Positions 1 through 64,000 of a DNA stretch of 64,000 bases are shown here, in pieces (within the stretch, counting starts at the first letter, position 1; every line of letters begins with the position of its first letter). Below the pieces are notes generated by a model. That model was not told where the DNA came from, did no database searches, and was given only the letters and a program-made list of their open reading frames with translations. The translations under genes and the position numbers were made by a program. Source of the DNA: Microbacterium sp. nov. GSS16 (lineage in GTDB: Bacteria; Actinomycetota; Actinomycetes; Actinomycetales; Microbacteriaceae); assembly GCF_028198145.1 (NCBI RefSeq), contig NZ_CP116338.1:372001-436000 (forward strand). Reading direction: 5' to 3'.

Positions 1-1
1 G

Positions 2-514
2 GAGGATGCCGGAGCGCTGGCGGAGACCAGCCGCTCGTTGCGCGATGCGCTGGCCGAGGCCGACGAGAGCCGGCGCGGCAACCCGCGCGCGTGGCACGGT
101 CGGGCGGACACGAGCGACGAGCACGCCCGACTGGAGGTGCTCGTCGAGGTGGCGCATCAGATCCGCGATGTCTCGGGCTGTCTCAGCGACACGATCCGCG
201 ACCGCCCTTCGGCGTTCCCCCTCGATCCCGAACTGGTCGATCCCCTCGCCGCCGCCTGTCAGGCGGTCGCCGAACTTCTCGGCGGTGCGCAGGAGGACGT
301 CGCGCAGCTGCACGCCAGGGCATCGGAAGAGGTCGATGCCCTGCTGCGCGCCGTGCACACGCGGTCGGTCGAAACGGATGCCGTTGCGGGCCCCGGCGTG
401 CTCAGCGCGATGCATCTGCAGCGCATCCTCGGCATGCTCGAGCCGGAGCCGGAGCCGGAGCCGGAATCGGAGCCGGAGCCCGACCGCGAGAACGACGACA
501 GCCAGACCTCCTAG
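2..514 (+). CDS. C-terminal part of a probable FUSC/aromatic acid exporter-type membrane protein (5' end outside window)
   Basis: The reading frame is already open at base 2 and continues to a TAG ending at 514, so only about 170 C-terminal residues are visible. They are charged and helical with no membrane segment, followed by a tail of alternating Glu-Pro residues (from about base 436) encoded by a GAGCCG repeat. The soluble helical tail, with pieces such as ARLEVLVEVAHQIRDV, resembles the cytoplasmic end of FUSC-family exporters, but the transmembrane half that would prove this lies outside the window. The family call is inference; that the frame is coding is well supported by codon-position GC bias. 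Confidence 0.5.
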   Translation, partial: EDAGALAETSRSLRDALAEADESRRGNPRAWHGRADTSDEHARLEVLVEVAHQIRDVSGCLSDTIRDRPSAFPLDPELVDPLAAACQAVAELLGGAQEDVAQLHARASEEVDALLRAVHTRSVETDAVAGPGVLSAMHLQRILGMLEPEPEPEPESEPEPDRENDDSQTS

Positions 515-651
515 TGGCGGGAGCCGCTCTGTTACCCCGAACTCCGCCATGTGACAACCCCGTAGCGTCGCAGCCGTCACCGCCGTAGGTTCGCCTCGAC
601 AGCAATGACCTCGAGGCGCTTCGCCGGAAGGCAGTCGAGACAGGAGTCCTC

Positions 652-1008
652 ATGTCTGCCGCAACCAGATCCACCGGACGGGCGATCCCTCAGCCCGCCG
701 AGCCCACCACGCCGTCGCAAGCCGCCGAGCCGGCGGCAGCGACCGAGCCGGCGGTGGCCGCCGAGACGCCGGCTCCGTCCGAGCCCGCGTACGAGCTCGT
801 CGACATCGATCGCTACGAGGTTTTCGACGATGGCCCCGTCGGCTACGTCGAGGTGATTCCGCCCCTGTTCATCTGCTATTCGGGTCACCCCTACCCGAAG
901 GCGATCGAAGTGGCGCAGGTCTTCGACTTCGAGCAGGCTGTGCGCCGCGTGCGCGAAGCCGCACTGCACTCCCGCGGCTCGCACGACCACGGGCGCTCGG
1001 CGGCATGA
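652..1008 (+). CDS. Small hypothetical protein upstream of glgX
   Basis: Encodes 118 residues. The first 50 are a low-complexity Ala/Pro/Glu linker. The rest is a compact conserved-looking domain (ELVDIDRYEVFDDGPVGYVE, then PPLFICYSGHPYPKAIEVAQ). There is no signal peptide or membrane segment. The stop overlaps the glgX start by four bases (ATGA at 1005-1008), so it is probably translated together with glgX. I do not recognise the family. Its place at the head of the glycogen/trehalose operon is suggestive but proves no role there. Confidence 0.65.
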   Translation: MSAATRSTGRAIPQPAEPTTPSQAAEPAAATEPAVAAETPAPSEPAYELVDIDRYEVFDDGPVGYVEVIPPLFICYSGHPYPKAIEVAQVFDFEQAVRRVREAALHSRGSHDHGRSAA

Positions 1009-3209
1009 CCGTCGACGTGTGGCCGGGGTCCGCCCATCCTCTCGGCGCGACCTTCGACGGTCAGGGCACGAACTTCGCGCTGTTCAGCGAGCGCGCCGAG
1101 CGGGTCGAGCTGTGCCTGTTCGACGATGACGGCGAAGAGACGCGTGTCGACCTCGTCGAGGTGGACGCGTACGTGTGGCACGGGTACCTGCCCTCGGTGC
1201 AGCCCGGTCAGCTGTACGGCTACCGCGTGCACGGGCCGTACGACCCGGCGAACGGCAAGCGGTTCAACCCCAGCAAACTGCTGCTCGACCCGTACGCGAA
1301 GGCCGTCGCCGGTCAGGTCGAGTGGGGTCAGGCGCCGTTCTCCTACGACTTCGGCGACCCGGACTCGCACAACGAAGACGACTCGGCGGCCAGCACGCCG
1401 AAGAGCGTCGTGATCAATCCGTTCTTCGAATGGGGCGGCGACCGCCTGCCGAAGACCCCTTACGCGCAGACGGTCATCTACGAGGCGCATGTCAAGGGGC
1501 TCAGCATCCGCCACCCCGACGTGCCGGAAGAGCTGCGCGGCACCTACGCCGGCGTCGCCCACCCGGCCATCATCGACCACCTCACGCGCCTCGGCGTGAC
1601 CGCGATCGAGCTCATGCCGGTGCATCAGTTCGTGAACGACAGCACCCTGCAGGACAAGGGGCTGTCGAACTACTGGGGCTACAACACCCTGTCGTTCTTC
1701 GCACCGCAGAACACCTACTCGTCGAGCGGCGAGCACGGCCAGCAGGTGCAGGAGTTCAAGGCGATGGTGCGCGCGCTGCACGCCGCGGGCATCGAGGTCA
1801 TCCTCGATGTGGTCTACAACCACACCGCCGAGGGCAATCACCTCGGGCCCACCCTGTCGATGCGCGGCATCGACAACGAGGCCTACTACCGTCTGGAAGA
1901 GGATCGCCGGTACTACACCGATTACACGGGCACGGGCAACAGCCTCAACGTCGGCAACCCGCACGCGCTGCAGCTGATCATGGACTCGCTGCGGTACTGG
2001 GTCACCGAGATGCACGTCGACGGGTTCCGGTTCGATCTCGCCTCGACCCTCGCGAGGGAGTTCTACGACGTCGACCGTCTGGCGACCTTCTTCGAGCTGG
2101 TGCAGCAGGACCCGGTGGTGTCGCAGGTCAAGCTGATCGCCGAGCCGTGGGACATCGGCCCCGGGGGCTACCAGGTGGGCAACTTCCCGCCGCAGTGGTC
2201 GGAGTGGAACGGCAAGTACCGTGACACGGTCCGCGACTTCTGGCGCGGCGAGCCGCAGGCGCTGGGCGAGTTCGCCTCGCGCCTGACCGGATCCGCCGAC
2301 CTCTACGAGCACTCGGGGCGCCGACCCGTGGCATCCGTCAACTTCATCACCGCCCACGACGGCTTCACGCTGCGCGATCTGGTCAGCTACGCCGAGAAGC
2401 ACAACGAGGCCAACGGCGAAGACAACAACGACGGCGAATCGCACAACCGCTCCGACAACCTGGGCGTGGAGGGGCACACCGACGATCCCGACGTGAACCG
2501 CCGCCGCGCGATGCGTCAGCGCAACATGCTGGCGACGCTGCTGCTGTCTCAGGGCGTGCCGATGATTTCCCACGGCGACGAACTGGGTCGCACTCAGGAC
2601 GGCAACAACAACGGCTACGCGCAGGACAACGAGATCACGTGGATCGATTGGGAGGCAGCCGATCTGCCGCTCATCGAGTTCACCGCGGCGCTCACCCGGC
2701 TGCGCGCTCTGCACCCGACGTTCCGGCGCAGCCGGTTCTTCGACGGCAAGCCGGTGCGCACCGAAGAGGGCTCGCCGGTGCCCGACATTGAGTGGCTGCG
2801 CCCGGACGGGCGCACGATGCAGCCGGAGGACTGGGAGTCGGGCTTCGGGCTGTCGATCGGCATGTTCCTCAACGGCCGCGGCATCCGCGAGAAGGACCGA
2901 CAGGGCCGGCCCGTGGACGACGTGAACTTCCTGGTGTACTTCAACAGCGGCGACGAGCCGGTCGACGTCGTGCTTCCGGATGCCAGGCACGGCGCCATCT
3001 GGGAAGCCGCGGTCGACACGTCGGGCAGGCTCATCCACGCCGATCCGCTGGGCGCCGCGGCGAACGTGCAGCTCGAGGCCGGATCGATGCTCGTGCTGCG
3101 AGAGGTCGACGGCGACGACGAGCCGACCGACGACTCCGTCGAGGCGTCGCTGCGGATGCACATCGAGAACGCCGCTACCCGTTCCCCGGCCCCGAAGCCC
3201 GAGGTGTGA
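1005..3209 (+). CDS. glgX: Glycogen debranching enzyme GlgX (isoamylase type)
   Basis: A 734-residue GH13 enzyme that hydrolyses alpha-1,6 branch points in glycogen and feeds linear malto-oligosaccharides to TreY. The N-terminal early-set domain begins PLGATFDGQGTNFALFS. The catalytic barrel carries the usual GH13 blocks: DVVYNHTAEGNH near residue 267, DGFRFDLAS (nucleophile Asp) near 342, AEPWDIGPGGY (acid/base Glu) near 379 and FITAHDGFTL (transition-state Asp) near 448. The length is normal for GlgX. The ATG overlaps the previous stop, and treY begins one base after this gene's TGA, so the three sugar genes form one operon. Confidence 0.95.
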   Translation: MTVDVWPGSAHPLGATFDGQGTNFALFSERAERVELCLFDDDGEETRVDLVEVDAYVWHGYLPSVQPGQLYGYRVHGPYDPANGKRFNPSKLLLDPYAKAVAGQVEWGQAPFSYDFGDPDSHNEDDSAASTPKSVVINPFFEWGGDRLPKTPYAQTVIYEAHVKGLSIRHPDVPEELRGTYAGVAHPAIIDHLTRLGVTAIELMPVHQFVNDSTLQDKGLSNYWGYNTLSFFAPQNTYSSSGEHGQQVQEFKAMVRALHAAGIEVILDVVYNHTAEGNHLGPTLSMRGIDNEAYYRLEEDRRYYTDYTGTGNSLNVGNPHALQLIMDSLRYWVTEMHVDGFRFDLASTLAREFYDVDRLATFFELVQQDPVVSQVKLIAEPWDIGPGGYQVGNFPPQWSEWNGKYRDTVRDFWRGEPQALGEFASRLTGSADLYEHSGRRPVASVNFITAHDGFTLRDLVSYAEKHNEANGEDNNDGESHNRSDNLGVEGHTDDPDVNRRRAMRQRNMLATLLLSQGVPMISHGDELGRTQDGNNNGYAQDNEITWIDWEAADLPLIEFTAALTRLRALHPTFRRSRFFDGKPVRTEEGSPVPDIEWLRPDGRTMQPEDWESGFGLSIGMFLNGRGIREKDRQGRPVDDVNFLVYFNSGDEPVDVVLPDARHGAIWEAAVDTSGRLIHADPLGAAANVQLEAGSMLVLREVDGDDEPTDDSVEASLRMHIENAATRSPAPKPEV

Positions 3210-3210
3210 G

Positions 3211-5559
3211 ATGACCAGTCGCCCCGATTCCACCTACCGGCTGCAGATCACCTCGCGCTTCCCGCTCGAGGAGGCTGCGAAGCTGACCGGCTACCTGCAC
3301 CGGCTGGGTGCGGACTGGGCATACCTGTCTCCGCTGCTGGCGGCGACCGACGGGTCCGACCACGGCTACGACGTGGTGGACCACTCGCGCATCGACGAAT
3401 CGCGAGGCGGTGCGGCAGGGCTCGCCGCCTTCTCGGCGGCGGCGAGGGCGGACGGGCTCGGCATCCTGGTCGACATCGTGCCGAACCACGTCGGGGTGGC
3501 CGCACCGCGGCAGAACCCGTGGTGGTGGGACGTGCTGCGCCTCGGACGCGGCTCGGCGCACGCGATCGCGTTCGACATCGACTGGGAGCGCGGGCGCGAG
3601 AAGGTGCGTCTGCCGATCCTCGGCGGGACACCGGCCGAGGTTCTGGAGCGGGGCGAGATCGTGGTCGACACGACTGCGGTCGCGGATGCCCCCGACGGCA
3701 CGCTCACCTACTTCGAGCACGTCCTCCCGCTGGCGCCGGGCACGGCAGGGCTGCGCGACGACCTCAGGGCGCTGCTCGACGCGCAGCACTACGAGCTGCG
3801 GCACTGGCAGGACCAGAACGATGAGCTGAACTACCGGCGGTTCTTCGCCGTCTCGGAGCTCGCGGCTCTGCGCGTCGAACTCCCCGACGTCTTCGCCCGG
3901 TCGCACGAGGAGATCGTGCGCTGGATCCGCGAGGGTCTCGCCGACGGCATCCGGGTCGATCATCCCGACGGTCTCGACGACCCGGAGGGGTACCTCGAGC
4001 GGCTCGCGGATGCCACCGGCGGCGCGTACACGCTGATCGAGAAGATCCTCGAGCACGGCGAGGAGCTGCCGCCGTGGTGGCGCACCGACGGCACCACCGG
4101 GTACGACGCCCTCGGCGAGATCGACCGGGTGCTGATCGACCCGGCCGGAGTCGACGAGCTCACCGCTCTCGATGCCAGGCTGCGGGCAGAGAGCGGTCTT
4201 CCCGACGCGCAGGACTGGCACGATCTCATCCACGACACCAAGCGGGCGATGGCCGACGGGCTGCTGCAGTCCGAGGTGCGCCGGCTGGTGCACGACCTGC
4301 CCTTCGGCATCGTGCGGGCGGGGGATGCCCTCGCCGAGCTGCTCGCCTGCTTCCCCGTCTACCGCTCCTACCTGCCGGCCGGATGCGAGCACCTCCGGCA
4401 TGCGGTGGAGGAGGCCACCCGTCGCCGCCCCGACCTGGCATCCGCGATAGCCGAGCTCGAGCCGCTTCTCGCCGACCCGGGTCTGCCCGTCGCCCGGCGC
4501 TTCCAGCAGACGTCGGGCGCGATCATGGCGAAGGGCGTGGAGGACACCGCGTTCTACCGGTACACCCGACTAGGCACGCTGACCGAGGTCGGCGGCGACC
4601 CGTCGGTCGCATCGCTCAGCATCCCGCAGTTCCACACCGCCCAGCAGCGTCGCCTCGCCGCCTGGCCGTGCTCGATGACGACCCTGTCGACGCACGACAC
4701 GAAGCGATCGGAAGACGTGCGCGCCCGCCTCGCCGTGCTAGCCGAGATGCCCGAGCGCTGGGGCGAGGTGCTCGACGAGCTGCGCGGCATCGCGTCGACG
4801 GGGCACGGCCCGCTCGACAGCATGCTGTGGCAGGCGGCCGTGGGCGCCTGGCCGATCTCGTCGGAGCGGCTGCTCGCGTACGCCCAGAAGGCAGCGCGAG
4901 AGGCGTCGGAGTCGACGACGTGGCAGCATCCGGATGCCGACTTCGAGAAGGGCCTCGAGGCGATCGCCGATGCCGCAGGCGGCGCCGCGAAGCCCACGCT
5001 CGAGAAGTTCGTGGCCGAGATCATCGACTACGGGCGGTCGAACTCGCTGTCGGCGAAGGCGCTGCAGCTCACCGGTCCCGGTGTGCCGGACGTGTACCAG
5101 GGCACCGAGCTGTGGGATCTGTCGCTCGTCGACCCCGACAACCGTCGTCCGGTGGACTTCGCCGAGCGCGAGCGCTTGCTGGCGGAGCTCGACGCCGCCG
5201 TCGCCGGGGGCGACCTTCCGGCGATCGACGACTCGGGGGCGGCGAAGCTGCTGCTGACCTCGCGCGCGCTGCGGCTGCGGCGCGATCACCCCGAGCTGTT
5301 CACCGCGTACCGCCCCGAGACGGTAGCCGGCGCTGCCGCCGCGCACGCCGTCGCGGTCGACCGGGGCGGACTGACCGTGGTCGCGACGCGTCTGCCCGTC
5401 GGGCTGGAGCGTCGCGGCGGGTGGGGCGAGACGACGCTGATGCGGTCGGAGATGCCGTCGGTCGACGTGCTGACGGGGCGGCGCTTCGGCGGCGGTCCCG
5501 TGCGCCTGGCCGAGCTGCTCGAGCACTATCCGGTCGCGCTGCTGCGGGAGGTGCGGTGA
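3211..5559 (+). CDS. treY: Malto-oligosyltrehalose synthase TreY
   Basis: A 782-residue GH13 enzyme that converts the reducing-end alpha-1,4 bond of a maltodextrin into the alpha,alpha-1,1 bond of a trehalosyl end. It opens with [15 protein letters not shown], typical of TreY. Catalytic blocks are VDIVPNHVG near residue 88, [10 protein letters not shown] near 247 and [13 protein letters not shown] near 275, and a C-terminal part contains [20 protein letters not shown]. The frame is open far upstream, but the ATG at 3211, one base after the glgX stop, gives the family N-terminus. The product is the substrate of TreZ, whose start overlaps this stop. Confidence 0.95.
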
Positions 5560-7313
5560 TGACATCCGGTGCGCAGATCCAGGTGTGGGCACCGCGCGCG
5601 AGGCGCGTGCGGCTGCGGCGGGTCGGCGACGACGGCTCGACGCTCGACGAGCGGGAGATGACGGCGGGAGTCGGCGGCTGGTGGGGCATCGACGGCGAGC
5701 TCGCCGACGGCGAGCGCTACGGCTTCGTGATCGACGACGGCGATCAGCTGCGGCCGGATCCGCGCTCGCGACGTCAGCCCGACGGCGTGCACGCCGCGTC
5801 GGCGGTGTTCGATGAGACGGCCTTCACCTGGACCGACCGGGCGTGGACGGGTCGCCAGCTCGCCGGCGGTCTCATCTACGAGCTGCACGTGGGCACCTTC
5901 ACCCCGGCAGGCACGTTCGACGCGGCGATCGAACGGCTCGACCACCTCGTCGACCTCGGCGTCACGCACGTCGAGCTGCTGCCGGTGAACGCGTTCAACG
6001 GACAGTGGAACTGGGGATACGACGGCGTGCTCTGGTACGCGGTGCACGAGGGGTACGGTGGCCCGCGCGGGTATCAGCGCTTCGTCGACGCGGCGCATGC
6101 GCGCGGTCTCGCCGTGATCCAGGACGTCGTCTACAACCACCTCGGACCGAGCGGCAACTATCTGCCCGAGTTCGGGCCCTACCTGCGCGAGGGCAGCCGC
6201 AACACCTGGGGCGATTCGATCGACCTCGACCAGACCGCCGTGCGCGAGTACATCATCGAGAACGCGCTGATGTGGCTGCGCGACCGGCACGTCGACGGCC
6301 TGCGGCTGGATGCCGTTCACGCGCTGCACGATGACAGCCGGGTGCACATCCTGAAGGAGCTGGCCGAGCGCGTCGACGCGCTGTCGGCTCATGAGGGCAG
6401 GCCGCTCACCCTCATCGCCGAGTCGGACCTGAACGATCCGACGCTGATCCTGCCGCGCGAGGCCGGCGGGTACGGGCTCACCGCGCAGTGGTCGGATGAC
6501 TGGCACCACGCGGTGCACGTCGCGCTCACCGGCGAGACGTCGGGCTACTACGCCGACTTCGCCGCGCCGGATGCCATCGAGAAGGTCACCGACGGCGGCT
6601 TCTTCCACGACGGCACGTTCTCGTCGTTCCGCGACCGGGTGCACGGTTCACCCATCCCCCACGAGATGGCCGCCTGGCGGCTGGTCACCTTCGCGCAGGA
6701 TCACGACCAGATCGGCAACCGCGCCACCGGCGACCGGCTCAGCCAGACCCTGTCCGACGACCGCCTCGCCGTGGCCGCCGTGCTGACGCTCACCGCGCCC
6801 GGCACGCCGATGCTGTTCATGGGTGAGGAATGGGGGGCATCCACGCCGTGGCAGTTCTTCACCTCGCATCCCGAGCCCGAGCTCGGCCGCGCGACGGCCG
6901 AGGGGCGCATCGCCGAGTTCGCCCGGATGGGGTGGGATGCCGCGGTGGTCCCCGATCCGCAGGATCCGGAGACCTTCGAGCGATCCCACCTCGACTGGGA
7001 TGAGCTCGCGATCGCCCACCATGGGCGTCTGCTCGATCTCTACCGTCGGCTCGCGGCGCTGCGACGGGAGCTCCCGGAGCTGACCGAGCCCGGCATCCGG
7101 GAGCCGTCGGTGCATCTCGTCGTGCCGAGCGACGAGCCGCAGCGGCGTGCTTTCCGCATCGACCGCGGCGGGCTGAGCATCCTGATCAATCTGACCTCCG
7201 ACGATGTCGCGTTCGACGTCGCGGGCGAGGTCCTGCTCGCGACGCGAGAGACCGCATCGACCGCAGAGCGCACGACTCTGCTCGCGGAGTCGGCGGCGAT
7301 CATCCAGCGTTGA
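5559..7313 (+). CDS. treZ: Malto-oligosyltrehalose trehalohydrolase TreZ
   Basis: A 584-residue GH13 enzyme that releases trehalose from the maltooligosyl trehalose made by TreY, completing the glycogen-to-trehalose route. An N-terminal CBM48-like domain ([15 protein letters not shown]) precedes the barrel with [18 protein letters not shown] near residue 188, [11 protein letters not shown] near 247, [10 protein letters not shown] near 285 and [11 protein letters not shown] near 380. The ATG sits inside TGATG with the treY stop, so translation is probably coupled. A GTG one codon upstream is an alternative start. A strong hairpin follows at 7330-7353. Confidence 0.95.
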
Positions 7314-7329
7314 GCGCACCTTCGCTGGG

Positions 7330-7353
7330 CGACCGGTACCCAGGTACCGGTCG
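7330..7353 (+). terminator. Hairpin after the glgX-treY-treZ operon
   Basis: A perfect 10-bp stem (7330-7339 with 7344-7353, CGACCGGTAC/GTACCGGTCG) with a four-base loop begins 17 bases after the treZ stop. Outer bases can extend pairing (GCACC...GGGTGC). There is no long T run, so it is best read as an actinobacterial-type terminator or mRNA 3'-end stabiliser. Confidence 0.6.
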
Positions 7354-7432
7354 AGCAGAAAGGGTGCACTCACGTCCGATGTGAGGGAGGGAGCGCCATT
7401 CGTACTGTCGATGACATGCGAAAGGCAAACCA

Positions 7433-8200
7433 GTGATCTCCGCCGAAGCGCTCGTCAAGCGCTACGGCTCCAGAACCGCCGTCGATAGCATCGACTTCAC
7501 CGTCGAACCCGGTCAGGTGACCGGATTCCTCGGCCCGAACGGGGCCGGCAAGTCGACCACGATGCGAATGATCGTCGGCCTCGATCGTGCGACCTCGGGG
7601 TCGGTGCGCGTGAACGGTCGCTCCTACGCCCGTCACCCGGCACCGCTGCACGAGGTGGGCGTGCTGCTCGACGCGAAGGCGGCGAACCGTGGCCGAACGG
7701 CCTACCAGCACCTGCGCGGCATCGCGGCGACGCACGGCATCGGCGCCTCACGGGTGCGCGAGATGCTCGAGCTCGCCGGCCTGGAGTCCGTCGCCGGCAA
7801 GCGGGTGGGCGGGTTCTCGCTCGGCATGGGCCAGCGGCTCGGCATCGCTGCGGCGCTGCTCGGCGACCCCGGCACCGTCATCCTCGACGAGCCGGTCAAC
7901 GGTCTCGACCCTGAAGGCGTGCGGTGGGTGCGCACCCTGATGCGCACGCTCGCGGCAGAGGGCCGCACGGTGCTGCTGTCGTCGCACCTGATGAGCGAGA
8001 TGTCGCAGACGGCTGATCGGCTGATCGTGATCGGCCGCGGTCGCATCCTCGCGGACGGCACCCTCGACGACGTCATCGGCTCGGCCGGCTCGCTGGAAGA
8101 CGCCTATCTCGCCCTCACCGCCGGCGACGTGGAGTACCGCTCCGCCCCGCCATCGACCTCGACCTCGACCTCGACCTCGACCGAAGGAGTCGTCCGATGA
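7433..8200 (+). CDS. ABC transporter ATP-binding protein
   Basis: The 255-residue ATPase subunit of a two-gene export-type ABC system. Visible motifs are Walker A GPNGAGKST near residue 37, the signature region FSLGMGQRLG near 131 and Walker B VILDEPVNGLDPEG near 149. The C-terminus is a (Ser-Thr)n tail encoded by five perfect copies of TCGACC (8153-8182), which is unusual. The GTG start follows AAAGG. The stop overlaps the permease ATG by four bases (ATGA). With the membrane partner and two-component genes after it, this resembles bacitracin/lantibiotic-type resistance or stress exporters; the substrate cannot be read from sequence. Confidence 0.9.
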   Translation: MISAEALVKRYGSRTAVDSIDFTVEPGQVTGFLGPNGAGKSTTMRMIVGLDRATSGSVRVNGRSYARHPAPLHEVGVLLDAKAANRGRTAYQHLRGIAATHGIGASRVREMLELAGLESVAGKRVGGFSLGMGQRLGIAAALLGDPGTVILDEPVNGLDPEGVRWVRTLMRTLAAEGRTVLLSSHLMSEMSQTADRLIVIGRGRILADGTLDDVIGSAGSLEDAYLALTAGDVEYRSAPPSTSTSTSTSTEGVVR

Positions 8201-9042
8201 CCGCCATCGATCACAAGCGCACGACCTTCATTCTCTCCCGCGCCGGACTGAGCTTCTCGGGTGTGCTCCGCTCGGAGTGCATCAAGCTCGTGAGCCTGCG
8301 CTCGAACCGAGCGATGCTCGCGTCGATCGCCGTGCTCGGCGTGGGAGTCAGCCTGGCGCTCGCTGTGACGATGGCAGATGCGGGCGTTCCCGATCAGCCC
8401 TCGACGGGCTTCATGCTCGACCAGGTCACGGTCGGCACCGTGCTGTTCGGTCATGTCATCGCCGTGGTGCTCGGGGTGCTGACGATCAGCGGCGAGTACG
8501 CGAGCGGGTCGATCCAGTCGACCATGACCGCCGTCCCCACTCGCACCCCGGTTCTGCTGGCGAAGGCGTGCGTGGTGTTCACGGCGGCGACAGGGGCGGG
8601 CATGCTCACCACAGTCGGGTCGTGGGCGTCGAGCTATCCGCTCTTCGACGCACTCGGGCTCGCCGTGCCGCTCACCGCCCCCGGCGTGCTACCGGCGCTC
8701 ATCGGCGCCTCGGTCTACCTCGGCCTGTCGGCTATCCTCGGGGTGGGTATCGGCGCTCTGCTGCGTGCGGTGGCGCCGAGCATCGCCGGCGCGATCAGCC
8801 TGACTCTGCTCGTGCCGATCGTGCTGTCGGCGCTGCCGGCGTCGCAGACGGTGCGCAACGTGCAGCTGCTGACGATGTCGAAGGCGGGCGATGCCATGAG
8901 CAATGCCCCGGAGAGCCTGGGAGGGTTCGTGAACCTCGTCGACGGATACATCAGCTGGGGCGCCGGCTGGACGATCGCCGCCGCGTGGGCGCTCACGTTC
9001 CTGCTCCTCGGTCTTCTGCGCCTACGGCGGGGGGACGTCTGA
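8197..9042 (+). CDS. ABC transporter permease (ABC-2 type)
   Basis: A 281-residue membrane protein with about six hydrophobic segments, starting with the ABC-2 pattern of an N-terminal cytoplasmic stretch (VLRSECIKLVSLRSNRAM) followed by the first membrane helix. It contains ISGEYASGSIQSTMTAVPTR, a motif common in ABC-2 permeases of this regulated type, and ends with a helix and basic tail (LLGLLRLRRGDV). It overlaps the ATPase gene by four bases and abuts the sensor kinase, consistent with a transporter whose expression is controlled by the adjacent two-component system. Confidence 0.88.
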   Translation: MTAIDHKRTTFILSRAGLSFSGVLRSECIKLVSLRSNRAMLASIAVLGVGVSLALAVTMADAGVPDQPSTGFMLDQVTVGTVLFGHVIAVVLGVLTISGEYASGSIQSTMTAVPTRTPVLLAKACVVFTAATGAGMLTTVGSWASSYPLFDALGLAVPLTAPGVLPALIGASVYLGLSAILGVGIGALLRAVAPSIAGAISLTLLVPIVLSALPASQTVRNVQLLTMSKAGDAMSNAPESLGGFVNLVDGYISWGAGWTIAAAWALTFLLLGLLRLRRGDV

Positions 9043-9107
9043 ACAGCGCACCGGCCGCCCCGCGCGGCGCCTCCTCCGAGGCGCCGCGCGGGTTGCGCCG
9101 TCTGTGG

Positions 9108-10328
9108 ATGGCGGATGCCGTGCTGCTGGGCGTGTACGTCATGGTGGCCGCCGCGATGGCGGTGCTCTCGCTGGAGCCGCCGTACGTCACGCCGCTGGGG
9201 GCGCTCATCGCACTCACCCTCGGCGGGATAGTGGTGGTGGTCGTGCGCCACCGGCATCCTCGTGCGGCGTTCGCCGGTGCGCTCGCGCTGGCGCTGGTAT
9301 CGGCCGCGATCGGCTCAGGGGCCGAGGGGATGCTTCCCATCGGCGCGATGTACCTGGTGGGGCTGCGCGCCCGAGCGAGCGTCGCCTGGTCGGCGCTGGC
9401 GGCCGCGCTCGCGTGCGCGGCCGCAGCTGCACTCGCGCTCACTCAGCGCGGCACCCGACTGCCGCACATCCTCGGGCTGCAGCCGCCGGTCGAGGCGCGC
9501 GACTCGCTGCTGGACTGGCTGAACTTCTTCAGCCTGATCGCCGCGCTTCTGCTGATCGCGACCCTGCTCGGCATCAACGCCGGACACCGTCGACGTCAGT
9601 TGCGCGAACTGCAGCATCGTGCCGAGCAGCTCGCCCGAGAGCGCGATCAGCAGGCCGAGACGGCGCGTGCCCGCGAGCGGGAGCGCATCGCCAGGGAGAT
9701 GCACGACGTTATCGCCCACAGCCTGACCGTGATGATCGCCGTGTCCGACGGCGCGCGGCTGGCGGCCGACGAGAACCCGCAACAGGCGAAGGACGCCATC
9801 GCCCGCGTCGCGGAGACCGGGCGCCGAACCCTCGGCGAGGTGCGGCGGCTGCTCGGCACGGTGCGCGCCGGAGACGACGTGGCCGTGGGCGAAGCGGATA
9901 CGCAGCTGCAGCACGCACCGCAGCCCGACGCGGGCAGGCTGCCGGCTCTCGTGCAGGAGTTCGCCGACGCGGGCCTGCCGGTGCGGTTGACCATCACGGG
10001 GCGGCCACCCGCCGATGCCGCGCTGGGCCTGACGGTGTACCGGATCGTGCAGGAGTCGCTCACCAACTCCCTCCGCCACGCGACCGACCTCCAGTCGGTC
10101 GAAGTGCACGTCGAATGGCTCGATGGTGACGTCGCAATCGTCGTGCAGGACACCTCGGCATCCCGGCCCGCCCTGCCGGCGAATGGCGACTCCGTCGGCC
10201 GAGGGCTGCTCGGCATGCAGGAGAGAGTGGCGCTGTACAACGGCACGCTCGAGGCGGGTCCGCAGCGCCTCGGGTGGCGGGTCGCCGCCCGACTGCATTG
10301 GGACGCGAGCGAAGGGAACCAGAGTTGA
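9108..10328 (+). CDS. Sensor histidine kinase (NarL/DesK-type, HisKA_3)
   Basis: About 406 residues. An N-terminal block of hydrophobic helices (ADAVLLGVYVMVAAAMAV and following) is followed by a coiled linker (RQLRELQHRAEQLARERDQQ), the HisKA_3 phosphoacceptor EREMHDVIAHSL-like stretch (REMHDVIAHSLTVMIAVSDG) and an ATPase domain (QESLTNSLRHAT, later GRGLLGMQERVALYNG). The start is uncertain: ATG 9108 lies just before the first helix, but a G-rich ribosome-binding stretch precedes CTG 9039, which overlaps the permease stop. The stop overlaps the regulator's TTG start. It probably senses an envelope signal and phosphorylates the next gene's product. Confidence 0.88.
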   Translation: MADAVLLGVYVMVAAAMAVLSLEPPYVTPLGALIALTLGGIVVVVVRHRHPRAAFAGALALALVSAAIGSGAEGMLPIGAMYLVGLRARASVAWSALAAALACAAAAALALTQRGTRLPHILGLQPPVEARDSLLDWLNFFSLIAALLLIATLLGINAGHRRRQLRELQHRAEQLARERDQQAETARARERERIAREMHDVIAHSLTVMIAVSDGARLAADENPQQAKDAIARVAETGRRTLGEVRRLLGTVRAGDDVAVGEADTQLQHAPQPDAGRLPALVQEFADAGLPVRLTITGRPPADAALGLTVYRIVQESLTNSLRHATDLQSVEVHVEWLDGDVAIVVQDTSASRPALPANGDSVGRGLLGMQERVALYNGTLEAGPQRLGWRVAARLHWDASEGNQS

Positions 10329-10990
10329 GCGACGACATCCGCGTGCTGCTCGTCGACGACCAGGAGCTCGTGCGATACGGCTTCCGGCTCATGCTCGACG
10401 CGACGCCGGGCATCGTCGTCGTCGGTGAAGCCGACGACGGGGAACGTGCGGTCGGGGCGACCGAGCGGCTGCAGCCGGACGTGATCCTGATGGACGTGCG
10501 GATGCCGGGGATGAACGGCATCGAGGCGACCAGGCGTGTTCTCGCCCGACGTCCGGCCACGCGCGTTCTCGTGCTCACGACCTACGATCTCGACGACTAC
10601 GCCTTCGGCGCGCTGCGCGCTGGCGCCGCCGGCTTCCTGCTGAAGGACACCCGCCCCGAGCAGCTCGTGGCCGCGATCGAGGCCGTGCACGCCGGCGACG
10701 CCGTGGTCTCGCCGCGGATCACCGCGCACCTGATCGCCACCGCGGCGCCGCACCTGGGTGGCCGGCAGAGCAGCGACGCCGAACAGGCGCTGGCAGATCT
10801 CACCGCCAGGGAGCGGGAGATCTTCGTGCTGATCGGCCAGGGTCTCACGAACGGGGAGATCGGCGCGACGCTTCACCTGAGCGACTCGACCGTGAAGGCG
10901 CATGTCGGACGGGTGCTGGCGAAGCTCGAGCTGCGCAACCGGGTGGATGCGGTGATCCGAGCGTACGAGCTGGGTGTGGTCGGGCACTGA
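10325..10990 (+). CDS. LuxR/NarL-family response regulator
   Basis: A 221-residue regulator with an N-terminal receiver domain (RVLLVDDQELVRYGFRLML, phospho-Asp in VILMDVRMPGMNG near residue 55, Lys in FLLKDTRPEQ near 105) and a C-terminal LuxR HTH (LTAREREIFVLIGQGLTNGE, then LSDSTVKAHVGRVLAKL). The TTG start overlaps the kinase stop (TTGA), indicating translational coupling. It is the cognate output partner of the kinase just upstream and probably regulates the adjacent ABC exporter. Confidence 0.92.
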   Translation: MSDDIRVLLVDDQELVRYGFRLMLDATPGIVVVGEADDGERAVGATERLQPDVILMDVRMPGMNGIEATRRVLARRPATRVLVLTTYDLDDYAFGALRAGAAGFLLKDTRPEQLVAAIEAVHAGDAVVSPRITAHLIATAAPHLGGRQSSDAEQALADLTAREREIFVLIGQGLTNGEIGATLHLSDSTVKAHVGRVLAKLELRNRVDAVIRAYELGVVGH

Positions 10991-11041
10991 GGTGCGCACC
11001 GACCGCACGGCGGTCACTTTCCCAAGACACCCACCGCAGCG

Positions 11042-12202
11042 TCAGCCGATGTCCTTCTTCAGCTTCGAGACCGTGTCCCCGTAGTTCATGCGGATGACGG
11101 GAAGCTGGAGCTTGTTCGTCCCCACCTGCACGTACCCGTGCTCGATCGTGCGCGCGAGTAGGTATCCGGCTTGCGTGGCGCCCTGCTCGGCTGTCGGGCT
11201 GTGGTGACCATAAGGGTAGGCGACGACCTCTCTGCTGCCGAGGATGCGAGCTGATTCCTCCAGGTCGGCCGCGACCTCATCGGCTGACAGGTTCACCATC
11301 CGCCCTCGGCCATCATCTCCCGCTCGATGCATGTCGTTCGTGTGCGACCGCTGCAGGACGAACGGTGACGGCGCGGGGTCTTGGCGGGCAGATGTGATGA
11401 CGAACGACGTCGTGAGGAGCTGCCGCTCGGTCACGACGGGCACGGCGAGTTCGAGCCACGTCGGATCGGCGTCATCGTCCGTGATGATGAGCGAATGCCG
11501 CGGCAGGAACAGCCTGCCGTCGATGAACGCATCCAGCTCGTCCCACGTGGGCAGGTAGAACTCCTGCGCTGCCACGTAGTCCATCTGCGCCTTGAAGTCT
11601 TCGACATACACGAAGTTGCCGCGCAGCCATCCGGACTCGCCTTGTGGCTTGGTGGTGAACTGGTGGTACATCAGGATCGGGATCTTTGCGGCGGTCGCAA
11701 GATTCTGCTCAGGCGTGGTCCACGCTGCGTACAGAGCGCTCTCGTGGTTGACGCAGACGGCAGGCCGCGATCCGTTGACCCGGTCGGTCTGCGCCTGAGC
11801 CTGCGCCGTCTCGAGCGTCGGATACCAGCCGGCGAACACCGCCCCGGCACGCTCAGGGATCGGCAGCCCGGAGTACAACATCCCCTCCGTCTGCAGCATC
11901 GGCGCCAGCTCGACACCCTCGCCGAAAAACGTCACAGCGCAGGCGGTTGCCGGGTCAGCGGCGTCTTCCAGCAGCTGCTGGGCCGGCGTCAGCGGGCTGG
12001 GACTCGGGGTCGGAGCGACGCTGATGGTTGGATCGATTTCTGCGGGCGGCTCCTGCGCCTCGCCGGCAAGCGCGCGCACGAACGGGACCGCGATGATGGC
12101 GACGAGCGCGATCGCGAGAATCGCGACGAGGCCGATCAGCAGACGACGGACGGCTTTCGACGACGTTCGAGATCCTCGACCGTTCGATGGTGCTGCGCTC
12201 AC
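11042..12202 (-). CDS. Secreted or anchored polysaccharide deacetylase-family protein
   Basis: A 386-residue protein with a basic N-terminus and a single signal-anchor helix (LLIGLVAILAIALVAIIAVP), a Pro/Ser/Thr linker, an unrecognised middle domain, and a NodB-like carbohydrate esterase domain starting around ILMYHQFTTKP. The motif normally carrying the catalytic Asp-Asp is seen as LIITDDDADPTW; downstream parts include VVAYPYGHHSPTAEQGATQAGY. It would remove N- or O-acetyl groups from cell-wall or surface polysaccharide outside the membrane. GTG 12202 is preferred because GGGAACC lies before it and it gives a normal signal-anchor; the frame is open farther upstream. Confidence 0.8.
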   Translation of the reverse strand: MSAAPSNGRGSRTSSKAVRRLLIGLVAILAIALVAIIAVPFVRALAGEAQEPPAEIDPTISVAPTPSPSPLTPAQQLLEDAADPATACAVTFFGEGVELAPMLQTEGMLYSGLPIPERAGAVFAGWYPTLETAQAQAQTDRVNGSRPAVCVNHESALYAAWTTPEQNLATAAKIPILMYHQFTTKPQGESGWLRGNFVYVEDFKAQMDYVAAQEFYLPTWDELDAFIDGRLFLPRHSLIITDDDADPTWLELAVPVVTERQLLTTSFVITSARQDPAPSPFVLQRSHTNDMHRAGDDGRGRMVNLSADEVAADLEESARILGSREVVAYPYGHHSPTAEQGATQAGYLLARTIEHGYVQVGTNKLQLPVIRMNYGDTVSKLKKDIG

Positions 12203-12507
12203 GGTTCCCGAGTGTAGCGACGGACTCGCACGCCGCTGAGATCCCGCCGCACACGGCCGGTCCTTAGGGCCTTCCCTCTTGGGATCCCCGTCGTTCAGAT
12301 CGTCGGTGTCCGATCTCACGAAAGGTGTCGGGCCGTGAGACACGACTACCGCGCAATCTCGCGGGAACCTTGAACGGGCCCAAGCTCGATCTGTCTCAAG
12401 AGACCTGTCGGAAGTCGGCACCGTCTGGGCTGCTAGTACAGTCTGACCCGTGCATCGTCGCGTTCGGGATCGTGTTCGCGACATCGACAACTCGGAGGAC
12501 AGAACTC

Positions 12508-13860
12508 GTGACAAGCAATGTTCTCGTGGAAGGTGATCCCAGGATCGGATGGATGGTTGACGGCGATCCAACTACCCCAGAGATCGCGGTCATGCTGGAA
12601 CGCACCGAGGATGCGATTCAGCTCACGGTCCCTACGAAAGGCATGTTCGGGCATGACGACCCCTACAGCCGCTGGTTCTCCTCTGGCATCCAATTTGGAG
12701 ACGATCCTGATCGAACCCGTTTCCGCTACACCCCACCGTCGAATCTACTGTTCAACGACCACCGCGGCCACGTCAGCCTCATCGGCTGCCGGCAGACTGC
12801 AGCCTCATTTGGTTCCAACGGAGCTGGCTTCGGACGAGTGGTCGCCGAGTATGCGGTCCTCGGAGGCCGTAGTTGGGCGAACTTCGAAAAGGTCAACGGC
12901 GTCCGAACGGAGATTCCCGGGCTCGCCGAGTGGACGGGGATAAGCAGCCGCACGACCGAAGTGAAGAACGACAAGGCAAATCGCACGCTCGAATACACGA
13001 TCACCATGCGCTCCCCCGCGGCGCAGCCTCTGGCGCGGAACAAGAATCTGACCCTTCAGCCGTCCTGGCGTTCTAGCATCCCGGCGCCGGGAACGATCGC
13101 AACCCACGATGTCATCCAAATCTCTACGACTTCCAAGAAGCATGAGGCTTGGGATGGCCTCCTCGCCCCGCACCGCGCTGTTCAGGACCTCCTCTCAATA
13201 TCGGCCTGGAAGCCGTTCGGCTTCTCTCGCATCGAAGTTGGAGTTGTTGAGCAGTCGAATCGGCATGAGACACCCGCGGACGGCGAGAGCAAGATGATGG
13301 TGTGGTCAGAAGTCGTAACCCGCCGCCTCCGCCTCGCCGATACTGCTCCCACGGGCGTGCATTTTCTGTTTACGTTCGCGGACATCGGTGCACCTGGCGT
13401 GCAGCGCTGGGTTCGACTGAGGTCTAAGTACGAACGCGCACTTCTGCCCCTCATCGGGATCGTTGATGAACGCGGGCTGTTCGTCGAAACGCGCGTCGCG
13501 CAGACTGGTATCGCTATCGAAGCGCTTGGCTTCCAGCTTGCAAGCGACGGAGCAAACGGTGCCACACTGAATACACGCGGGCAGATCACATACAACGATG
13601 CGATGGAGGCGATCCTCGCAGACATGCCTGTGGTGCCTGTTCCAGACGTCGAGGCCTGGAAGGATCGATCTCGGCTGTCATACATGGGAGTGAAACATGC
13701 AGACAATCCGACGCCCGACATTGTGACCCTAGCCAACGCCTATCGCGAAAATGCTCTAGTCCTCCGCTACTGGGTCGCGGGGCGTCTCGGGTGCGCGAAG
13801 GACCTTCTGAGACGGCGGCTTGACGAGGACCCGCTCAGCCGTAGCTTCGGCGCTGCTTGA
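12508..13860 (+). CDS. ApeA-like protein with probable C-terminal HEPN domain (putative antiphage)
   Basis: A 450-residue soluble protein with no signal or membrane segment. The long beta-rich N-terminal part (DHRGHVSLIGCRQTA, KNLTLQPSW) followed by a helical C-terminus (WVRLRSKYERALLPLIGIV, then LSYMGVKHADNP near residue 385, LANAYRENALVLRYWVAGRL) matches the architecture of ApeA-type proteins, where a beta domain precedes a HEPN nuclease domain; HEPN domains are RNases used in abortive defence. I see conserved-looking R and H around residues 383-393 but not a strict R-x(4-6)-H. GTG 12508 is chosen because GGAGGAC sits eight bases before it. GC content is visibly lower than in the flanks, and the next genes are a two-RT defence system. 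Confidence 0.6.
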   Translation: MTSNVLVEGDPRIGWMVDGDPTTPEIAVMLERTEDAIQLTVPTKGMFGHDDPYSRWFSSGIQFGDDPDRTRFRYTPPSNLLFNDHRGHVSLIGCRQTAASFGSNGAGFGRVVAEYAVLGGRSWANFEKVNGVRTEIPGLAEWTGISSRTTEVKNDKANRTLEYTITMRSPAAQPLARNKNLTLQPSWRSSIPAPGTIATHDVIQISTTSKKHEAWDGLLAPHRAVQDLLSISAWKPFGFSRIEVGVVEQSNRHETPADGESKMMVWSEVVTRRLRLADTAPTGVHFLFTFADIGAPGVQRWVRLRSKYERALLPLIGIVDERGLFVETRVAQTGIAIEALGFQLASDGANGATLNTRGQITYNDAMEAILADMPVVPVPDVEAWKDRSRLSYMGVKHADNPTPDIVTLANAYRENALVLRYWVAGRLGCAKDLLRRRLDEDPLSRSFGAA

Positions 13861-14117
13861 GCATCGGGTTTCGCCCGCGGTAGCGTGCGGACTTGGTTCT
13901 CGCACATTCTCGGCAAATCAAGCTTCGATCGCCGAGTCCGACTCAGCCGTCCAGCTGTATCACTGGCTCGGACGGGGACGAGCCACCGGGCATTCTGAGC
14001 TGGGTTCGAGGTGGTGGGCCGCCCGAAGACAGCCCACCACCTCCGGCGATTCTCCAGGCGTCACGCTCTGCGCTGGTGTGTGAGCTCGAAACAAGTCGGG
14101 CGAGCCTGGGCGCCCAG
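13861..14117 (-). ncRNA. Candidate non-coding RNA downstream of the second reverse transcriptase (DRT3-associated)
   Basis: This 257-bp gap lies between two convergent genes and is full of structure. A perfect 11-bp stem (14009-14019 with 14032-14042, AGGTGGTGGGC/GCCCACCACCT, 12-nt loop) and a 7-bp stem (13964-13970 with 13979-13985, TGGCTCG/CGAGCCA) can form. Read on the minus strand, 36 nt after the RT stop codon, the RNA would carry CACACAC (14082-14076) in an apparently unpaired stretch. DRT3 systems need an adjacent ncRNA, and I recall an ACACAC template being reported in it. Assignment and limits are inference; the hairpins could instead be a two-way terminator. Confidence 0.4.
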
Positions 14118-16166
14118 TCAATATACCTCGAGCATCCTCTTCCGCTCGAGCGCGGCATAGAGGTCGAACGTCTCCCAGTCCACGTTCCATCGTCGGGTTT
14201 TCGCGATCAGACGGTCTACGGTTGCCGGTACAGTCACCGCCCCCACGTATCGGGCGCATATCGCCTCCCGAACGGATCGCGCGACAAACGGGCAGGTGAG
14301 CACATTCAGGTTGAGAAGCGAAAGCTCTCCATCGATAAGCGAGCGCTCCTGCATCCGGAGGATCCATGCTTCGCACGCCCGGCGTAGCTTCGGGTAAGCC
14401 TTCGATCGCTTCATGTGTAGGAGCAGGCTGAACAGCAGCAGTACGGTCATCGTCGAGGGCTCACGGAAGTCGCTCCCTGATCTTGTGAATCCGCAGAGGT
14501 CTGCGAGTTCGTCTTCGCGGATCGAGTAGTTCGAGCCCAAGTCTGAGACGCAGTCGATGAATGTCGCTGTCACCGCATCTGGGTTCATCGGCCCCTTGGA
14601 CCGCCTAAGTTGCTGCATCAGCTCGTCCCGAACGCGCATCTCGACTCGCTCACGATCGTGCGCAGGCACGCCTTCCGAACGCGCGTAGCGGAGCAACGTA
14701 CTGCAAACTCGGGCCACCTTGACCGCGGGGCTCATGCGCGGAGCGCCCGAGTAGACGAAGAAGACAAAGTCCGTGAGCGCGAGAAGAGCCGAGGTAAGCG
14801 CGCGATGGTGCCTCGATAGTTGTTGGCCATTGAGTTCAACACTGTCGAGGACTTCTCTTGACCTACGCAGGAGCTTCTCGAACGAGCGCTCAACGCGTGC
14901 TAACGCGTAGTTTGCTAGCTCAAAGTGGCTGACGCCGGTGTCCAACAGGATCGCCTTGTACTCCACGATCAAATCGCCTGCATCGACATAGGGACGGCTC
15001 ACGGCGATACCGGCGTCCTCTCGATCACGTAGCTTCGTCGCCTGCCGTATGAGCTGGCGAACTCGCTTCTTGGCGACCGTCAGCGGTGACAGCCACGGCG
15101 TGAACTCCCCTTCCTCCTTCGACGCATTCAGGTGCAGCTTGTACTTGCGCAGGCCCCTAGACAACGCGTCGACTACAAAAGGACGCCTGCTTTCGTCCGC
15201 GAGGAAGATGAAGTAGTCATCGACGTAGCGCAGGACCTCGTAGTCTTCGCCGAACTTCATTCCCAGTTGGTCAAGCTGATCTGCAAGCTCGAGATCTACC
15301 GCCTGGAGAATGATCTCCGCGAACAGTCGGGATACTTCCGAGCCGATCGTGATGCCGCTCGTCTCGCTGTGGTTGAGCCGTTGCATAAGCTTGTCGAACG
15401 CGCCGCCGAACGTGCGATCGAGATCCGATCGCAGATTGGCCTTCACAACATCGTGGCCGTGAGCCGCCCACGCAATCGAATGGGTGTAGATACTGTCGAA
15501 ACACTTCGCTACATCGACCTTGACGAGATACCCGAACCTGCGCTCACAGGATCGATACTCAGCGGAGTCGTAGAATTTGTAGACGTTCGAGTATCGCTGG
15601 TATGTAAAGTATGAGCGCAACCATTCGTACTCGTGGTCATCGTGTTCGATACTGTCGTATGCTCGCCGTTGAAAGGCGAAGAGCGAATCCCTCACGACAA
15701 CGTATGGCGCGACTCGCGCCGGCCGCCTCAACGAGAAGCGGCTTTTGGATGTGTGGTAGAGGATGAGATCCTCGAACCTTTCGTAGAAGTCCGCAACGTC
15801 CAACTGCGCCATAGGGTGCGGCACAGTCAGCGTGCGGTAGTCGTTCTTCCGGTGGCGCACCGTGTATTGAAAGGGGATCGTGGGCACGGCTCCCCGATCT
15901 GCGGGAAGGTTGAGAGCAGCGCGCCTTCCGGGAGTGCTACCTGCGGGGAACGAGACACGCCGGCCGAGTATGACCCCGAGTATCACTTCTGTTGTGTCGT
16001 CAAGCTGCTTCGCATGCACAGTCTTCGCACCGAGACACACATCGGCATCGCGAAGAAAATCGTAGAGGCCACGGTTGCTGAACGATGGCGGGAGTTCATA
16101 GGGCAGGACGTCGCTCAGTACAACCCGCGCGGGGTGCTTCCGAAGAGACTGCCGACGCTTAGGCAC
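14118..16166 (-). CDS. drt3b: Reverse transcriptase, Drt3b-like (UG8-type) subunit of a two-RT defence system
   Basis: A 682-residue protein with a complete RT core. RT motif A is LVKVDVAKCFDSIYTHS near residue 215, a fingers/palm region has SGITIGSEVSRLFAEIIL near 270, and the catalytic box is RYVDDYFIFL near 312. A long C-terminal helical region of about 300 residues with no known domain follows, as in UG8-type RTs. Its GTG start overlaps the stop of the upstream RT by eight bases with GGGGG as ribosome-binding site, so the two are co-translated. There is no maturase or endonuclease domain, so it is not a group II intron. The pairing with a UG3-like RT points to DRT3; the subtype name is inference from gene order and length. 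Confidence 0.72.
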   Translation of the reverse strand: MPKRRQSLRKHPARVVLSDVLPYELPPSFSNRGLYDFLRDADVCLGAKTVHAKQLDDTTEVILGVILGRRVSFPAGSTPGRRAALNLPADRGAVPTIPFQYTVRHRKNDYRTLTVPHPMAQLDVADFYERFEDLILYHTSKSRFSLRRPARVAPYVVVRDSLFAFQRRAYDSIEHDDHEYEWLRSYFTYQRYSNVYKFYDSAEYRSCERRFGYLVKVDVAKCFDSIYTHSIAWAAHGHDVVKANLRSDLDRTFGGAFDKLMQRLNHSETSGITIGSEVSRLFAEIILQAVDLELADQLDQLGMKFGEDYEVLRYVDDYFIFLADESRRPFVVDALSRGLRKYKLHLNASKEEGEFTPWLSPLTVAKKRVRQLIRQATKLRDREDAGIAVSRPYVDAGDLIVEYKAILLDTGVSHFELANYALARVERSFEKLLRRSREVLDSVELNGQQLSRHHRALTSALLALTDFVFFVYSGAPRMSPAVKVARVCSTLLRYARSEGVPAHDRERVEMRVRDELMQQLRRSKGPMNPDAVTATFIDCVSDLGSNYSIREDELADLCGFTRSGSDFREPSTMTVLLLFSLLLHMKRSKAYPKLRRACEAWILRMQERSLIDGELSLLNLNVLTCPFVARSVREAICARYVGAVTVPATVDRLIAKTRRWNVDWETFDLYAALERKRMLEVY

Positions 16167-17502
16167 GCCATGCCCCCTTCAATCGTGTCATGCGTTGCAT
16201 TGACCAGCGATGGATCGTTCGTCGACTGAACCCATCAGTGAATGACAAGGCCGCGATCTTCTGATCGAGGCCAGGTGGCAACGAAGACCGCGAGGCTCGA
16301 TCGTGAAGATGGCGGTCCAACGCCGCGAGCGACTGCAGATCGGTTAGGTGCGGATTTGAGAAGTAAATCCCAACTAACGCGTTCCGCTTATTGTGGGATA
16401 AGCGAGTGTTCGCCGTCAGGAAGCGAAGCCTATCGAGGAGCAGGCTTCGTCGTCCGTGGTTGGCAGGATCCGCGCGGTCCCACGCGGAGAAAGCCCTATC
16501 GATGCGAGCTCTGATGGTCTTGTAACGGTCACGCGTGAGCCTTACCACAGTGCCCTTCTTGCTCCGATACTCGATCTCGTAGCCAAGGAACTCAATTTTC
16601 CCGAGCGAGTTGTTGACGAGTTCTCGATGCAGAGTCTTCGCTGTGTTCAGGGCCAGATCGAGCCGTTGGAGCTCGGTTTCAATCTCCGCGACCACGGCGC
16701 TCGGTGCTATCGCGCCCTTCCGTTCCTCCGCGCGCACCAAGACGATGTCGTCGACGTAGCGCGCGAAATAAAGTGTGCCGCGAGTATCCCGCAGAGCGCG
16801 ATCAGCTTGAGCGATGTACGACTCGGCTAGCTTCGCGCTCAGACCCACACCTGCGGGGAGGCCGCGCGCCTTCCCGGTGAGGGCCTCCATCTCGGTGAGC
16901 AACCTGTCGATCAGTCGCAGGCACGATGGGCTTAGCGCTGTCGTGTCTAGATGAGAACGAAGTCGTCGGTGGTCGATGCTGTCGTAGAAGTCCTTCACAT
17001 CAGCCCGGACGATAATCTTCGGCAAGTTGTTATCAAGCGTGCGGATCAGCCCCGCGACGATCGATTGGCGTCCTCGCGGACGGCTCAGCAACGTCGATCC
17101 GACGACGCGTTGAAGGTGCTTGTCCGCGAAGAACGCCTCCGGGGTAGCCGCGATCGAGTAGGTCTGACGCTTCCCACCAACTACTTGGCCGCGGGCCAAA
17201 CCCCACACGAACTCGTCGGACTCGACGCTTCTGATGAGTGCCTCGCTAGTTGCAGCAATCGATGTTTCCAGCAATTCCTCGGCAGCCTGGCGGTCCGCAT
17301 GCGCAACGGATTCCGGCGCCAGCTCAGATGGACCGATGTAAGGCACCGTCCGCTTGCGCGCTGCCCGAGCGCGATGGCGCGAGTCGCGCGCCACATCATA
17401 GGCGCGGCGAACGTCAGGGTAGAGACTGAGGAGATCGCGTCCACGCCGCGCTTCCAAGTCCCAGATCCTGCGCAAGTTCTTCGGCGAGAAGCTCTGATCC
17501 AA
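16159..17502 (-). CDS. drt3a: Reverse transcriptase, Drt3a-like (UG3-type) subunit of a two-RT defence system
   Basis: A 447-residue RT. The N-terminus reads DQSFSPKNLRRIWDLEARRG, a pattern I associate with UG3/Drt3a. RT motif A is IIVRADVKDFYDSIDH near residue 165, ARGLPAGVGLSAKLAESYIA near 215 and the catalytic box FARYVDDIVLVRA near 246. TTG 17502 is chosen because GAGGAGG lies seven bases upstream and it fits the family start; the frame is open farther upstream. It is the first gene of the RT pair, overlapping the second by eight bases. In known DRT3 systems both RTs and an ncRNA are needed for phage protection. A Tn7-like element is inserted 194 bp upstream. Confidence 0.75.
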   Translation of the reverse strand: MDQSFSPKNLRRIWDLEARRGRDLLSLYPDVRRAYDVARDSRHRARAARKRTVPYIGPSELAPESVAHADRQAAEELLETSIAATSEALIRSVESDEFVWGLARGQVVGGKRQTYSIAATPEAFFADKHLQRVVGSTLLSRPRGRQSIVAGLIRTLDNNLPKIIVRADVKDFYDSIDHRRLRSHLDTTALSPSCLRLIDRLLTEMEALTGKARGLPAGVGLSAKLAESYIAQADRALRDTRGTLYFARYVDDIVLVRAEERKGAIAPSAVVAEIETELQRLDLALNTAKTLHRELVNNSLGKIEFLGYEIEYRSKKGTVVRLTRDRYKTIRARIDRAFSAWDRADPANHGRRSLLLDRLRFLTANTRLSHNKRNALVGIYFSNPHLTDLQSLAALDRHLHDRASRSSLPPGLDQKIAALSFTDGFSRRTIHRWSMQRMTRLKGAWRA

Positions 17503-17615
17503 TCCCAACCCTCCTCTCGTGAGCCTACCGACCGTTGATGCCGCGTCCGCAACCGGCGCCGACAGCGGACAAAGTCGAGACCGCCGGCCGGGGCGCCGCT
17601 TCGACACGCCGTCCG

Positions 17616-17690
17616 TCCGCCAGGTTCGTGAGACTCCGCCAACTTCTTGAGACGCTCCGCCACTTTTTTGAGATTCCGCCACTTTCGTGA
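17616..17690. repeat. Array of four ~20-bp direct repeats next to the transposon's left end
   Basis: Four imperfect copies of a unit like CCGCCANNTTNNTGAG occur at 19-21 bp spacing (units near 17616, 17636, 17656 and 17675). The copies include CCGCCAACTTCTTGAG and CCGCCACTTTTTTGAG. The last unit stops six bases before the TGTCCGA tip of the Tn7-like element. Such arrays are typical of transposase-binding ends (IS21/Mu/Tn7-type). I found no transposase using them, so this may be the stump of another element or a regulatory array ahead of drt3a. Confidence 0.55.
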
Positions 17691-17696
17691 AATCGG

Positions 17697-17816
17697 TGTC
17701 CGACGACAGTGATTCTGTAGTGCGTGCCAGTGATCTTGTGACCAAGATCGGCGGATTGTCGGTCAATCGGCGTCATACCGACACGCGCTGAGGCTGGCCC
17801 AGTGCCATTGATCCTG
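17697..17816 (+). repeat. Left end of the Tn7-like element with three putative TnsB-binding repeats
   Basis: After the TGTCCGA tip come AGTGATTCTG (17708-17717), GTGCCAGTGATCTTG (17724-17738) and GTGCCATTGATCCTG (17802-17816). The first two are 21 bp apart and the third is isolated, resembling the spread sites in the left end of Tn7. The tip-to-first-site distance is about eight bases shorter than at the right end. Confidence 0.75.
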
Positions 17817-18094
17817 TAGTTCGCAGTCGCAAGGGGCGGCTCCTGATGCCGGGGCGGGCCGCCCCGGACACTCCCAGATCGCACCGACGTGGCAGCAGAT
17901 GATCGAGGACGACGTCATCACCCGAGCGGCTCGCGACACCGTGGCGAACGGCTATCAGCACATCGGCATAGCCGAAGGCTGCGGCGACGAACGTGGCGTT
18001 GGCAACAGCGACATGGCTCATGAGGAACTGTTCGTGACAACGAGGCTGCGGCGGACTTCAAGACCCACGACGAAGCGAAGGCGGAAGGACACAG
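17817..18094. other. Non-coding or relic stretch inside the left end
   Basis: Between the left-end repeats and the arsR terminator I find no convincing gene. Short open frames exist on both strands, for example one opening at 17899 that reads MIEDDVITRAARDTVANGYQ, but there is no ribosome-binding site or recognisable family and the frame runs through the arsR gene antisense. It may be a fragment of a lost gene. Confidence 0.35.
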
Positions 18095-18128
18095 GACCGC
18101 TCGGCCCCTCGGTGGAGACCGAGCGGTC
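18095..18128 (-). terminator. Hairpin overlapping the arsR stop codon
   Basis: A perfect 10-bp stem (18095-18104 with 18119-18128, GACCGCTCGG/CCGAGCGGTC) with a 14-base loop coincides with the end of the arsR-type gene, as expected for its terminator on the minus strand. Confidence 0.55.
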
Positions 18129-18465
18129 ACCGATCGTTGGGAAGGTGGCGAAGGTGCCCCATGGCCTCGTCGAAGAGATCTGCGACGTGGTCGTCGAACA
18201 GCACGTAGTGGATGTGCCGTCCCTCACGATCGCCGCGGACCACGCTGAGATTCCGGAGAAGCCGTAGGTGGTTGGAGAGCGTCGTCTGTCCGATGCCGAG
18301 CTGCGCGCCGAGGTCGGTCACCGTGCTGGGCCGGATGCGCAGCGCGCTCAGGATGCGGAGTCGGACCGGTGACGCCAGTGCCCGCATGATCTCAGCCAGC
18401 CGCTCGGCATCCCCCGCTGACAGCGGAGCAGATGCCGATTCTGCCGAGTCGGTCATAGTTGACAT
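18127..18465 (-). CDS. ArsR/SmtB-family metal-responsive repressor
   Basis: A 112-residue winged-helix repressor. The HTH region reads LASPVRLRILSALRIRPSTV, then LGIGQTTLSNHLRLLRNLSV, with the wing DREGRHIHYVLFDDHVADLF. ArsR/SmtB proteins leave DNA when they bind metal. The cysteine-based sensor motif of ArsR/CadC is absent; the C-terminal DDHVADLFDEAMGHLRH has Asp/His residues in the place used by alpha-5 type sensors for zinc, nickel or cobalt. It is divergent from the P1B-4 ATPase across a 70-bp AT-rich gap, so it most likely represses that pump and itself. Confidence 0.9.
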   Translation of the reverse strand: MSTMTDSAESASAPLSAGDAERLAEIMRALASPVRLRILSALRIRPSTVTDLGAQLGIGQTTLSNHLRLLRNLSVVRGDREGRHIHYVLFDDHVADLFDEAMGHLRHLPNDR

Positions 18466-18535
18466 CCTCCCCTATGAGCACGATTATCATTCACATATAT
18501 CAACATATCATGTTCTTGTGATGTATTGTCGAAGC
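18466..18535. promoter_or_regulatory. Divergent promoter/operator between the ArsR repressor and the metal ATPase
   Basis: This 70-bp gap is strikingly AT-rich for this genome, with repeated ATATC/GATAT elements around 18494-18510. SmtB/ArsR-family operators are typically AT-rich imperfect palindromes placed exactly like this. I cannot define a clean palindrome by eye. Confidence 0.5.
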
Positions 18536-20566
18536 ATGACCAGCTCGACTGCCACGAACTCGCACGACACCACAGAGGAACATGCACACGGCTCCGCCCG
18601 GTGGGAGTTGTGGTTCGCCATCGCCGCGGGAATCACCTACGCCGCGGGCATGATCGCAGAGTATGCGGTCGGCTTGCCGCTCATGGGTCTGCCCTTGGTC
18701 CTGTTCATCGCCACCTACTTCTTCGGAGGCTTCTTCACCGTGCGCACGGCGGTCTCGTCGACGCTGCGGGGCAAGTTCGAGGTCGACTTCCTCATGATCG
18801 TCGCCGCGATCGGCGCCGCGCTGATCGGGAAGTGGGCGGAGGGCGCGGTGCTGCTGTTCCTCTTCAGCCTCGGCCATTCCCTCGAGGAATACGCGATGAG
18901 CCGCGCCAGCAAGTCGATCGAAGCGCTGGCCGAACTCGCGCCACGGAGTGCCCTGGTGCGCCGCGGAGACGACGATCCCGTCGAGGTTCCCGTGGAGCAG
19001 ATCGCGGTGGGTGATGTCGTGGTGGTGCGCCCGAACTCGAGGATCCCGTCGGACGGGTTCGTGATCGCCGGGATCTCGGCGGTCGATCAGTCGGCGGTCA
19101 CCGGTGAGTCGATGCCCATCGAGAAGGAGCCGGTCGCGGATCGCGAGCGGGCGATGCGCACCGTGGATACCCTTCCGGCCGCGAATCGCGTGTTCGCCGG
19201 CACGGTGAACGGCTCCGGAGTGCTCGAGGTCGTGGTGTCGGCGACGGCCGCGGACTCGACGCTGAGCAAGGTCGTCGAGCTGGTCCGCACGGCCGACCAG
19301 GCTGCGTCACCGACGCAGCAGTTCATCAACCGTTTCCAGCGGTGGTACGTGCCCGCGGTGATCCTCGGCGTGGCCGCCACCCTGATGGTCGCGATGTCCG
19401 TGTTCTCGCAGCCGTTCACGGATGCCTTCTATCTCGCAATGACTGTCCTCGTGGCCGCGAGCCCGTGCGCACTGGCCATCGCGACGCCGGCGGCCGTTCT
19501 CGCTGGAGTCGCCCGAGCGGCCCGCGCCGGCGTGCTGGTCAAGGGCGGTGCTCCGCTGGAGACCCTGGGGCGCGTCAGGGCGATGGCCTTCGACAAGACC
19601 GGCACCCTCACCTGGGGCAACCCGCAGGTGACGTCGGTCACTCCCGTGGACGGCGTGGACGGCAGCCTCCTCGTCCCCATCCTGGTCGGCGTGGAGTCTC
19701 TCAGCGATCACCCGCTCGCAGCAGCGATCGTCCGTGACCTCGCAGGTCAGGTGTCCGAGGCGGAGCGCGTCGAGGCGTCGGACCTCAACGCCGTCGTCGG
19801 CCGCGGTGTACGCGCCACGGTCGACGGAGAGATCGTCGAGGTCGGTAACCTGCGGATGTTCGACGAGCAGGGCCTCGCCCTTCCCTCGTCAGTCGAGAAC
19901 GCTTACACGGAGGCGCGCGACTCCGGCCAGACGCTGATGATCGTCCGACACGGTGATCGGTTCCTGGGGGTCGTCGGCGTGATGGACACCTCTCGCGCCG
20001 AGTCCGCGCAGGTACTCCGCGTGTTGCGAAGCGCGAACGTCGGCCAGCTCGTGATGATCTCCGGCGACAACCAGCGCGTCGCGGATGCCGTCGGCCGCGA
20101 GGTCGGCGTCGACACCGCAATCGGTGAGCTGCTGCCGGAGGACAAGGTTGCGCACATCACTCGTCTTGCCGAGACGCATCGCCCCATCGCGATGGTCGGG
20201 GACGGCGTGAACGACGCGCCCGCGATGGCTCGCGCGGACATCGGCATCGCGATGGGGGCTGCCGGTTCCACCGTCGCACTGGAGACCTGTGACATCGCTC
20301 TCATGAGCGACGACCTGGGACGCGTCCCGTTCGCCGTGCGTCTGAGCCGCGCGACCAGCCGGATCATCCGTCAGAACCTCATCGCGAGTCTCGCGATCGT
20401 CGTCCTCCTGGTGATCGCCACCTTCATCGGGCTGAACATCGGTGCCGTGGTGCTCATCCACGAGGGCTCGACACTCATCGTCGTGGCCAACGCTCTTCGC
20501 CTCCTGGGCTTCGAGCGTGGCAAGGAGCACGCTGGCATCGACCACGAAGACCGCCCCTCGCGTTGA
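18536..20566 (+). CDS. Heavy-metal P-type ATPase, P1B-4 subgroup (CtpD/CoaT/PfeT-like)
   Basis: A 676-residue metal exporter lacking an N-terminal HMA domain; the start holds only a short His-containing tail (HDTTEEHAHG). The membrane metal site is SPC (VLVAASPCALAIATPAAVL) rather than CPC, and the last helix pair carries LIHEGSTLIVVANALRLL. SPC plus HEGST defines the P1B-4 group, known to export Co, Fe(II), Zn or Ni. Other motifs are VTGES (actuator), FDKTGTLTWGNP (phospho-Asp near residue 350) and GDGVNDAPAMARADIG. ATG 18536 is preferred, though MYCRS at 18521 is in frame. It is divergent from the ArsR gene that probably controls it. Confidence 0.92.
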   Translation: MTSSTATNSHDTTEEHAHGSARWELWFAIAAGITYAAGMIAEYAVGLPLMGLPLVLFIATYFFGGFFTVRTAVSSTLRGKFEVDFLMIVAAIGAALIGKWAEGAVLLFLFSLGHSLEEYAMSRASKSIEALAELAPRSALVRRGDDDPVEVPVEQIAVGDVVVVRPNSRIPSDGFVIAGISAVDQSAVTGESMPIEKEPVADRERAMRTVDTLPAANRVFAGTVNGSGVLEVVVSATAADSTLSKVVELVRTADQAASPTQQFINRFQRWYVPAVILGVAATLMVAMSVFSQPFTDAFYLAMTVLVAASPCALAIATPAAVLAGVARAARAGVLVKGGAPLETLGRVRAMAFDKTGTLTWGNPQVTSVTPVDGVDGSLLVPILVGVESLSDHPLAAAIVRDLAGQVSEAERVEASDLNAVVGRGVRATVDGEIVEVGNLRMFDEQGLALPSSVENAYTEARDSGQTLMIVRHGDRFLGVVGVMDTSRAESAQVLRVLRSANVGQLVMISGDNQRVADAVGREVGVDTAIGELLPEDKVAHITRLAETHRPIAMVGDGVNDAPAMARADIGIAMGAAGSTVALETCDIALMSDDLGRVPFAVRLSRATSRIIRQNLIASLAIVVLLVIATFIGLNIGAVVLIHEGSTLIVVANALRLLGFERGKEHAGIDHEDRPSR

Positions 20567-20595
20567 TCCTCATGGAACGAGTCAAGACGTGATCG

Positions 20596-20826
20596 ATGCC
20601 GGGTCGAGTAGCTGACAGAATGCTCATGGAGATCGGATGGTGGATGGGCGCACTGGCGTTGCCCACTGCTCTCCTGGTGATCATCTTTCTCATCGCAATA
20701 GGAGCTCCCCAACGGCCGGAGGAGGAAGAATCACCTTCTCTCGCCGAGGAGTGGCACGACGTGGGATACCGATTTCGAAAGATCGGCGCGTGGGTGCGTA
20801 GCCGCTGGCGAGGAAACTCTAAGTAG
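20596..20826 (+). CDS. Small single-pass membrane protein, unknown
   Basis: Up to 76 residues, with one membrane helix (WWMGALALPTALLVIIFLIA) followed by a cytoplasmic-looking charged tail (EEEESPSLAEEWHDVGYRF and a basic end). Several in-frame ATGs (20596, 20623, 20629) make the start unsure; none has a strong ribosome-binding site. It follows the metal ATPase by 30 bases in the same direction and could be an accessory peptide, but I recognise no family. Confidence 0.45.
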   Translation: MPGRVADRMLMEIGWWMGALALPTALLVIIFLIAIGAPQRPEEEESPSLAEEWHDVGYRFRKIGAWVRSRWRGNSK

Positions 20827-21083
20827 ACCACTTGCGTTACTCGCAAACCGTCAAGAGCTACGTGCTCGCCCTCTCACCGCCGCAGCAGGTCTACTCAACA
20901 GAAGACGCACTGTCCTGTCCGTATTGACATCACGCAATCTCGCTCCCCCGCCGCTGCGCGGCAGCAGAGAACTGTCCCGGGCTGCTCATCGTGGGCACCG
21001 GTGAGGCCCTCACTCTGGCGCGACGCATCTGTATCAGCGCTGTGGGGACGTCTCGCGAGTATCCGCGGTAGGGTCTCCGCGGC

Positions 21084-22520
21084 TCAGACGCTGCCGAAGA
21101 ACTTCTTCATCCGTGGCACGCGTCGGATCAGCACTTGATCGAGTGCGAGGATGACGATGAGGGACAGGCCGAACAAGGGCAGGAAGATGCCGAGGCCGAG
21201 CATGATGATCACGAGGAGCCAGTTTCCCCAGACGGGCAGTTTCGCGCGGGGTGCGGCCATGCCGGATGCGGTGCCGCGCCGGTTCCACCACATGATGGGT
21301 GCGGAGACGCACATGAACATCACGGCGAGGCAGAACAGGGTGGACAGGATCGTGTTGACCAGGCCGAGGCGGCGTCCCTCGTGGACGGCGATGCCCTGTG
21401 AGACGACCTGCGCGGTGATGCTGTAGTCGTCGTACCCGTAGGTGCCGACGATCTCTCCGCTGTACTGATCGATGTGGATGGTGCGTTCGAGGCTCACCTC
21501 GGATTCGGCGGGGTTGCCGTTGTCGTTCCACTGGCTGGACATGACGCTGAACACACCGGTGTCGCCGTCGGGGTAGATGATCGAGTACGGCTCGGGGGCT
21601 CCCTCGGCCTGTGCCGCGGCGACGGCGTCGTCGATGGAGATCGGTGTCGTGCCGGCGCTCGTGCTGGTGCCGGTGGGCCCGTTGCCGATGGCCCAGCCCG
21701 CTTCGGCGTTGGTGCCGCTGGTGTCCTCGATGAGCTGATCGATCGTGGATTCGGCGCCGGGGTCTTCTCCCCAGAGCGAGACGCCGTTGCCGGATGCGAC
21801 CTGCTGTGCGACTGAGCCCCATACTCCGGTCCAGGGCAGGCCGGAGACGACGAGCATCAGGATGCCCAGGCCCACGGGCAGGCCGACGATCGCATGCCAT
21901 CCGCGCAGCCGCGCACCCTTGGCGCCTTTCGCCTGTGCGGCTTTGCGGGGCCGGCGGCCGAGGAAGAAGATGATGAAGCCCGTGATGGTGAGCACGATCG
22001 CCCAGCTGCCGCCGAGCTCGACGATACGATCCCCGATGCCTTCCTCGCCGATCAGCAGGTCGCCGTGGATGCGTTCCGCCCAGTCGGAGATCAACTGGTC
22101 CGCGGTGAGTTCCCCGGTCACCGTTGTCGTGTACGGGTCGACGTAGACGTTCGCGTTGACCCCGTCCGCGCGTTCGGTGACGAACACCGTCGCCCGGTCG
22201 CCGGTGTGGTCGATGACGGAGAGGATGGGCCTGTCGGGGAACGCGTCACGGACGGCGTCTTCCTGCGTGGACAGCGCCTGCCTCTCTGCTCCCTCCGGCG
22301 CCGTCACTGTGAGGACTCCCGGGTGGGTGAGGGCGTCGACTTCGGCGCGGAACATGTAGGTCATGCCGGTCACTGCGAGGACGAACAGAACCGGGATGAC
22401 GATCAGGGAGCCGTAGAAGTGCCAGCGCCAGAACGCGCCGTACCAGTTCGTCTTGCGTCGTCGCGGTGCCGGCGCAGCATGGGGCGACGTGCCGGCGGTG
22501 TCGGTCTGGACAGCGGTCAT
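21084..22520 (-). CDS. PepSY-associated transmembrane protein
   Basis: A 478-residue membrane protein of the PepSY/iron-regulated (COG3182-like) type. It begins RRRKTNWYGAFWRWHFYGSL with the first helix VIPVLFVLAVTGMTYMF, has extracytoplasmic PepSY-like segments (VYVDPYTTTVTGELTADQ, and the later HIDQYSGEIVGTYGYDDYS), and further helices (WAIVLTITGFIIFFLGRRP, ILMLVVSGLPWTGVWG, and a C-terminal pair). ATG 22520 follows GAGAGG. Relatives occur near siderophore and copper genes and are thought to act in metal reduction or transport; that role is inference. A copper-type operator lies in its promoter (22555-22567). Confidence 0.85.
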   Translation of the reverse strand: MTAVQTDTAGTSPHAAPAPRRRKTNWYGAFWRWHFYGSLIVIPVLFVLAVTGMTYMFRAEVDALTHPGVLTVTAPEGAERQALSTQEDAVRDAFPDRPILSVIDHTGDRATVFVTERADGVNANVYVDPYTTTVTGELTADQLISDWAERIHGDLLIGEEGIGDRIVELGGSWAIVLTITGFIIFFLGRRPRKAAQAKGAKGARLRGWHAIVGLPVGLGILMLVVSGLPWTGVWGSVAQQVASGNGVSLWGEDPGAESTIDQLIEDTSGTNAEAGWAIGNGPTGTSTSAGTTPISIDDAVAAAQAEGAPEPYSIIYPDGDTGVFSVMSSQWNDNGNPAESEVSLERTIHIDQYSGEIVGTYGYDDYSITAQVVSQGIAVHEGRRLGLVNTILSTLFCLAVMFMCVSAPIMWWNRRGTASGMAAPRAKLPVWGNWLLVIIMLGLGIFLPLFGLSLIVILALDQVLIRRVPRMKKFFGSV

Positions 22521-22554
22521 CGGGAAGCCTCTCGGAACAGCAAACGAATTATCT

Positions 22555-22567
22555 CTACATATTGTAG
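22555..22567. promoter_or_regulatory. Operator A: CTACA-TAT-TGTAG palindrome (BlaI/CopY type)
   Basis: A perfect 13-bp palindrome, CTACATATTGTAG, sits in the divergent promoter between the PepSY gene and the DUF5134-like gene. It fits the BlaI/MecI/CopY operator pattern (TACA-n-TGTA). Related sites occur at 24302-24319 and 25573-25590. Confidence 0.6.
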
Positions 22568-22582
22568 TAGTAAGATGGTGGT

Positions 22583-23194
22583 GTGATCGCATCGCCCTGG
22601 GACCTCATCCTCACCGTCGTCTTCTTCGCCACCGGCCTCATCTGCCTCGGCGACCTCATCGCACGGCGCATCCGCCGCCCCGCGCGCACGGAGGATCTGG
22701 CGGACGAGGAGCTGATCGACATCAACCACGCGGTGATGAGCGCCGCGATGATCCTCATGACCTGGGTGACAGTGCTGGACGCGGTGACCTGGGCGCAGAT
22801 CGCCCTGTTCGCGATCTTCGCCCTCGCCCTACTGCCCGCGCTGGCCCGCGCCCACGGGTTCCCGCATCGCGTGGAGCTGGTCGGGCATGTCGTGCTGAAC
22901 GCGGCGATGATCTGGATGCTCGCCGCGATGCCGCTCCTGATGGCCGGGATGGACATGGGCGGCGACGGAGGGTCCGCGCACGCCGGACACCACGGCGGCG
23001 GTGACGAGATGGGGCTGATGGCAACTCCCGTCTGGGCCGACGTCGTCAACACGGCATTCATCGTCGCCTGTACCCTGGGGGCCGCGTGGTGGCTGTACCG
23101 TGCGGCCGTGGCACGGGGTCATCGGATGCACGCCCTGTGTCACGCGCTGATGGCCGCGGGCATGGGGGCGATGCTCTGGCTGATGAACCTCTGA
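22583..23194 (+). CDS. DUF5134-type membrane protein
   Basis: 203 residues with about six hydrophobic helices (LILTVVFFATGLICLGDLIA; MSAAMILMTWVTVLDAVTW; LNAAMIWMLAAMPLLMAGMD; ALMAAGMGAMLWLMNL). A Met/His-rich loop (MAGMDMGGDGGSAHAGHHGG) lies outside the helices, the kind of composition that binds copper. Proteins of this actinobacterial family recur in copper loci, but the biochemical role is not known to me. The start is GTG 22583, only 16 bases after operator A, so the repressor would block its transcription directly. Confidence 0.75.
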   Translation: MIASPWDLILTVVFFATGLICLGDLIARRIRRPARTEDLADEELIDINHAVMSAAMILMTWVTVLDAVTWAQIALFAIFALALLPALARAHGFPHRVELVGHVVLNAAMIWMLAAMPLLMAGMDMGGDGGSAHAGHHGGGDEMGLMATPVWADVVNTAFIVACTLGAAWWLYRAAVARGHRMHALCHALMAAGMGAMLWLMNL

Positions 23195-23218
23195 CCTCTC
23201 GCCGCACGATCCTCTCCG

Positions 23219-24295
23219 TCACACGTCCAGTTCGAGCACGGCGCTGAGGGACCGGGAGCAGCACACGTTGATATGGGAGTTACGAGCGTGCTCCTCGGGG
23301 CTCTGCGTCTCGTCGCGATGGTCCGGGATGCCGGAGATGACACGGGTCACGCAGGAGCCGCAATAGCCCTGTCCGCACGAGCGATAGGTCTCATACCCGT
23401 GACGCTCCAGCACGTCCGCGATCGACTCATCAGGCGCGACGGTCATCTCCTCGCCGGTGGATGCAGCGACGACCGCGAATGGCGCGGAACCGTCCGGCTC
23501 GGGTGGCGCCGTGGGTACGAAGCGCTCGCTGCGAACCTGCTCCGGCCCCCAACCCGCATCGCTCGCACGCTCGCGCGCGAGCGCCACGAAAGCCTCCGGC
23601 CCGCAGACGTACACCGCCCCGCCTTCGACGGGCTGGTGAAGGAGCCTGGGAGCAGAGGTGCGGAACGAGTCGCCCCGGCTGCTGTCGTGCACAAGCACGC
23701 GGTCCCGGTAGGCCGCGGATTCGAGGTGCTCGCGCAGAGGAAGGGCATTCGGGGAGCGCGTGTAAGCGTGGAACTCGAAATCGGCGCCAGTCCGGTGAAG
23801 ATGGGCGGCCATCGACACCAGCGGAGTCACGCCCACACCCGCCGACAAAAGAAGGACGCCCCCATCCGGCTGCCTGAGCGGAAACGTGTTGCGCGGGGAG
23901 GAGATCGTTAGAGTGTCGCCCTCGCGGACGCGATCATGGACCGCGATGGAACCCCCACGCCCATCCTCCTCACGCTGCACGCAGATCGTATAGGCACCAT
24001 CGTTTCGACCGACATCGACGAGCGAATACTGCCGGATGAGCCCGGGAGCGATGTGCAGATCGATATGGGCACCCGCCTCGAACGAGTCCAGGGCCGCACC
24101 CTCGGCGTCCCGCAACTCCAGCAGCACAGCACGGTCGGACACAGGTTCCTTCCTGACCACTCGGACACGTCGCCGCGGCGAGGACACGGAAGCCGGCAGC
24201 GGGGACGTGGCGGGCTTCTTTGCCACGGAGCGACGAGATCGGAAGAGGGATAGGGCCACGCGCAAGATCCTCGCTGTCGATGCGAAACAGAACAC
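23219..24295 (-). CDS. PDR/VanB-type oxidoreductase (flavin reductase domain plus 2Fe-2S ferredoxin)
   Basis: 358 residues. The order is a flavin-binding barrel (IRQYSLVDVGRNDGAYTICV), an NAD-binding domain (LLLSAGVGVTPLVSMAAH, then GGAVYVCGPEAFVALA) and a C-terminal plant-type ferredoxin with cysteines in YRSCGQGYCGSCVTRVISG and HINVCCSRS. Such proteins pass electrons from NAD(P)H to a monooxygenase or other acceptor. No oxygenase partner is nearby, so a metal-reduction role in this copper island is possible but unproven. The first codon, GTG 24295, has a weak ribosome site and lies seven bases from operator B; a later GTG is possible. Confidence 0.85.
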   Translation of the reverse strand: MFCFASTARILRVALSLFRSRRSVAKKPATSPLPASVSSPRRRVRVVRKEPVSDRAVLLELRDAEGAALDSFEAGAHIDLHIAPGLIRQYSLVDVGRNDGAYTICVQREEDGRGGSIAVHDRVREGDTLTISSPRNTFPLRQPDGGVLLLSAGVGVTPLVSMAAHLHRTGADFEFHAYTRSPNALPLREHLESAAYRDRVLVHDSSRGDSFRTSAPRLLHQPVEGGAVYVCGPEAFVALARERASDAGWGPEQVRSERFVPTAPPEPDGSAPFAVVAASTGEEMTVAPDESIADVLERHGYETYRSCGQGYCGSCVTRVISGIPDHRDETQSPEEHARNSHINVCCSRSLSAVLELDV

Positions 24296-24301
24296 CGCGA
24301 G

Positions 24302-24319
24302 TCTACGACATCATGTAGA
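24302..24319. promoter_or_regulatory. Operator B: TCTAC-N8-GTAGA palindrome before the BlaI/CopY-type repressor gene
   Basis: TCTACGACATCATGTAGA lies in the 60-bp gap between the oxidoreductase (minus) and the repressor gene (plus). It matches operator C at 16 of 18 positions, which supports autoregulation by the repressor. Confidence 0.65.
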
Positions 24320-24355
24320 TTTACTCGTGGGTAGACTGAGCGTCGGAGGTGCCAG

Positions 24356-24739
24356 ATGGCAGGTGAGCGGACGCGGGAGCGCGGGGAGCTTGAGGGCGAG
24401 GTCATGCGCATCCTCTGGGAGGCATCCGAACCGTTGAGCGCCCGCGACATCCAGGCAGTGTTCACCGGTCACGTCCCGGCATACACGACATTGATGACCG
24501 CTCTCGAACGGCTGCAGAAGAAGGGCGATGTCGTCCGGTCTGGAGACTCCCCGCGCAAAGTCCGCTTCCATGCGGCACGAAGCGGCGACGAGCATGTCGG
24601 CCGGTCCATGATGACCGCCCTGGACGGCGCCGGCGACCGGCAGGCTGCGCTGTTGCAGTTCGCCGGCAACCTCGCCGAGGAAGACCTCGATCTGCTTCGC
24701 AGCGCGATCACCGGCAAGCCCTCCCGCAAGCGTAGGTGA
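24356..24739 (+). CDS. BlaI/MecI/CopY-family transcriptional repressor
   Basis: A 127-residue winged-helix repressor (LEGEVMRILWEASEPLSARD, then HVPAYTTLMTALERLQKKGD and the wing SGDSPRKVRFHAA). BlaI/CopY proteins bind TACA-n-TGTA palindromes as dimers and release them after proteolysis by an M56 protease (BlaI) or metal binding (CopY). No CxC copper motif is seen at the C-terminus, so release by proteolysis or by an unseen signal is more likely than CopY-type metal sensing. The M56 protease gene starts four bases after the stop. Operator B lies 37 bases upstream. Confidence 0.92.
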   Translation: MAGERTRERGELEGEVMRILWEASEPLSARDIQAVFTGHVPAYTTLMTALERLQKKGDVVRSGDSPRKVRFHAARSGDEHVGRSMMTALDGAGDRQAALLQFAGNLAEEDLDLLRSAITGKPSRKRR

Positions 24740-24743
24740 TCCA

Positions 24744-25550
24744 TTGATCGCCACCGGCTCCTTCCTCGCCGCAGCAGCGCTGATCCTCCTGCTCGCGCCC
24801 CTCGTGCTGACCGCCGGACGCTGGCAGGTGCGCCACCCGCGCACCGCACTGTCCCTGTGGTTCAGTGCCCTCTTCGCCGGGATCGGGTGCGCGGTCGCCT
24901 CCGCCACGACAGCGCTGATGTGCTGCGTCGAGGTCGGAGAGACACACGCGCCTGCGGAGGGCCTGCTCTTGACCATCGCGGGCTGGTTGAGCCTGGGAGT
25001 GCTCGCCGCCGTGATCGCCTTCGTCTCCGCGACCGCGGAGCCGCTCGCCGACTCATGGCGGGAAGCCGTCGGGCGCTTCGCGCCGGTCGCCGTATCCCGC
25101 GAGGACTCGAATGGGGTCACCCTCGTGTGGTTCGAATCCGAAGAGCCCGCTGCATGTGCCGTCCCGTCCGGCGAACCGGAGATCTACCTCTCCACGGCCC
25201 TCAAGGAACTGCTCAGCGACCCGCAGTTGCGGGCGGTGATCGAACACGAGCGCGCCCATCTGCGTCAGCATCATGGGTGGGCTGTGCGGATCGCTGAGAT
25301 CAATTCCCTTTGCCTCCCTCGCCGGTTCCCGGCCGGTCGCGCCTTGAAGCGGGCCACGTTGTTGCTGATCGAGCTCATCGCAGACGATGCCGCCGCCCGT
25401 CGCGCCGGTGCCGTCCATCTCGCGAACGCCCTGGCGACGATGGGGCGCACCACAGGCGATCCCGGGCTCGAGCTTCGCGCGGACCGGCTCACCCTCCGAC
25501 GCTGGAAGACGCCACGCCGCCGACACGACACGGCACTCGCACACGCCTGA
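24744..25550 (+). CDS. M56-family (BlaR1-type) membrane metalloprotease
   Basis: 268 residues with three or more N-terminal membrane helices (FLAAAALILLLAPLVLTA; LFAGIGCAVASATTALMCC; LSLGVLAAVIAFVSATAEP) and a zinc-protease motif HERAHLRQHH (HExxH) near residue 173, with LIELIADDAAARRAG supplying the downstream acidic ligand region. No penicillin-binding sensor domain follows. It starts with TTG four bases after the repressor gene and probably cleaves that repressor in response to a membrane or metal signal, by analogy with BlaR1/BlaI. Confidence 0.88.
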   Translation: MIATGSFLAAAALILLLAPLVLTAGRWQVRHPRTALSLWFSALFAGIGCAVASATTALMCCVEVGETHAPAEGLLLTIAGWLSLGVLAAVIAFVSATAEPLADSWREAVGRFAPVAVSREDSNGVTLVWFESEEPAACAVPSGEPEIYLSTALKELLSDPQLRAVIEHERAHLRQHHGWAVRIAEINSLCLPRRFPAGRALKRATLLLIELIADDAAARRAGAVHLANALATMGRTTGDPGLELRADRLTLRRWKTPRRRHDTALAHA

Positions 25551-25572
25551 CCTGTCCTCTCAGCCACTCTCA

Positions 25573-25590
25573 TCTACGACACGATGTAGA
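25573..25590 (+). promoter_or_regulatory. Operator C: TCTAC-N8-GTAGA palindrome before copZ-ctaG-copA
   Basis: TCTACGACACGATGTAGA lies 35 bases before the copZ start and is nearly the same as operator B. It places the core copper export operon under the same repressor. Confidence 0.65.
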
Positions 25591-25625
25591 GTTAAGGGAG
25601 TGGTCCGGCGTTAAGAGGAGTGGTC

Positions 25626-25853
25626 ATGGCCGAGTTCGAGTTCTGGGTGAATGGAATGACCTGCGAGCACTGCGAGCGCGCAGTCACCGCTGAACTCTCC
25701 GCCCTTCCCGGTATCGTCGATGTTCGGGTCGACGCCGCCTCAGGCCGTGTCCAGCTGGGCCATGCAGTGGCCGTTGATCTGAACGCGGTGGAGTCGGCCG
25801 TCGAGGACGCCGGCTACACGGTGCGGTCCTGGCCCCAAGCCACGAATGCCTGA
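25626..25853 (+). CDS. copZ: CopZ-type copper chaperone (HMA domain)
   Basis: A 75-residue single heavy-metal-associated domain with the metal motif GMTCEHCERAV near residue 10 and a normal beta-alpha fold (VDVRVDAASGRVQLG, then VESAVEDAGYTV). It carries Cu(I) to the CopA pump. ATG 25626 follows AAGAGGAG at ideal spacing. The stop overlaps the CopD-CtaG gene start by eight bases. Operator C upstream implies copper-linked control. Confidence 0.93.
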   Translation: MAEFEFWVNGMTCEHCERAVTAELSALPGIVDVRVDAASGRVQLGHAVAVDLNAVESAVEDAGYTVRSWPQATNA

Positions 25854-27915
25854 CACCGACACCGCCACTCCCGTAGCAGCATCCGCGACCGCTGCGGACC
25901 CCCGCGCCCGCAGACCCTTGATCGCGTCGGCCGCGCTCCTGATCGGCGCGGCCGTCGTTGTACTGATCTTCTTCCCGGTTCTCGTGGCGGTTGCTCTCGG
26001 GGAGGAACCGTATGAGCGGATCTTCGTCGGGTATCCCGGGGTCGATGTGGCTGTGGTTACCACGATCCTGCTCTCCGTCGCGCAGCTCGCCACGCTGATC
26101 ACCAGCGGCGCGCTCGTGCATCTGCTGTTCTTGCGCGATGTCCCGGGCCGCGGGGCGCGATATCTCTCAGAGGGATTCGAGATCTCGGTGCTGCGTGTCT
26201 CCTCTGGTGCATGGTCTGTGTGCGCCGGCGCGCTGATTGTCTTCGAGGCTCTCGATGCCAACGGCACCCCGCTCGTGCGGCTGACCGTCGCTCGGGCTTT
26301 GCCGTTCTTGTGGGAAGCGAGCGACGCGCCGAAGGCCTGGACGGTCAGTTTCCTGGCGGCTTTGATCGTCTTTTTCGCCTCCTTCTTCGCAGAACGGTGG
26401 ACCGGGCTCCTCATCCCGTTGTGGGCGACTGCGATCGCTGTGCTCGCTCCCGTCGTCACCGGGCAAGTGCTCGTCGGGCCCGATCATGACTTCGGCAGCG
26501 ATGCCGCCATCTTCCAAACCCTCGGCGTGAACGCTTTCTTCGGAGCGATCCTGGTCGCCGTCTTGCGTGTCCTTTCCGGACGGCTTGTCCCCCCCGCGAC
26601 CCTGCGGCGACTGTTCCAGATCGGTACCGTCGCACTCCCGATTATTGTGGGCACAGACATCATCATCGGGGTGTTCAAGCTCGCCGGCGGCCCCATCACC
26701 GCCTCGCTGACCGGGTGGCTGATCCTCGCCGGCTTTGCCTGCCTGATCGTCTTCGCGGTGACATTCGTTGCCGCCGTGGTTCTCGCCCAGCGAGGACGGC
26801 TACGCGCGGGGAACCTGACCGTATTGCTTTCCCTGGGCGCTGTGACGGTGGCGGGGTGGACAGGGGTCGGCGTGGCGATGACGCGACAGCCTCCGCCGCA
26901 GTACTTCGTACCGACGAGCATCGAGCAGGTGTTCATGGGCTTCGAGGTCCCTGACACTCCGACACTCGATGTGTTGTTCGGCCAGTGGCGTCCGAACCTG
27001 CTGTTCCTCGGCATCGCCGTAGCTGCGGTCACCGTCTACCTGATCGCGGTGCGCACGCTCCGCCGTCGGGGCGACCGGTGGCCTCTCGGTCGGACGGCCG
27101 CGTGGATCGGCGGGTGGACCGTCGTGGTCGTCGCCACCAGTTCCGGGTTCGGGAAGTACTCAGCCCCGGACTTCGGGGTGCACATGATCGTGCACATGTC
27201 GCTGAACATGCTCGCCCCCGGGCTCCTCGTCCTCGGCGGCGTGATCACTCTGCTGCTGCGCGCGACCCGCTCGGACCGGAACAAGCCCGCAGGCCTGCAC
27301 GACTGGATCACGTGGGTGCTGCACTGGCGGGTCCTGCAGTTCCTCTACAACCCCCTGATCGTGTTCGTCGTCTTCATCGGCTCCTACTACGGCCTGTACC
27401 TCACCGGCATCTTCGGCGACTACATGCGGTTCCACTGGGCGCACCAGCTCATGAACCTGCACTTCCTCATCGTCGGCTACCTGTACTACAGCCTCATCAT
27501 CGGCGTCGACCGGCCCCCACGGCCGCTGCCGCACATCGGCAAGCTCGGCTACGTGCTGGCGGCAATGCCGTTCCACGCGTTCTTCGGCGTGATCCTGATG
27601 ACCAGCCCCGACATCATCGCCGAGGACTTCTACTTGCGCCTTGGCCTACCCTGGGCTGACCTGCAGGCCCAGCAGTACCTCGGCGGCGGAGTCGCCTGGG
27701 CGGGCGGGGAGATCCCGCTGATGATCGTCATCGTCGCGCTCGGCATCCAATGGAGCAGACAGGACGCGCGGGATGCGCGCCGTAAGGACCGGCACATCGA
27801 CACCGGGCGCGACGACGAATACGACGCCTACAACCAGATGCTCCAACGCCTCGCTGACCGCGACGCGAGTCGCCCCGGTCCCCGACCGACCGTCCGAGAG
27901 GACACCCACTCATGA
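25846..27915 (+). CDS. CopD-CtaG fusion membrane protein
   Basis: 689 residues with about 14 membrane helices in two units. The first half resembles CopD (helices with GALVHLLFLRDVPGRGARYL and TVSFLAALIVFFASFFAERW). The second half is caa3-type CtaG, a copper-delivery assembly factor for cytochrome c oxidase, with the His/Met pattern FGVHMIVHMSLNMLAPGLLV, FHWAHQLMNLHFLIVGYLYY and MPFHAFFGVILMTSPDIIAE. The fusion is known in Actinobacteria. It overlaps copZ by eight bases and copA by four, so import/assembly and export proteins are co-made. Direction of copper movement is inferred only. Confidence 0.9.
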   Translation: MPDTDTATPVAASATAADPRARRPLIASAALLIGAAVVVLIFFPVLVAVALGEEPYERIFVGYPGVDVAVVTTILLSVAQLATLITSGALVHLLFLRDVPGRGARYLSEGFEISVLRVSSGAWSVCAGALIVFEALDANGTPLVRLTVARALPFLWEASDAPKAWTVSFLAALIVFFASFFAERWTGLLIPLWATAIAVLAPVVTGQVLVGPDHDFGSDAAIFQTLGVNAFFGAILVAVLRVLSGRLVPPATLRRLFQIGTVALPIIVGTDIIIGVFKLAGGPITASLTGWLILAGFACLIVFAVTFVAAVVLAQRGRLRAGNLTVLLSLGAVTVAGWTGVGVAMTRQPPPQYFVPTSIEQVFMGFEVPDTPTLDVLFGQWRPNLLFLGIAVAAVTVYLIAVRTLRRRGDRWPLGRTAAWIGGWTVVVVATSSGFGKYSAPDFGVHMIVHMSLNMLAPGLLVLGGVITLLLRATRSDRNKPAGLHDWITWVLHWRVLQFLYNPLIVFVVFIGSYYGLYLTGIFGDYMRFHWAHQLMNLHFLIVGYLYYSLIIGVDRPPRPLPHIGKLGYVLAAMPFHAFFGVILMTSPDIIAEDFYLRLGLPWADLQAQQYLGGGVAWAGGEIPLMIVIVALGIQWSRQDARDARRKDRHIDTGRDDEYDAYNQMLQRLADRDASRPGPRPTVREDTHS

Positions 27916-30167
27916 CGACCACGGACACCACCACACCGGCAACTCTCACCCCGGTGGAGCTCGACATCTCTGGGATGACATGCGCCGCCTGTGCAGGACG
28001 CGTTGAACGCGCACTGAACAAGCTCGACGGGGTGACAGCGAGCGTCAACTACGCCACCGAACGCGCCATCGTCACGGGTCTCCCGGACAACGAGGTGGCG
28101 ACGGCTATCCGGCAGGTCGAGAACGCCGGCTACGGCGCCCACCTGCGCGACGCCAGCGACGACGCCTGGTCCGCGCGCGCCACCGAGGTACGGATCTCCT
28201 CCCTGCGCCGCCGCCTCGCCGTCTCCGCGCTGCTCACCGTGCCGCTGATGGACATTACCATCGTCCTCGCCCTCGTCCCCGGGTGGCGGTTCCCCGGCTG
28301 GGAGTGGGTCTGCGTGCTGATGGCGCTGCCGATCGTGACCTGGGCGGCCTGGCCGTTCCACCGGGCAACGCTCCGCAACCTCCGCCACGGCGCGGTCAGC
28401 ATGGACACCCTCGTCTCCCTCGGCATCGCCGCCTCCTTCGGGTGGGCGATCCTGACCCTGCTGCTCGGCTTCGGCACCACGGAAGCCGCCGGCTACTGGC
28501 TCGGATTCGGCGTCACCCCCGCAGGCGCCGACTCCATCTACCTCGACGTCGCCGCCGGCATGACGACATTCCAGCTCGCCGGCCGCTACTTCGAAACACG
28601 TTCCCGCCGCAAAGCCGGAGACGTGCTCGGAGCCCTCAACGCCCTCGCCGCCACTCACGTCCGGGTCGTCCGCGACGGCATCGAGGCGATCGAGCCCGCC
28701 ACGGCGCTGCGGATCGGCGACACTTTCGTCGTCCTCCCCGGAGAGACCATCCCCGCCGACGGCACCGTCCGAGCGGGCACGGCCGCGGTCGACGCGAGCA
28801 TGATGACCGGAGAACCAGTCCCCGTTCCCGTCGGTCCGGGAGCATCCGTGACCGGAGGCACGATCAGCACCGACGGGCGCCTGGAAGTGACCACCACGTC
28901 GGTCGGCGCGAACACCCAGCTCGCCCAGATGGCGGCCCTCACCGAGCAGGCCCAAGCCCGCAAAGCCCGCGTGCAGAACCTCGTCGACCGCATCGTCACC
29001 TGGTTCGTCCCCGCCGTCATCACCCTCGCGATCATCGTCACCGTCGCCTGGACGCTCACCGGAACCCCGTTCGCGCAGGCATTCGGCATCGGAATCAGCG
29101 TCCTCATCATCGCCTGCCCCTGCGCCCTTGGGCTCGCGACCCCCACCGCGCTCATGGTCGGCATCGGCAGGGCCGCGACCCTCGGCATCCTCATCAAAGG
29201 CCACGACGCCCTCGAAGCCTCCGGCACCATCACCACCGTCATCCTCGACAAGACCGGAACCCTCACCACCGGCCGCATGACCGTCGAAACTGCGACACCC
29301 TACGGCGTCGAAGAACATGAGCTGTGGCGATTGGCCGCATCCGTCGAACAAGGATCAGAACACGCCATCGCCCGTGCCATCCAGGAAGCCGCCCGCGCCC
29401 ACATCACCGACCTACACTCCCTGGAAGATTTCACCGCGCTCCCCGGTCTCGGCGCCACCGCCCGCATCGCCGGCAGCACCCTCCTCATCGGCAACGCCGA
29501 CCTGCTCCGCGAGCACGACATCGACCTCACCCCCGCAGCCGCCGCGCTCGCAGGCGCCCACGAGAAGGGGCACACCGTCGCCCTCGTCGCCCGCGATGGG
29601 AACCTGATCGGCCTGCTCGCCCTCGCCGACACCATCAAACCCGGCGCCGCCGACGCCATCAGCGCTCTCCACGCCCAGAACCTCACCACCGTGCTCCTCA
29701 CCGGAGACAGCCCCGCCGCCGGCGCCCGCATCGCCGCCGAGCTCGGCATCGAACGTGTCCATGCCGGTGTCGCGCCCGCCCAGAAGGCGGACGTGGTCCG
29801 CGAACTCCAGGTCGCGGGAGAGAAGGTCGCGATGGTCGGCGACGGCGTCAACGACGCCGTCGCCCTCGCCACCGCCGACCTCGGCCTCGCGCTCGTCTCC
29901 GGCACCGACATCGCCCTCAAAGCCGCCGACATCATCCTCGTCCGCGACGACCTCCACGTCATCCCCGACGCCATCGCCATCTCCCGCAAGACCCTGCGCA
30001 CGATCCGCACCAACCTCGGCTGGGCATTCGGATACAACATCGCCGCCATCCCCATCGCCGCCGCAGGACTGCTCAACCCCCTCATCGCTGCCGCGGCGAT
30101 GTCCCTCTCGTCCGTCCTCGTCGTCTACAACAGTCTCCGAATCCAGCGCGTCCGCAGCACCCGATAG
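27912..30167 (+). CDS. copA: Copper-exporting P-type ATPase CopA (P1B-1)
   Basis: 751 residues. One N-terminal HMA domain (GMTCAACAGRVERALNKL near residue 18) precedes the helices. The membrane site is CPC (IIACPCALGLATPTALMVG near residue 400). Other motifs are MTGEPVPV (actuator), LDKTGTLTTG (phospho-Asp near 445) and MVGDGVNDAVALATADLG. CPC plus the late-helix YN and MSLSSVLVVYNSLR features define Cu(I) exporters. The ATG overlaps the CtaG fusion stop by four bases. It is the last gene of the copZ operon. Confidence 0.95.
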   Translation: MTTTDTTTPATLTPVELDISGMTCAACAGRVERALNKLDGVTASVNYATERAIVTGLPDNEVATAIRQVENAGYGAHLRDASDDAWSARATEVRISSLRRRLAVSALLTVPLMDITIVLALVPGWRFPGWEWVCVLMALPIVTWAAWPFHRATLRNLRHGAVSMDTLVSLGIAASFGWAILTLLLGFGTTEAAGYWLGFGVTPAGADSIYLDVAAGMTTFQLAGRYFETRSRRKAGDVLGALNALAATHVRVVRDGIEAIEPATALRIGDTFVVLPGETIPADGTVRAGTAAVDASMMTGEPVPVPVGPGASVTGGTISTDGRLEVTTTSVGANTQLAQMAALTEQAQARKARVQNLVDRIVTWFVPAVITLAIIVTVAWTLTGTPFAQAFGIGISVLIIACPCALGLATPTALMVGIGRAATLGILIKGHDALEASGTITTVILDKTGTLTTGRMTVETATPYGVEEHELWRLAASVEQGSEHAIARAIQEAARAHITDLHSLEDFTALPGLGATARIAGSTLLIGNADLLREHDIDLTPAAAALAGAHEKGHTVALVARDGNLIGLLALADTIKPGAADAISALHAQNLTTVLLTGDSPAAGARIAAELGIERVHAGVAPAQKADVVRELQVAGEKVAMVGDGVNDAVALATADLGLALVSGTDIALKAADIILVRDDLHVIPDAIAISRKTLRTIRTNLGWAFGYNIAAIPIAAAGLLNPLIAAAAMSLSSVLVVYNSLRIQRVRSTR

Positions 30168-30212
30168 CCGATCTGAAAGAAGACGCGATGACCGTCGCTC
30201 CGGCTCGTCCGA

Positions 30213-30236
30213 GACGACAAGCCGTTCCTTGTCGTC
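30213..30236 (+). terminator. Hairpin after copA
   Basis: A perfect 9-bp stem (30213-30221 with 30228-30236, GACGACAAG/CTTGTCGTC) with a six-base loop lies 45 bases past the copA stop. It is a likely transcript end for the copZ operon, although no T run follows. Confidence 0.5.
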
Positions 30237-30598
30237 GGAGACTCTTAGCACCTCGTGATGATTGCTTTGCGTTGACACTGTGTCCCGTGATCCCCGTCAT
30301 CCGGCAGCTGCCCGTCTTCGCCAGCACGATGTAGTTCATGCCGGCGACCGTGTTCCAGGCACAGCGCCGTATCCCACCCGGGGATCCGTCGGCTGGCACA
30401 GTGCCGTGCACCAGGTAGCCCACGCGATCATGATGCTCGGGATGATCGTCGATATGCCTTCCGGCACCGAATTCGCCACGCGCTTGCACCGCCTGGTTCT
30501 ATCGCACCGGTGACGTCCTATCCGGAACCCTCATCAGCTTCGACATGGCCCGATGTGCTGGCCAAATCCTGACCCGGTACGCCTGATAGGAGATGTAC
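30237..30598 (+). pseudogene. Intergenic stretch with a possible DUF5134-like gene relic
   Basis: No intact gene is seen in this 360-bp gap. Two plus-strand frames together read like the end of a DUF5134-type membrane protein: HQVAHAIMMLGMIVDMP (about 30408-30458) and, in a different frame, TAWFYRTGDVLSGTLISF (about 30490-30542). The intact family member at 22583 contains the comparable HALCHALMAAGMGAMLWLM. This is suggestive only; the piece may also be random. Confidence 0.3.
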
Positions 30599-31501
30599 CT
30601 AGCTCTCATCCCGTCCTCGGGAGAGGCTCGCGAGGTACTCGTTGTAGGAGTCGAGCTCGGCGTCCTCGACCTTCTGCCGCTGTCGCGAGGTGCGCACCTC
30701 GCGGGCACGCCAGCGGGAGAGGCAGACGATGAGCACCACGAACAGCGGCAGTTCCGCGTAGGTCCATACCAGGGCGCCGGCTATCGCCTGGTCCAGGATG
30801 GGATCATGACCGCCGGCGGGGTTGGCGTACGCGCTGAACAGGGGCGTGCTGGTGCGGAGCAGGATCAGGCCGAACACGGCGTGGATCTGGATCTCGACGG
30901 CGATGTCGACGAATCGCGCGGCGAAGGAGGGGACGCGCGGCAGCGGGTCGGACGACCACAGGGGTGTCGCCGCGACGACGCCGAGGACGAGGACGACGAA
31001 GAGCAGGGCGTCGTGGCCGAACGGAGCGCGCATGACGACGCTGATGGCGTCGGTCAGGTAGAGGACCGGGTACAGCAGCATCGCGGTGACGATGGCGACC
31101 ACGGGGTGCAGCGCGGCGCTCCAGAACGGTGAGCGGAGCCCGGCGTGTGCTGCGCGGAGCACGAGACGTCCGAGGCCGGTGTGCGGTGTGCTGCGCAGGA
31201 GCAGCCGTCCCGGTGACCCGGCGATCAGGAGCGGCGGGACGACAGTGAGCAGGGTGATCTGCTGGAACACCAGGGCTGTGACGGACTCTGTTGCGAGGCG
31301 GTTTACGCCGAACGTCGTGACGGCGAAGATCAGGGCACACCCGATCAGGAACGATGCCGTGCGGGCGATTGCCCAGCGCCGGCCGTTCCGCCACATCCAG
31401 ATCGCTCCTCGCAGGTACAGCGCCGCAAGCAGCAGGGCGGCGATGGCGACCGGCGAGCCCGCGAGGGGCTCGAACGCGACCCACTGGTCGATCGGCGGCA
31501 T
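30599..31501 (-). CDS. CtaG-type cytochrome c oxidase assembly protein (copy 1)
   Basis: 300 residues with about seven membrane helices of the caa3_CtaG family (VTALVFQQITLLTVVPPLLI; STPHTGLGRLVLRAAHAGL; AVEIQIHAVFGLILLRTSTP) and a cytoplasmic tail ending DAELDSYNEYLASLSRG. The tail pattern (ELD.YN.YL..L) is shared with the copy at 34198 and with the CopD-CtaG fusion. These proteins help load copper into cytochrome oxidase. Several of the His/Met positions kept in the fusion protein are changed here, so the copies may not be interchangeable. It is the last gene of the long minus-strand operon, 75 bases after ccsB. Confidence 0.88.
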   Translation of the reverse strand: MPPIDQWVAFEPLAGSPVAIAALLLAALYLRGAIWMWRNGRRWAIARTASFLIGCALIFAVTTFGVNRLATESVTALVFQQITLLTVVPPLLIAGSPGRLLLRSTPHTGLGRLVLRAAHAGLRSPFWSAALHPVVAIVTAMLLYPVLYLTDAISVVMRAPFGHDALLFVVLVLGVVAATPLWSSDPLPRVPSFAARFVDIAVEIQIHAVFGLILLRTSTPLFSAYANPAGGHDPILDQAIAGALVWTYAELPLFVVLIVCLSRWRAREVRTSRQRQKVEDAELDSYNEYLASLSRGRDES

Positions 31502-31576
31502 GGCGGATTTCCCTTCATCGAGGCGATCATGCGTTGGCGGCTCCGGCCGCGGACGTGGCGCGGCCGGAGCGCGGGG

Positions 31577-32602
31577 TCAGGTGAGGCCGGAGTAGGAGTG
31601 CAGGCCGGGAAAGTACACGTTGACGACCGTGAAGTTGAACAGCACGGCGGCGAATCCGATGATGCACAGCCAGGCGGAGCGGTTGCCGCGCCAGCCGCGG
31701 GTGGCGCGGGCGTGGATGTAGCCCGCGTACAGCACCCAGATCACGAAGGTCCAGACCTCTTTGGTGTCGAAGCCCCAGTAGCGTCCCCAGGAGTCGTTGG
31801 CCCAGATCGCTCCGGCGATCAGGGTGAACGTCCAGAACATGAAGCCGACGATCACGAACCGGTAGGCGAGAGTTTCGAGGACTTCTCCGGCGGGCAGCGT
31901 GCGCAGGAACCCGCCGCGGCGCCCTGCGGAATCGGGTGAGACGCTGGTGCGACGTTCACGACGGGATTGCAGCAGCTGGGTGACGGAGAGACCACAGGCG
32001 AGGGCGAACAGGGCGGTGGCGAGGGAGGCGACGAAGACATGGATGACGAGCCAGACGCTCTTGAGCGGGTCCATCAGCGGGACGACTTCGACGTAGAAGC
32101 TGAGCGTGGCGCCGCCCAGCAGCAGGACGATCATGCCCACCAGGAACGCGCCGAGGAAGCGCAGGTCGTACCAGCGGAGGGCGAGGAGGTAGACGGCGAC
32201 GATCAGGACCGTCCCGGTGAGAGCGAACTCGTACATGTTGGCCCATGGCACCCGTTCTGCGGCGATGCCGCGGGCGACGGTTCCGCCGAGCTGGAAGAGG
32301 AAGGCGAGCACCGTGAGCGCGGTGCCGATCCTCGCCCACAGCAGCCGGGGACGCTGCGAGGGCGGAGCATGGATGTCGTCCGGCTGCGCATGGTCGGGCG
32401 GGGCCGGAGCGCTTGGAGCCGCCTGGTTGACGGCGCCGACGAGGACCAGTGCGCGCTGCTGCTCCCGAGCCGGGGCGGGGCGGGCGGAACGCTGTGCGAG
32501 ATCGATGGTGTAGGCGACGAACGCCAGCGCGTAGGTCGCGATGGCCGTCCACACCAGCAGCAGTGAGAGGCCATCGAGGGAGAGCGTTTCTGTTCCGGGC
32601 AT
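31577..32602 (-). CDS. ccsB: Cytochrome c synthase subunit CcsB/ResC (system II)
   Basis: 341 residues with about eight membrane helices. The haem-handling tryptophan-rich region WAIW is visible as GAIWANDSWGRYWGFDTKEV near residue 275, the hallmark of CcsA/CcsB/ResC proteins. It works with ResB to attach haem to apocytochrome c outside the membrane. ATG 32602 is preferred over 32617 because AAGGAG lies seven bases before it. ResB, CcdA and TlpA/ResA are in the same operon, giving a complete system II set. Confidence 0.93.
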   Translation of the reverse strand: MPGTETLSLDGLSLLLVWTAIATYALAFVAYTIDLAQRSARPAPAREQQRALVLVGAVNQAAPSAPAPPDHAQPDDIHAPPSQRPRLLWARIGTALTVLAFLFQLGGTVARGIAAERVPWANMYEFALTGTVLIVAVYLLALRWYDLRFLGAFLVGMIVLLLGGATLSFYVEVVPLMDPLKSVWLVIHVFVASLATALFALACGLSVTQLLQSRRERRTSVSPDSAGRRGGFLRTLPAGEVLETLAYRFVIVGFMFWTFTLIAGAIWANDSWGRYWGFDTKEVWTFVIWVLYAGYIHARATRGWRGNRSAWLCIIGFAAVLFNFTVVNVYFPGLHSYSGLT

Positions 32603-32613
32603 GGTGAGCTCCT

Positions 32614-34194
32614 TCATACGGACGAGCGGTTGCGGATGCGGTGGAGGATCCCGAGTGCGGTCAGGGCTCCGAGTGCCCCGAGCGGGATCAGCGCGCTGAT
32701 CCAGGGGCCGAGGATCGTGGCGGGTGTGAGGCCGGTGCGCAGCGGGACGGTGGTGATCGCCGCGGCGGCGGTGTCGACGGGGATGCTGGCGATGGTCGCG
32801 CCGTCGGGGGCGATCACCTGGCTGGTGCCGGTCGTGGAGACGTTGACGACGGCGCGGCCGGTCTCGATCGCGCGCATGCGGGCGAAGGCGAGCTGCTGCA
32901 GGTTCTCAGCGGTGCCGCGGAAGTCGGCGTTGTTGGTCTGGAAGACGTACAGCTGTGCGCCCGCGCGGGCGCCGTCCCAGATGACCTGGTCGTAGATCAC
33001 GTCGAAGCAGATAGCCAGGCCGACCCCGACGTCGTCGACGGTGACCAGGGGCGGGACGGTGCCGGGCGTGTACTCGCGCTGGATCAGCCCGACCAGGTCG
33101 GGGACGATCATCTCGTACAGCCAGCGATCCGGCACGTACTCCCCGAACGGGACGGGATTGATCTTGTCGTGCCGCTGGCGTTCGTCGGGTTCCGGGGTCC
33201 AGAGCAGGGACGAGTTGAAGACGTCCGCTCCCCTCGCTGTCGCGGCGTTCATCAGCAGCGGAGCGTCGGCTTGGCGGACGATGCGGTCGAGCGTGGCGGC
33301 GGTGGCGGGGTCGGCGAGCGGATCGGAGTCCACTCCCCCTTCCGGCCAGGCCAGCAGATCCATCGGCTGTCCGAGCAGCGGAGCGGTCGCCTCCGCCTGT
33401 GCGGCGAGCACGTCGCCGCGTTCTCGGGTGTCGAAGTAGGCCGCCGGTCCGTTGCCCTGCACCCACCCGACCTCGAGCGTGCCGGCGGGCGATGTGGGGA
33501 ACTGCGGGACGAGGAGCAGGAGGACCAGCACGGCCAGGGCGGGGAAGCAGCCACGCAGGAACCGCGGCCCGCCGGCGCGTGCCCATTGCACGACGCCGGC
33601 GCACATCGTCACGAAGAGGAAGGAGAGTCCCGTCACGCCCGTCCAGGATGCGACCTCGGACAGCGGGCCGTCGACGAGCGTCATCCCGATGCGCGCCCAG
33701 GGGAACCCGGAGTACGGCCACGAGCCGAGAACGACCTCCCTGCCCGCCCAGAGGCCGGCCACCAGGAGGGGAACCGCGACCAGCTGCGCCGCGCCCCGGT
33801 GCGGGAACCGCGCCGTCCACCGGTAGGCGAGCGTGATCAGGACGGCGCCGGTGCCGAACAGGATCGTCTCGAGGCCGGCGAGGGCGATCCACGGGAGGGG
33901 GCCGAGGAACTCCCCCACCCAAATCAGGTGGGTGAAGAAGAACACTCCCCCGAAGGCGACGCCGACCAGCAGTGCCCCGCCGATGCTCCGGCCGACGAGG
34001 GTGATCAGCGCCAGAGTCACGCTGAGCAGCGCCAGCGGCCACCATCCGACCGGCGGCGAGGCGAGGCTCAGGGCGAGTCCTCCGATGATCGCGGCGGGGA
34101 CCGCTGCCCAGAGCGGAAGCCCGCTCGGCGGGGAGGACGACGCCCCGCCGGCGGGCGTGGCGACGGCCGCGGCTGGTGTCAAGGTCGGGTGCAT
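32614..34194 (-). CDS. lnt: Apolipoprotein N-acyltransferase Lnt
   Basis: 526 residues. An N-terminal membrane region of about seven helices is followed by a periplasm-facing nitrilase domain. The catalytic Glu-Lys-Cys triad is seen in LAWPEGGVDSDP near residue 280, HDKINPVPFGEYVP near 340 and GLAICFDVIYDQVIW near 390. Lnt adds the third acyl chain to lipoproteins after Lgt and LspA. A housekeeping-type enzyme on a transposon is odd; lspA lies 4.6 kb away in the same operon, so lipoprotein maturation is a cargo function. It is three bases from the next CtaG gene. Confidence 0.93.
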   Translation of the reverse strand: MHPTLTPAAAVATPAGGASSSPPSGLPLWAAVPAAIIGGLALSLASPPVGWWPLALLSVTLALITLVGRSIGGALLVGVAFGGVFFFTHLIWVGEFLGPLPWIALAGLETILFGTGAVLITLAYRWTARFPHRGAAQLVAVPLLVAGLWAGREVVLGSWPYSGFPWARIGMTLVDGPLSEVASWTGVTGLSFLFVTMCAGVVQWARAGGPRFLRGCFPALAVLVLLLLVPQFPTSPAGTLEVGWVQGNGPAAYFDTRERGDVLAAQAEATAPLLGQPMDLLAWPEGGVDSDPLADPATAATLDRIVRQADAPLLMNAATARGADVFNSSLLWTPEPDERQRHDKINPVPFGEYVPDRWLYEMIVPDLVGLIQREYTPGTVPPLVTVDDVGVGLAICFDVIYDQVIWDGARAGAQLYVFQTNNADFRGTAENLQQLAFARMRAIETGRAVVNVSTTGTSQVIAPDGATIASIPVDTAAAAITTVPLRTGLTPATILGPWISALIPLGALGALTALGILHRIRNRSSV

Positions 34195-34197
34195 CGG

Positions 34198-35136
34198 TCA
34201 GGTGTCCTTCTTGCGGAGGGCATCGAGATAGGCGTTGTAGGCGTCGAGCTCGGGATCGCCGTGGGCGTCGGCGTACTTGTCGGCTTTGGCGGCACGGACG
34301 GTGTCATCACGGAACCACCGGTGCATGACGTAGAGGAGCATGACCACGGTGGGGCCTTCTCCATAGGACCAGGCCAGGGCGCCGGCGAGCCACTGATCTT
34401 CCAGCGGATCGATGCCCAGCGCCGTCGTGGGGCCGGCGAAGGTCTCGACGAACAGCGTCGGGCTCATCATCAGGAACACGCCGAAGAACGCGTGCAGAGC
34501 TGCTTCGGCGAACAGGTCCATCGCCCGGCCGGGGTACGTCATCCGCACCGGGAGCGGGTCGTTGGACAGGATCGGGATTGTGAATAGCACGCCGGCTGCC
34601 AGGAAGGCGATCTCGAGCAGCGGATGCCCGCCAGGGGTCTGCAGGATCGGGTCGGCGAGACCTCCGAGGTAGAGGCCGTAGAAGGACATCAGGAACAGCG
34701 GCATCGCGATCCAGGGGCTCAGCGCCCATCGTGCGATGCGGCTGCGCAGCCCGGCCAGGGCGAGGCGGAGGATCACTCGCCCGAGGCCGCGATGCGGGGT
34801 GGCGCGCAGCAGCAGTGTGCCTGGGGAGCCGAGCACGAGCAGCGGCGGGATGGCCATCATCAGGGTGAGCTGCTGGAACATGAAGACCGAGAACAGCAGG
34901 TGCCCGTATCCCTCGACCGCCAGGCCGGTCACGGCAACCAGGACGATGCATCCGAGGAGGAAGCACACCGTGCGGGCGACCGACCATCGCCGTCCCTGAC
35001 GCCAGAGCCGGATGGCGCCGGCCAGGTACAGCACGGCCATGAGCAGACCGAGCACCGGCAGCACCGGAACCGGCGGCAGGATCGGCGTGAGGAACGCCTC
35101 CAGCGTCGGCGGTGTGTCGGGAATCCAGTCGTTCAT
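34198..35136 (-). CDS. CtaG-type cytochrome c oxidase assembly protein (copy 2)
   Basis: 312 residues with about seven helices. Typical blocks are HLLFSVFMFQQLTLMMAIPP, LFLMSFYGLYLGGLADPI and AALHAFFGVFLMMSPTLFVE, with a cytoplasmic tail ending DPELDAYNAYLDALRKKDT. The His and Met positions of copper-delivering CtaG proteins are better kept here than in copy 1. It lies 22 bases after the zinc ribbon gene and three before lnt in the cytochrome/copper operon. It would provide copper to, or protect, the terminal oxidase. Confidence 0.9.
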   Translation of the reverse strand: MNDWIPDTPPTLEAFLTPILPPVPVLPVLGLLMAVLYLAGAIRLWRQGRRWSVARTVCFLLGCIVLVAVTGLAVEGYGHLLFSVFMFQQLTLMMAIPPLLVLGSPGTLLLRATPHRGLGRVILRLALAGLRSRIARWALSPWIAMPLFLMSFYGLYLGGLADPILQTPGGHPLLEIAFLAAGVLFTIPILSNDPLPVRMTYPGRAMDLFAEAALHAFFGVFLMMSPTLFVETFAGPTTALGIDPLEDQWLAGALAWSYGEGPTVVMLLYVMHRWFRDDTVRAAKADKYADAHGDPELDAYNAYLDALRKKDT

Positions 35137-35158
35137 GGCGTGTCATCGGTCGGCGGGC

Positions 35159-35381
35159 TCAGAAGTCGAAGAGATCGCCGAGGAAGCCCTCGCGTCGTCT
35201 CTTGCCGCCGCGGTCATGCCGGGAGCGGCGGTGCTCGTCTTCGGGGTAGTCCGGGGCCTGGTAGCCGGATGAGCGGTCGATGATCTTGTCGAGCTCACCG
35301 CGGTCCAGCCACACGCCGCGGCATTGCGGGCAGTAGTCGATCTCGACGCCGGAACGGTCGGTGACCAGGAGCGTCGTGCCG

Positions 35382-35398
<17 letters not shown>
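35159..35398 (-). CDS. Small zinc-ribbon (TFIIB-type) protein
   Basis: 79 residues. A zinc ribbon with MNCPVDGTTLLV and YCPQCRGVWLDRGELDKII provides C-x-n-C and CPxC ligands. This is followed by a basic, disordered tail (HRRSRHDRGGKRRREG) and a short FLGDLFDF end. Proteins of this type are common but their role is unknown. The ATG follows AAGGAGAG. It overlaps the end of resB by 17 bases and precedes a ctaG gene, so it may act in metal handling or assembly. Confidence 0.85.
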
Positions 35399-37068
<1,670 letters not shown>

Positions 37069-37088
<20 letters not shown>

Positions 37089-37833
37089 TGATCACCACCT
37101 GCTGGAGGGCGGACATCAGCGCGGTCCACAGCCCGGTCACCATCAGGATGCCGAGGAGGACGAGCACTCCCCCGCCGACGATGTTCAGGGTGCGGATGTG
37201 TCGGCGCAGGAACGCGACCGACCGAGACGCCCACCCCCAGCCGAGGGCAAGCACGAGGAAGGGCAGGCCGAGGCCGAGCGAATAGGCCAGGCCCAGCAGG
37301 CCCGCACGGGCCGGGTCGCCGAGGTTCCAGGAGACCGACAGGATCGCCGCGAGCGTCGGGCCGATGCACGGTGTCCACCCGACGCCGAGCGCGAACCCGA
37401 GCAGCGGCGCGCCGAGCAGCCCGGCACGGGACTGCATGCGCGGGCGGAGGGTGCGCTGCGCGACGCCGAAGAACCCGATGAAGACCAGGCCGAGGATGAT
37501 CACCACGACGCCGAACACACGGGTCAGGGCGTTCGCGTACTGCAGCAGCAGCAACCCGAACGTGCCGCCCAGGATCGTCACGGTGACGAACACGACGGTG
37601 AACCCGGCTATGAACAGCGTCACCCCCAGCAGCAGCCGCGTGCGCTCCGCCGTCGCCGTGCGGGTCGATGCGCCCCCGACAGCGGTGGCGGTCGAGGCGC
37701 CGCCCAGATATCCGAGGTAGCCGGGCACCAGCGGCAGCACGCACGGGGAGAAGAAGGAGATCAGACCCGCAAGGGCCGCGATCGGGATCGCGACCCACAG
37801 CGCCCCGTCAGCGACGAGATCGCCGGGTTTCAC
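37069..37833 (-). CDS. ccdA: Thiol-disulfide transporter CcdA
   Basis: 254 residues with six helices of the DsbD/CcdA type. The two redox cysteines are in LISFFSPCVLPLVPGYLGYL near residue 32 and ALGVGWTPCIGPTLAAILS near 155. It passes reducing power from cytoplasmic thioredoxin to TlpA/ResA, keeping apocytochrome c cysteines reduced for haem attachment and possibly helping reduce copper-site cysteines. It overlaps both neighbours (four bases with tlpA, 20 with resB). Confidence 0.94.
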
Positions 37834-38429
37834 GGCGATTCCCCGAGGGCGTCGCGGACGAGGGTCGACAGGATGGATGCGCTCTGCAGCTGCCCGATGA
37901 TGCGCGCGGCGACCCGCCCCTCACGGTCGACCACGAGCGTCGTCGGAGTCGCCTGGATCGGGGTGACCTGCGCGAATGCCAGCTTGACCTTGCCGTCGTT
38001 GACGTCGATCACGCTGGGGTAGGTGACGTTGTTGTCCCGAGCGAAGGAGAGCGCCGTGGCGGGCTGATCGTAGGTGTTCACTCCGAGGAACGACACGCCC
38101 TGGTCCTGGTACTCCTGCCACATCTCCTCGAGCAGCGGCGCTTCGACGATGCACGGCCCGCAGGCGGCGTACCAGAAGTTCACCACCAGCACCTCGCCGC
38201 GGTAGTCGTCGCTGGAGACCGTCTCCCCAGTCTCGGTGACGCCCTCGAAGACGACCGGGTCGCCCCGCTCCCCCGCCGAGATCTCCACGACGCGGAAGTC
38301 TCCGGCGATGTACCCCTTCTCGTTCCCCTCCTGGTACTGCTGCGCCAGGGAGTCGTTCGCGGAGCACCCCGTCAGGGCGATGCCGCCCAGGAGCAGCGCT
38401 GTGACTGCGGCGATCATCCGGCGGATCAT
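37830..38429 (-). CDS. TlpA/ResA-type thioredoxin lipoprotein
   Basis: 199 residues. A lipoprotein signal (TALLLGGIALTGC, lipobox LTGC) makes it a membrane-anchored exported protein that itself needs lipid maturation. The thioredoxin fold has the active site NFWYAACGPCIVEAP (C-G-P-C near residue 95) and the cis-Pro region IQATPTTLVVD. It takes electrons from CcdA and reduces apocytochrome c or a copper-site protein. It overlaps ccdA by four bases. ATG 38429 is used because the lipoprotein signal starts there. Confidence 0.92.
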   Translation of the reverse strand: MIRRMIAAVTALLLGGIALTGCSANDSLAQQYQEGNEKGYIAGDFRVVEISAGERGDPVVFEGVTETGETVSSDDYRGEVLVVNFWYAACGPCIVEAPLLEEMWQEYQDQGVSFLGVNTYDQPATALSFARDNNVTYPSVIDVNDGKVKLAFAQVTPIQATPTTLVVDREGRVAARIIGQLQSASILSTLVRDALGESP

Positions 38430-38761
38430 GTGCGACGCACCTTGATCAGTGCTCCCGCGATCAGGAAGACGATGGCTGCGGCCGGCTGCGCCGCCGCCCA
38501 GATCGGCCCCGTGAACGGGAAGGGCACGACCGGGTTCCACAGGACGAGGACCGCGACGAATACCGGGATCCACCACCATTGGCGCGCCTGTCCCGCGAAC
38601 CAGGCCACGATCGCCGCGAGGATCGCTGTGACGAACAGCACCACCTGGAACAGGCCGCCGTTAGTCCACAGCGGAGTGGTGAAGAGCACCGCTCCCGCGA
38701 GCAGCCCCGGTGCGAGCGCGTTGCGCTGGAACGTGGACGGCGTGCGTTGTTTCGCGCTCAT
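38426..38761 (-). CDS. Small four-helix membrane protein (DUF6804-like)
   Basis: 111 residues with about four hydrophobic helices (LAPGLLAGAVLFTTPLW; LFQVVLFVTAILAAIVAWFA; WWWIPVFVAVLVLWNPVVPF; AAAIVFLIAGALIKV). The motif VLWNPVVPF resembles the LFNPxxP stretch of DUF6804 proteins. Function unknown. It overlaps lspA and the TlpA gene by four bases each, so it is firmly part of the operon. Confidence 0.7.
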   Translation of the reverse strand: MSAKQRTPSTFQRNALAPGLLAGAVLFTTPLWTNGGLFQVVLFVTAILAAIVAWFAGQARQWWWIPVFVAVLVLWNPVVPFPFTGPIWAAAQPAAAIVFLIAGALIKVRRT

Positions 38762-39276
38762 GCGGCACCTGCTTCCGCTCGTGCCGAAGGAGCCAGCTCG
38801 ACGTTGCGCCGCCGGGTCCAAGTGATGCCGAGAAGAAGGACGACGCCGATGCCGAGCGCGACGTCGGCGAGGTTCCCGATGAACAGGGTCCCGTAGGCGA
38901 GGAAGTCGGTGACGTGCCCGACCCCGAAGCCGGGCGGTGAGAACAGCCGGTCGATCAGGTTCCCGAGCGCGCCGCCCAGGATGAACCCGAAAGCCACCGC
39001 GAGCCCTGCCGTGCGTGCGCGGAGCGCGGCGATGATCAGCCAGACCACTGCGCCCGCTCCGACCAGGGTGAGCAGACCGGTGAATCCGGACCCGAGGGAG
39101 AGGATCGCACCCGGGTTGAACGCGAGCTGGAGACCGAACAGGTCGCCCAGGAGCGGGATCCGCGCCTCCTCGCTCAGCGTCGCGAGTGCGGCCGCCTTCG
39201 TGGCCTGATCGATCACCACGATCCCCGCCGCCACAATGGCAGCGACCGCGAGGTGTCTTGGCCGATTAGGACTCAT
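38758..39276 (-). CDS. lspA: Lipoprotein signal peptidase LspA (signal peptidase II)
   Basis: 172 residues with four helices. The catalytic aspartates are in GGALGNLIDRLFSPPGFG near residue 115 and LFIGNLADVALGIGVVLL near 145, and DQATKAAA precedes the extracytoplasmic loop. It cleaves lipoprotein signal peptides just before the lipidated Cys. ATG 39276 is chosen because AGGAG is seven bases upstream, while ATG 39282 is too close to it. Carried with lnt on the transposon, it is probably a second copy beside a chromosomal lspA. Confidence 0.93.
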   Translation of the reverse strand: MSPNRPRHLAVAAIVAAGIVVIDQATKAAALATLSEEARIPLLGDLFGLQLAFNPGAILSLGSGFTGLLTLVGAGAVVWLIIAALRARTAGLAVAFGFILGGALGNLIDRLFSPPGFGVGHVTDFLAYGTLFIGNLADVALGIGVVLLLGITWTRRRNVELAPSARAEAGAA

Positions 39277-40006
39277 CGGCATTCTCCTTCTCCTTCTTCT
39301 GCTGTGCCGCCCGATCACGCCGGCGCCGATCACGACCGGCCATGAACATCAGGAGTGCTGCGCTGCCCAGGAGGGCCGCTCCCCCGGCGACGACCAGGAC
39401 GGGAAGCGCATCGAGATCCGTGCTCGGCTGGCTGTGGATGTCGCCGTAGCCGGACTCGGCGGTCGGCGTCGCGGCCGGCGCCGCGGTCTCCGTGTTCTCC
39501 TCCGATGGGGAGGGGCTGCTCGTCGGCGTGGGGCTGCTCGTCGGCGTCCCCGTCGTCTCCACCATGAACGTGTACTCGTCGCTGATCGGGTGTCCGTCAC
39601 TGGACACCACCCGCCACCTCACCGTGACCTCTCCGACGACCAGCTGGTCGGACAGGTTCTGCGTGACCGTCGCCTCGAGGACCTCGGGAGCGCCGTCGAC
39701 GAGACTGCTGCCGTCTTCTGCGATGACCTCGATCGCCGTGGCACCCTCGAGCGTCTGCAGCTCGCCCGTGAAGGTGAGGGAGATCTCCGCCGGGGCGCCA
39801 GATACGGTCGCGGATGCCTCGGGGTAGGTGGAGAGCAGCTCGTCGTGAGCAGCGGCGGGACTCGCCGTGCCGAGAACGGCTCCGCCGATGACCAGCAGAG
39901 CAGACAGGCTGGCGGACGCGGCGAAACCACGGCGCCGGTTGCTCGACGTTCGAGAGGCCGAGAGCCTTCGGCGGCGGATGGATGTCATGAGTTCTGCTTT
40001 CTTCAC
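39266..40006 (-). CDS. CopC-domain copper-binding protein with C-terminal membrane anchor
   Basis: 246 residues. A signal peptide ends ASPAAA, leaving mature HDELLSTYPEASATV; an N-terminal His is the Cu(II) ligand in CopC. The beta-barrel domain ends VVSSDGHPISDEYTFMVE, with the family's DGHP motif. A Ser/Pro/Thr linker, one helix (VLVVAGGAALLGSAALLMFM) and a Lys/Arg tail follow. It binds copper outside the cell and may hand it to CopD/CtaG. GTG 40006 overlaps the previous stop (GTGA); ATG 39988 is the alternative start. Confidence 0.9.
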   Translation of the reverse strand: MKKAELMTSIRRRRLSASRTSSNRRRGFAASASLSALLVIGGAVLGTASPAAAHDELLSTYPEASATVSGAPAEISLTFTGELQTLEGATAIEVIAEDGSSLVDGAPEVLEATVTQNLSDQLVVGEVTVRWRVVSSDGHPISDEYTFMVETTGTPTSSPTPTSSPSPSEENTETAAPAATPTAESGYGDIHSQPSTDLDALPVLVVAGGAALLGSAALLMFMAGRDRRRRDRAAQQKKEKENADES

Positions 40007-41007
40007 GGGCGTTCGATGATGCGGCGGGCGATGGCCGTGGCATCCCGCCAGACCCCCGCGATGGTGTCGGAGCCTCTGCCGCCGTACTGGGGGATCCCGG
40101 CGACGAACAAGCCCGGTATCCCGGTCATGGCCCGCTGGGGAGGATCGATCCGGGCGCTGTCCGGTAGCCAGTCGTCTCCGGGAACGAATCCGGTGGCGAG
40201 GATCACAGAGCTCGGCGTGGCCACCGTTCCGTCGACGAAGGTGACGGTGCTCTTCCCGGCCTTTGCCACTGCGGGGCAGATCCTCACCCCAGCGTCACGC
40301 AGTTGCTCGTAGCTATCCCCGAACACCGGCTCCGATCGCGATCCTCGACCAAGGAGCTGCCGGCGCGGATAGCGCGTTGCCGGCTGGTGCCGACGAGCCG
40401 TGCGGACAGCCAGGGTCACCGCATGTGAGGGGGCGAGTTCGCGGGCCAGCTGTACACCGCTGTTTCCGCCGCCGACGATGAGCACATCGTTCGTGGAGAT
40501 CTGCCGCGGATACAGGTACTCGCTGCTGTGCAGCACGACTCCGGGCACCTGAAGTTCCGCTGCCCATGTCGGGATGCGCGGATGCGCGGCGGCGCCGGTC
40601 GCACACACGACGTTGCGAGTCTGCACCTCGCCTTCCGTGGTCGACAGGTGCAGGACCGAGCCGGACCCGCGCCGCTCCACGCCTGTCGCGCGCACACCCC
40701 AGATGGTCTTCACGCCGAGATCGCCTTCGACGTAGCTGAGGTACTCGATCATCTCGTCGACACGCGGCCGACGTCGTTGATCGCCCAGGAAGGGCAGGCT
40801 CGGCAGAGCGCTGTGACGGACGTCGCTGAGAAGCACCATCGAATGCCACCGGGAAGCCCAGCTGCGCAGGCCTGGCGCGGCCCCGTCGATCACGACGAAG
40901 TCCTGCTGGGGATGCAGTCCTCTCGCGACCAGGGCGGCCGCCACTGCGAGGCCGGCCTGACCACTGCCGACGACGATCACTCGTCTATGCGACAGGCCTG
41001 CCCGCAT
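40003..41007 (-). CDS. FAD/NAD(P)-binding flavoprotein monooxygenase-like oxidoreductase
   Basis: 334 residues with two dinucleotide-binding motifs, VIVVGSGQAGLAVAAAL near residue 10 (FAD) and DVLIVGGGNSGVQLARELA near 170 (NADP), plus ILATGFVPGDDWLPD near 270. This is the class of flavin-containing monooxygenase/CzcO-like proteins found in metal loci. No other clue to the substrate. The ATG overlaps the thioredoxin-like gene's stop and the CopC gene overlaps its own stop, so it is co-translated with envelope copper proteins. Confidence 0.85.
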   Translation of the reverse strand: MRAGLSHRRVIVVGSGQAGLAVAAALVARGLHPQQDFVVIDGAAPGLRSWASRWHSMVLLSDVRHSALPSLPFLGDQRRRPRVDEMIEYLSYVEGDLGVKTIWGVRATGVERRGSGSVLHLSTTEGEVQTRNVVCATGAAAHPRIPTWAAELQVPGVVLHSSEYLYPRQISTNDVLIVGGGNSGVQLARELAPSHAVTLAVRTARRHQPATRYPRRQLLGRGSRSEPVFGDSYEQLRDAGVRICPAVAKAGKSTVTFVDGTVATPSSVILATGFVPGDDWLPDSARIDPPQRAMTGIPGLFVAGIPQYGGRGSDTIAGVWRDATAIARRIIERP

Positions 41008-41714
41008 CACTCGTCACCGTTCACCGCTGCTTCGATGGCGTTCTCGAGGTCGTCCAGCTGCTGCAGCTGGAGCTGCTCGCCCTCGAGGAAGAACGTCGGC
41101 GTGCTGTTGACGCCGAGCTCCTGCCCCGCGTTGAAGTCGAACTCGACTCGTTCGAGCGTGGCGGGATCCGCGATGGCGGCGTCGTAGGCAGCCATGTCCA
41201 GGCCGATCTCCTCGGCGAAACCACGGAAGAGATCAGCGCGGGACTCCCGAGCCTCGCCCCACTCCGCCTGCGTCTCGAACAGCCGGTTGTACATCTCCTC
41301 AAGCCGATCCTGCTGGGCGGCGGCCTCTGCGGCGAGAGCCGCGTTCGTCGAGTTGAAGTGGCCCGGAAGCGGGAAGTAGCGCACCACGTAGGTGATCTCC
41401 CCGGCGTACTTCTCGCGAAGATCCTCCACGATCGGGTAGAACATCCCGCAGGCCTCGCACTCGAAATCGAGGAACTCCACGACCTCGACCGCACCTTCCC
41501 CACCGTCGTCGAGGATGTGCGAGCTGGCGTCGACGACGGCCGGGGGCTCGGCCGTCTGGCCCTCCGGCGCCTCGGGTGACGGAGTCGTCGAGCCTTGGTT
41601 GTTGATCATCACGTAGATGATCGCTCCCAGCACGAGGACGACAACGAGTGCTGCAGTGATCAGGATCGGACGCGCGCTGCGACCAGTGGCGCGCGGCTTT
41701 CCAGAAGGGTTCAT
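41007..41714 (-). CDS. DsbA-family membrane-anchored thiol oxidoreductase
   Basis: 235 residues. An N-terminal signal anchor (ILITAALVVVLVLGAIIYVM) is followed by a DsbA-like thioredoxin domain with the active site FLDFECEACGMFYPIVEDL (C-E-A-C) near residue 90 and cis-Pro VNSTPTFFLEGEQL near 210. It would form or shuffle disulfides outside the membrane. ATG 41714 is preferred over TTG 41726 because GGAG lies six bases before it. It is the second gene of the long copper/cytochrome operon. Confidence 0.9.
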   Translation of the reverse strand: MNPSGKPRATGRSARPILITAALVVVLVLGAIIYVMINNQGSTTPSPEAPEGQTAEPPAVVDASSHILDDGGEGAVEVVEFLDFECEACGMFYPIVEDLREKYAGEITYVVRYFPLPGHFNSTNAALAAEAAAQQDRLEEMYNRLFETQAEWGEARESRADLFRGFAEEIGLDMAAYDAAIADPATLERVEFDFNAGQELGVNSTPTFFLEGEQLQLQQLDDLENAIEAAVNGDE

Positions 41715-41808
41715 CAAGTACTCCAAACAGGATCAAACGGCATGGAACAGGCCCCGGGCGGGTACCCGGGTGCGAGGTGCCGTCCGCACAGGACGGCATG
41801 CCGAAATG

Positions 41809-42264
41809 TCAGGTTCGGGAAAGACCCAGCTGTGTCAACGACAGTGCCCCGGTCCGGGCAACGATGATGCGTACCGGGACGAGCGAGAGGGCCGCCCACC
41901 GAGGAGCGAGATACACGACTCCCCGCCGGCGCGAGAGCATGCGGGCGAAGATCACGAGGACGAGCCCGCACAGCACGCCAAGAGCGCACAGTGCCGCCCC
42001 GACAAGAACCCCCGTTGTCTCGTCGCTAGCGGAGCCCGCCAGGTGCTCGTCGACGGCGCTGCCGCTCTCCCCCACGGTGACGTGGGGATCGACGAGTGTG
42101 TTCACCAGGAGCGGTGAGGTCGAAGGGCCTTCGCTCTCAGAGTGCGATGCACCGGCCGCACCAAGTATCAGAAGCAGAGCCAGCACAACCGCAGTAATGA
42201 TCCTCGTTATCAACAATTGCTCGCTAAGCACTTCTGAGCGCTGCATCCGAGCCGAGGAAATCAT
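41809..42264 (-). CDS. Small membrane protein (DUF6153-like)
   Basis: 151 residues with two helices, ITRIITAVVLALLLILGAAG and VGAALCALGVLCGLVLVIFA, separated by an acidic exported loop starting SHSESEGPSTSP. This plan resembles DUF6153, a family found in actinobacterial copper loci; the match is by eye. The start is uncertain (ATG 42264 or 42246). It is probably the first gene of the minus-strand operon, 94 bases ahead of the DsbA-like gene. Confidence 0.6.
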   Translation of the reverse strand: MISSARMQRSEVLSEQLLITRIITAVVLALLLILGAAGASHSESEGPSTSPLLVNTLVDPHVTVGESGSAVDEHLAGSASDETTGVLVGAALCALGVLCGLVLVIFARMLSRRRGVVYLAPRWAALSLVPVRIIVARTGALSLTQLGLSRT

Positions 42265-42381
42265 CTCTGCAAGGGTACCGCGCCGACCTTTTGAGCCTCC
42301 TCCACGGAGGTGGATCCTGCTCTCTGGGCAGATGCTGTGAAGACGCATCTCGATTTGACCTGAGCGAATCGGACTATCTAC

Positions 42382-42399
42382 CGTTACAAATCGGTAACG
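42382..42399. promoter_or_regulatory. Palindrome upstream of the long minus-strand operon
   Basis: CGTTAC-AAATCG-GTAACG (arms 42382-42387 and 42394-42399) lies 118 bases before the first gene of the minus-strand operon and about 160 before the M23 gene. It is a plausible operator or promoter element. It does not match the CTAC/GTAG sites, so this operon may have a different regulator. Confidence 0.4.
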
Positions 42400-42562
42400 A
42401 TCGGGTCTGCGATCGAGATGAGCATTCTGCTCCACCGGAAGGACCACCATCATTTCAGGGCTACCCGAGCGCGCATCCGAGAAGGCGTCGACGTCGTCGG
42501 CAGACCCCGGCTCCCCCGATCGCCCCCTCCTTCGTCGCGATCTCCGTCACCAAGGCGGCCCG

Positions 42563-43372
42563 GTGTCGCAGAAAGCCACCACGACCCGCCAAGCCCCCGT
42601 CATTCCGCGGCACGGACCTGAAAACCGCGTACCGGCAGTGTCTGCGACACCTCCCCGCCGTCCACGCGCCCGGAGCCCGTGGGCACGAGCGAAGGCGCTC
42701 GGAGCCGCCCTCGCCGTCAGCGTGATGATCACCGGCGCCGCCCTTCCGGGAACATCCGACGCGGAATCGGAGCAGGTCGAGGCCGCGGTCACCGTTGACG
42801 CACAGTCATACACCGCAGGAGAGGACATCCGCGTCGAGGTCCTCCCTCGCGGAGACTTCTCCGCAACGACGGAGGAGGAGATCGCCGCGTCTCGCGCCCA
42901 GGCGATCACGGCCGCCGTCGCATCCGGCCGGCCCCTCTCGACAGCTGTGAACCTGCCAACAGCTCAACAGGTTCTCATGCCGTTGGCATCCGGCACCTAC
43001 TCCCTCAGCGACGGGTTCGGCGCCTCGCGTCCGGGTCGCTCGCACATGGGTCAAGACCTCGCGGCGTCGGTCGGGACGCCCATCTATGCGGCTGTCGAAG
43101 GCTGTGTTTCGCTCTCAACCGAGAGCAACAGCGGCTACGGCGTGAGCATTCAGGTCGAGAGCCTGCTCGACGGAGAGACGGTCAGCACCCTCTACTCGCA
43201 TCTGAACAGTGGGACCCGCGCGGTGGAAGTCGGGGACTGCGTCACTCCCGGCCAGTATCTCGGCGACGTCGGCTCCACCGGCTATGTCTTCGGATCCTGC
43301 CTGCACTTCGAGGTCCACATCAACGGCCGACCCATCGATCCCATGCCATGGCTCAGGGAGAACGTGGAGTGA
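42563..43372 (+). CDS. M23-family (LytM-type) secreted peptidase
   Basis: 269 residues. An N-terminal signal anchor follows a basic stretch (AKALGAALAVSVMITGAALP). A coiled segment comes before a LytM/M23 domain with metal ligands in RSHMGQDLAASVGTPIYAAV (HxxxD) and GSCLHFEVHINGRPIDPMPW (HxH). M23 enzymes cut peptidoglycan cross-links or act as non-catalytic activators; the ligands look intact. The GTG start has only a moderate ribosome site. It sits divergently from the copper operon and is the only wall-directed cargo gene. Confidence 0.88.
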   Translation: MSQKATTTRQAPVIPRHGPENRVPAVSATPPRRPRARSPWARAKALGAALAVSVMITGAALPGTSDAESEQVEAAVTVDAQSYTAGEDIRVEVLPRGDFSATTEEEIAASRAQAITAAVASGRPLSTAVNLPTAQQVLMPLASGTYSLSDGFGASRPGRSHMGQDLAASVGTPIYAAVEGCVSLSTESNSGYGVSIQVESLLDGETVSTLYSHLNSGTRAVEVGDCVTPGQYLGDVGSTGYVFGSCLHFEVHINGRPIDPMPWLRENVE

Positions 43373-43655
43373 GATCAGTTCGGCTCCGGAGGCGGGCTGA
43401 ACAACCGACCTACTGAGGCCGCACAGCGCACCGGGATGCGCCTTCGATGGGTGATCACATGGCGGTCGAGGGAGAGTCTGACGGCTCGCTCTCTCTGACC
43501 ACGCGATCGGCCTTCTAAGGCATGACGCCCTCCTTCCAACCGGAAAAACGCGGCATCAAACTCAGCGCGGTTCAGTCCTCCTGCCGAACGACGCATGTCC
43601 TAGACAGCGCCCAAGACGAAGTGTCAGACTGCTCTGTCCTGCATGAGGAGGTTCG

Positions 43656-43886
43656 ATGGGCGCTGAGAACGATTCTGGGGGCTGGAATCAGGTGATCGAC
43701 GGGATGATCGACCGCAGGGTTGCCGGCGTACCGACCGAGCCGGGCATCTACCGGCTGCCGTGCGGGGAGTGCTACGTCGACTTCTACATCGGCCCGGACG
43801 GCTCCGAGCACTGGCTGGTGCCTGGCGACCCCGCCGAGTACACCCGCGAGTCGGTCGCGGCCACGCGGCATGGCGAACATCCGTGA
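43656..43886 (+). CDS. Small hypothetical protein upstream of the phosphoesterase gene
   Basis: 76 residues, soluble, with GIYRLPCGECYVDFYIGPDG near the middle. The start is well supported (GAGGAGG before ATG 43656). Function unknown. The next gene begins six bases later and the third overlaps that one, so these three form an operon just downstream of the cargo and convergent with tniQ. Confidence 0.75.
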   Translation: MGAENDSGGWNQVIDGMIDRRVAGVPTEPGIYRLPCGECYVDFYIGPDGSEHWLVPGDPAEYTRESVAATRHGEHP

Positions 43887-43892
43887 GAGCGC

Positions 43893-44132
43893 ATGCACAC
43901 TCTCAATGCTGCAGCTATGGAGATCCGCCGCCGCGCGGAGGAGCACGGTGTCGACCCGGCGGTGTTGCTGGCCGAGCTCGCCGCGAACGTCGATGAGGCG
44001 AATGCGGCCGAGGAGGCGGAGATCGCGCAGATCGTGCGGGAGCGCACGGCGTCCGGGGAGAGCGTTCCGCTGGCGGATGTCGCTCGCCGGTTCGGGATCG
44101 ACCTTGAGGAGCGGATGGGCCGTGATGAGTGA
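43893..44132 (+). CDS. Small helical protein, antitoxin-like in style
   Basis: 79 residues, mostly helical and acidic (MEIRRRAEEHGVDPAVLLAE; VDEANAAEEAEIAQIVRER), ending VPLADVARRFGIDLEERM, a tail style often seen in antitoxins of toxin-antitoxin pairs. No family is recognised and the similarity is weak. It overlaps the phosphoesterase start by eight bases. Confidence 0.65.
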   Translation: MHTLNAAAMEIRRRAEEHGVDPAVLLAELAANVDEANAAEEAEIAQIVRERTASGESVPLADVARRFGIDLEERMGRDE

Positions 44133-44919
44133 GTATCCCTGGTTCGACTTCGATCAGGTCGACTACGTCACCTCCGACACGCACTTCAGTCATGCCCGGA
44201 TCAGCGAGCTCGCCGGCCGCCCGTTCGGCACGGTCGAGGAGATGGATGCGGAGCTGATCGCCCGGTGGAACGCCACGATCGGCCCCGATGATGTGGTGCT
44301 GCATCTCGGGGATCTCGCGCTCGGCCCGATCGAGCAGTCCCTCGCTCTGACGGCACGGCTGAACGGGCGCCGGTTCCTGGTGCCGGGCAACCACGACCGG
44401 GTCTCGCCTGCGACGCAGTCGAAGCGGGCGATCGAACGGTTCCGGCCGCTGTACGAGGCGACGGGGTGGACGATCCTTCCCGAGGTGATCGAGGGCACCC
44501 GCCGCGGGTACAGGCTGCTGGCGTCCCACTACCCCTACGCCGGGGACTCGCAAGACGCAGACCGGCACACGGCACACCGGCCCCGTTGGGACGACGGGAT
44601 GCCGCTGCTGCACGGGCACACCCACGCCCGCGACCACGGCCCGAACGGGCACCAGTTCCACGTCGGCGTCGACGCGCACGACTACGCCCCGATCCCGTTC
44701 ACCGTCATCGACGAGTGGATCCGCACCATCCCCGGCATCCAGACCCGCCTCGAGACCGCGATCAGTGAAGCCCGCCAGGTGATCGCCGGCTACGACAACG
44801 AGGAGCGTCCGGGCATGGGCGCGATCTTCTACGAGCAGGGATACAACGAGTTCCGCATCGTTCTCGGCGAACTCCTCGACGCCCTCGACACCTCAACGGG
44901 CGGCGCAGAACCGGCCTGA
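44125..44919 (+). CDS. Calcineurin-type metallophosphoesterase
   Basis: 264 residues. Phosphoesterase motifs are VTSDTHFSHARI (DxH) near residue 15, VVLHLGDLALG (GD) near 58, FLVPGNHDRVS (GNHD) near 89 and LLHGHTHARDHG (GHTH) near 170. The metal ligands are complete, so it is probably active on a phosphodiester, perhaps nucleotide or nucleic acid. ATG 44125 overlaps the previous gene by eight bases. Its position beside the tns genes suggests an accessory or defence role; that is inference. Confidence 0.87.
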   Translation: MSEYPWFDFDQVDYVTSDTHFSHARISELAGRPFGTVEEMDAELIARWNATIGPDDVVLHLGDLALGPIEQSLALTARLNGRRFLVPGNHDRVSPATQSKRAIERFRPLYEATGWTILPEVIEGTRRGYRLLASHYPYAGDSQDADRHTAHRPRWDDGMPLLHGHTHARDHGPNGHQFHVGVDAHDYAPIPFTVIDEWIRTIPGIQTRLETAISEARQVIAGYDNEERPGMGAIFYEQGYNEFRIVLGELLDALDTSTGGAEPA

Positions 44920-44932
44920 TCCGGACGGGTCG

Positions 44933-46000
44933 TCAGTGGAGGAGGGCGTCGGGCATGGGCCGGCGGCGGTCGAGCACCCGGTTGGCGGGTGCGGCGACGC
45001 CGGGCTCGTAGGGTTGCACCTGGATGCGGACGGTGCTGAGGTGGCGCAGCAGGCAGCTGCGGTGGCGTTGTGATGAGGCGACGAGAGCCTTCTCCAGCGT
45101 CGCCGGCCGCATGCTCGTGTGGCTCCGCCGCATCCCGTTCGCCGTCTCTACAGCTGTTTTCCCCTGGGTGACGATGCGTTCGGCGACCTGGTGGAGTTGG
45201 TCGGTCGTGGAGCTGTGCATGATCGTGATGACGGCGGCCTCGAGCGCCCAGACCTGCTGTGCCAGCCGGAACCGCGGGGTGAGGAGGTAGCTGGCGAAGG
45301 ACAGGTCGGTGAGCACCGTCGCTAGACGGACGATCTCCGGGTACGCGATCAGGAACACGCTGTCCTGGTCCACCGCATCAAGGCCGAACGCCGCCATGCG
45401 CTCGCGGAACCGGGGTGGGAGGTCCGCGTCGGCGGCCCAGTGCCGGATCAGGGTCGCGGCCAGCTGCAGTTCCCCGGTGGTCAGGCCGACGCCGCGTTTC
45501 CACAGCGATCCGGACAGGCACCGCTCGGCACGCATGTACTCGGGGAACCCGGTCAGGTCGACGTCGGCGCCGTCGAGATGCCAGCGGCGGTGCCGGTTGC
45601 AGACGGCCCCGCCGCGGCTGCGCACGGTCGTCTCCTCCCCGTGCACGCAGCGCCGACACGCGGCCCGCGGCTGCTGCGTGTATCCGCAGCGCCGGCATGG
45701 GTGCGGCGCCCACTCGTGGTGGTGGCAGCGGACATACATCGCGTTGCGTCGAGCGTCCCTGTCGAAGTGCCCGGCCGGCAGCCCGCCGAGGCGCTCCGCC
45801 CACGCCGCCGCGCGCTCCAGGTCGGGCCGGTACGGAGGGATCCCGGAGATCCGGGTGACGTGGATCCGCACCAGCGTCGGCGTGAGGGCGTTCGCGACCG
45901 CCAGGCGCGCGAGGTATCCGGTGACCGTCTCCCCCGCCAGCGGCCGCACCGAGACCGGGAGCGGCCGGACCTGATCCGGCGGGATCGGCGTCCTGCTCAT
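44933..46000 (-). CDS. tniQ: TniQ-family target-selection protein
   Basis: 355 residues. The TniQ N-terminal region opens LPVSVRPLAGETVTGYLARL, and two zinc-finger blocks follow: CHHHEWAPHPCRRCGY and AACRRCVHGEE, later CNRHRRWHLDG. TniQ/TnsD proteins choose the target and recruit the TnsC ATPase. Only one TniQ gene is present, with no TnsE and no CRISPR-Cas genes in the element. It overlaps tnsC by four bases and is last in the transposition operon. Confidence 0.9.
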   Translation of the reverse strand: MSRTPIPPDQVRPLPVSVRPLAGETVTGYLARLAVANALTPTLVRIHVTRISGIPPYRPDLERAAAWAERLGGLPAGHFDRDARRNAMYVRCHHHEWAPHPCRRCGYTQQPRAACRRCVHGEETTVRSRGGAVCNRHRRWHLDGADVDLTGFPEYMRAERCLSGSLWKRGVGLTTGELQLAATLIRHWAADADLPPRFRERMAAFGLDAVDQDSVFLIAYPEIVRLATVLTDLSFASYLLTPRFRLAQQVWALEAAVITIMHSSTTDQLHQVAERIVTQGKTAVETANGMRRSHTSMRPATLEKALVASSQRHRSCLLRHLSTVRIQVQPYEPGVAAPANRVLDRRRPMPDALLH

Positions 46001-46974
46001 GCCGATGCCGCAGCTGCAGGGGCCTGCTTGGTGCCGAACACCGCGTCCAGGTCGAGGCGCTCGGCGCCGGAGTCGATCGCGTCGATGGCGAGCATGTGCA
46101 GCGTGCTCGTCAGATCCCCGATGATCCCGCCGGTCGCGTCGTGCAGCTCACGCTCGTGCCGGAGGATCGCGCCGGGCTGCTGCTCGAGCAGTCCGAGGGA
46201 TCCCTCGACGGCGACCAGCAGGTTCGCCCAGGCCTGTTTCGCCTTCCCGGTGCGAGGGAACTTCTGCAGGTTCATGATCTGGAAGCGGCTGCTGATCTGC
46301 CGGCCGCGGGTTCCATCCAGCAGGCCGCTGGCCTCCACGTCGACGCCGGCGTAGACGAAGGTCCCGGGGCACTTCTCGGACAGCTGCTTGAGCGTGTCGG
46401 ATGCTTCCGCCATCTGCCGGTACCTCTGATTCAGGTTGTGGATCTCGTCCACGACGATCAGCTCCGTACCGCACGTCCCGATCAGCGTGGCGATCGTGTT
46501 CATCAGTTCGCCCGTGTTGTACCGGGCACGCTCGGGCAGTCCCAGGAAGTGGGCGAACTCCCCGAGCATCAGCTTCGGCGTGCACGACGGCGGCACGGAC
46601 ACGTAGATCACCGGGATGGCGTTGCTTCCGACCGCGCCGATGTCCCGGCGGCGGCGTTCGAACCGGCGGGCGATCTGCGTGATCGTGGTCGTCTTGCCGA
46701 TGTTCGGCTCTCCCGACACGATCACGCCGAGCTTGCCGTGCGACTTGTACCGATTCAACATCAGCCGACGCAGGATCTCCGTCTCGATCGCCTTGAACTG
46801 CGCCGTGTGCACCACGCTCCCGCGAATCATGAACTGCTTACGCGCCTCCCGGTTCAGCGCCCTATCTCCCGGTGACAGCGCCTCCAGCTCCTCCCGGCGC
46901 ATCGGCACCGGCTGGTCGAGGATCTCGTCGACGAATCCGGTCCATCCCTGCTTGGTGTTCATCGCCAGAGTCAT
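45997..46974 (-). CDS. tnsC: Transposition regulator ATPase TnsC/TniB
   Basis: A 325-residue AAA+ ATPase of the TniB/TnsC type. Walker A is VSGEPNIGKTTTITQIARRF near residue 85 and Walker B LIVVDEIHNLNQRY near 172. The N-terminus reads WTGFVDEILDQPVPMRREEL. It connects TniQ at the target to the TnsA/TnsB transposase. It overlaps tnsB and tniQ by four bases each. Confidence 0.93.
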   Translation of the reverse strand: MTLAMNTKQGWTGFVDEILDQPVPMRREELEALSPGDRALNREARKQFMIRGSVVHTAQFKAIETEILRRLMLNRYKSHGKLGVIVSGEPNIGKTTTITQIARRFERRRRDIGAVGSNAIPVIYVSVPPSCTPKLMLGEFAHFLGLPERARYNTGELMNTIATLIGTCGTELIVVDEIHNLNQRYRQMAEASDTLKQLSEKCPGTFVYAGVDVEASGLLDGTRGRQISSRFQIMNLQKFPRTGKAKQAWANLLVAVEGSLGLLEQQPGAILRHERELHDATGGIIGDLTSTLHMLAIDAIDSGAERLDLDAVFGTKQAPAAAASA

Positions 46975-48956
46975 GTCAGCCGGTCCCAGACGCCGTCGTC
47001 GTCAGAGAGGAGCGAGAAGCCGCCGCCGCGCTCCCAGATCACCTCATCATCGTCCGGTTCCTCCACCGGCTCCTCGCGAGCCACCGACTTCGTGACGCTC
47101 GTCAGATGCAGCGGGTCGAGGTCGACCTCGGCGGCGCGCACGGCGCGGTTGCGCTTCGCGCCGGGGCGTACCCACTGGGCACGTTTCATCCGATCGGACA
47201 GGTACTCGGCGTCCTCGCGTGCTTCCCGATCTCCATCCGCGTCGCCTGCCCATGCCTCGCGCCACACGTCGCCGCCCATCGGGTCGTCGAGCCTGTCTGG
47301 GGCGGCGCGGAACGGGACGAACTCCCCGTCGTGCTCGACCCAGACGAACAGCGGATTGTGCGGGTCGTGACGGATCACACACGGGCGGGTCGCGCCTTCT
47401 CCCCCGGCGCCGGCGGCGCGTAGCTCGGTGAGGCGGTTCGACTTGTAGACCCGGCGGTCGTGGTTGATGCCGTAATCCTGCAGCGTGCACGTCTTCGCCG
47501 GCAGCAGGCCGATGAAGTCGTCCAGCTCGAAGGGGACGTGGATCTCCGGGGCGACGCGGCGGTATGCGCGGAACATCTCGTTCGGCGTCAATGTCCGGCC
47601 GGGGAGCAGCGGGTCGATGAGTCCGGCATGCGGACGGTTCTGCCACTCGATAGCGACCCAGTCCTCCAGCAGCTCCTGCAGCTGGGCCAGTGCCAGCGTG
47701 TCGTCGGTGGGCTCCTCCCGCCCGCGCCGCTCGACGCTCCCGCCCGTGAACCCCTCGAGGTACTGCACGAAGCGGGTCACGATCGTCTCGAACGTGCGCT
47801 CGACGTGCGGTTTATCCGTCGGCGTCTGTCGCGCCGCGAATGTGAGGGAGATCCCCAGACGGGCGCACCCGCGGCTGAATGCCCGAGATCGGAAGATCTT
47901 GCCGTTGTCCGTGGTGATGTTCTCCGGGAAGATGTGCGGCTGCGCCAGCCGATGCCGGTCCAGACGCTCCTGATCGATCATGAACTGCCCCGCCCAGGTC
48001 GCCGACATCCTGCGCCGCTGCTCTCGCGCACCAGGCGGACGGTGCTCGTACGGGACCAGCACCCGCGCCAGAACACCGGCGAGATCCGCGCTGTTCGTCG
48101 CGACCGCACGCACGACAGCGGCGAGGATCGAGCGGGTTGCGACATCGTGGATGATCGTCAGCTCCGCCCGGTTCAGCCGGCCGTCCAGCAGCCGCGACGG
48201 CACATCGATCGCCGTGGAATCGATCTGAACATGCTCCCCAGGCCGCATCGACCCATGAAGACCGAACGCCCGATCAGGCTTGTTCGCCGCGACCTCCCTC
48301 GCCCGCGCCGAACCGCTCAGCCTGCCCGCGGTCGGATGCTCCGCGATCCGCCGGTATAGTGTCCGATCGCTCGGCAGATCCAACCGCTCGCCGTAGTCCT
48401 CCTCCAGCATCCACTTCACCTGATCGACCGTGCGGCGACGGGTGCCCGACGATCGCAGCTTGCCCGCCGCGCCGAGCTCGCTCAACGCAGCCGCGATCCG
48501 CGGGTCAGGCACCGGCTTACGACCGTTGTATCGACGCTTGTCGATCAGACCGAGCAGACCCTCCCGCCGGTACTGCTGGAACTTGCGACGCACGGTCGCA
48601 ATCGAGACCTCCCCGACGAACCGAGACATCTCGACACGAACATCTTCCAGCAGCGACCCAGCATCCTCTCCCGTCTCGACACGCGCCTTCACGATCTCGA
48701 ACTGCTCGGCCCAGGCCTCGATGATCTGCCGCTCTTCCTCTGGGAGGCCCTCCAGGAGCTGAACGTCGGCCGGCGCCGTCGCCGGCGGGCGCAGCTCATG
48801 CCAGACCACATCCGGCATCCGCAGCAACTCCTCGATCACCACCTCGCGGAGGCAGTCCTCAGCCAGTGAACGCAGCACGGCGACTCGATAGTCGACCGCG
48901 ATCACCACGAAGTCCTGGTCTCCCCAGGTCAACCGCGTCCCGATCCCGGCACGCAT
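46971..48956 (-). CDS. tnsB: Transposase TnsB/TniA (DDE, Mu-type)
   Basis: 661 residues. A helix-turn-helix part (FVGEVSIATVRRKFQQYRRE) comes before the RNase H-like core with DDE residues in HVQIDSTAIDVPSR near residue 235, NITTDNGKIFRSR near 348 and KPHVERTFETIVTRF near 380, followed by a Mu-type C-terminal beta-barrel. It cuts and joins the transposon 3' ends, binding the 15-bp repeats at both tips. ATG 48956 is two bases after the tnsA stop, with GAGGGCGG before it. Confidence 0.94.
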   Translation of the reverse strand: MRAGIGTRLTWGDQDFVVIAVDYRVAVLRSLAEDCLREVVIEELLRMPDVVWHELRPPATAPADVQLLEGLPEEERQIIEAWAEQFEIVKARVETGEDAGSLLEDVRVEMSRFVGEVSIATVRRKFQQYRREGLLGLIDKRRYNGRKPVPDPRIAAALSELGAAGKLRSSGTRRRTVDQVKWMLEEDYGERLDLPSDRTLYRRIAEHPTAGRLSGSARAREVAANKPDRAFGLHGSMRPGEHVQIDSTAIDVPSRLLDGRLNRAELTIIHDVATRSILAAVVRAVATNSADLAGVLARVLVPYEHRPPGAREQRRRMSATWAGQFMIDQERLDRHRLAQPHIFPENITTDNGKIFRSRAFSRGCARLGISLTFAARQTPTDKPHVERTFETIVTRFVQYLEGFTGGSVERRGREEPTDDTLALAQLQELLEDWVAIEWQNRPHAGLIDPLLPGRTLTPNEMFRAYRRVAPEIHVPFELDDFIGLLPAKTCTLQDYGINHDRRVYKSNRLTELRAAGAGGEGATRPCVIRHDPHNPLFVWVEHDGEFVPFRAAPDRLDDPMGGDVWREAWAGDADGDREAREDAEYLSDRMKRAQWVRPGAKRNRAVRAAEVDLDPLHLTSVTKSVAREEPVEEPDDDEVIWERGGGFSLLSDDDGVWDRLT

Positions 48957-48958
48957 GA

Positions 48959-49690
48959 CTACACCGCCCTCGCCCTGGTGCTCAACGACAGCGGAGTCCG
49001 AACGTCGAAGTCCAGATCTCCCCACCACATCGCGGAGTACACCGCACCGAGCGGCTGATCGCAGGCATCCTCGAGCAGCTCCGCCCACTCCGCCAGCGAG
49101 TTCCTCTCTCCCGCGTGCTCACCGAGTCGACTCCTCACCGGCTCGGATGCCCACCGTCGGTATCGGTAACCCGACAGGAAGCGAAGGTTCCGGTGCTCCT
49201 CCACGGAAATGTCACTGACCACCGTGTATCCCCAGCCCAGTCGGTCGCACAGGTCCGCCGTGAGCGCGAACGTCGTCACATCGTCATCGCGGATATTGCT
49301 GTCGGGCTTCACATCGATGAGCACGCCACGCCCGTCGCGGTAGCGCACGAAGTAGTCCGGCGCGTGCTTGCCTCCCGACGCCCAGTGGATCCACATCGGC
49401 TGTGCCGCGATGCCGACGACATCTCGACCCCGATCGAGTCTCATCACCGCCGCACGCTCGTACAACGACTCGAACCAGACATGGCTCTCGATCGTGGCCG
49501 CCCAGTAGAGGCCCTCGTAGTTCCGCTTGTGCTTCCACGATGCCGGCGTGCGCACACGAGCCACGGACTCGAACGCGACATCCACGACATCGGATGCATC
49601 GCGACGACTCGGATCGCCGTCGCGGACGAACTCGATCTGCGCGTGTACGACCGCGCCCGAACCGCCGACAAGCTGTTGGGTCAGCTTCAT
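48959..49690 (-). CDS. tnsA: TnsA-like transposase endonuclease
   Basis: 243 residues. A type II restriction-like core is seen: IESHVWFESLYERAAVMRLD (Glu), SGGKHAPDYFVRY (Asp in PDYF) and GVLIDVKPDSN (D-V-K). TnsA cuts the 5' ends so the element moves by cut-and-paste instead of forming cointegrates. ATG 49690 is chosen because GGAG lies six bases before it. It is the tns gene closest to the right end, as in Tn7. Confidence 0.88.
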   Translation of the reverse strand: MKLTQQLVGGSGAVVHAQIEFVRDGDPSRRDASDVVDVAFESVARVRTPASWKHKRNYEGLYWAATIESHVWFESLYERAAVMRLDRGRDVVGIAAQPMWIHWASGGKHAPDYFVRYRDGRGVLIDVKPDSNIRDDDVTTFALTADLCDRLGWGYTVVSDISVEEHRNLRFLSGYRYRRWASEPVRSRLGEHAGERNSLAEWAELLEDACDQPLGAVYSAMWWGDLDFDVRTPLSLSTRARAV

Positions 49691-49800
49691 GATCGCTCCG
49701 ATCTCACCACGTGTGTTCAGTTGGAACGAGAACGTGAACCTGACGCGGCCAGAGTAAGACCGGGAGCACTGGCAGCCGGGAAGGCCGCATCCGCGTGTTG

Positions 49801-49891
49801 CAGAATCACTGGCACGGAACACGGGATCAACGACGCGGAATCAATATCAATGGCACGGAGCGCAGAATCACTGGCACCGGGCAATCGGACA
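49801..49891 (-). repeat. Right end of the Tn7-like element with four packed putative TnsB-binding repeats
   Basis: Four sites at about 21-bp spacing: CAGAATCACTGGCAC (49863-49877), ATATCAATGGCAC (49844-49856), GGGATCAACGACG (49822-49834) and CAGAATCACTGGCAC (49801-49815), followed outward by the TCGGACA tip (49885-49891). The tight spacing matches the right end of Tn7. The sequence inward to the tnsA start (49691-49800) holds its promoter. Confidence 0.75.
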
Positions 49892-50028
49892 GTCGGGCCG
49901 TCCACCACGGAACCTTCGTAACCAAACCGTTGCATTCGTTACCTCGCCGTTATACACTCATCGCACGGTGAATGTTTGCTGTGACATCCACCGCATGTGA
50001 TTGCAGGACTCTCTTTGGTGCAAGGGAC
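49892..50028. other. Chromosomal flank of the right end, non-coding
   Basis: I find no gene between the transposon tip and the hairpin at 50029. The first five bases (GTCGG) are the possible target duplication. Confidence 0.5.
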
Positions 50029-50062
50029 AAGGGCCGGTCGGAAGCCTCTCCGACCGGCCCTT
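50029..50062. terminator. Strong 13-bp hairpin before the marR-type gene
   Basis: A perfect stem (50029-50041 with 50050-50062, AAGGGCCGGTCGG/CCGACCGGCCCTT) with an eight-base loop and flanking A/T bases, a good intrinsic terminator on either strand. The gene it serves is not visible; it may be a leftover of the locus split by the transposon. Confidence 0.65.
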
Positions 50063-50105
50063 ACTGCTGCCACCCGAGGTCGGCGCGCGACAGTACGCTG
50101 AGATC

Positions 50106-50534
50106 ATGACCGACCGCGAGCTCGCCCTGCAGGCGTGGGAGAGTCTGTTCCGCGCGCAGCACCAGCTGCTGGCGGAGATGGCCGTCGACTTCGAGGGATC
50201 GGACCTGGCCCAGGGCGAGTACGACGTGCTGCTCACCGTCGTTCGTGCTCCCGGAATGACCTCGCGACTGCGCGACATCACCGCCAAGTCGCTCATCAGC
50301 CAGCCGAGCGTCTCGCGGCTCATCGACCGCATGGTGGCGCGCGGGCTCATCACGAAGGCGATCGATCCCGACGACGGGCGCGGTGCACTGATCACCGCGA
50401 CGGACGCCGGGGCCAAGGCGTTCCGTCAACTGGCGACGGTGCACGGGCGCACCATCGCCGAGAAGATGTCGCCCCTCGACGACGCCGAACTCGCGACGCT
50501 ACTGCAGCTGACGAAGAAGCTGCGCGGGGTGTGA
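50106..50534 (+). CDS. MarR-family transcriptional regulator
   Basis: A 142-residue winged-helix regulator. The HTH reads LLTVVRAPGMTSRLRDITAK, then LISQPSVSRLIDRMVARGLI and the wing DPDDGRGALITATDAGAKAF. MarR proteins usually repress exporters or stress genes and release DNA when binding phenolic or oxidising compounds. It lies 57 bases ahead of the flotillin gene and may regulate it; no clear palindrome is seen. Confidence 0.9.
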   Translation: MTDRELALQAWESLFRAQHQLLAEMAVDFEGSDLAQGEYDVLLTVVRAPGMTSRLRDITAKSLISQPSVSRLIDRMVARGLITKAIDPDDGRGALITATDAGAKAFRQLATVHGRTIAEKMSPLDDAELATLLQLTKKLRGV

Positions 50535-50590
50535 CCGCCGAGACTCTGGCAGGGTGTACCTGAAACCTACAAGGGGGAAGGAAGGTCACC

Positions 50591-52210
50591 ATGGAGATCG
50601 CCGGAGCAATCGGCATCCTGGTCGTCATCGGAATCGCGGTCGTCGCCGCGATCGTCATCGCGCTGATCCTGCTGCTGTTCGCCCGCAGCTGGATCAAGGT
50701 CGCTCGAGCCGATGAGGCGCTCGTCATCTCGGGTCGCAAGCAGAAGGTGCAGCGCGCCGTCATCAATGCCGACGGCAGCACGAGCTCCGAGATGGCGGAG
50801 TCGCCGGTCACGGTGATCGTCAACGGCAAGTCGCTCGTCAACCCGATCACGCAGCGTCACGAGATCATCTCGCTGCGCTCGCGTCAGGTGTCGCTGAACG
50901 CCGAGGCGCAGTCGCTCGACAGCGTCACGCTCAACGTCGACGGCGTCGCGATCGTCAAGATCGGCTCCGACCCCCTGTACGTTCGCCGAGCAGCCGAGCG
51001 CTTCGCCTCGCAGGACAAGGCGATCGAGCAGTTCACCACCGAGCAGCTCGAGGGCGCGCTGCGCGGCATCGTCGCGACGCTGTCTGTCGTCGAGCTGATG
51101 CGCGAGCGCAAGAAGTTCTCCGACCAGATCGCCGCCGACGTCTCGCAGGAGCTCGCCGAACAGGGTCTCATCCTCGACTCGTTCCAGATCAAGGGCATCA
51201 CCGACAAGGTCGGCTACATCCAGTCGCTGGGTGCGCCCGAGATCCAGGCGAAGCGTCAGGCCGCCGAGATCTCGCAGACGAACGCCGACCGAGCGATCAA
51301 CCAGAAGAACATCGCCAACCAAGAGGCGAACCTGATCGAGCAGACCGCGCTCGACACCAACACCGCCAATGCCAACGCCGGCATCGGACGCGCACGTGCC
51401 GAGGCCGAGCAGGCCGAGCAGCTGGCCCGCGCTCAGGCCGAGCAGGCCGTGCTGCAGCAGCAGGCTGAGAATAAGCAGGCGCAGCTCGACGCCGACGTCA
51501 AGCGCGTCGCCGACGCGCAGCGGTACGAGGCCGAGACCCGCGCCCAGGCCGACCTGTTCACCCGGGAGAAGGCCGCCGAGGCCGCCGCGATCGAGCAGGT
51601 CAAGCAGGCCGAGGCCCGCACGCGCATCGCCGAGCAGCAGGCGCAGGCCGACAAGGCACGTGCTGCCGGTGAGGCCGCTGCCGCCGAGGCGAAGGCGACC
51701 GGTGACGCCAACGCACTCCGCGCCCAGGCCGACGCCGAGGCCGAGGCCCGCCGGCTTCGCGCCAACGCCGAGGCCGAGGCGATCCGCGCCGAGGGTGAGG
51801 CGCGCGCCGCCGCCGTCGAGGCGGAGGCGAAGGCCATCGCTTCCAACCAGGAGGCGTTCCTGTCGCAGCGCGTGCTCGAGGTGCTGCCGCAGATCATGGC
51901 GGAGTTCGCGAAGGGCTACTCGGCGATCGGCAACGTCTCGATCATCGGAGGGACCGGCGAGGACGGCGCGTCCAGCGTGGTCGGCGGCGACAACGCCAAG
52001 GCGATGCGCTCGGTGTTCGACAGCGTGAGCGCCGCAACCGGTCTCGACCTCGCCGCGATCATCCAGGGTCAGGCCGTCGGCCGCAGCTTCGGTGCGGGTG
52101 TCGCTCAGGCGACGGATGCCTCGCCCGCATCGCCTTCGGCCGCAGGCTCGGCCACCGCGATCGTCGAGCGCACCCTCGACGACCCAGCGGAGCCCACCAC
52201 CGACGCGTAG
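50591..52210 (+). CDS. Flotillin-type SPFH membrane-domain protein
   Basis: 539 residues. One N-terminal helix (GILVVIGIAVVAAIVIALIL) anchors it, the SPFH/band 7 domain follows (DEALVISGRKQKVQRAVINA; GEDGASSV later), then a long Ala/Glu-rich coiled coil (residues about 225-420, with EAEQAEQLARAQAEQAVLQQ). Flotillins form oligomers that organise membrane microdomains. The start ATG 50591 follows AAGGGGGAAGGAAGG. A strong terminator hairpin lies after the stop. Confidence 0.92.
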   Translation: MEIAGAIGILVVIGIAVVAAIVIALILLLFARSWIKVARADEALVISGRKQKVQRAVINADGSTSSEMAESPVTVIVNGKSLVNPITQRHEIISLRSRQVSLNAEAQSLDSVTLNVDGVAIVKIGSDPLYVRRAAERFASQDKAIEQFTTEQLEGALRGIVATLSVVELMRERKKFSDQIAADVSQELAEQGLILDSFQIKGITDKVGYIQSLGAPEIQAKRQAAEISQTNADRAINQKNIANQEANLIEQTALDTNTANANAGIGRARAEAEQAEQLARAQAEQAVLQQQAENKQAQLDADVKRVADAQRYEAETRAQADLFTREKAAEAAAIEQVKQAEARTRIAEQQAQADKARAAGEAAAAEAKATGDANALRAQADAEAEARRLRANAEAEAIRAEGEARAAAVEAEAKAIASNQEAFLSQRVLEVLPQIMAEFAKGYSAIGNVSIIGGTGEDGASSVVGGDNAKAMRSVFDSVSAATGLDLAAIIQGQAVGRSFGAGVAQATDASPASPSAAGSATAIVERTLDDPAEPTTDA

Positions 52211-52237
52211 CCCGCCTCTCGTAACCCGCCGTTGCCG

Positions 52238-52267
52238 AAGAGCCGCCTCCCCCGCGAGGCGGCTCTT
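52238..52267 (+). terminator. Terminator hairpin after the flotillin gene
   Basis: A perfect 12-bp stem (52238-52249 with 52256-52267, AAGAGCCGCCTC/GAGGCGGCTCTT) with a six-base loop lies 27 bases after the stop. Confidence 0.75.
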
Positions 52268-52290
52268 CTCGTCTCCCCCGCGCACAGATC

Positions 52291-52357
52291 GGGGGCCGAC
52301 ACGCCAGATGTCGGACGGATTCGCGGGATCGGTCCGACATCTGGCGTGTCGGCCCCC
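52291..52357. repeat. Perfect 26-bp inverted repeat, with a partial third copy at 52418-52433
   Basis: Arms 52291-52316 and 52332-52357 are exact reverse complements (beginning GGGGGCCGACACGCCAGATG) around a 15-base loop. CTGGCGTGTCGGCCCC recurs at 52418-52433, directly before hrpB. It is separate from the flotillin terminator and looks like a dispersed REP/BIME-type element or protein-binding repeat. Confidence 0.75.
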
Positions 52358-52460
52358 GGTTCGTACCGCACCCCGCAAGCGTCCGAGGATCCACCGACGG
52401 GATGCGCTCGCCCGCGCCTGGCGTGTCGGCCCCGGTCTGTCGGGCGGGCAGACTGGAACG

Positions 52461-55016
52461 GTGACCTCCCGCGCGTTCGACCTCGCCCGCATCGGCGCGG
52501 GCCTGTCGTTCGCGGCGGCCCTCGGCGACGTCGAGCGCGCACTCGACGCGGGCACCGCGCTGGTCATCAGTGCGCCGCCGGGCACGGGCAAGACCACGCT
52601 CGTGCCTCCGCTGCTGGCAGCGCGCACCAGCGGACGCGTGATCGTCACACAGCCGCGGCGCGTGGCAGCGCGCGCCGGCGCCCGGCGCCTGGCCGAGCTC
52701 GACGGGTCACCGCTCGGCGCCCGCGTCGGCTTCACCGTCCGCGGCGAGCGCAGAACGAGCCCGCAGATGCGTGTCGAGTTCGTGACGGCGGGGGTTCTGC
52801 TGCGCCGGATGCTCGATGATCCGGGCCTCGACGGCATCGACGCCGTCGTCATCGACGAGGTGCACGACCGCGCGCTCGAGACCGATCTGCTGATCGGGCT
52901 GCTCGGCGAGGTGCGCGAGCTGCGGGACGACCTCACGCTGATCGCGATGTCCGCCACGGTCGACGCCGAGCGGATCTCGTCGGTGATCGGCACCTCGGCC
53001 GCGCCCGCACCGGTCGTCGAGCATCGCGTCGCCGCGCATCCGCTCACCGAGCGATGGGCCCCCGCCCCGGGGTCGCGGCTCGACGAGCGCGGCGTCACCC
53101 GCTCATTCCTCGATCACGTGGCCCGCACGGCGGCATCCGCCGCCCGCGACCTGATCAGCGGCGCGCCCGACGCCGACACTCTCGTCTTCGCCCCGGGGGC
53201 ACGCGAGGTCGTCGAGATCGCGCGCCGCGTCTCGGATCTCGCTCCCGAGTTCGACGTCCGCGAGCTGCATGGGCAGCTGCCCTCGGCCGCCCAGGATGCG
53301 GTGATCCGCGGCCGCGCGGTCCGAGACCGGCCGCGCCTCATCGTGACGACTTCCCTCGCCGAGTCGTCGCTGACCGTGCCCGGCGTTCGTCTCGTCGTCG
53401 ACAGCTGCCTGGCCCGCCAGCCTCAGCGCGATGCCGCCCGGGGCATGACCGGGCTGGTGACAGGGGCTGCATCGCGTTCGTCGTGCGTGCAGCGCGCTGG
53501 GCGCGCGACGCGGCAGGGTCCCGGCGCGGTCGTACGGTGCGTCGACGAGCGCACGTACGCCGCCGCCCCGGCGCGCCCCGCCCCCGAGATCGCGACCGCT
53601 GACCTCATCGATGCGGCTCTGCTGCTGGCGTGCTGGGGTGCGCCCGGCGGCGCGGGCCTGCGATTGATCGACCCGCTGCCGCCCGACAGTCTGAGCGAGG
53701 CGATCGATGCGCTGCTCGCCCTCGGCGCGGTCCACGACGACGGTCGAGCCACTGGCGAAGGGCGCGCGCTCGCGCGCATCCCGGCCGATCCGCGCCTCGC
53801 CAGGGCTCTGCGCGACGGCGCCGACCTCGTGGGTGCACGCACCGCCGCCGAGGTCGTCGCGCTCGTGGGCGGTGATGTCCGCGTGCGCGACGCCGACATC
53901 GCATCCGCGCTCTCTGCGCTGCGGCACGGCCGCAGTCCCGACGCGCAGCGCTGGGCGCGCGAGGTCGATCGACTGATGCGGCTCGTGCCGCGCGGACGCT
54001 CTGCACGAGGGCGCGCGGACGACATCGGGCTCGTCGTCGCGCTCGCTTTCCCCCGCCGGATCGCCAAGCGGGTCGAACGCTCGTCGGATGGGGCGACGTT
54101 CCTGTTGGCATCCGGAACGCGAGCGGGCATCGCCGGACCCCTCGCAGACGCCGAGTGGCTGGCGGTCGCAGACGTGGCTCGCGCGTCCGGCCGCGTCGCC
54201 GCCGGCTCGGGCGCGGTCATCCGCGCCGCCGCGGCGATCACCGAGCAGCAGGTCGAGCGCGCCGCAGGCCATCTGATCACCGATCGTGTCGAGGCGCAGC
54301 TGGTCGGCGGTCGCGTGAGCGCACGCCGCGAGCGGCGGGTCGGGGCGATCGTGCGCTCATCCGTGCCGGTGCGCGCGTCTGCGGCGGAGGGCCGGGACGC
54401 CGTGCAGCGCGCGGTGCAGGCAGACGGTCTCGGCGTCTTCACCTGGACGGACGCCGCCGATGAGCTGCGCAGACGGCTGGCCTTTCTGCACCGCGTGCTC
54501 GGCGACCCGTGGCCCGACGTCGGCGACGATGCGCTGCTGGCCCGTCTCGAGGAGTGGCTCGATCCCGAGCTCACCGCCCTCGCAGGCGGGACTCCAGCCG
54601 AGCGGATCGACCTCGCCTCGCCGCTGCGGCGGCTGCTGCCGTGGCCGGCCGCCGCCGAGTTCGACGCCCTGGCGCCGGAACGGCTCGAGGTGCCCAGCGG
54701 CTCACGCATCCGCATCGCCTATCCCTCGTTCGACGACGTCAGCGCCCCACCCGTCGTCGCGGTGAAGCTGCAGGAGTGCTTCGGCTGGGCCGAGACACCC
54801 CGGCTCGTGGCCGGGCGTGTGCCCGTGCTCTTCCACCTGCTGTCGCCCGCCGGGCGACCGCTCGCGGTGACGGCCGATCTCGCCTCGTTCTGGTCAGGGC
54901 CGTACGCACCGGTGCGAGCGGAGATGCGCGGTCGCTATCCCAAGCATCCCTGGCCCGAGGACCCGTGGGCAGCGACCGCCACCCGCCACACCACTCGACG
55001 AATTGCGCGGGACTGA
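52461..55016 (+). CDS. hrpB: ATP-dependent helicase HrpB (DEAH/DEVH box)
   Basis: 851 residues. Walker A is SAPPGTGKTTLVPPL near residue 35, the DEVH box is VVIDEVHDRALETDLLIG near 130, motif III is AMSATVDAERISSV near 165, and motif VI lies around SSCVQRAGRATRQGPGAVVR near 335. A long C-terminal HrpB-type region follows (PWPDVGDDALLARLEEWL). Its role in RNA metabolism is poorly known. GTG 52461 gives the family N-terminus (FDLARIGAGLSFA); the open frame upstream crosses the inverted repeat and is non-coding. Confidence 0.93.
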   Translation: MTSRAFDLARIGAGLSFAAALGDVERALDAGTALVISAPPGTGKTTLVPPLLAARTSGRVIVTQPRRVAARAGARRLAELDGSPLGARVGFTVRGERRTSPQMRVEFVTAGVLLRRMLDDPGLDGIDAVVIDEVHDRALETDLLIGLLGEVRELRDDLTLIAMSATVDAERISSVIGTSAAPAPVVEHRVAAHPLTERWAPAPGSRLDERGVTRSFLDHVARTAASAARDLISGAPDADTLVFAPGAREVVEIARRVSDLAPEFDVRELHGQLPSAAQDAVIRGRAVRDRPRLIVTTSLAESSLTVPGVRLVVDSCLARQPQRDAARGMTGLVTGAASRSSCVQRAGRATRQGPGAVVRCVDERTYAAAPARPAPEIATADLIDAALLLACWGAPGGAGLRLIDPLPPDSLSEAIDALLALGAVHDDGRATGEGRALARIPADPRLARALRDGADLVGARTAAEVVALVGGDVRVRDADIASALSALRHGRSPDAQRWAREVDRLMRLVPRGRSARGRADDIGLVVALAFPRRIAKRVERSSDGATFLLASGTRAGIAGPLADAEWLAVADVARASGRVAAGSGAVIRAAAAITEQQVERAAGHLITDRVEAQLVGGRVSARRERRVGAIVRSSVPVRASAAEGRDAVQRAVQADGLGVFTWTDAADELRRRLAFLHRVLGDPWPDVGDDALLARLEEWLDPELTALAGGTPAERIDLASPLRRLLPWPAAAEFDALAPERLEVPSGSRIRIAYPSFDDVSAPPVVAVKLQECFGWAETPRLVAGRVPVLFHLLSPAGRPLAVTADLASFWSGPYAPVRAEMRGRYPKHPWPEDPWAATATRHTTRRIARD

Positions 55017-55025
55017 CCCGCCGGA

Positions 55026-56633
55026 TCAGCACTCGATGACGTTCACCGCGAGGCCCCCCTCGCTGGTCTCCTTGTACTTCGTCGACATGTCGAGCCCGGT
55101 CTGACGCATCGTCTCGACCACCGCATCCAGCGAGACGTAGTGATGGCCGTCGCCGCGCAGTGCGAGACGGGCGGCTGTGACGGCGGTGGACGCGGCGATC
55201 GCGTTGCGCTCGATGCACGGAATCTGCACGAGCCCGCCGATCGGGTCGCAGGTGAGACCGAGGTGGTGCTCCATGGCGATCTCGGCGGCGTTCTCGATCT
55301 GCCGGACGGTTCCGCCCATCACCGCAGTGAGGCCACCCGCCGCCATGGCGCAAGCCGAGCCGACCTCGGCCTGGCAGCCGCCTTCGGCGCCCGAGATCGA
55401 TGCGTTCGCCTTGAACAGCGACCCGAGCGCGGTGGCGGTGAGCAGGAACCGGCGGATGCCTCGGCGGCGATTCGCCTCGGCCAGCGCGTCGACCTCACCG
55501 TCCGGGGAGGTCGGGCCCTTCGACAGACTCAGGGACCCAGAGGAGGCCGGGCCCGTCGGCAGGCTCAGGGCCCCAGAGGGGGTGTCCAGGGCCCCAGAGG
55601 AGGCCGTCGAGCCGGCCGGGGAGGCCGTCGAGCCGTCCGACGGTCGGAAGCCGAGCAGGGCACTGCCGACCAGTTCGCCGTGTGGGGTGACCGCGTTGCC
55701 GACTCCCAGACCGGAGTCGGCGAGAAAACGCCACCAGTACATCGCGACGGCTGGCAGGATGCCCGCCGCGCCGTTGGTCGGGGCGGTGACGACGCGCCCG
55801 CCGGCCGCGTTCTCCTCGTTCACCGCGAGGGCGAAGGCACCGAGCCATTCGCCGGGAAGCGCCGGATGCCCGTCGGCTTCGACCGCCTCGAGCTGCTGGC
55901 GGATGTCACCTGCGCGACGCTTCACCTTCAGGATGCCCGGCAGCGTGCCCTCCGAGTGCAGCCCTGCGTCGACGCAGGCGGCCATGGCATCCCAGATTGC
56001 GTCGAGGCCGGCCGCGACCTGCTCTTCGGAGCGCACCGCCATCTCGTTCGCGCGGGCGATCTCGGCGATCGACATCCCCGTCTCGTCACAGAGCGTGAGC
56101 AGCTCCTCGGCGGTGTCGTACGGATAGGGCTGGGGGGCTGCGGTCACACGCACCTCTTCGCCGTCGCGACGGATGAAACCGCCGCCGACGGAGTAATAGG
56201 TCTGCTCGAGCACGACTGCGCCGTCGGCGTCGAGGGCGTGCAGGGTCATCGCGTTGGGGTGACCGGGCAGGCGCGTGCGAGGCACGAACGCGATGTCGTC
56301 CTTCGCGAACGAGATGCGGTGCTCGCCCGCCAGCAGCAGGTCGCGCCCCTCCGGCCAGCGGCTCCACAGCTCGCGCACGTCGTCGGGGTCGCAGGTCTCG
56401 GGGTGCAGCCCCTGGAGGCCGGCGACGACGGCATCCGGCGTGCCGTGTCCGAGCCCGGTCGCACCCAGCGAGCCGAACAGCTCGCATCGCACCCGCAACA
56501 CGTCGCCGAGCAGGCCTTCGACCTTCAGCCGATCCGCGAAGTCGACGCCGGCGCGCATCGGACCGACGGTGTGCGAGCTCGAGGGCCCCACACCGATGGA
56601 GAACAGGTCGAAAGCCGAGACGTACGCAGTCAC
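55026..56633 (-). CDS. sdaA: L-serine ammonia-lyase (single-chain, 4Fe-4S type) with repetitive insert
   Basis: 535 residues, about 75 longer than usual. It deaminates L-serine to pyruvate. The beta part starts FDLFSIGVGPSSSHTVGPMR; iron-sulfur cysteines are in GGCQAEVGSACAMAAGG, GLTCDPIGG and VQIPCIERNAIAA. Residues about 331-380 are a Ser/Gly/Pro-rich insert of repeated units (SGSLSLSKGPTSP, SGALSLPTGPAS, SGALDTPSGAL). The DNA under the insert (55513-55538) is the dispersed repeat type GGTCCCTGAGNCTGTCGAAGGG, so the gene has taken in repeat DNA in frame. The GTG start 56633 lies near GGAGAG. Confidence 0.93.
   Translation of the reverse strand: MTAYVSAFDLFSIGVGPSSSHTVGPMRAGVDFADRLKVEGLLGDVLRVRCELFGSLGATGLGHGTPDAVVAGLQGLHPETCDPDDVRELWSRWPEGRDLLLAGEHRISFAKDDIAFVPRTRLPGHPNAMTLHALDADGAVVLEQTYYSVGGGFIRRDGEEVRVTAAPQPYPYDTAEELLTLCDETGMSIAEIARANEMAVRSEEQVAAGLDAIWDAMAACVDAGLHSEGTLPGILKVKRRAGDIRQQLEAVEADGHPALPGEWLGAFALAVNEENAAGGRVVTAPTNGAAGILPAVAMYWWRFLADSGLGVGNAVTPHGELVGSALLGFRPSDGSTASPAGSTASSGALDTPSGALSLPTGPASSGSLSLSKGPTSPDGEVDALAEANRRRGIRRFLLTATALGSLFKANASISGAEGGCQAEVGSACAMAAGGLTAVMGGTVRQIENAAEIAMEHHLGLTCDPIGGLVQIPCIERNAIAASTAVTAARLALRGDGHHYVSLDAVVETMRQTGLDMSTKYKETSEGGLAVNVIEC
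55494..55640. repeat. Dispersed-repeat DNA inserted in frame within sdaA
   Basis: Two diverged copies, 39 bp apart, at 55513-55538 (contains CCCTTCGACAGACTCAGGGA) and 55552-55577 (contains CCCGTCGGCAGGCTCAGGG), with further CCAGAGG and GAGGCCGTCGAGCCG duplications up to 55640. This motif type is widespread between genes of Micrococcales genomes; here it is inside a gene. Confidence 0.65.
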
Positions 56634-56736
56634 CTCTCCAGCCTACGTCCGCCCGGTCTTCTCGGGGCCGCAGACATAGCGCAACCGGCTCGGCCCCAGA
56701 GCTTCCGGCGGCATGTCCCAGCTGCATTGGAAAGGC

Positions 56737-56768
56737 GAAACCCCCGCCGCTTCCGCGACGGGGGTTTC
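56737..56768 (-). terminator. Terminator hairpin after tRNA-Arg
   Basis: A 10-bp stem (56737-56746 with 56759-56768, GAAACCCCCG/CGGGGGTTTC) with a 12-base loop, 20 bases past the tRNA 3' end. On the minus strand it is followed by T-rich sequence. Confidence 0.75.
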
Positions 56769-56788
56769 AATACTGTCTCAACACAGTG

Positions 56789-56861
56789 CGCGCCCCGAGG
56801 GACTCGAACCCCCAACCTTCTGATCCGTAGTCAGATGCTCTATCCATTGAGCTAGGGGCGC
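56789..56861 (-). tRNA. tRNA-Arg (anticodon ACG)
   Basis: On the minus strand a 73-nt cloverleaf folds completely: acceptor GCGCCCC/GGGGCGC, D-arm GCTC...GAGC, anticodon arm TCTGA-CTACGGA-TCAGA with anticodon ACG, and T-arm with TTCGAGT. The discriminator base is G. CCA is not encoded. Confidence 0.95.
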
Positions 56862-56934
56862 ACGGCCCGCTCAGCGGGCCGAAGAACAGCCTACAACACG
56901 TTTCGGCGAGAAGTGAAATCGGGTCGGAGCAGGC

Positions 56935-57567
56935 TCACGCCCGGCGTGTCCAGAGTGCGCGCTTGCCGTCTCGCTCGGCCCGAGATGTGTCCTTCTCCGC
57001 TGCCTTCTCAGCCGCCTTCTCCCGTTTGCGGCGGGCGCGCTGCTCCGACGACAGCGCCTGCAGATCGACGAGTTTGAGCGCCTGCATCCGAGCCTCGCGC
57101 ATCTGCTCGTACTCGGGATCCTGATCGGCGCGCATCCCCTCGACGCGCAGCCGACGATCGAGATTGCTGCGCACATCGGTCCACGCCGCGGCCCTCGCCT
57201 CCTCCACGAGCGCTCGCAGCGCCTCGGGATCGTCGGTCATCTCGCGCAGATGTGTGGCGACGCCGAGCGACTGCTTGGCGCGGCGCCGCAGGTTTCGCAC
57301 GTCCCGGTCGCGGTAGTCGTGAGTGCCGTGCGGGTCGGAGTGCCGGCCACGCGCGCGCTTGCGCAGCGCCGTGAGGTGCTCTGCGGCCTGCTCGGACTCG
57401 TCGGCCATCGCGCGCAGCGCGACCCGTGCCTCGTCCATGTAGTGGTCGATCTCGAAGGTGCCTCCCTGCGCGATCGTCCCGACCAGAATCTGGTTCTTCA
57501 CGGTCAGCCGAACGGCCGCCGTGGCGATCGCGACGCCCTCGGCGACGGCATCAGCTGTTCGTCCCAC
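56935..57567 (-). CDS. Conserved hypothetical cytoplasmic protein, coiled and basic
   Basis: 210 residues, no membrane segment. The N-terminal part has hydrophobic beta/alpha sequence (RLTVKNQILVGTIAQGGTFE), the middle is Arg-rich helix (HLTALRKRARGRHSDPHGTH) and the C-terminus Lys/Ala/Glu-rich coil (RKREKAAEKAAEKD). GTG 57567 is chosen because GGGAGG lies five bases before it; in-frame starts exist up to 57606. Family not recognised. Confidence 0.75.
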   Translation of the reverse strand: MGRTADAVAEGVAIATAAVRLTVKNQILVGTIAQGGTFEIDHYMDEARVALRAMADESEQAAEHLTALRKRARGRHSDPHGTHDYRDRDVRNLRRRAKQSLGVATHLREMTDDPEALRALVEEARAAAWTDVRSNLDRRLRVEGMRADQDPEYEQMREARMQALKLVDLQALSSEQRARRKREKAAEKAAEKDTSRAERDGKRALWTRRA

Positions 57568-57621
57568 GAGTACCTCCCGCATCGAGCGTACCGGCACCCC
57601 ACCCACAGCGGTGGGGTGGCT

Positions 57622-58281
57622 TCATTCGCGCGGAGCGGATGCCCCGAACATGCGCTCGTGAGCGGCCGCCCGTCCCTCGGCGAGATGCTCGGGAACCAGA
57701 CGGCGCAGGGCCTCGACATCACGCGCGCGGATCGCGTCGAGGATCTCGCGGTGGGTCGACGCCATGTCGGCGAGGTCGTCATGCTGCCCGAACAGCCAGC
57801 GCAGCCGGGTGACGAGGGAGGCCGCAAGCTCGACGAGCATCGCGTTCTGCGACAGACGGACGACCGCCATGTGGAACGCCGTAGACGCCTGGCGTGCGGA
57901 TTCGATGTCGTCGAGCGCGGCTGCTGCGGCCTCCTGCGCGACGAGCGACTCGAGCAGTGCGATGCCCGCCTCATCGACGCGCTGGGCGGCGAGCACGAAC
58001 GACAGCGTCTCGAGCGCTTCTCGGACTTCGAAGAAGCCCTGCAGGTCGTGCGGTGAGAACTCGCGGACCGTCGCTCCGCTGCGCGGACGTGCCACGACGA
58101 TCCCGTCGGCGACCAGCGCCTTGATGGCCTCACGCACCGGCAGCCGTGACACCTGCAGCTCGGCCGCGATGTCGCGCTCGACCAGTCGCGACCCCGGCGG
58201 GCGTCGGCCCGACATGATGTCGTCCCGGAGCGCATCGGCCACACGCTCTGATTCGAGGCCCGACATTCCACCCAACGGCAT
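57622..58281 (-). CDS. GntR/FadR-family regulator with FCD domain
   Basis: 219 residues. The winged helix reads VADALRDDIMSGRRPPGSRL, LQVSRLPVREAIKALVADGI, with the wing ARPRSGATVREFS. The FCD ligand-binding domain follows, with the metal/ligand His residues in ASTAFHMAVVRLSQN and MASTHREILDAIRARD. FCD regulators respond to organic acids or amino acid derivatives. ATG 58281 or 58266 are possible starts. It is next to and probably regulates the MetP/MetS transporter. Confidence 0.9.
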   Translation of the reverse strand: MPLGGMSGLESERVADALRDDIMSGRRPPGSRLVERDIAAELQVSRLPVREAIKALVADGIVVARPRSGATVREFSPHDLQGFFEVREALETLSFVLAAQRVDEAGIALLESLVAQEAAAAALDDIESARQASTAFHMAVVRLSQNAMLVELAASLVTRLRWLFGQHDDLADMASTHREILDAIRARDVEALRRLVPEHLAEGRAAAHERMFGASAPRE

Positions 58282-58343
58282 GATCGGATTCAACCACCAC
58301 CCGGCCGATTCGGCCAGTGTTCCGGCATTCCGGCAGGCTCTCC

Positions 58344-58478
58344 TCAGAGCTCGACGGGAGGCGCCGGTTCGTCTTCGACGGCCTCGGGATGACGCACGAG
58401 GTTCGCGACGGCGAGGGCGAGCCCGCCCCATACGGTGACCATCGCGACGATCATCATGACGACGGCGGTGGGGGTCAT
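58344..58478 (-). CDS. metS: MetS-like small subunit of an NSS transporter
   Basis: 44 residues: a single helix (TPTAVVMMIVAMVTVWGG, then LALAVANLVRHPE) and an acidic/proline tail (VEDEPAPPVEL). This is the size and style of MetS, the small subunit required by the methionine/alanine importer MetP in Corynebacterium. Its ATG overlaps the transporter stop by four bases (ATGA at 58475-58478), which decides the start. Confidence 0.88.
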   Translation of the reverse strand: MTPTAVVMMIVAMVTVWGGLALAVANLVRHPEAVEDEPAPPVEL

Positions 58479-60094
58479 GACCGCGCTCCCTTCTGGCGGG
58501 CATCCGCCACGGCGATGCTCCCGGTCTCGGCATCCGGTTCGTAATCCTCGACGACGAGGAACTCGTCGTACTCAGGATCATCCTTCGCGTGCGAGCGGCT
58601 GCTCCACGGCAGCAGCGACAGCATGATCGCGAACACGATGATCGCGACCACCATCCCCCACCCGAAGATCGCCAGGAACCAGAGCGGATAGCCCTCGTAC
58701 GGTGTCGTGACCTTGGTGATGATCTCGCTGATGAACAGGTAACCGAGCACGACCGGGGCGAGCGCCCCCACCAGCAGCATCCAGACCCACCCGAGCCGGA
58801 AGCTGGAGCGCTTGTTGAGGTGCTCGCGCAGCACCGGCAGCTTGCGCAGGATCCAGGCGACGAGGATGACGGCGACCAGCGCCACGACCATGATGCCGAA
58901 GGCGTTGATGAACGCGTCGGTCGCATCGAGCACCTGCAGCGCGGTGGTGGTCGAGAAGAACGCGATCGAGATCAGGGCGACCGGGATGGCCACTGTGAGC
59001 GTGGTGCGCACCCGGCCCCAGCCGAGCTTGTCCTGCAGGGCGGCGACCACCACCTCGAGCACGGAGATGAGGGAGGTGATTCCCGCGAAAACGAGGGCGC
59101 CGAAGAAGAGCACCCCGAGGATCGAGCCGCCGGTGGCCTGCGAGACGATGGTCGGGAAGGCGATGAACGCCAGCCCGATGCCCGATGATGCGACGCCCGA
59201 GACGTCGGTGCCCTGCGCCTGGGCCATGAACCCCAGGGCGGCGAACACGCCGATGCCGGCGAGGATCTCGAAGCCGGAGTTCGCGAAGCCCACGACGAGA
59301 CCGGAGCCGGTGAGGTCGGTCTTGCGCTTCAGATATGACGAGTAGGTGACCATGATGCCGAAGGCGACCGACAGCGAGAAGAAGATGTGGCCGTACGCCG
59401 ACGCCCACACGCCGGGGTCGGCGAGCGCCTCCCAGTTCGGGGTGAAGAACGCGTTGAGCCCGTCCATCGCTCCCGGCAGGAACAGGGCCTGCACGACGAG
59501 CGTGGCGAACATGAGCGTCAGCAGCGGCATCAAGATCATGTTCGCGGCGCCGATGCCGCGCTTGACGCCCAGCGCCATGATGATGATCACGACGAGCCAC
59601 ACGCCGATGAGTGGGATGCCCACCTGCGGCACGAACTCGAGCGAGACGCCCTTCTCGATGTCGCCCATCTGCAGGAAGTCGGAGAAGAAGTAGTCCTGCT
59701 CGTTGCCCTCGCCCCAGGTGATCTGGGCCGAGAACCAGGTGTACATCGCGGCCCACGCGATGATCACGGCGTAATAGGTGGCGATCACGACGCAGATCAG
59801 CACCTGCCACCAGCCCAGCGGCTCAGCCGCGCGGCTCATGCGCCGGAACGCCAGCGGCGCGGAGCCGCGGAAGCGGTGCCCGATCGCGTAGTCGAAGAAC
59901 AGCAGCGGGATGCCCGCGGTCAGCAGTGCGCACAGGTAAGGGATGAGGAACGCGCCGCCGCCGCCTTCATAGGCGACGTACGGGAACCGCCAGATGTTGC
60001 CGAGCCCGACCGCGGATCCGATCGCCGACAATATGAAGACGTTGCGCGATCCGAAGGCCTCGCGTCTCTTGGTCTGCGCCGGTGCATTCGCCAT
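58475..60094 (-). CDS. metP: Sodium-dependent NSS-family amino acid importer (MetP-like)
   Basis: 539 residues with about 12 helices. The first helices carry the NSS signature IGSAVGLGNIWRFPYVAYEG, where the unwound helix binds sodium and substrate. GGGAFLIPYLCALLTAGIPL follows. Paired with the MetS-like subunit, it most likely imports methionine and/or alanine with sodium; the substrate is inferred from the pairing. ATG 60094 lies after GCCTCGG with a moderate ribosome site. Confidence 0.92.
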   Translation of the reverse strand: MANAPAQTKRREAFGSRNVFILSAIGSAVGLGNIWRFPYVAYEGGGGAFLIPYLCALLTAGIPLLFFDYAIGHRFRGSAPLAFRRMSRAAEPLGWWQVLICVVIATYYAVIIAWAAMYTWFSAQITWGEGNEQDYFFSDFLQMGDIEKGVSLEFVPQVGIPLIGVWLVVIIIMALGVKRGIGAANMILMPLLTLMFATLVVQALFLPGAMDGLNAFFTPNWEALADPGVWASAYGHIFFSLSVAFGIMVTYSSYLKRKTDLTGSGLVVGFANSGFEILAGIGVFAALGFMAQAQGTDVSGVASSGIGLAFIAFPTIVSQATGGSILGVLFFGALVFAGITSLISVLEVVVAALQDKLGWGRVRTTLTVAIPVALISIAFFSTTTALQVLDATDAFINAFGIMVVALVAVILVAWILRKLPVLREHLNKRSSFRLGWVWMLLVGALAPVVLGYLFISEIITKVTTPYEGYPLWFLAIFGWGMVVAIIVFAIMLSLLPWSSRSHAKDDPEYDEFLVVEDYEPDAETGSIAVADARQKGARS

Positions 60095-60147
60095 GCTCCG
60101 AGGCTACCGGAGAGGCGAGACGACGACAGCCGGCCTCGCCGCCGAGC

Positions 60148-60375
60148 TCAGTCGGAGCGAGGTGCGTCTGCGGGGTCGTCGGCACCGTCCACGCCCGGCC
60201 CGGGGCCAGGGCGCACGGCTGCGGTGTCGGCGACGTCAATGCGCACATTGCCGTCGTGCTCGGTCACCTCGATGCGCGGTGCCGCATCGGCCTCGGTGGA
60301 GTGCTCCGCGCGCAGGAACTGGTCGCGCAGCTTCTGCTCGTGGGTCATGTCGGGATCGTGAGCGCTGTCGGACAT
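60148..60375 (-). CDS. Small acidic hypothetical protein
   Basis: 75 residues, acidic, no membrane segment: DMTHEQKLRDQFLRAEHSTE, then RIEVTEHDGNVRIDVADTAA and a Pro/Gly/Asp tail. ATG 60375 is one possible start, without a strong ribosome site. Family unknown; coding is likely but not certain. Confidence 0.5.
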   Translation of the reverse strand: MSDSAHDPDMTHEQKLRDQFLRAEHSTEADAAPRIEVTEHDGNVRIDVADTAAVRPGPGPGVDGADDPADAPRSD

Positions 60376-60537
60376 GCTCAGGATGATGCCCCTCGGCCGC
60401 TGCGGCAAGGAGGCCCTGGCGGGTCGACTGGCGGAGTGGTAGGGGCCAGGATCCGTCGGCGCGGCGCCACGATCGGCGCCATCGCTATGGGCGCAGCCCC
60501 GCCTCGGGCTGCGCCGGGTGCGGCTCGTCCTCATCCG

Positions 60538-61065
60538 CTACCCCGCCCGACGGGCTTCGTCGGCAAGGTATCGATACCCGAACGTCGGGTCGTCATGATG
60601 CGCGTCATGCAGCGCGTTGATCCGATACGCGCGGAGCACGTCCGCGTCCCGGACAGCGGCGTTGCGCCACCGGCAGTAGGGCTGTCTTGCGAGCTTGAGG
60701 ACCCGGCACGACACCGTCACGGGAATCCCCGCTTCGGCGAGCTCAGCAACGAGCGGGTTCGTCATTTTGGGGGCCACCAAGGTGCAGGTTCGCCTGCGAC
60801 AGATACGCCGCCGCACGGGGGAGGACCTCGTTCTCCTGCTCCAGCAACCGGATCCGCTTCTTCGGCTCCGAGCCTCGGCCGCGTCCCCAGCAGTCTGGCC
60901 GGGACGATTGCCGTCTTCGAAATCGGCCTGGCGGAGCCAGTTCTGCAGGGTTGCTTCACTGATCCCGAAGTCGGTGGCGATCTGTTTGATGGCGACGCCG
61001 CTCTCGCGGCTGCGAGCGACCGCGACAACGTCTTCGCGGAACTCTCTGGGATAGGGACCGGGCAT
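60538..61065 (-). pseudogene. IS3-family transposase remnant (frameshifted orfA and truncated orfB)
   Basis: The start GPYPREFREDVVAVARSRES is IS3 OrfA with its HTH (VAIKQIATDFGISEATLQNW). After AGDAAEARS the reading frame slips: the leucine-zipper part KKRIRLLEQENEVLPRAA is in another frame. The OrfB beginning (NPLVAELAEAGIPVTVSCRV) is then seen, ending early at DEARRAG with no catalytic core. ATG 61065 follows GGGAGGATG. No inverted ends are visible. It is a dead fragment. Confidence 0.85.
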
Positions 61066-61271
61066 GATGACATCCTCCCCGCCAGCGCCTCCCGGCACTA
61101 ACGATCAGTTGTCACCAGTTCGTTCCTCACGCCCTGTGCAGTCCTGCGTACTCCTTTGTTAATGGGAATGATCTCTCCACTCTCCCGCCGGGCGATGTCA
61201 GCGCCTATTGCCCGAATGGCTGTGGCACGTGTCGATTCGTCCGTCTGCCCTCGTACGTTGCATCCCACACA

Positions 61272-61305
61272 AAGCGACCCGGCCTGAGAACAGACCGGGT
61301 CGCTT
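61272..61305 (-). terminator. Terminator hairpin after the MFS pseudogene
   Basis: An 11-bp perfect stem (61272-61282 with 61295-61305, AAGCGACCCGG/CCGGGTCGCTT) with a 12-base loop lies just past the 3' end of the minus-strand transporter remnant. Confidence 0.7.
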
Positions 61306-61331
61306 CACTTAGCGGGGACGTGACGTCCGTG

Positions 61332-62539
61332 TCACCGCACGGAGGCCTTCTCTCGCCTGCTTTCCCGCATGGCACGCTTCACCGTCTCCGGAGCGAGGGC
61401 CGCGCAGGTGATGGTCACCACGCACAATCCAGAGAAGTACACGATGACCCAGATCGGGCTGCCGCCGCCGGCGTCGAGGAGCGCTGTCGCGACCAGCGGC
61501 GCAATGCCACCGGCAAGGATCGATCCGAACTGATACCCCATGGAGGCACCGCTGAATCGAGACTTGACGGAGAACAGTTCGCTGAAGAACGCAGCCTGAG
61601 GTCCGTACATGGAGTTGTGGAAGACGGCCACCGATGAGGACTGCCGCAGTGGCAAGCCCCGCCACCTTTAGGTCGGTGAGCACGAAGTACAGCGGGAAGA
61701 ACACTAGACTGCCGATGGCACCGAATAGGTAGACCGGTCGGCGGCCGATACGGTCCGACAGCGCTGCCCACAGCGGGACAGCCAACAGCCCCACGGCCGA
61801 TGCGATGAGAACCGAGAGCGTTCCCTGGCTACGGCCTTCATCGCCCCACACGCGGATGATGTAGACGATGGAGAACGTCGTGTAGAGGTAGAACGCGGCG
61901 TTCTCCGCGAGGCGCATGCCGACAACTAGCCAGATGCCTCGCTGTTCGTTCTTCAACGCTGTGGCGAGAGGGTTGGATGCCGTCTCCCCCGCCTCCGCGA
62001 GCTCCTTGAACTCCTCCGAGTCTTCGAGCTTCGCACGGATGACGAGACCGGTGAACGCCCATCTGGGTGAAGCTCCCGAAGAAGCCTTGCCGTCCTTCTG
62101 GTGCGTGCTCGGTGGAGATGACCGCCGCGCCCGCCCATTCCGCTCCGGCCCCGAAGCCTTACAACAGCCGGAGCACGGTGAGAAGGATCGGCGCTGCGAT
62201 CCCGATCTGGTTGAACGTGGGAAGGAAGCCCATCGCGAGTGTGGCGACGCCCATGATGACGAGCGAAAGCACGAGCATCGGCTTACGTCCGATCTTGTCG
62301 CCGTAGTATCCGGCGAACAGCCCTCCGAACGGCCGGGCAACGAAACCGACCGCGTACGTGAGGAACGCCAGGAGAAGCGCGATGCCCGGCTCCTGCTCAG
62401 GGAAGAACAACCGGCCGAACACTCCTGTCGCGGCGAGGAGGCCGAAGATGTAGTAGTCGCACCACTCGATGGTGGTGCCCACGAAGCTCGCGATGGACAC
62501 CTTCCACGGGATCTTGCGGTCGTGAGTAACAGACGTCAT
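61332..62539 (-). pseudogene. MFS transporter (MHS-type metabolite:H+ symporter), broken
   Basis: The first third is intact from ATG 62539 (IPWKVSIASFVGTTIEWCDY, then ARPFGGLFAGYYGDKIGRKP), typical of MHS symporters. A TAA at 62159 cuts LRLL|GFGAGAEWAGAV where a Gln codon is expected. Soon after FFGSFTQMG the frame changes and a stretch of helices is missing before VIRAKLEDSEEFKEL. A third frame begins near AVFHNSMYGPQAAFFSELF and runs to the normal end at 61332. With a nonsense codon, a deletion and frameshifts, it cannot make a working transporter. It probably once imported the substrate of the neighbouring dehydrogenase. Confidence 0.85.
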
Positions 62540-62588
62540 TGTTTGGTTCCTTATCTCCGGTGCCCTCCATTTGGCACGACGAATGAGC

Positions 62589-62607
62589 GCCGACGACCGT
62601 CGTCGGC
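62589..62607 (-). promoter_or_regulatory. Short hairpin between the dehydrogenase and transporter remnants
   Basis: GCCGACGA-CCG-TCGTCGGC (62589-62596 with 62600-62607), an 8-bp perfect stem with a three-base loop between the two minus-strand genes; possible attenuator or processing site. Confidence 0.35.
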
Positions 62608-62629
62608 GCACGTTGGCCACGGTTAGCCC

Positions 62630-64000
62630 CTACCAGTCGACGGCGATGTACTTCTGCTCGAGGTACTCGAGTACTCCCTCGTGCGCTCCTTCTCGTCCGA
62701 GACCGCTCTGCTTCGAACCGCCGAACGGTGCTGCGGCGTCGGATGCGATGCCACGGTTCACGGCGACCATTCCGCTGTCGAAGGCTCGCGCGACCCTCAT
62801 GGCTCTGCCGAGATCTGCACTGTAGACGTACGAGATGAGTCCGAAGATTGTGTCGTTCGCTCGCGCGATGGCTTCGGCCTCGTCAGCGAACGTGGCGATT
62901 GCCGCGACGGGTCCGAAGATCTCTTTCTGGATGATCTTGGCGTCTGCGGGGACTTCCACCAGCACCGTCGGCGGATAGAAGTGCACGACGGTGGGCACCT
63001 CCGTGCGTTGCGTGATTCGCCGTGCGCCGCGGGCGATGGCATCGTCGACCAGCTCTCGCACCTTGTCGACAGATTCCTGGTTGACCAGGGGCCCGATGTC
63101 GGTGGCTTCCTCATGGCCCGGTCCCACCGTGAGCGCATCGAACCGTGCAGCCAGTTCGAGTGCGAACGCCTCGGCGATGCTGTCGTGGACGAGGAACCGG
63201 TTCGCCGCGGTGCAGGCTTGTCCGCCGTTGGGCAACTTCGCGACCATGGCCCCGTCGAGCGCGTCGGCGAGGTTCGCATCGTCGAGGACCACGAACGGCG
63301 CGTTGCCTCCGAGCTCCATCGCCGGGCGAACGACCGTCTTCGCCGCTTCTGCGAGCAGAACTCGCCCGACTTCCGTGGAGCCGGTGAAAGAGAGAACCCG
63401 TACCCGGTCGTCCGCCAGGATTCGTGAGACTGTTCGACCGGCGGAGGTGGTCGGGATGATGTTCACGGTGCCGGCGGGCGCGCCTGCCTCTGCCAGGATC
63501 TGCCCGATGAGCAGTGCCGTGAGCGGCGTTTCCTTCGCAGGCTTCAAGATGGCGGTGCACCGGCTGCGAGGGCGGGAGCGAGCTTGCGGGTGGCCATCGC
63601 TGCCGGGAAGTTCCAAGGCGTCACCAACATCGCCACCCCGACCGGCTCGTACGTGGCGACAATGTCGTTCGCGCCTGATGGAGCCCGAAGGATGTGCCCC
63701 TCCAACCGCACGGCCTCCTCCGCGTACCAGCGGAAGAACTCCGCCGCGTAGGCAGTTTCGTTGCGGGCGTCCGTAAGGGACTTGCCGTTCTCCAACGAGA
63801 TCGTCAGAGCCACCTCTTCGGAGCGTGCCGTCATGATCTCGTACGCGCGCCGGAGCATCTCCGCGCGGTCACGGGGAGAGGTGTTCTTCCACCCGTCCGC
63901 GGCGGCTGCTGCTGCCTCCACCGCCATCAGAGCGTCATCGACTGTGGCGTCGGCGACCTGCGCGAGTTCGCGCCCGTCGGAAGGGCAGTGAACGGCGAAC
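62630..64000 (-). pseudogene. Aldehyde (succinate-semialdehyde type) dehydrogenase, frameshifted, 5' end outside window
   Basis: The frame is open from the window edge (FAVHCPSDGRELAQVADATV) to PALAAGAPPS at 63544, where it stops. The correct continuation (CTAILKPAKETPLTALLIG) is in the next frame and runs to 62630, so one base is missing near 63555. Catalytic residues are otherwise present: MELGGNAPFVVLDD (Glu) and NGGQACTAANRFLV (Cys). Family style is succinate-semialdehyde/glutarate-semialdehyde dehydrogenase. It may be a true mutation or a single-base sequence error; the adjacent broken transporter favours real decay. Confidence 0.8.

Follow-up and report, generated by a model that had tools for sequence, protein, structure and literature searches.

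Where does the Tn7-like transposon of Microbacterium sp. nov. GSS16 end, and how did it come to lie at its present site? The window, by which we mean the whole stretch of 64,000 nucleotides analysed (contig NZ_CP116338.1, positions 372,001 to 436,000), belongs to a genome of 2,906,279 bases in one contig. An earlier note had read a single element at 17697-49891 with matching TGTCCGA tips. We consider it probable that two Tn7-like transposons are stacked at one site, element B having inserted first and element A having entered the tip of B, by a TniQ-directed mechanism that depends on an offset from the site.

The ends of A and the element that it splits

Element A is a Tn7-like element of 32,187 bp (17697-49883) with the tips TGTCC and GGGCA, delimited by these tips, by the spacing of its binding sites and by a perfect target duplication. 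Its left end (17697-17820, plus strand) holds three TnsB-site-like repeats, at 17705, 17726 and 17804; three is also the number that the earlier note had read. At the right end (49795-49883, minus strand, terminal GGGCA) the repeats are packed and partly degenerate; of the four previously read there, a script recovered three (49863, 49842 and 49801), and a weaker fourth could be made out by eye between 49842 and 49801. The sequence CCAGTGATTCTGYR, with at most two mismatches allowed, matched the 64-kb window five times against an expectation of 1.04. All five matches fell within the two ends of A, and none of 100 shuffles had five or more. The 7-mer TGTCCGA occurs 17 times in the window where 14.2 occurrences are expected, and since this count is close to chance, TGTCCGA alone is no evidence of a tip.

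A spacing of 11 bp between the terminal TGTCC and the first AGTGATTCTG-like repeat is common to the A-type relatives at loci L031-L036. The left tip TGTCCGA at 17697 obeys this spacing. A right tip at 49891 would give a spacing of 19 bp, whereas 49883 fits the 11-bp rule, and on the strength of the relatives and of the window's own left end we therefore place the right tip of A at the GGGCA ending at 49883. The ATCGG that follows it (49884-49888) is the same as the ATCGG before 17697 (17692-17696), which fixes A at 17697-49883; the relative in M. ihumii (L036) has the same duplication. Aligning the ends with those of tnsB relatives, a check that the earlier note had proposed, thus upheld its left tip and moved its right tip inward by 8 bp. 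The candidate right tip TCGGACA (49885-49891) was rejected, as it consists of the end of the duplication of A and the ACA of element B. When termini of the TGT...ACA kind were examined, the left terminus of A was TGTCC as in the relatives, and the right was GGGCA where the relatives have GGACA.

The repeats that adjoin A on its left (17617-17696) are of another kind than the end repeats of A. They form the right end of element B, which comprises 12307-17696, beginning with the left tip TGTCCGATCTCACGAAA at 12307, and the last three bases of its right tip, ACA, severed by A and now at 49889-49891. B is 5,393 bp long, and A interrupts it 3 bp short of its right tip. Its target duplication, GTCGG at 12302-12306 and at 49892-49896, is as perfect as that of A. 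As A splits B, B must be the earlier of the two. M. ihumii (L036) has the same right flank and an A-type element of 7.5 kb inserted at the same place in a B-type tip: the B-kind repeats end in ATCGGACA and abut the second element, beyond which come ATCGG, then ACA, then GGACA. GGACA also precedes the B-type left tip there.

The open reading frames of B include an ApeA-like gene (12325-13860, plus strand; PF18862, 3.5e-26), for which PADLOC gave no match; the listed frame begins within the end of B, and the real start is probably later. The genes for the reverse transcriptase Drt3b (14118-16166, minus strand; PADLOC, 1.8e-170) and for Drt3a (16159-17766, minus strand; PADLOC, 2.4e-85) are adjacent, as is required of a DRT3 system. 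The listed Drt3a frame crosses the tip of A, and its match starts at residue 88 (about 17505). The scanned reading frames of B include no transposase gene, and the one Mu-transpos_C match in the genome is that of A. From its sequence, B is predicted to be a cargo-only Tn7-like element with defence-type genes. An autonomous B-type relative occupies the same site in genome G004 (L076, 3548-17858; target duplication GTCGG), where it encodes TnsA, TnsB, TnsC and two TniQ proteins. B-type right ends also occur in G002 and G066. In M. ihumii the B-type element is about 3.4 kb long and encodes an ArsP-type permease, a Cad-family transporter and signal peptidase II.

Transposition genes, cargo and mobility of A

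The transposition module of A lies on the minus strand beside its right end, where Pfam identified tniQ, tnsC, tnsB and tnsA. The tnsA frame (48959-49822) probably starts near 49690; its PF08722 match (1.1e-05) is just under the cut-off, and the protein scores 189.6 bits against the NCBIfam model TnsA_like_Actin (NF033179), for which the cut-off is 110. The tnsB frame (46971-49088), with a probable start near 48956, matches Mu-transpos_C at its cut-off. TnsB contains the motifs HVQIDST, TTDNGK and KPHVER, which we read as holding its DDE residues, matches solved TnsB chains (best E 1.1e-10) and is 90% identical to the M. ihumii TnsB. A protein search of the whole genome and a Mu-transpos_C search each found the TnsB of A alone. 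The tnsC gene (45997-46974) belongs to the TniB/AAA family (PF05621, 3e-20) and encodes the Walker-A-like motif GEPNIGKT.

The tniQ gene (44933-46000) encodes the sole TniQ found in the module, a protein of 355 amino acids. Its structure was predicted with a mean pLDDT of 89, and the best ten structural matches were all to entries holding TniQ or TnsD; these matches are weak (Z 2.8-4.6), were made at the level of the entry, and span residues 12-87 in some cases and 12-343 in others. A TniQ profile gave no match to PDB sequences at E 0.01. The helical C-terminal part of the modelled protein could bind DNA. A thus has a TnsA-type endonuclease beside its transposase, a DDE transposase (TnsB), an AAA+ protein of the TnsC/TniB kind and a selector of the TniQ/TnsD kind. 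Pfam and TnsA_like_Actin bear out the earlier reading of an actinobacterial Tn7-like element with tnsA-tnsB-tnsC-tniQ beside its right end, and its core genes, held to be intact, are all four open and have catalytic-type motifs.

The cargo of A includes, towards the left, an ArsR-family regulator (18127-18465, minus strand) and a heavy-metal P-type ATPase (18212-20566, plus strand) that scores above the cut-off of a cadmium-family subfamily model. A protein with a C-terminal Caa3_CtaG domain (25846-27915, plus strand) and a second heavy-metal P-type ATPase (27912-30167, plus strand), above the cut-off of a copper-translocating subfamily model, lie further to the right. A long run on the minus strand follows: a Caa3_CtaG family protein (30599-31501), a CcsA-like cytochrome c assembly protein (31577-32617; PF01578), apolipoprotein N-acyltransferase, Lnt (32614-34194), another Caa3_CtaG family protein (34198-35136), which is the third with this domain in the cargo, ResB (35382-37088; PF05140), a CcdA-like DsbD_TM protein (37069-37833), a TlpA-like thioredoxin (37830-38579), signal peptidase II, LspA (38758-39333), a CopC-domain protein (39266-40006; PF04234, 7.4e-22), an FAD/NAD(P)-binding oxidoreductase (40003-41010) and a DsbA-like thioredoxin (41007-41726). 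An M23 peptidase (42563-43372) is encoded on the plus strand. The CcsA-like, ResB, CcdA-like and TlpA-like proteins are, we take it, the four parts of a System II cytochrome c apparatus. No Cas family was found among the cargo reading frames of A scanned with Pfam.

A similar gene run occurs on a plasmid of M. sediminis (79% identity over 38% of the query), and other congeners have portions of the run outside the site, as at G004:C1:309713-318026. These runs suggest that the cargo is a travelling module that is not unique to A. The copper and cytochrome c cargo had been correctly recognised, and the statement that it stood in place of defence cargo overlooks the DRT3 pair and ApeA-like gene of B, the element that A splits. 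Nor is the cargo unusual, as had been claimed: metal cargo in Tn7-like elements is already known, and heavy-metal detoxification genes are described as abundant in Tn7-like cargo in the portion of Benler et al. 2021 (PMC8649781) available to us.

Close relatives of the TnsB of A were found on six contigs (74-90% identity over the best segment) and on plasmid pYJNG (73%), and A-type tips in 15 of 366 Microbacterium genomes, the window's own included. All seven A-type elements that could be paired end to end have matching 5-bp flanks, although for two of the seven, in G442 and G419, there were several candidate tips and the pair with matching flanks was the one chosen. The same A-type element of 27,873 bp, with three mismatches, is present in G321 (L031) and in G393 (L032), once at the small-RNA site described below with the duplication TCGGC and once at another site with the duplication CGGAC, on a plasmid-like contig colinear with part of pYJNG. 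The two copies have identical TniQ, TnsC and TnsA and differ by one residue in TnsB; their cargo encodes Kdp, NhaA-type and TrkH-type ion transporters. Near-identical copies at two sites, with separate duplications and an identical TniQ, make the recent movement of this relative of A well supported by the sequences. The flanks of L032, L033 and pYJNG share CTTGACA 44-46 bp from the tip, which indicates a plasmid-type site as a further target of the group. No support was found for a structured RNA at the plasmid target (z -0.10, -0.32 and -1.26; for L037, Rfam gave no match at E 0.1).

Whether A itself can still move is uncertain, because its right tip, GGGCA, departs from the GGACA of its relatives despite the intact genes. 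A might be an old insertion that has become an ordinary part of the chromosome, a reading that is compatible with an origin as stacked transposons and to which we give not much less than an even chance. The altered right tip, the partly degenerate right-end repeats and the presence of only one A-type TnsB in the genome are consistent with such a fate. The four open tns and tniQ genes with their catalytic-type motifs, the two duplications, which are still perfect, and the recent movement of close relatives argue against it.

The attachment site and the nesting of tips

A short way downstream of A and B comes a putative small RNA that is conserved and structured. The attachment site (49917-50067, plus strand) consists of a conserved promoter-like region and this RNA, which has a GC-rich 3' hairpin, and a MarR-family gene follows (50001-50534 as listed, plus strand; likely start at 50106). 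A 709-bp query with the site and the marR gene had matches in 193 of 198 Microbacterium genomes, many of which cover the marR part only. A 141-bp query with the putative RNA and its upstream region had matches in 47 of 60 Microbacteriaceae genomes, taken one per genus with the window's own included. None of 200 shuffles was predicted to fold as stably as the window RNA (z -4.72). In a consensus fold of 15 sequences, 10 of 27 pairs had two-sided changes, with some pairs broken in a few rows, and the covariation term was small (-1.69 of -37.02 kcal/mol).

No Rfam family matched the putative RNA at its gathering threshold. Sub-threshold matches such as asX1 and PtaRNA1 were set aside as weak and resting mainly on the 3' hairpin. 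Searches of the plasmid and phage collections gave no match to the RNA region. A simple promoter and terminator scan of the site found nothing, so "promoter-like" here refers to conservation and to a -10-like box read by hand.

In G036 and G076, two of the three closest congeners by site similarity, some 650 bp separate the left flanking block, which reaches to about 10996 in window coordinates, from the right one, which starts at 49907 or 49917; the corresponding gap in the window is 38.9 kb. In G069 the left-flank similarity ends after window position 7313, and this genome is uninformative on the left. The comparison with relatives proposed in the earlier note thus brought the flanking blocks close together, and no exact empty site was found among the congeners compared, the sequences between the blocks differing in G036 and G076.

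The nine A-type tips at the site lie 64 (window), 61, 71, 70, 65, 62, 75, 59 and 49 bp from the -10-like box CGTTATA (median 64), and 15 tips of other end types lie 51-59 bp from the same box (median 56). The difference is significant with all nine A-type tips included (Mann-Whitney p=0.002), among them the 49-bp tip from G041, which is a left-end-like sequence. Excluding only that tip gives p=0.00013, and the five non-nested A tips alone give p=0.059. The other ends come from loci picked by best site or TnsB similarity and are not a random sample. Among the site loci L038-L067, 23 of 30 matched the RNA core, the window's own locus and a few others being cut or having more than five mismatches. 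Tips from four of the 23 were added by eye, a possible tip in L052 was left uncounted, and L079, with a degenerate tip at 41 bp and without a tns match, was dropped before counting.

When 148 genomes were searched, seven others had a TnsB match with E<1e-100, and in six of these the right tip is 52-59 bp from the box; in the seventh, G053, the match is on another contig and gives no tip distance. Weaker TnsB relatives with a listed site position, for example those in G085, G029 and G001, are elsewhere than at the small-RNA site. The site therefore appears to be particular to the branch of A and not general among the Tn7-like elements of the genus.

In four of the nine cases (the window, L036, L034 and, on the right side only, L035) the A tip falls inside the terminal 8-15 bp of another element, duplication included. 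These cases are most simply explained if A measures off a somewhat greater distance from the site, and hence falls into the tip of a resident; we advance a fixed offset as a hypothesis that could explain the nesting. A preference of A for transposon ends as such, in B and C elements alike, would account for these four cases, for the A left end in G462 that lies beside the repeats of a C-type end array, and for a case on pYJNG, outside the small-RNA site, in which an A-type tip adjoins a second A-type end. Five of the nine A-type tips at the site are outside such tips, four of them at 59-75 bp, and we regard this preference as unlikely to replace distance from the small RNA as the cause, although on the pYJNG evidence some preference for element ends is possible.

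On the stacked-transposon reading, B would have inserted upstream of the putative small RNA with duplication of GTCGG, probably with a transposase supplied from outside it, of the kind that the B-type element in G004 encodes. A would have inserted later, 3 bp inside the right tip of B, with duplication of ATCGG. Recognition of the small-RNA promoter region by the TniQ of A probably guides TnsABC to a position upstream of it. The median A-type tip is 8 bp further out than that of other end types, so A would land in the last bases of a resident. Tn7 is described in the part of PMC11406308 available to us as inhibiting further insertion at places that already contain it, and we infer that elements with different ends would escape such inhibition. 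The end repeats of A and B differ, and target immunity should accordingly not stop A. The insertion of A separates the tip of B from its transposase-binding sites, which would be expected to cost B its mobility. It is a tentative extension, and one that we lean against, that A-type elements compete in this way by measured offset, landing slightly farther out than their competitors, severing tip from binding array and immobilising the resident, with one TniQ serving both chromosomal and plasmid sites.

Joint movement of A and B as one compound unit (12307-49891) through the outer tips of B is very unlikely. The outer tips do have the perfect GTCGG duplication, and in M. ihumii the site is occupied by a comparable A-in-B arrangement, with other cargo; the right-end repeats of B, however, lie inside the supposed unit at a distance of 32 kb from its outer right tip, where only 3 bp of B are left beside the end of A. 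A single element at 17697-49891 without nesting is hardly credible, for although its tips TGTCCGA and TCGGACA agree over seven bases, its flanks ATCGG and GTCGG differ by one mismatch, its right spacing would be the 19 bp and not the 11 bp given above, B-type end repeats abut its left tip, and M. ihumii has tip, duplication and ACA as separate units.

Comparison with known systems

A is a genuine Tn7-like element with a corrected right boundary and an unusual nesting habit. Tn7, like A, makes a 5-bp target duplication, and selects its targets by TnsD and TnsE. Unlike Tn7, A has one TniQ of 355 amino acids, and an A-type relative is present at both a chromosomal and a plasmid-like site, with the same TniQ in the two copies; the unannotated cargo of A may include a further target selector. 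As in the att-site targeting of Tn7, so far as it is described in the part of PMC11406308 available to us, A is inserted beside a conserved site with its tnsA end towards that site.

The closest known group may be the second, actinobacterial clade of Tn7-like elements of Benler et al. (PMC8649781), which, in the available portion of that paper, shares with A a TnsA-TnsB-TnsC-TniQ core, arrays of TnsB sites and cargo. The TnsA of A is above the TnsA_like_Actin cut-off, and A is a candidate member of this clade on that likeness and not on a tree. According to the same portion, no member of the clade has been experimentally characterised, and neither a small-RNA site nor the nesting of tip in tip is mentioned there. 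In our literature search, no title or abstract opening describing either was found. The present analysis gives base-level boundaries for an actinobacterial Tn7-like group and identifies a landing site next to a putative small RNA that matches no Rfam family at threshold. The pair of 27,873-bp copies, one at a chromosomal and the other at a plasmid-like site and with 3 bases different between them, points to a likely active system for study. From the repeated nesting of tips comes a testable model for how one site is shared or contested by Tn7-like elements whose ends differ.

The copper and silver Tn7-like elements of enterics and the metal island of Burkholderia, as far as the available parts of their descriptions go, resemble A in placing metal resistance on a Tn7-like element; the set in A differs in combining copper with System II cytochrome c genes, similar to the run on the M. 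sediminis plasmid. Tn7-like elements that have no transposase may carry metal-transport genes, as in M. ihumii, or defence-type genes, as in B. Like the DRT3 defence system of the PADLOC models, B has Drt3a and Drt3b side by side, and unlike it, the pair in B lies on a transposase-less Tn7-like element beside an ApeA-like gene.

Plasmid-type target and other A-type elements

The A-type right tip, which is the tnsA-side end of elements with ends like those of element A, adjoins a plasmid-type target at three loci (L032, L033 and L037, the last being plasmid pYJNG), and the motif CTTGACAnnnGTGnTA is common to all three at 44-46 bp from the tip. Repeats like those of C-type ends, a further kind of end, also occur near this target in L033. 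On pYJNG, one A-type tip directly adjoins another A-type end (L037, about 26400-26450).

A 27,873-bp A-type element carrying Kdp, NhaA-type and TrkH-type ion transport genes (L131/L132) occurs in two strains as almost identical copies at different sites. A-type ends are also present at the attachment site in L109 (genome G071) and L113 (G152), with no tns match within 1.5 kb; these are either remnants or cargo-only A-type elements.

B-type elements and the left flank

Element B (window 12307-17696) is a cargo-only Tn7-like element that carries the paired reverse transcriptases of DRT3 along with an ApeA-like gene. By sequence comparison, a stretch in L081 (G187) resembles its DRT3 region at 86% identity, and lies about 10 kb from the attachment site that B uses, close to a different Tn7-like module. 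The cargo-only B-type element of M. ihumii (L036, about 16708-20091) encodes an ArsP-like permease, a Cad-family transporter and LspA, and is adjoined by another B-type end.

The left flank of the attachment site is variable. The stretch left of B (window 10997-12301), with a weak polysaccharide-deacetylase-like ORF, was not found beside the site in either genome compared, G036 or G076.

Putative small RNA at the attachment site

The putative small RNA (window 49917-50067) is conserved across the Microbacteriaceae, and an Rfam search with it returned no families at threshold. L031 (PS02066) has a second, almost identical copy (4048-4173, minus strand) some 5 kb away from its occupied site, with similarity starting close to the insertion point. 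Upstream of the putative small RNA are CGTTAC/CGTTAT-type repeats with a spacing of about 11 bp, whose sequence we take to resemble an OmpR-family operator.
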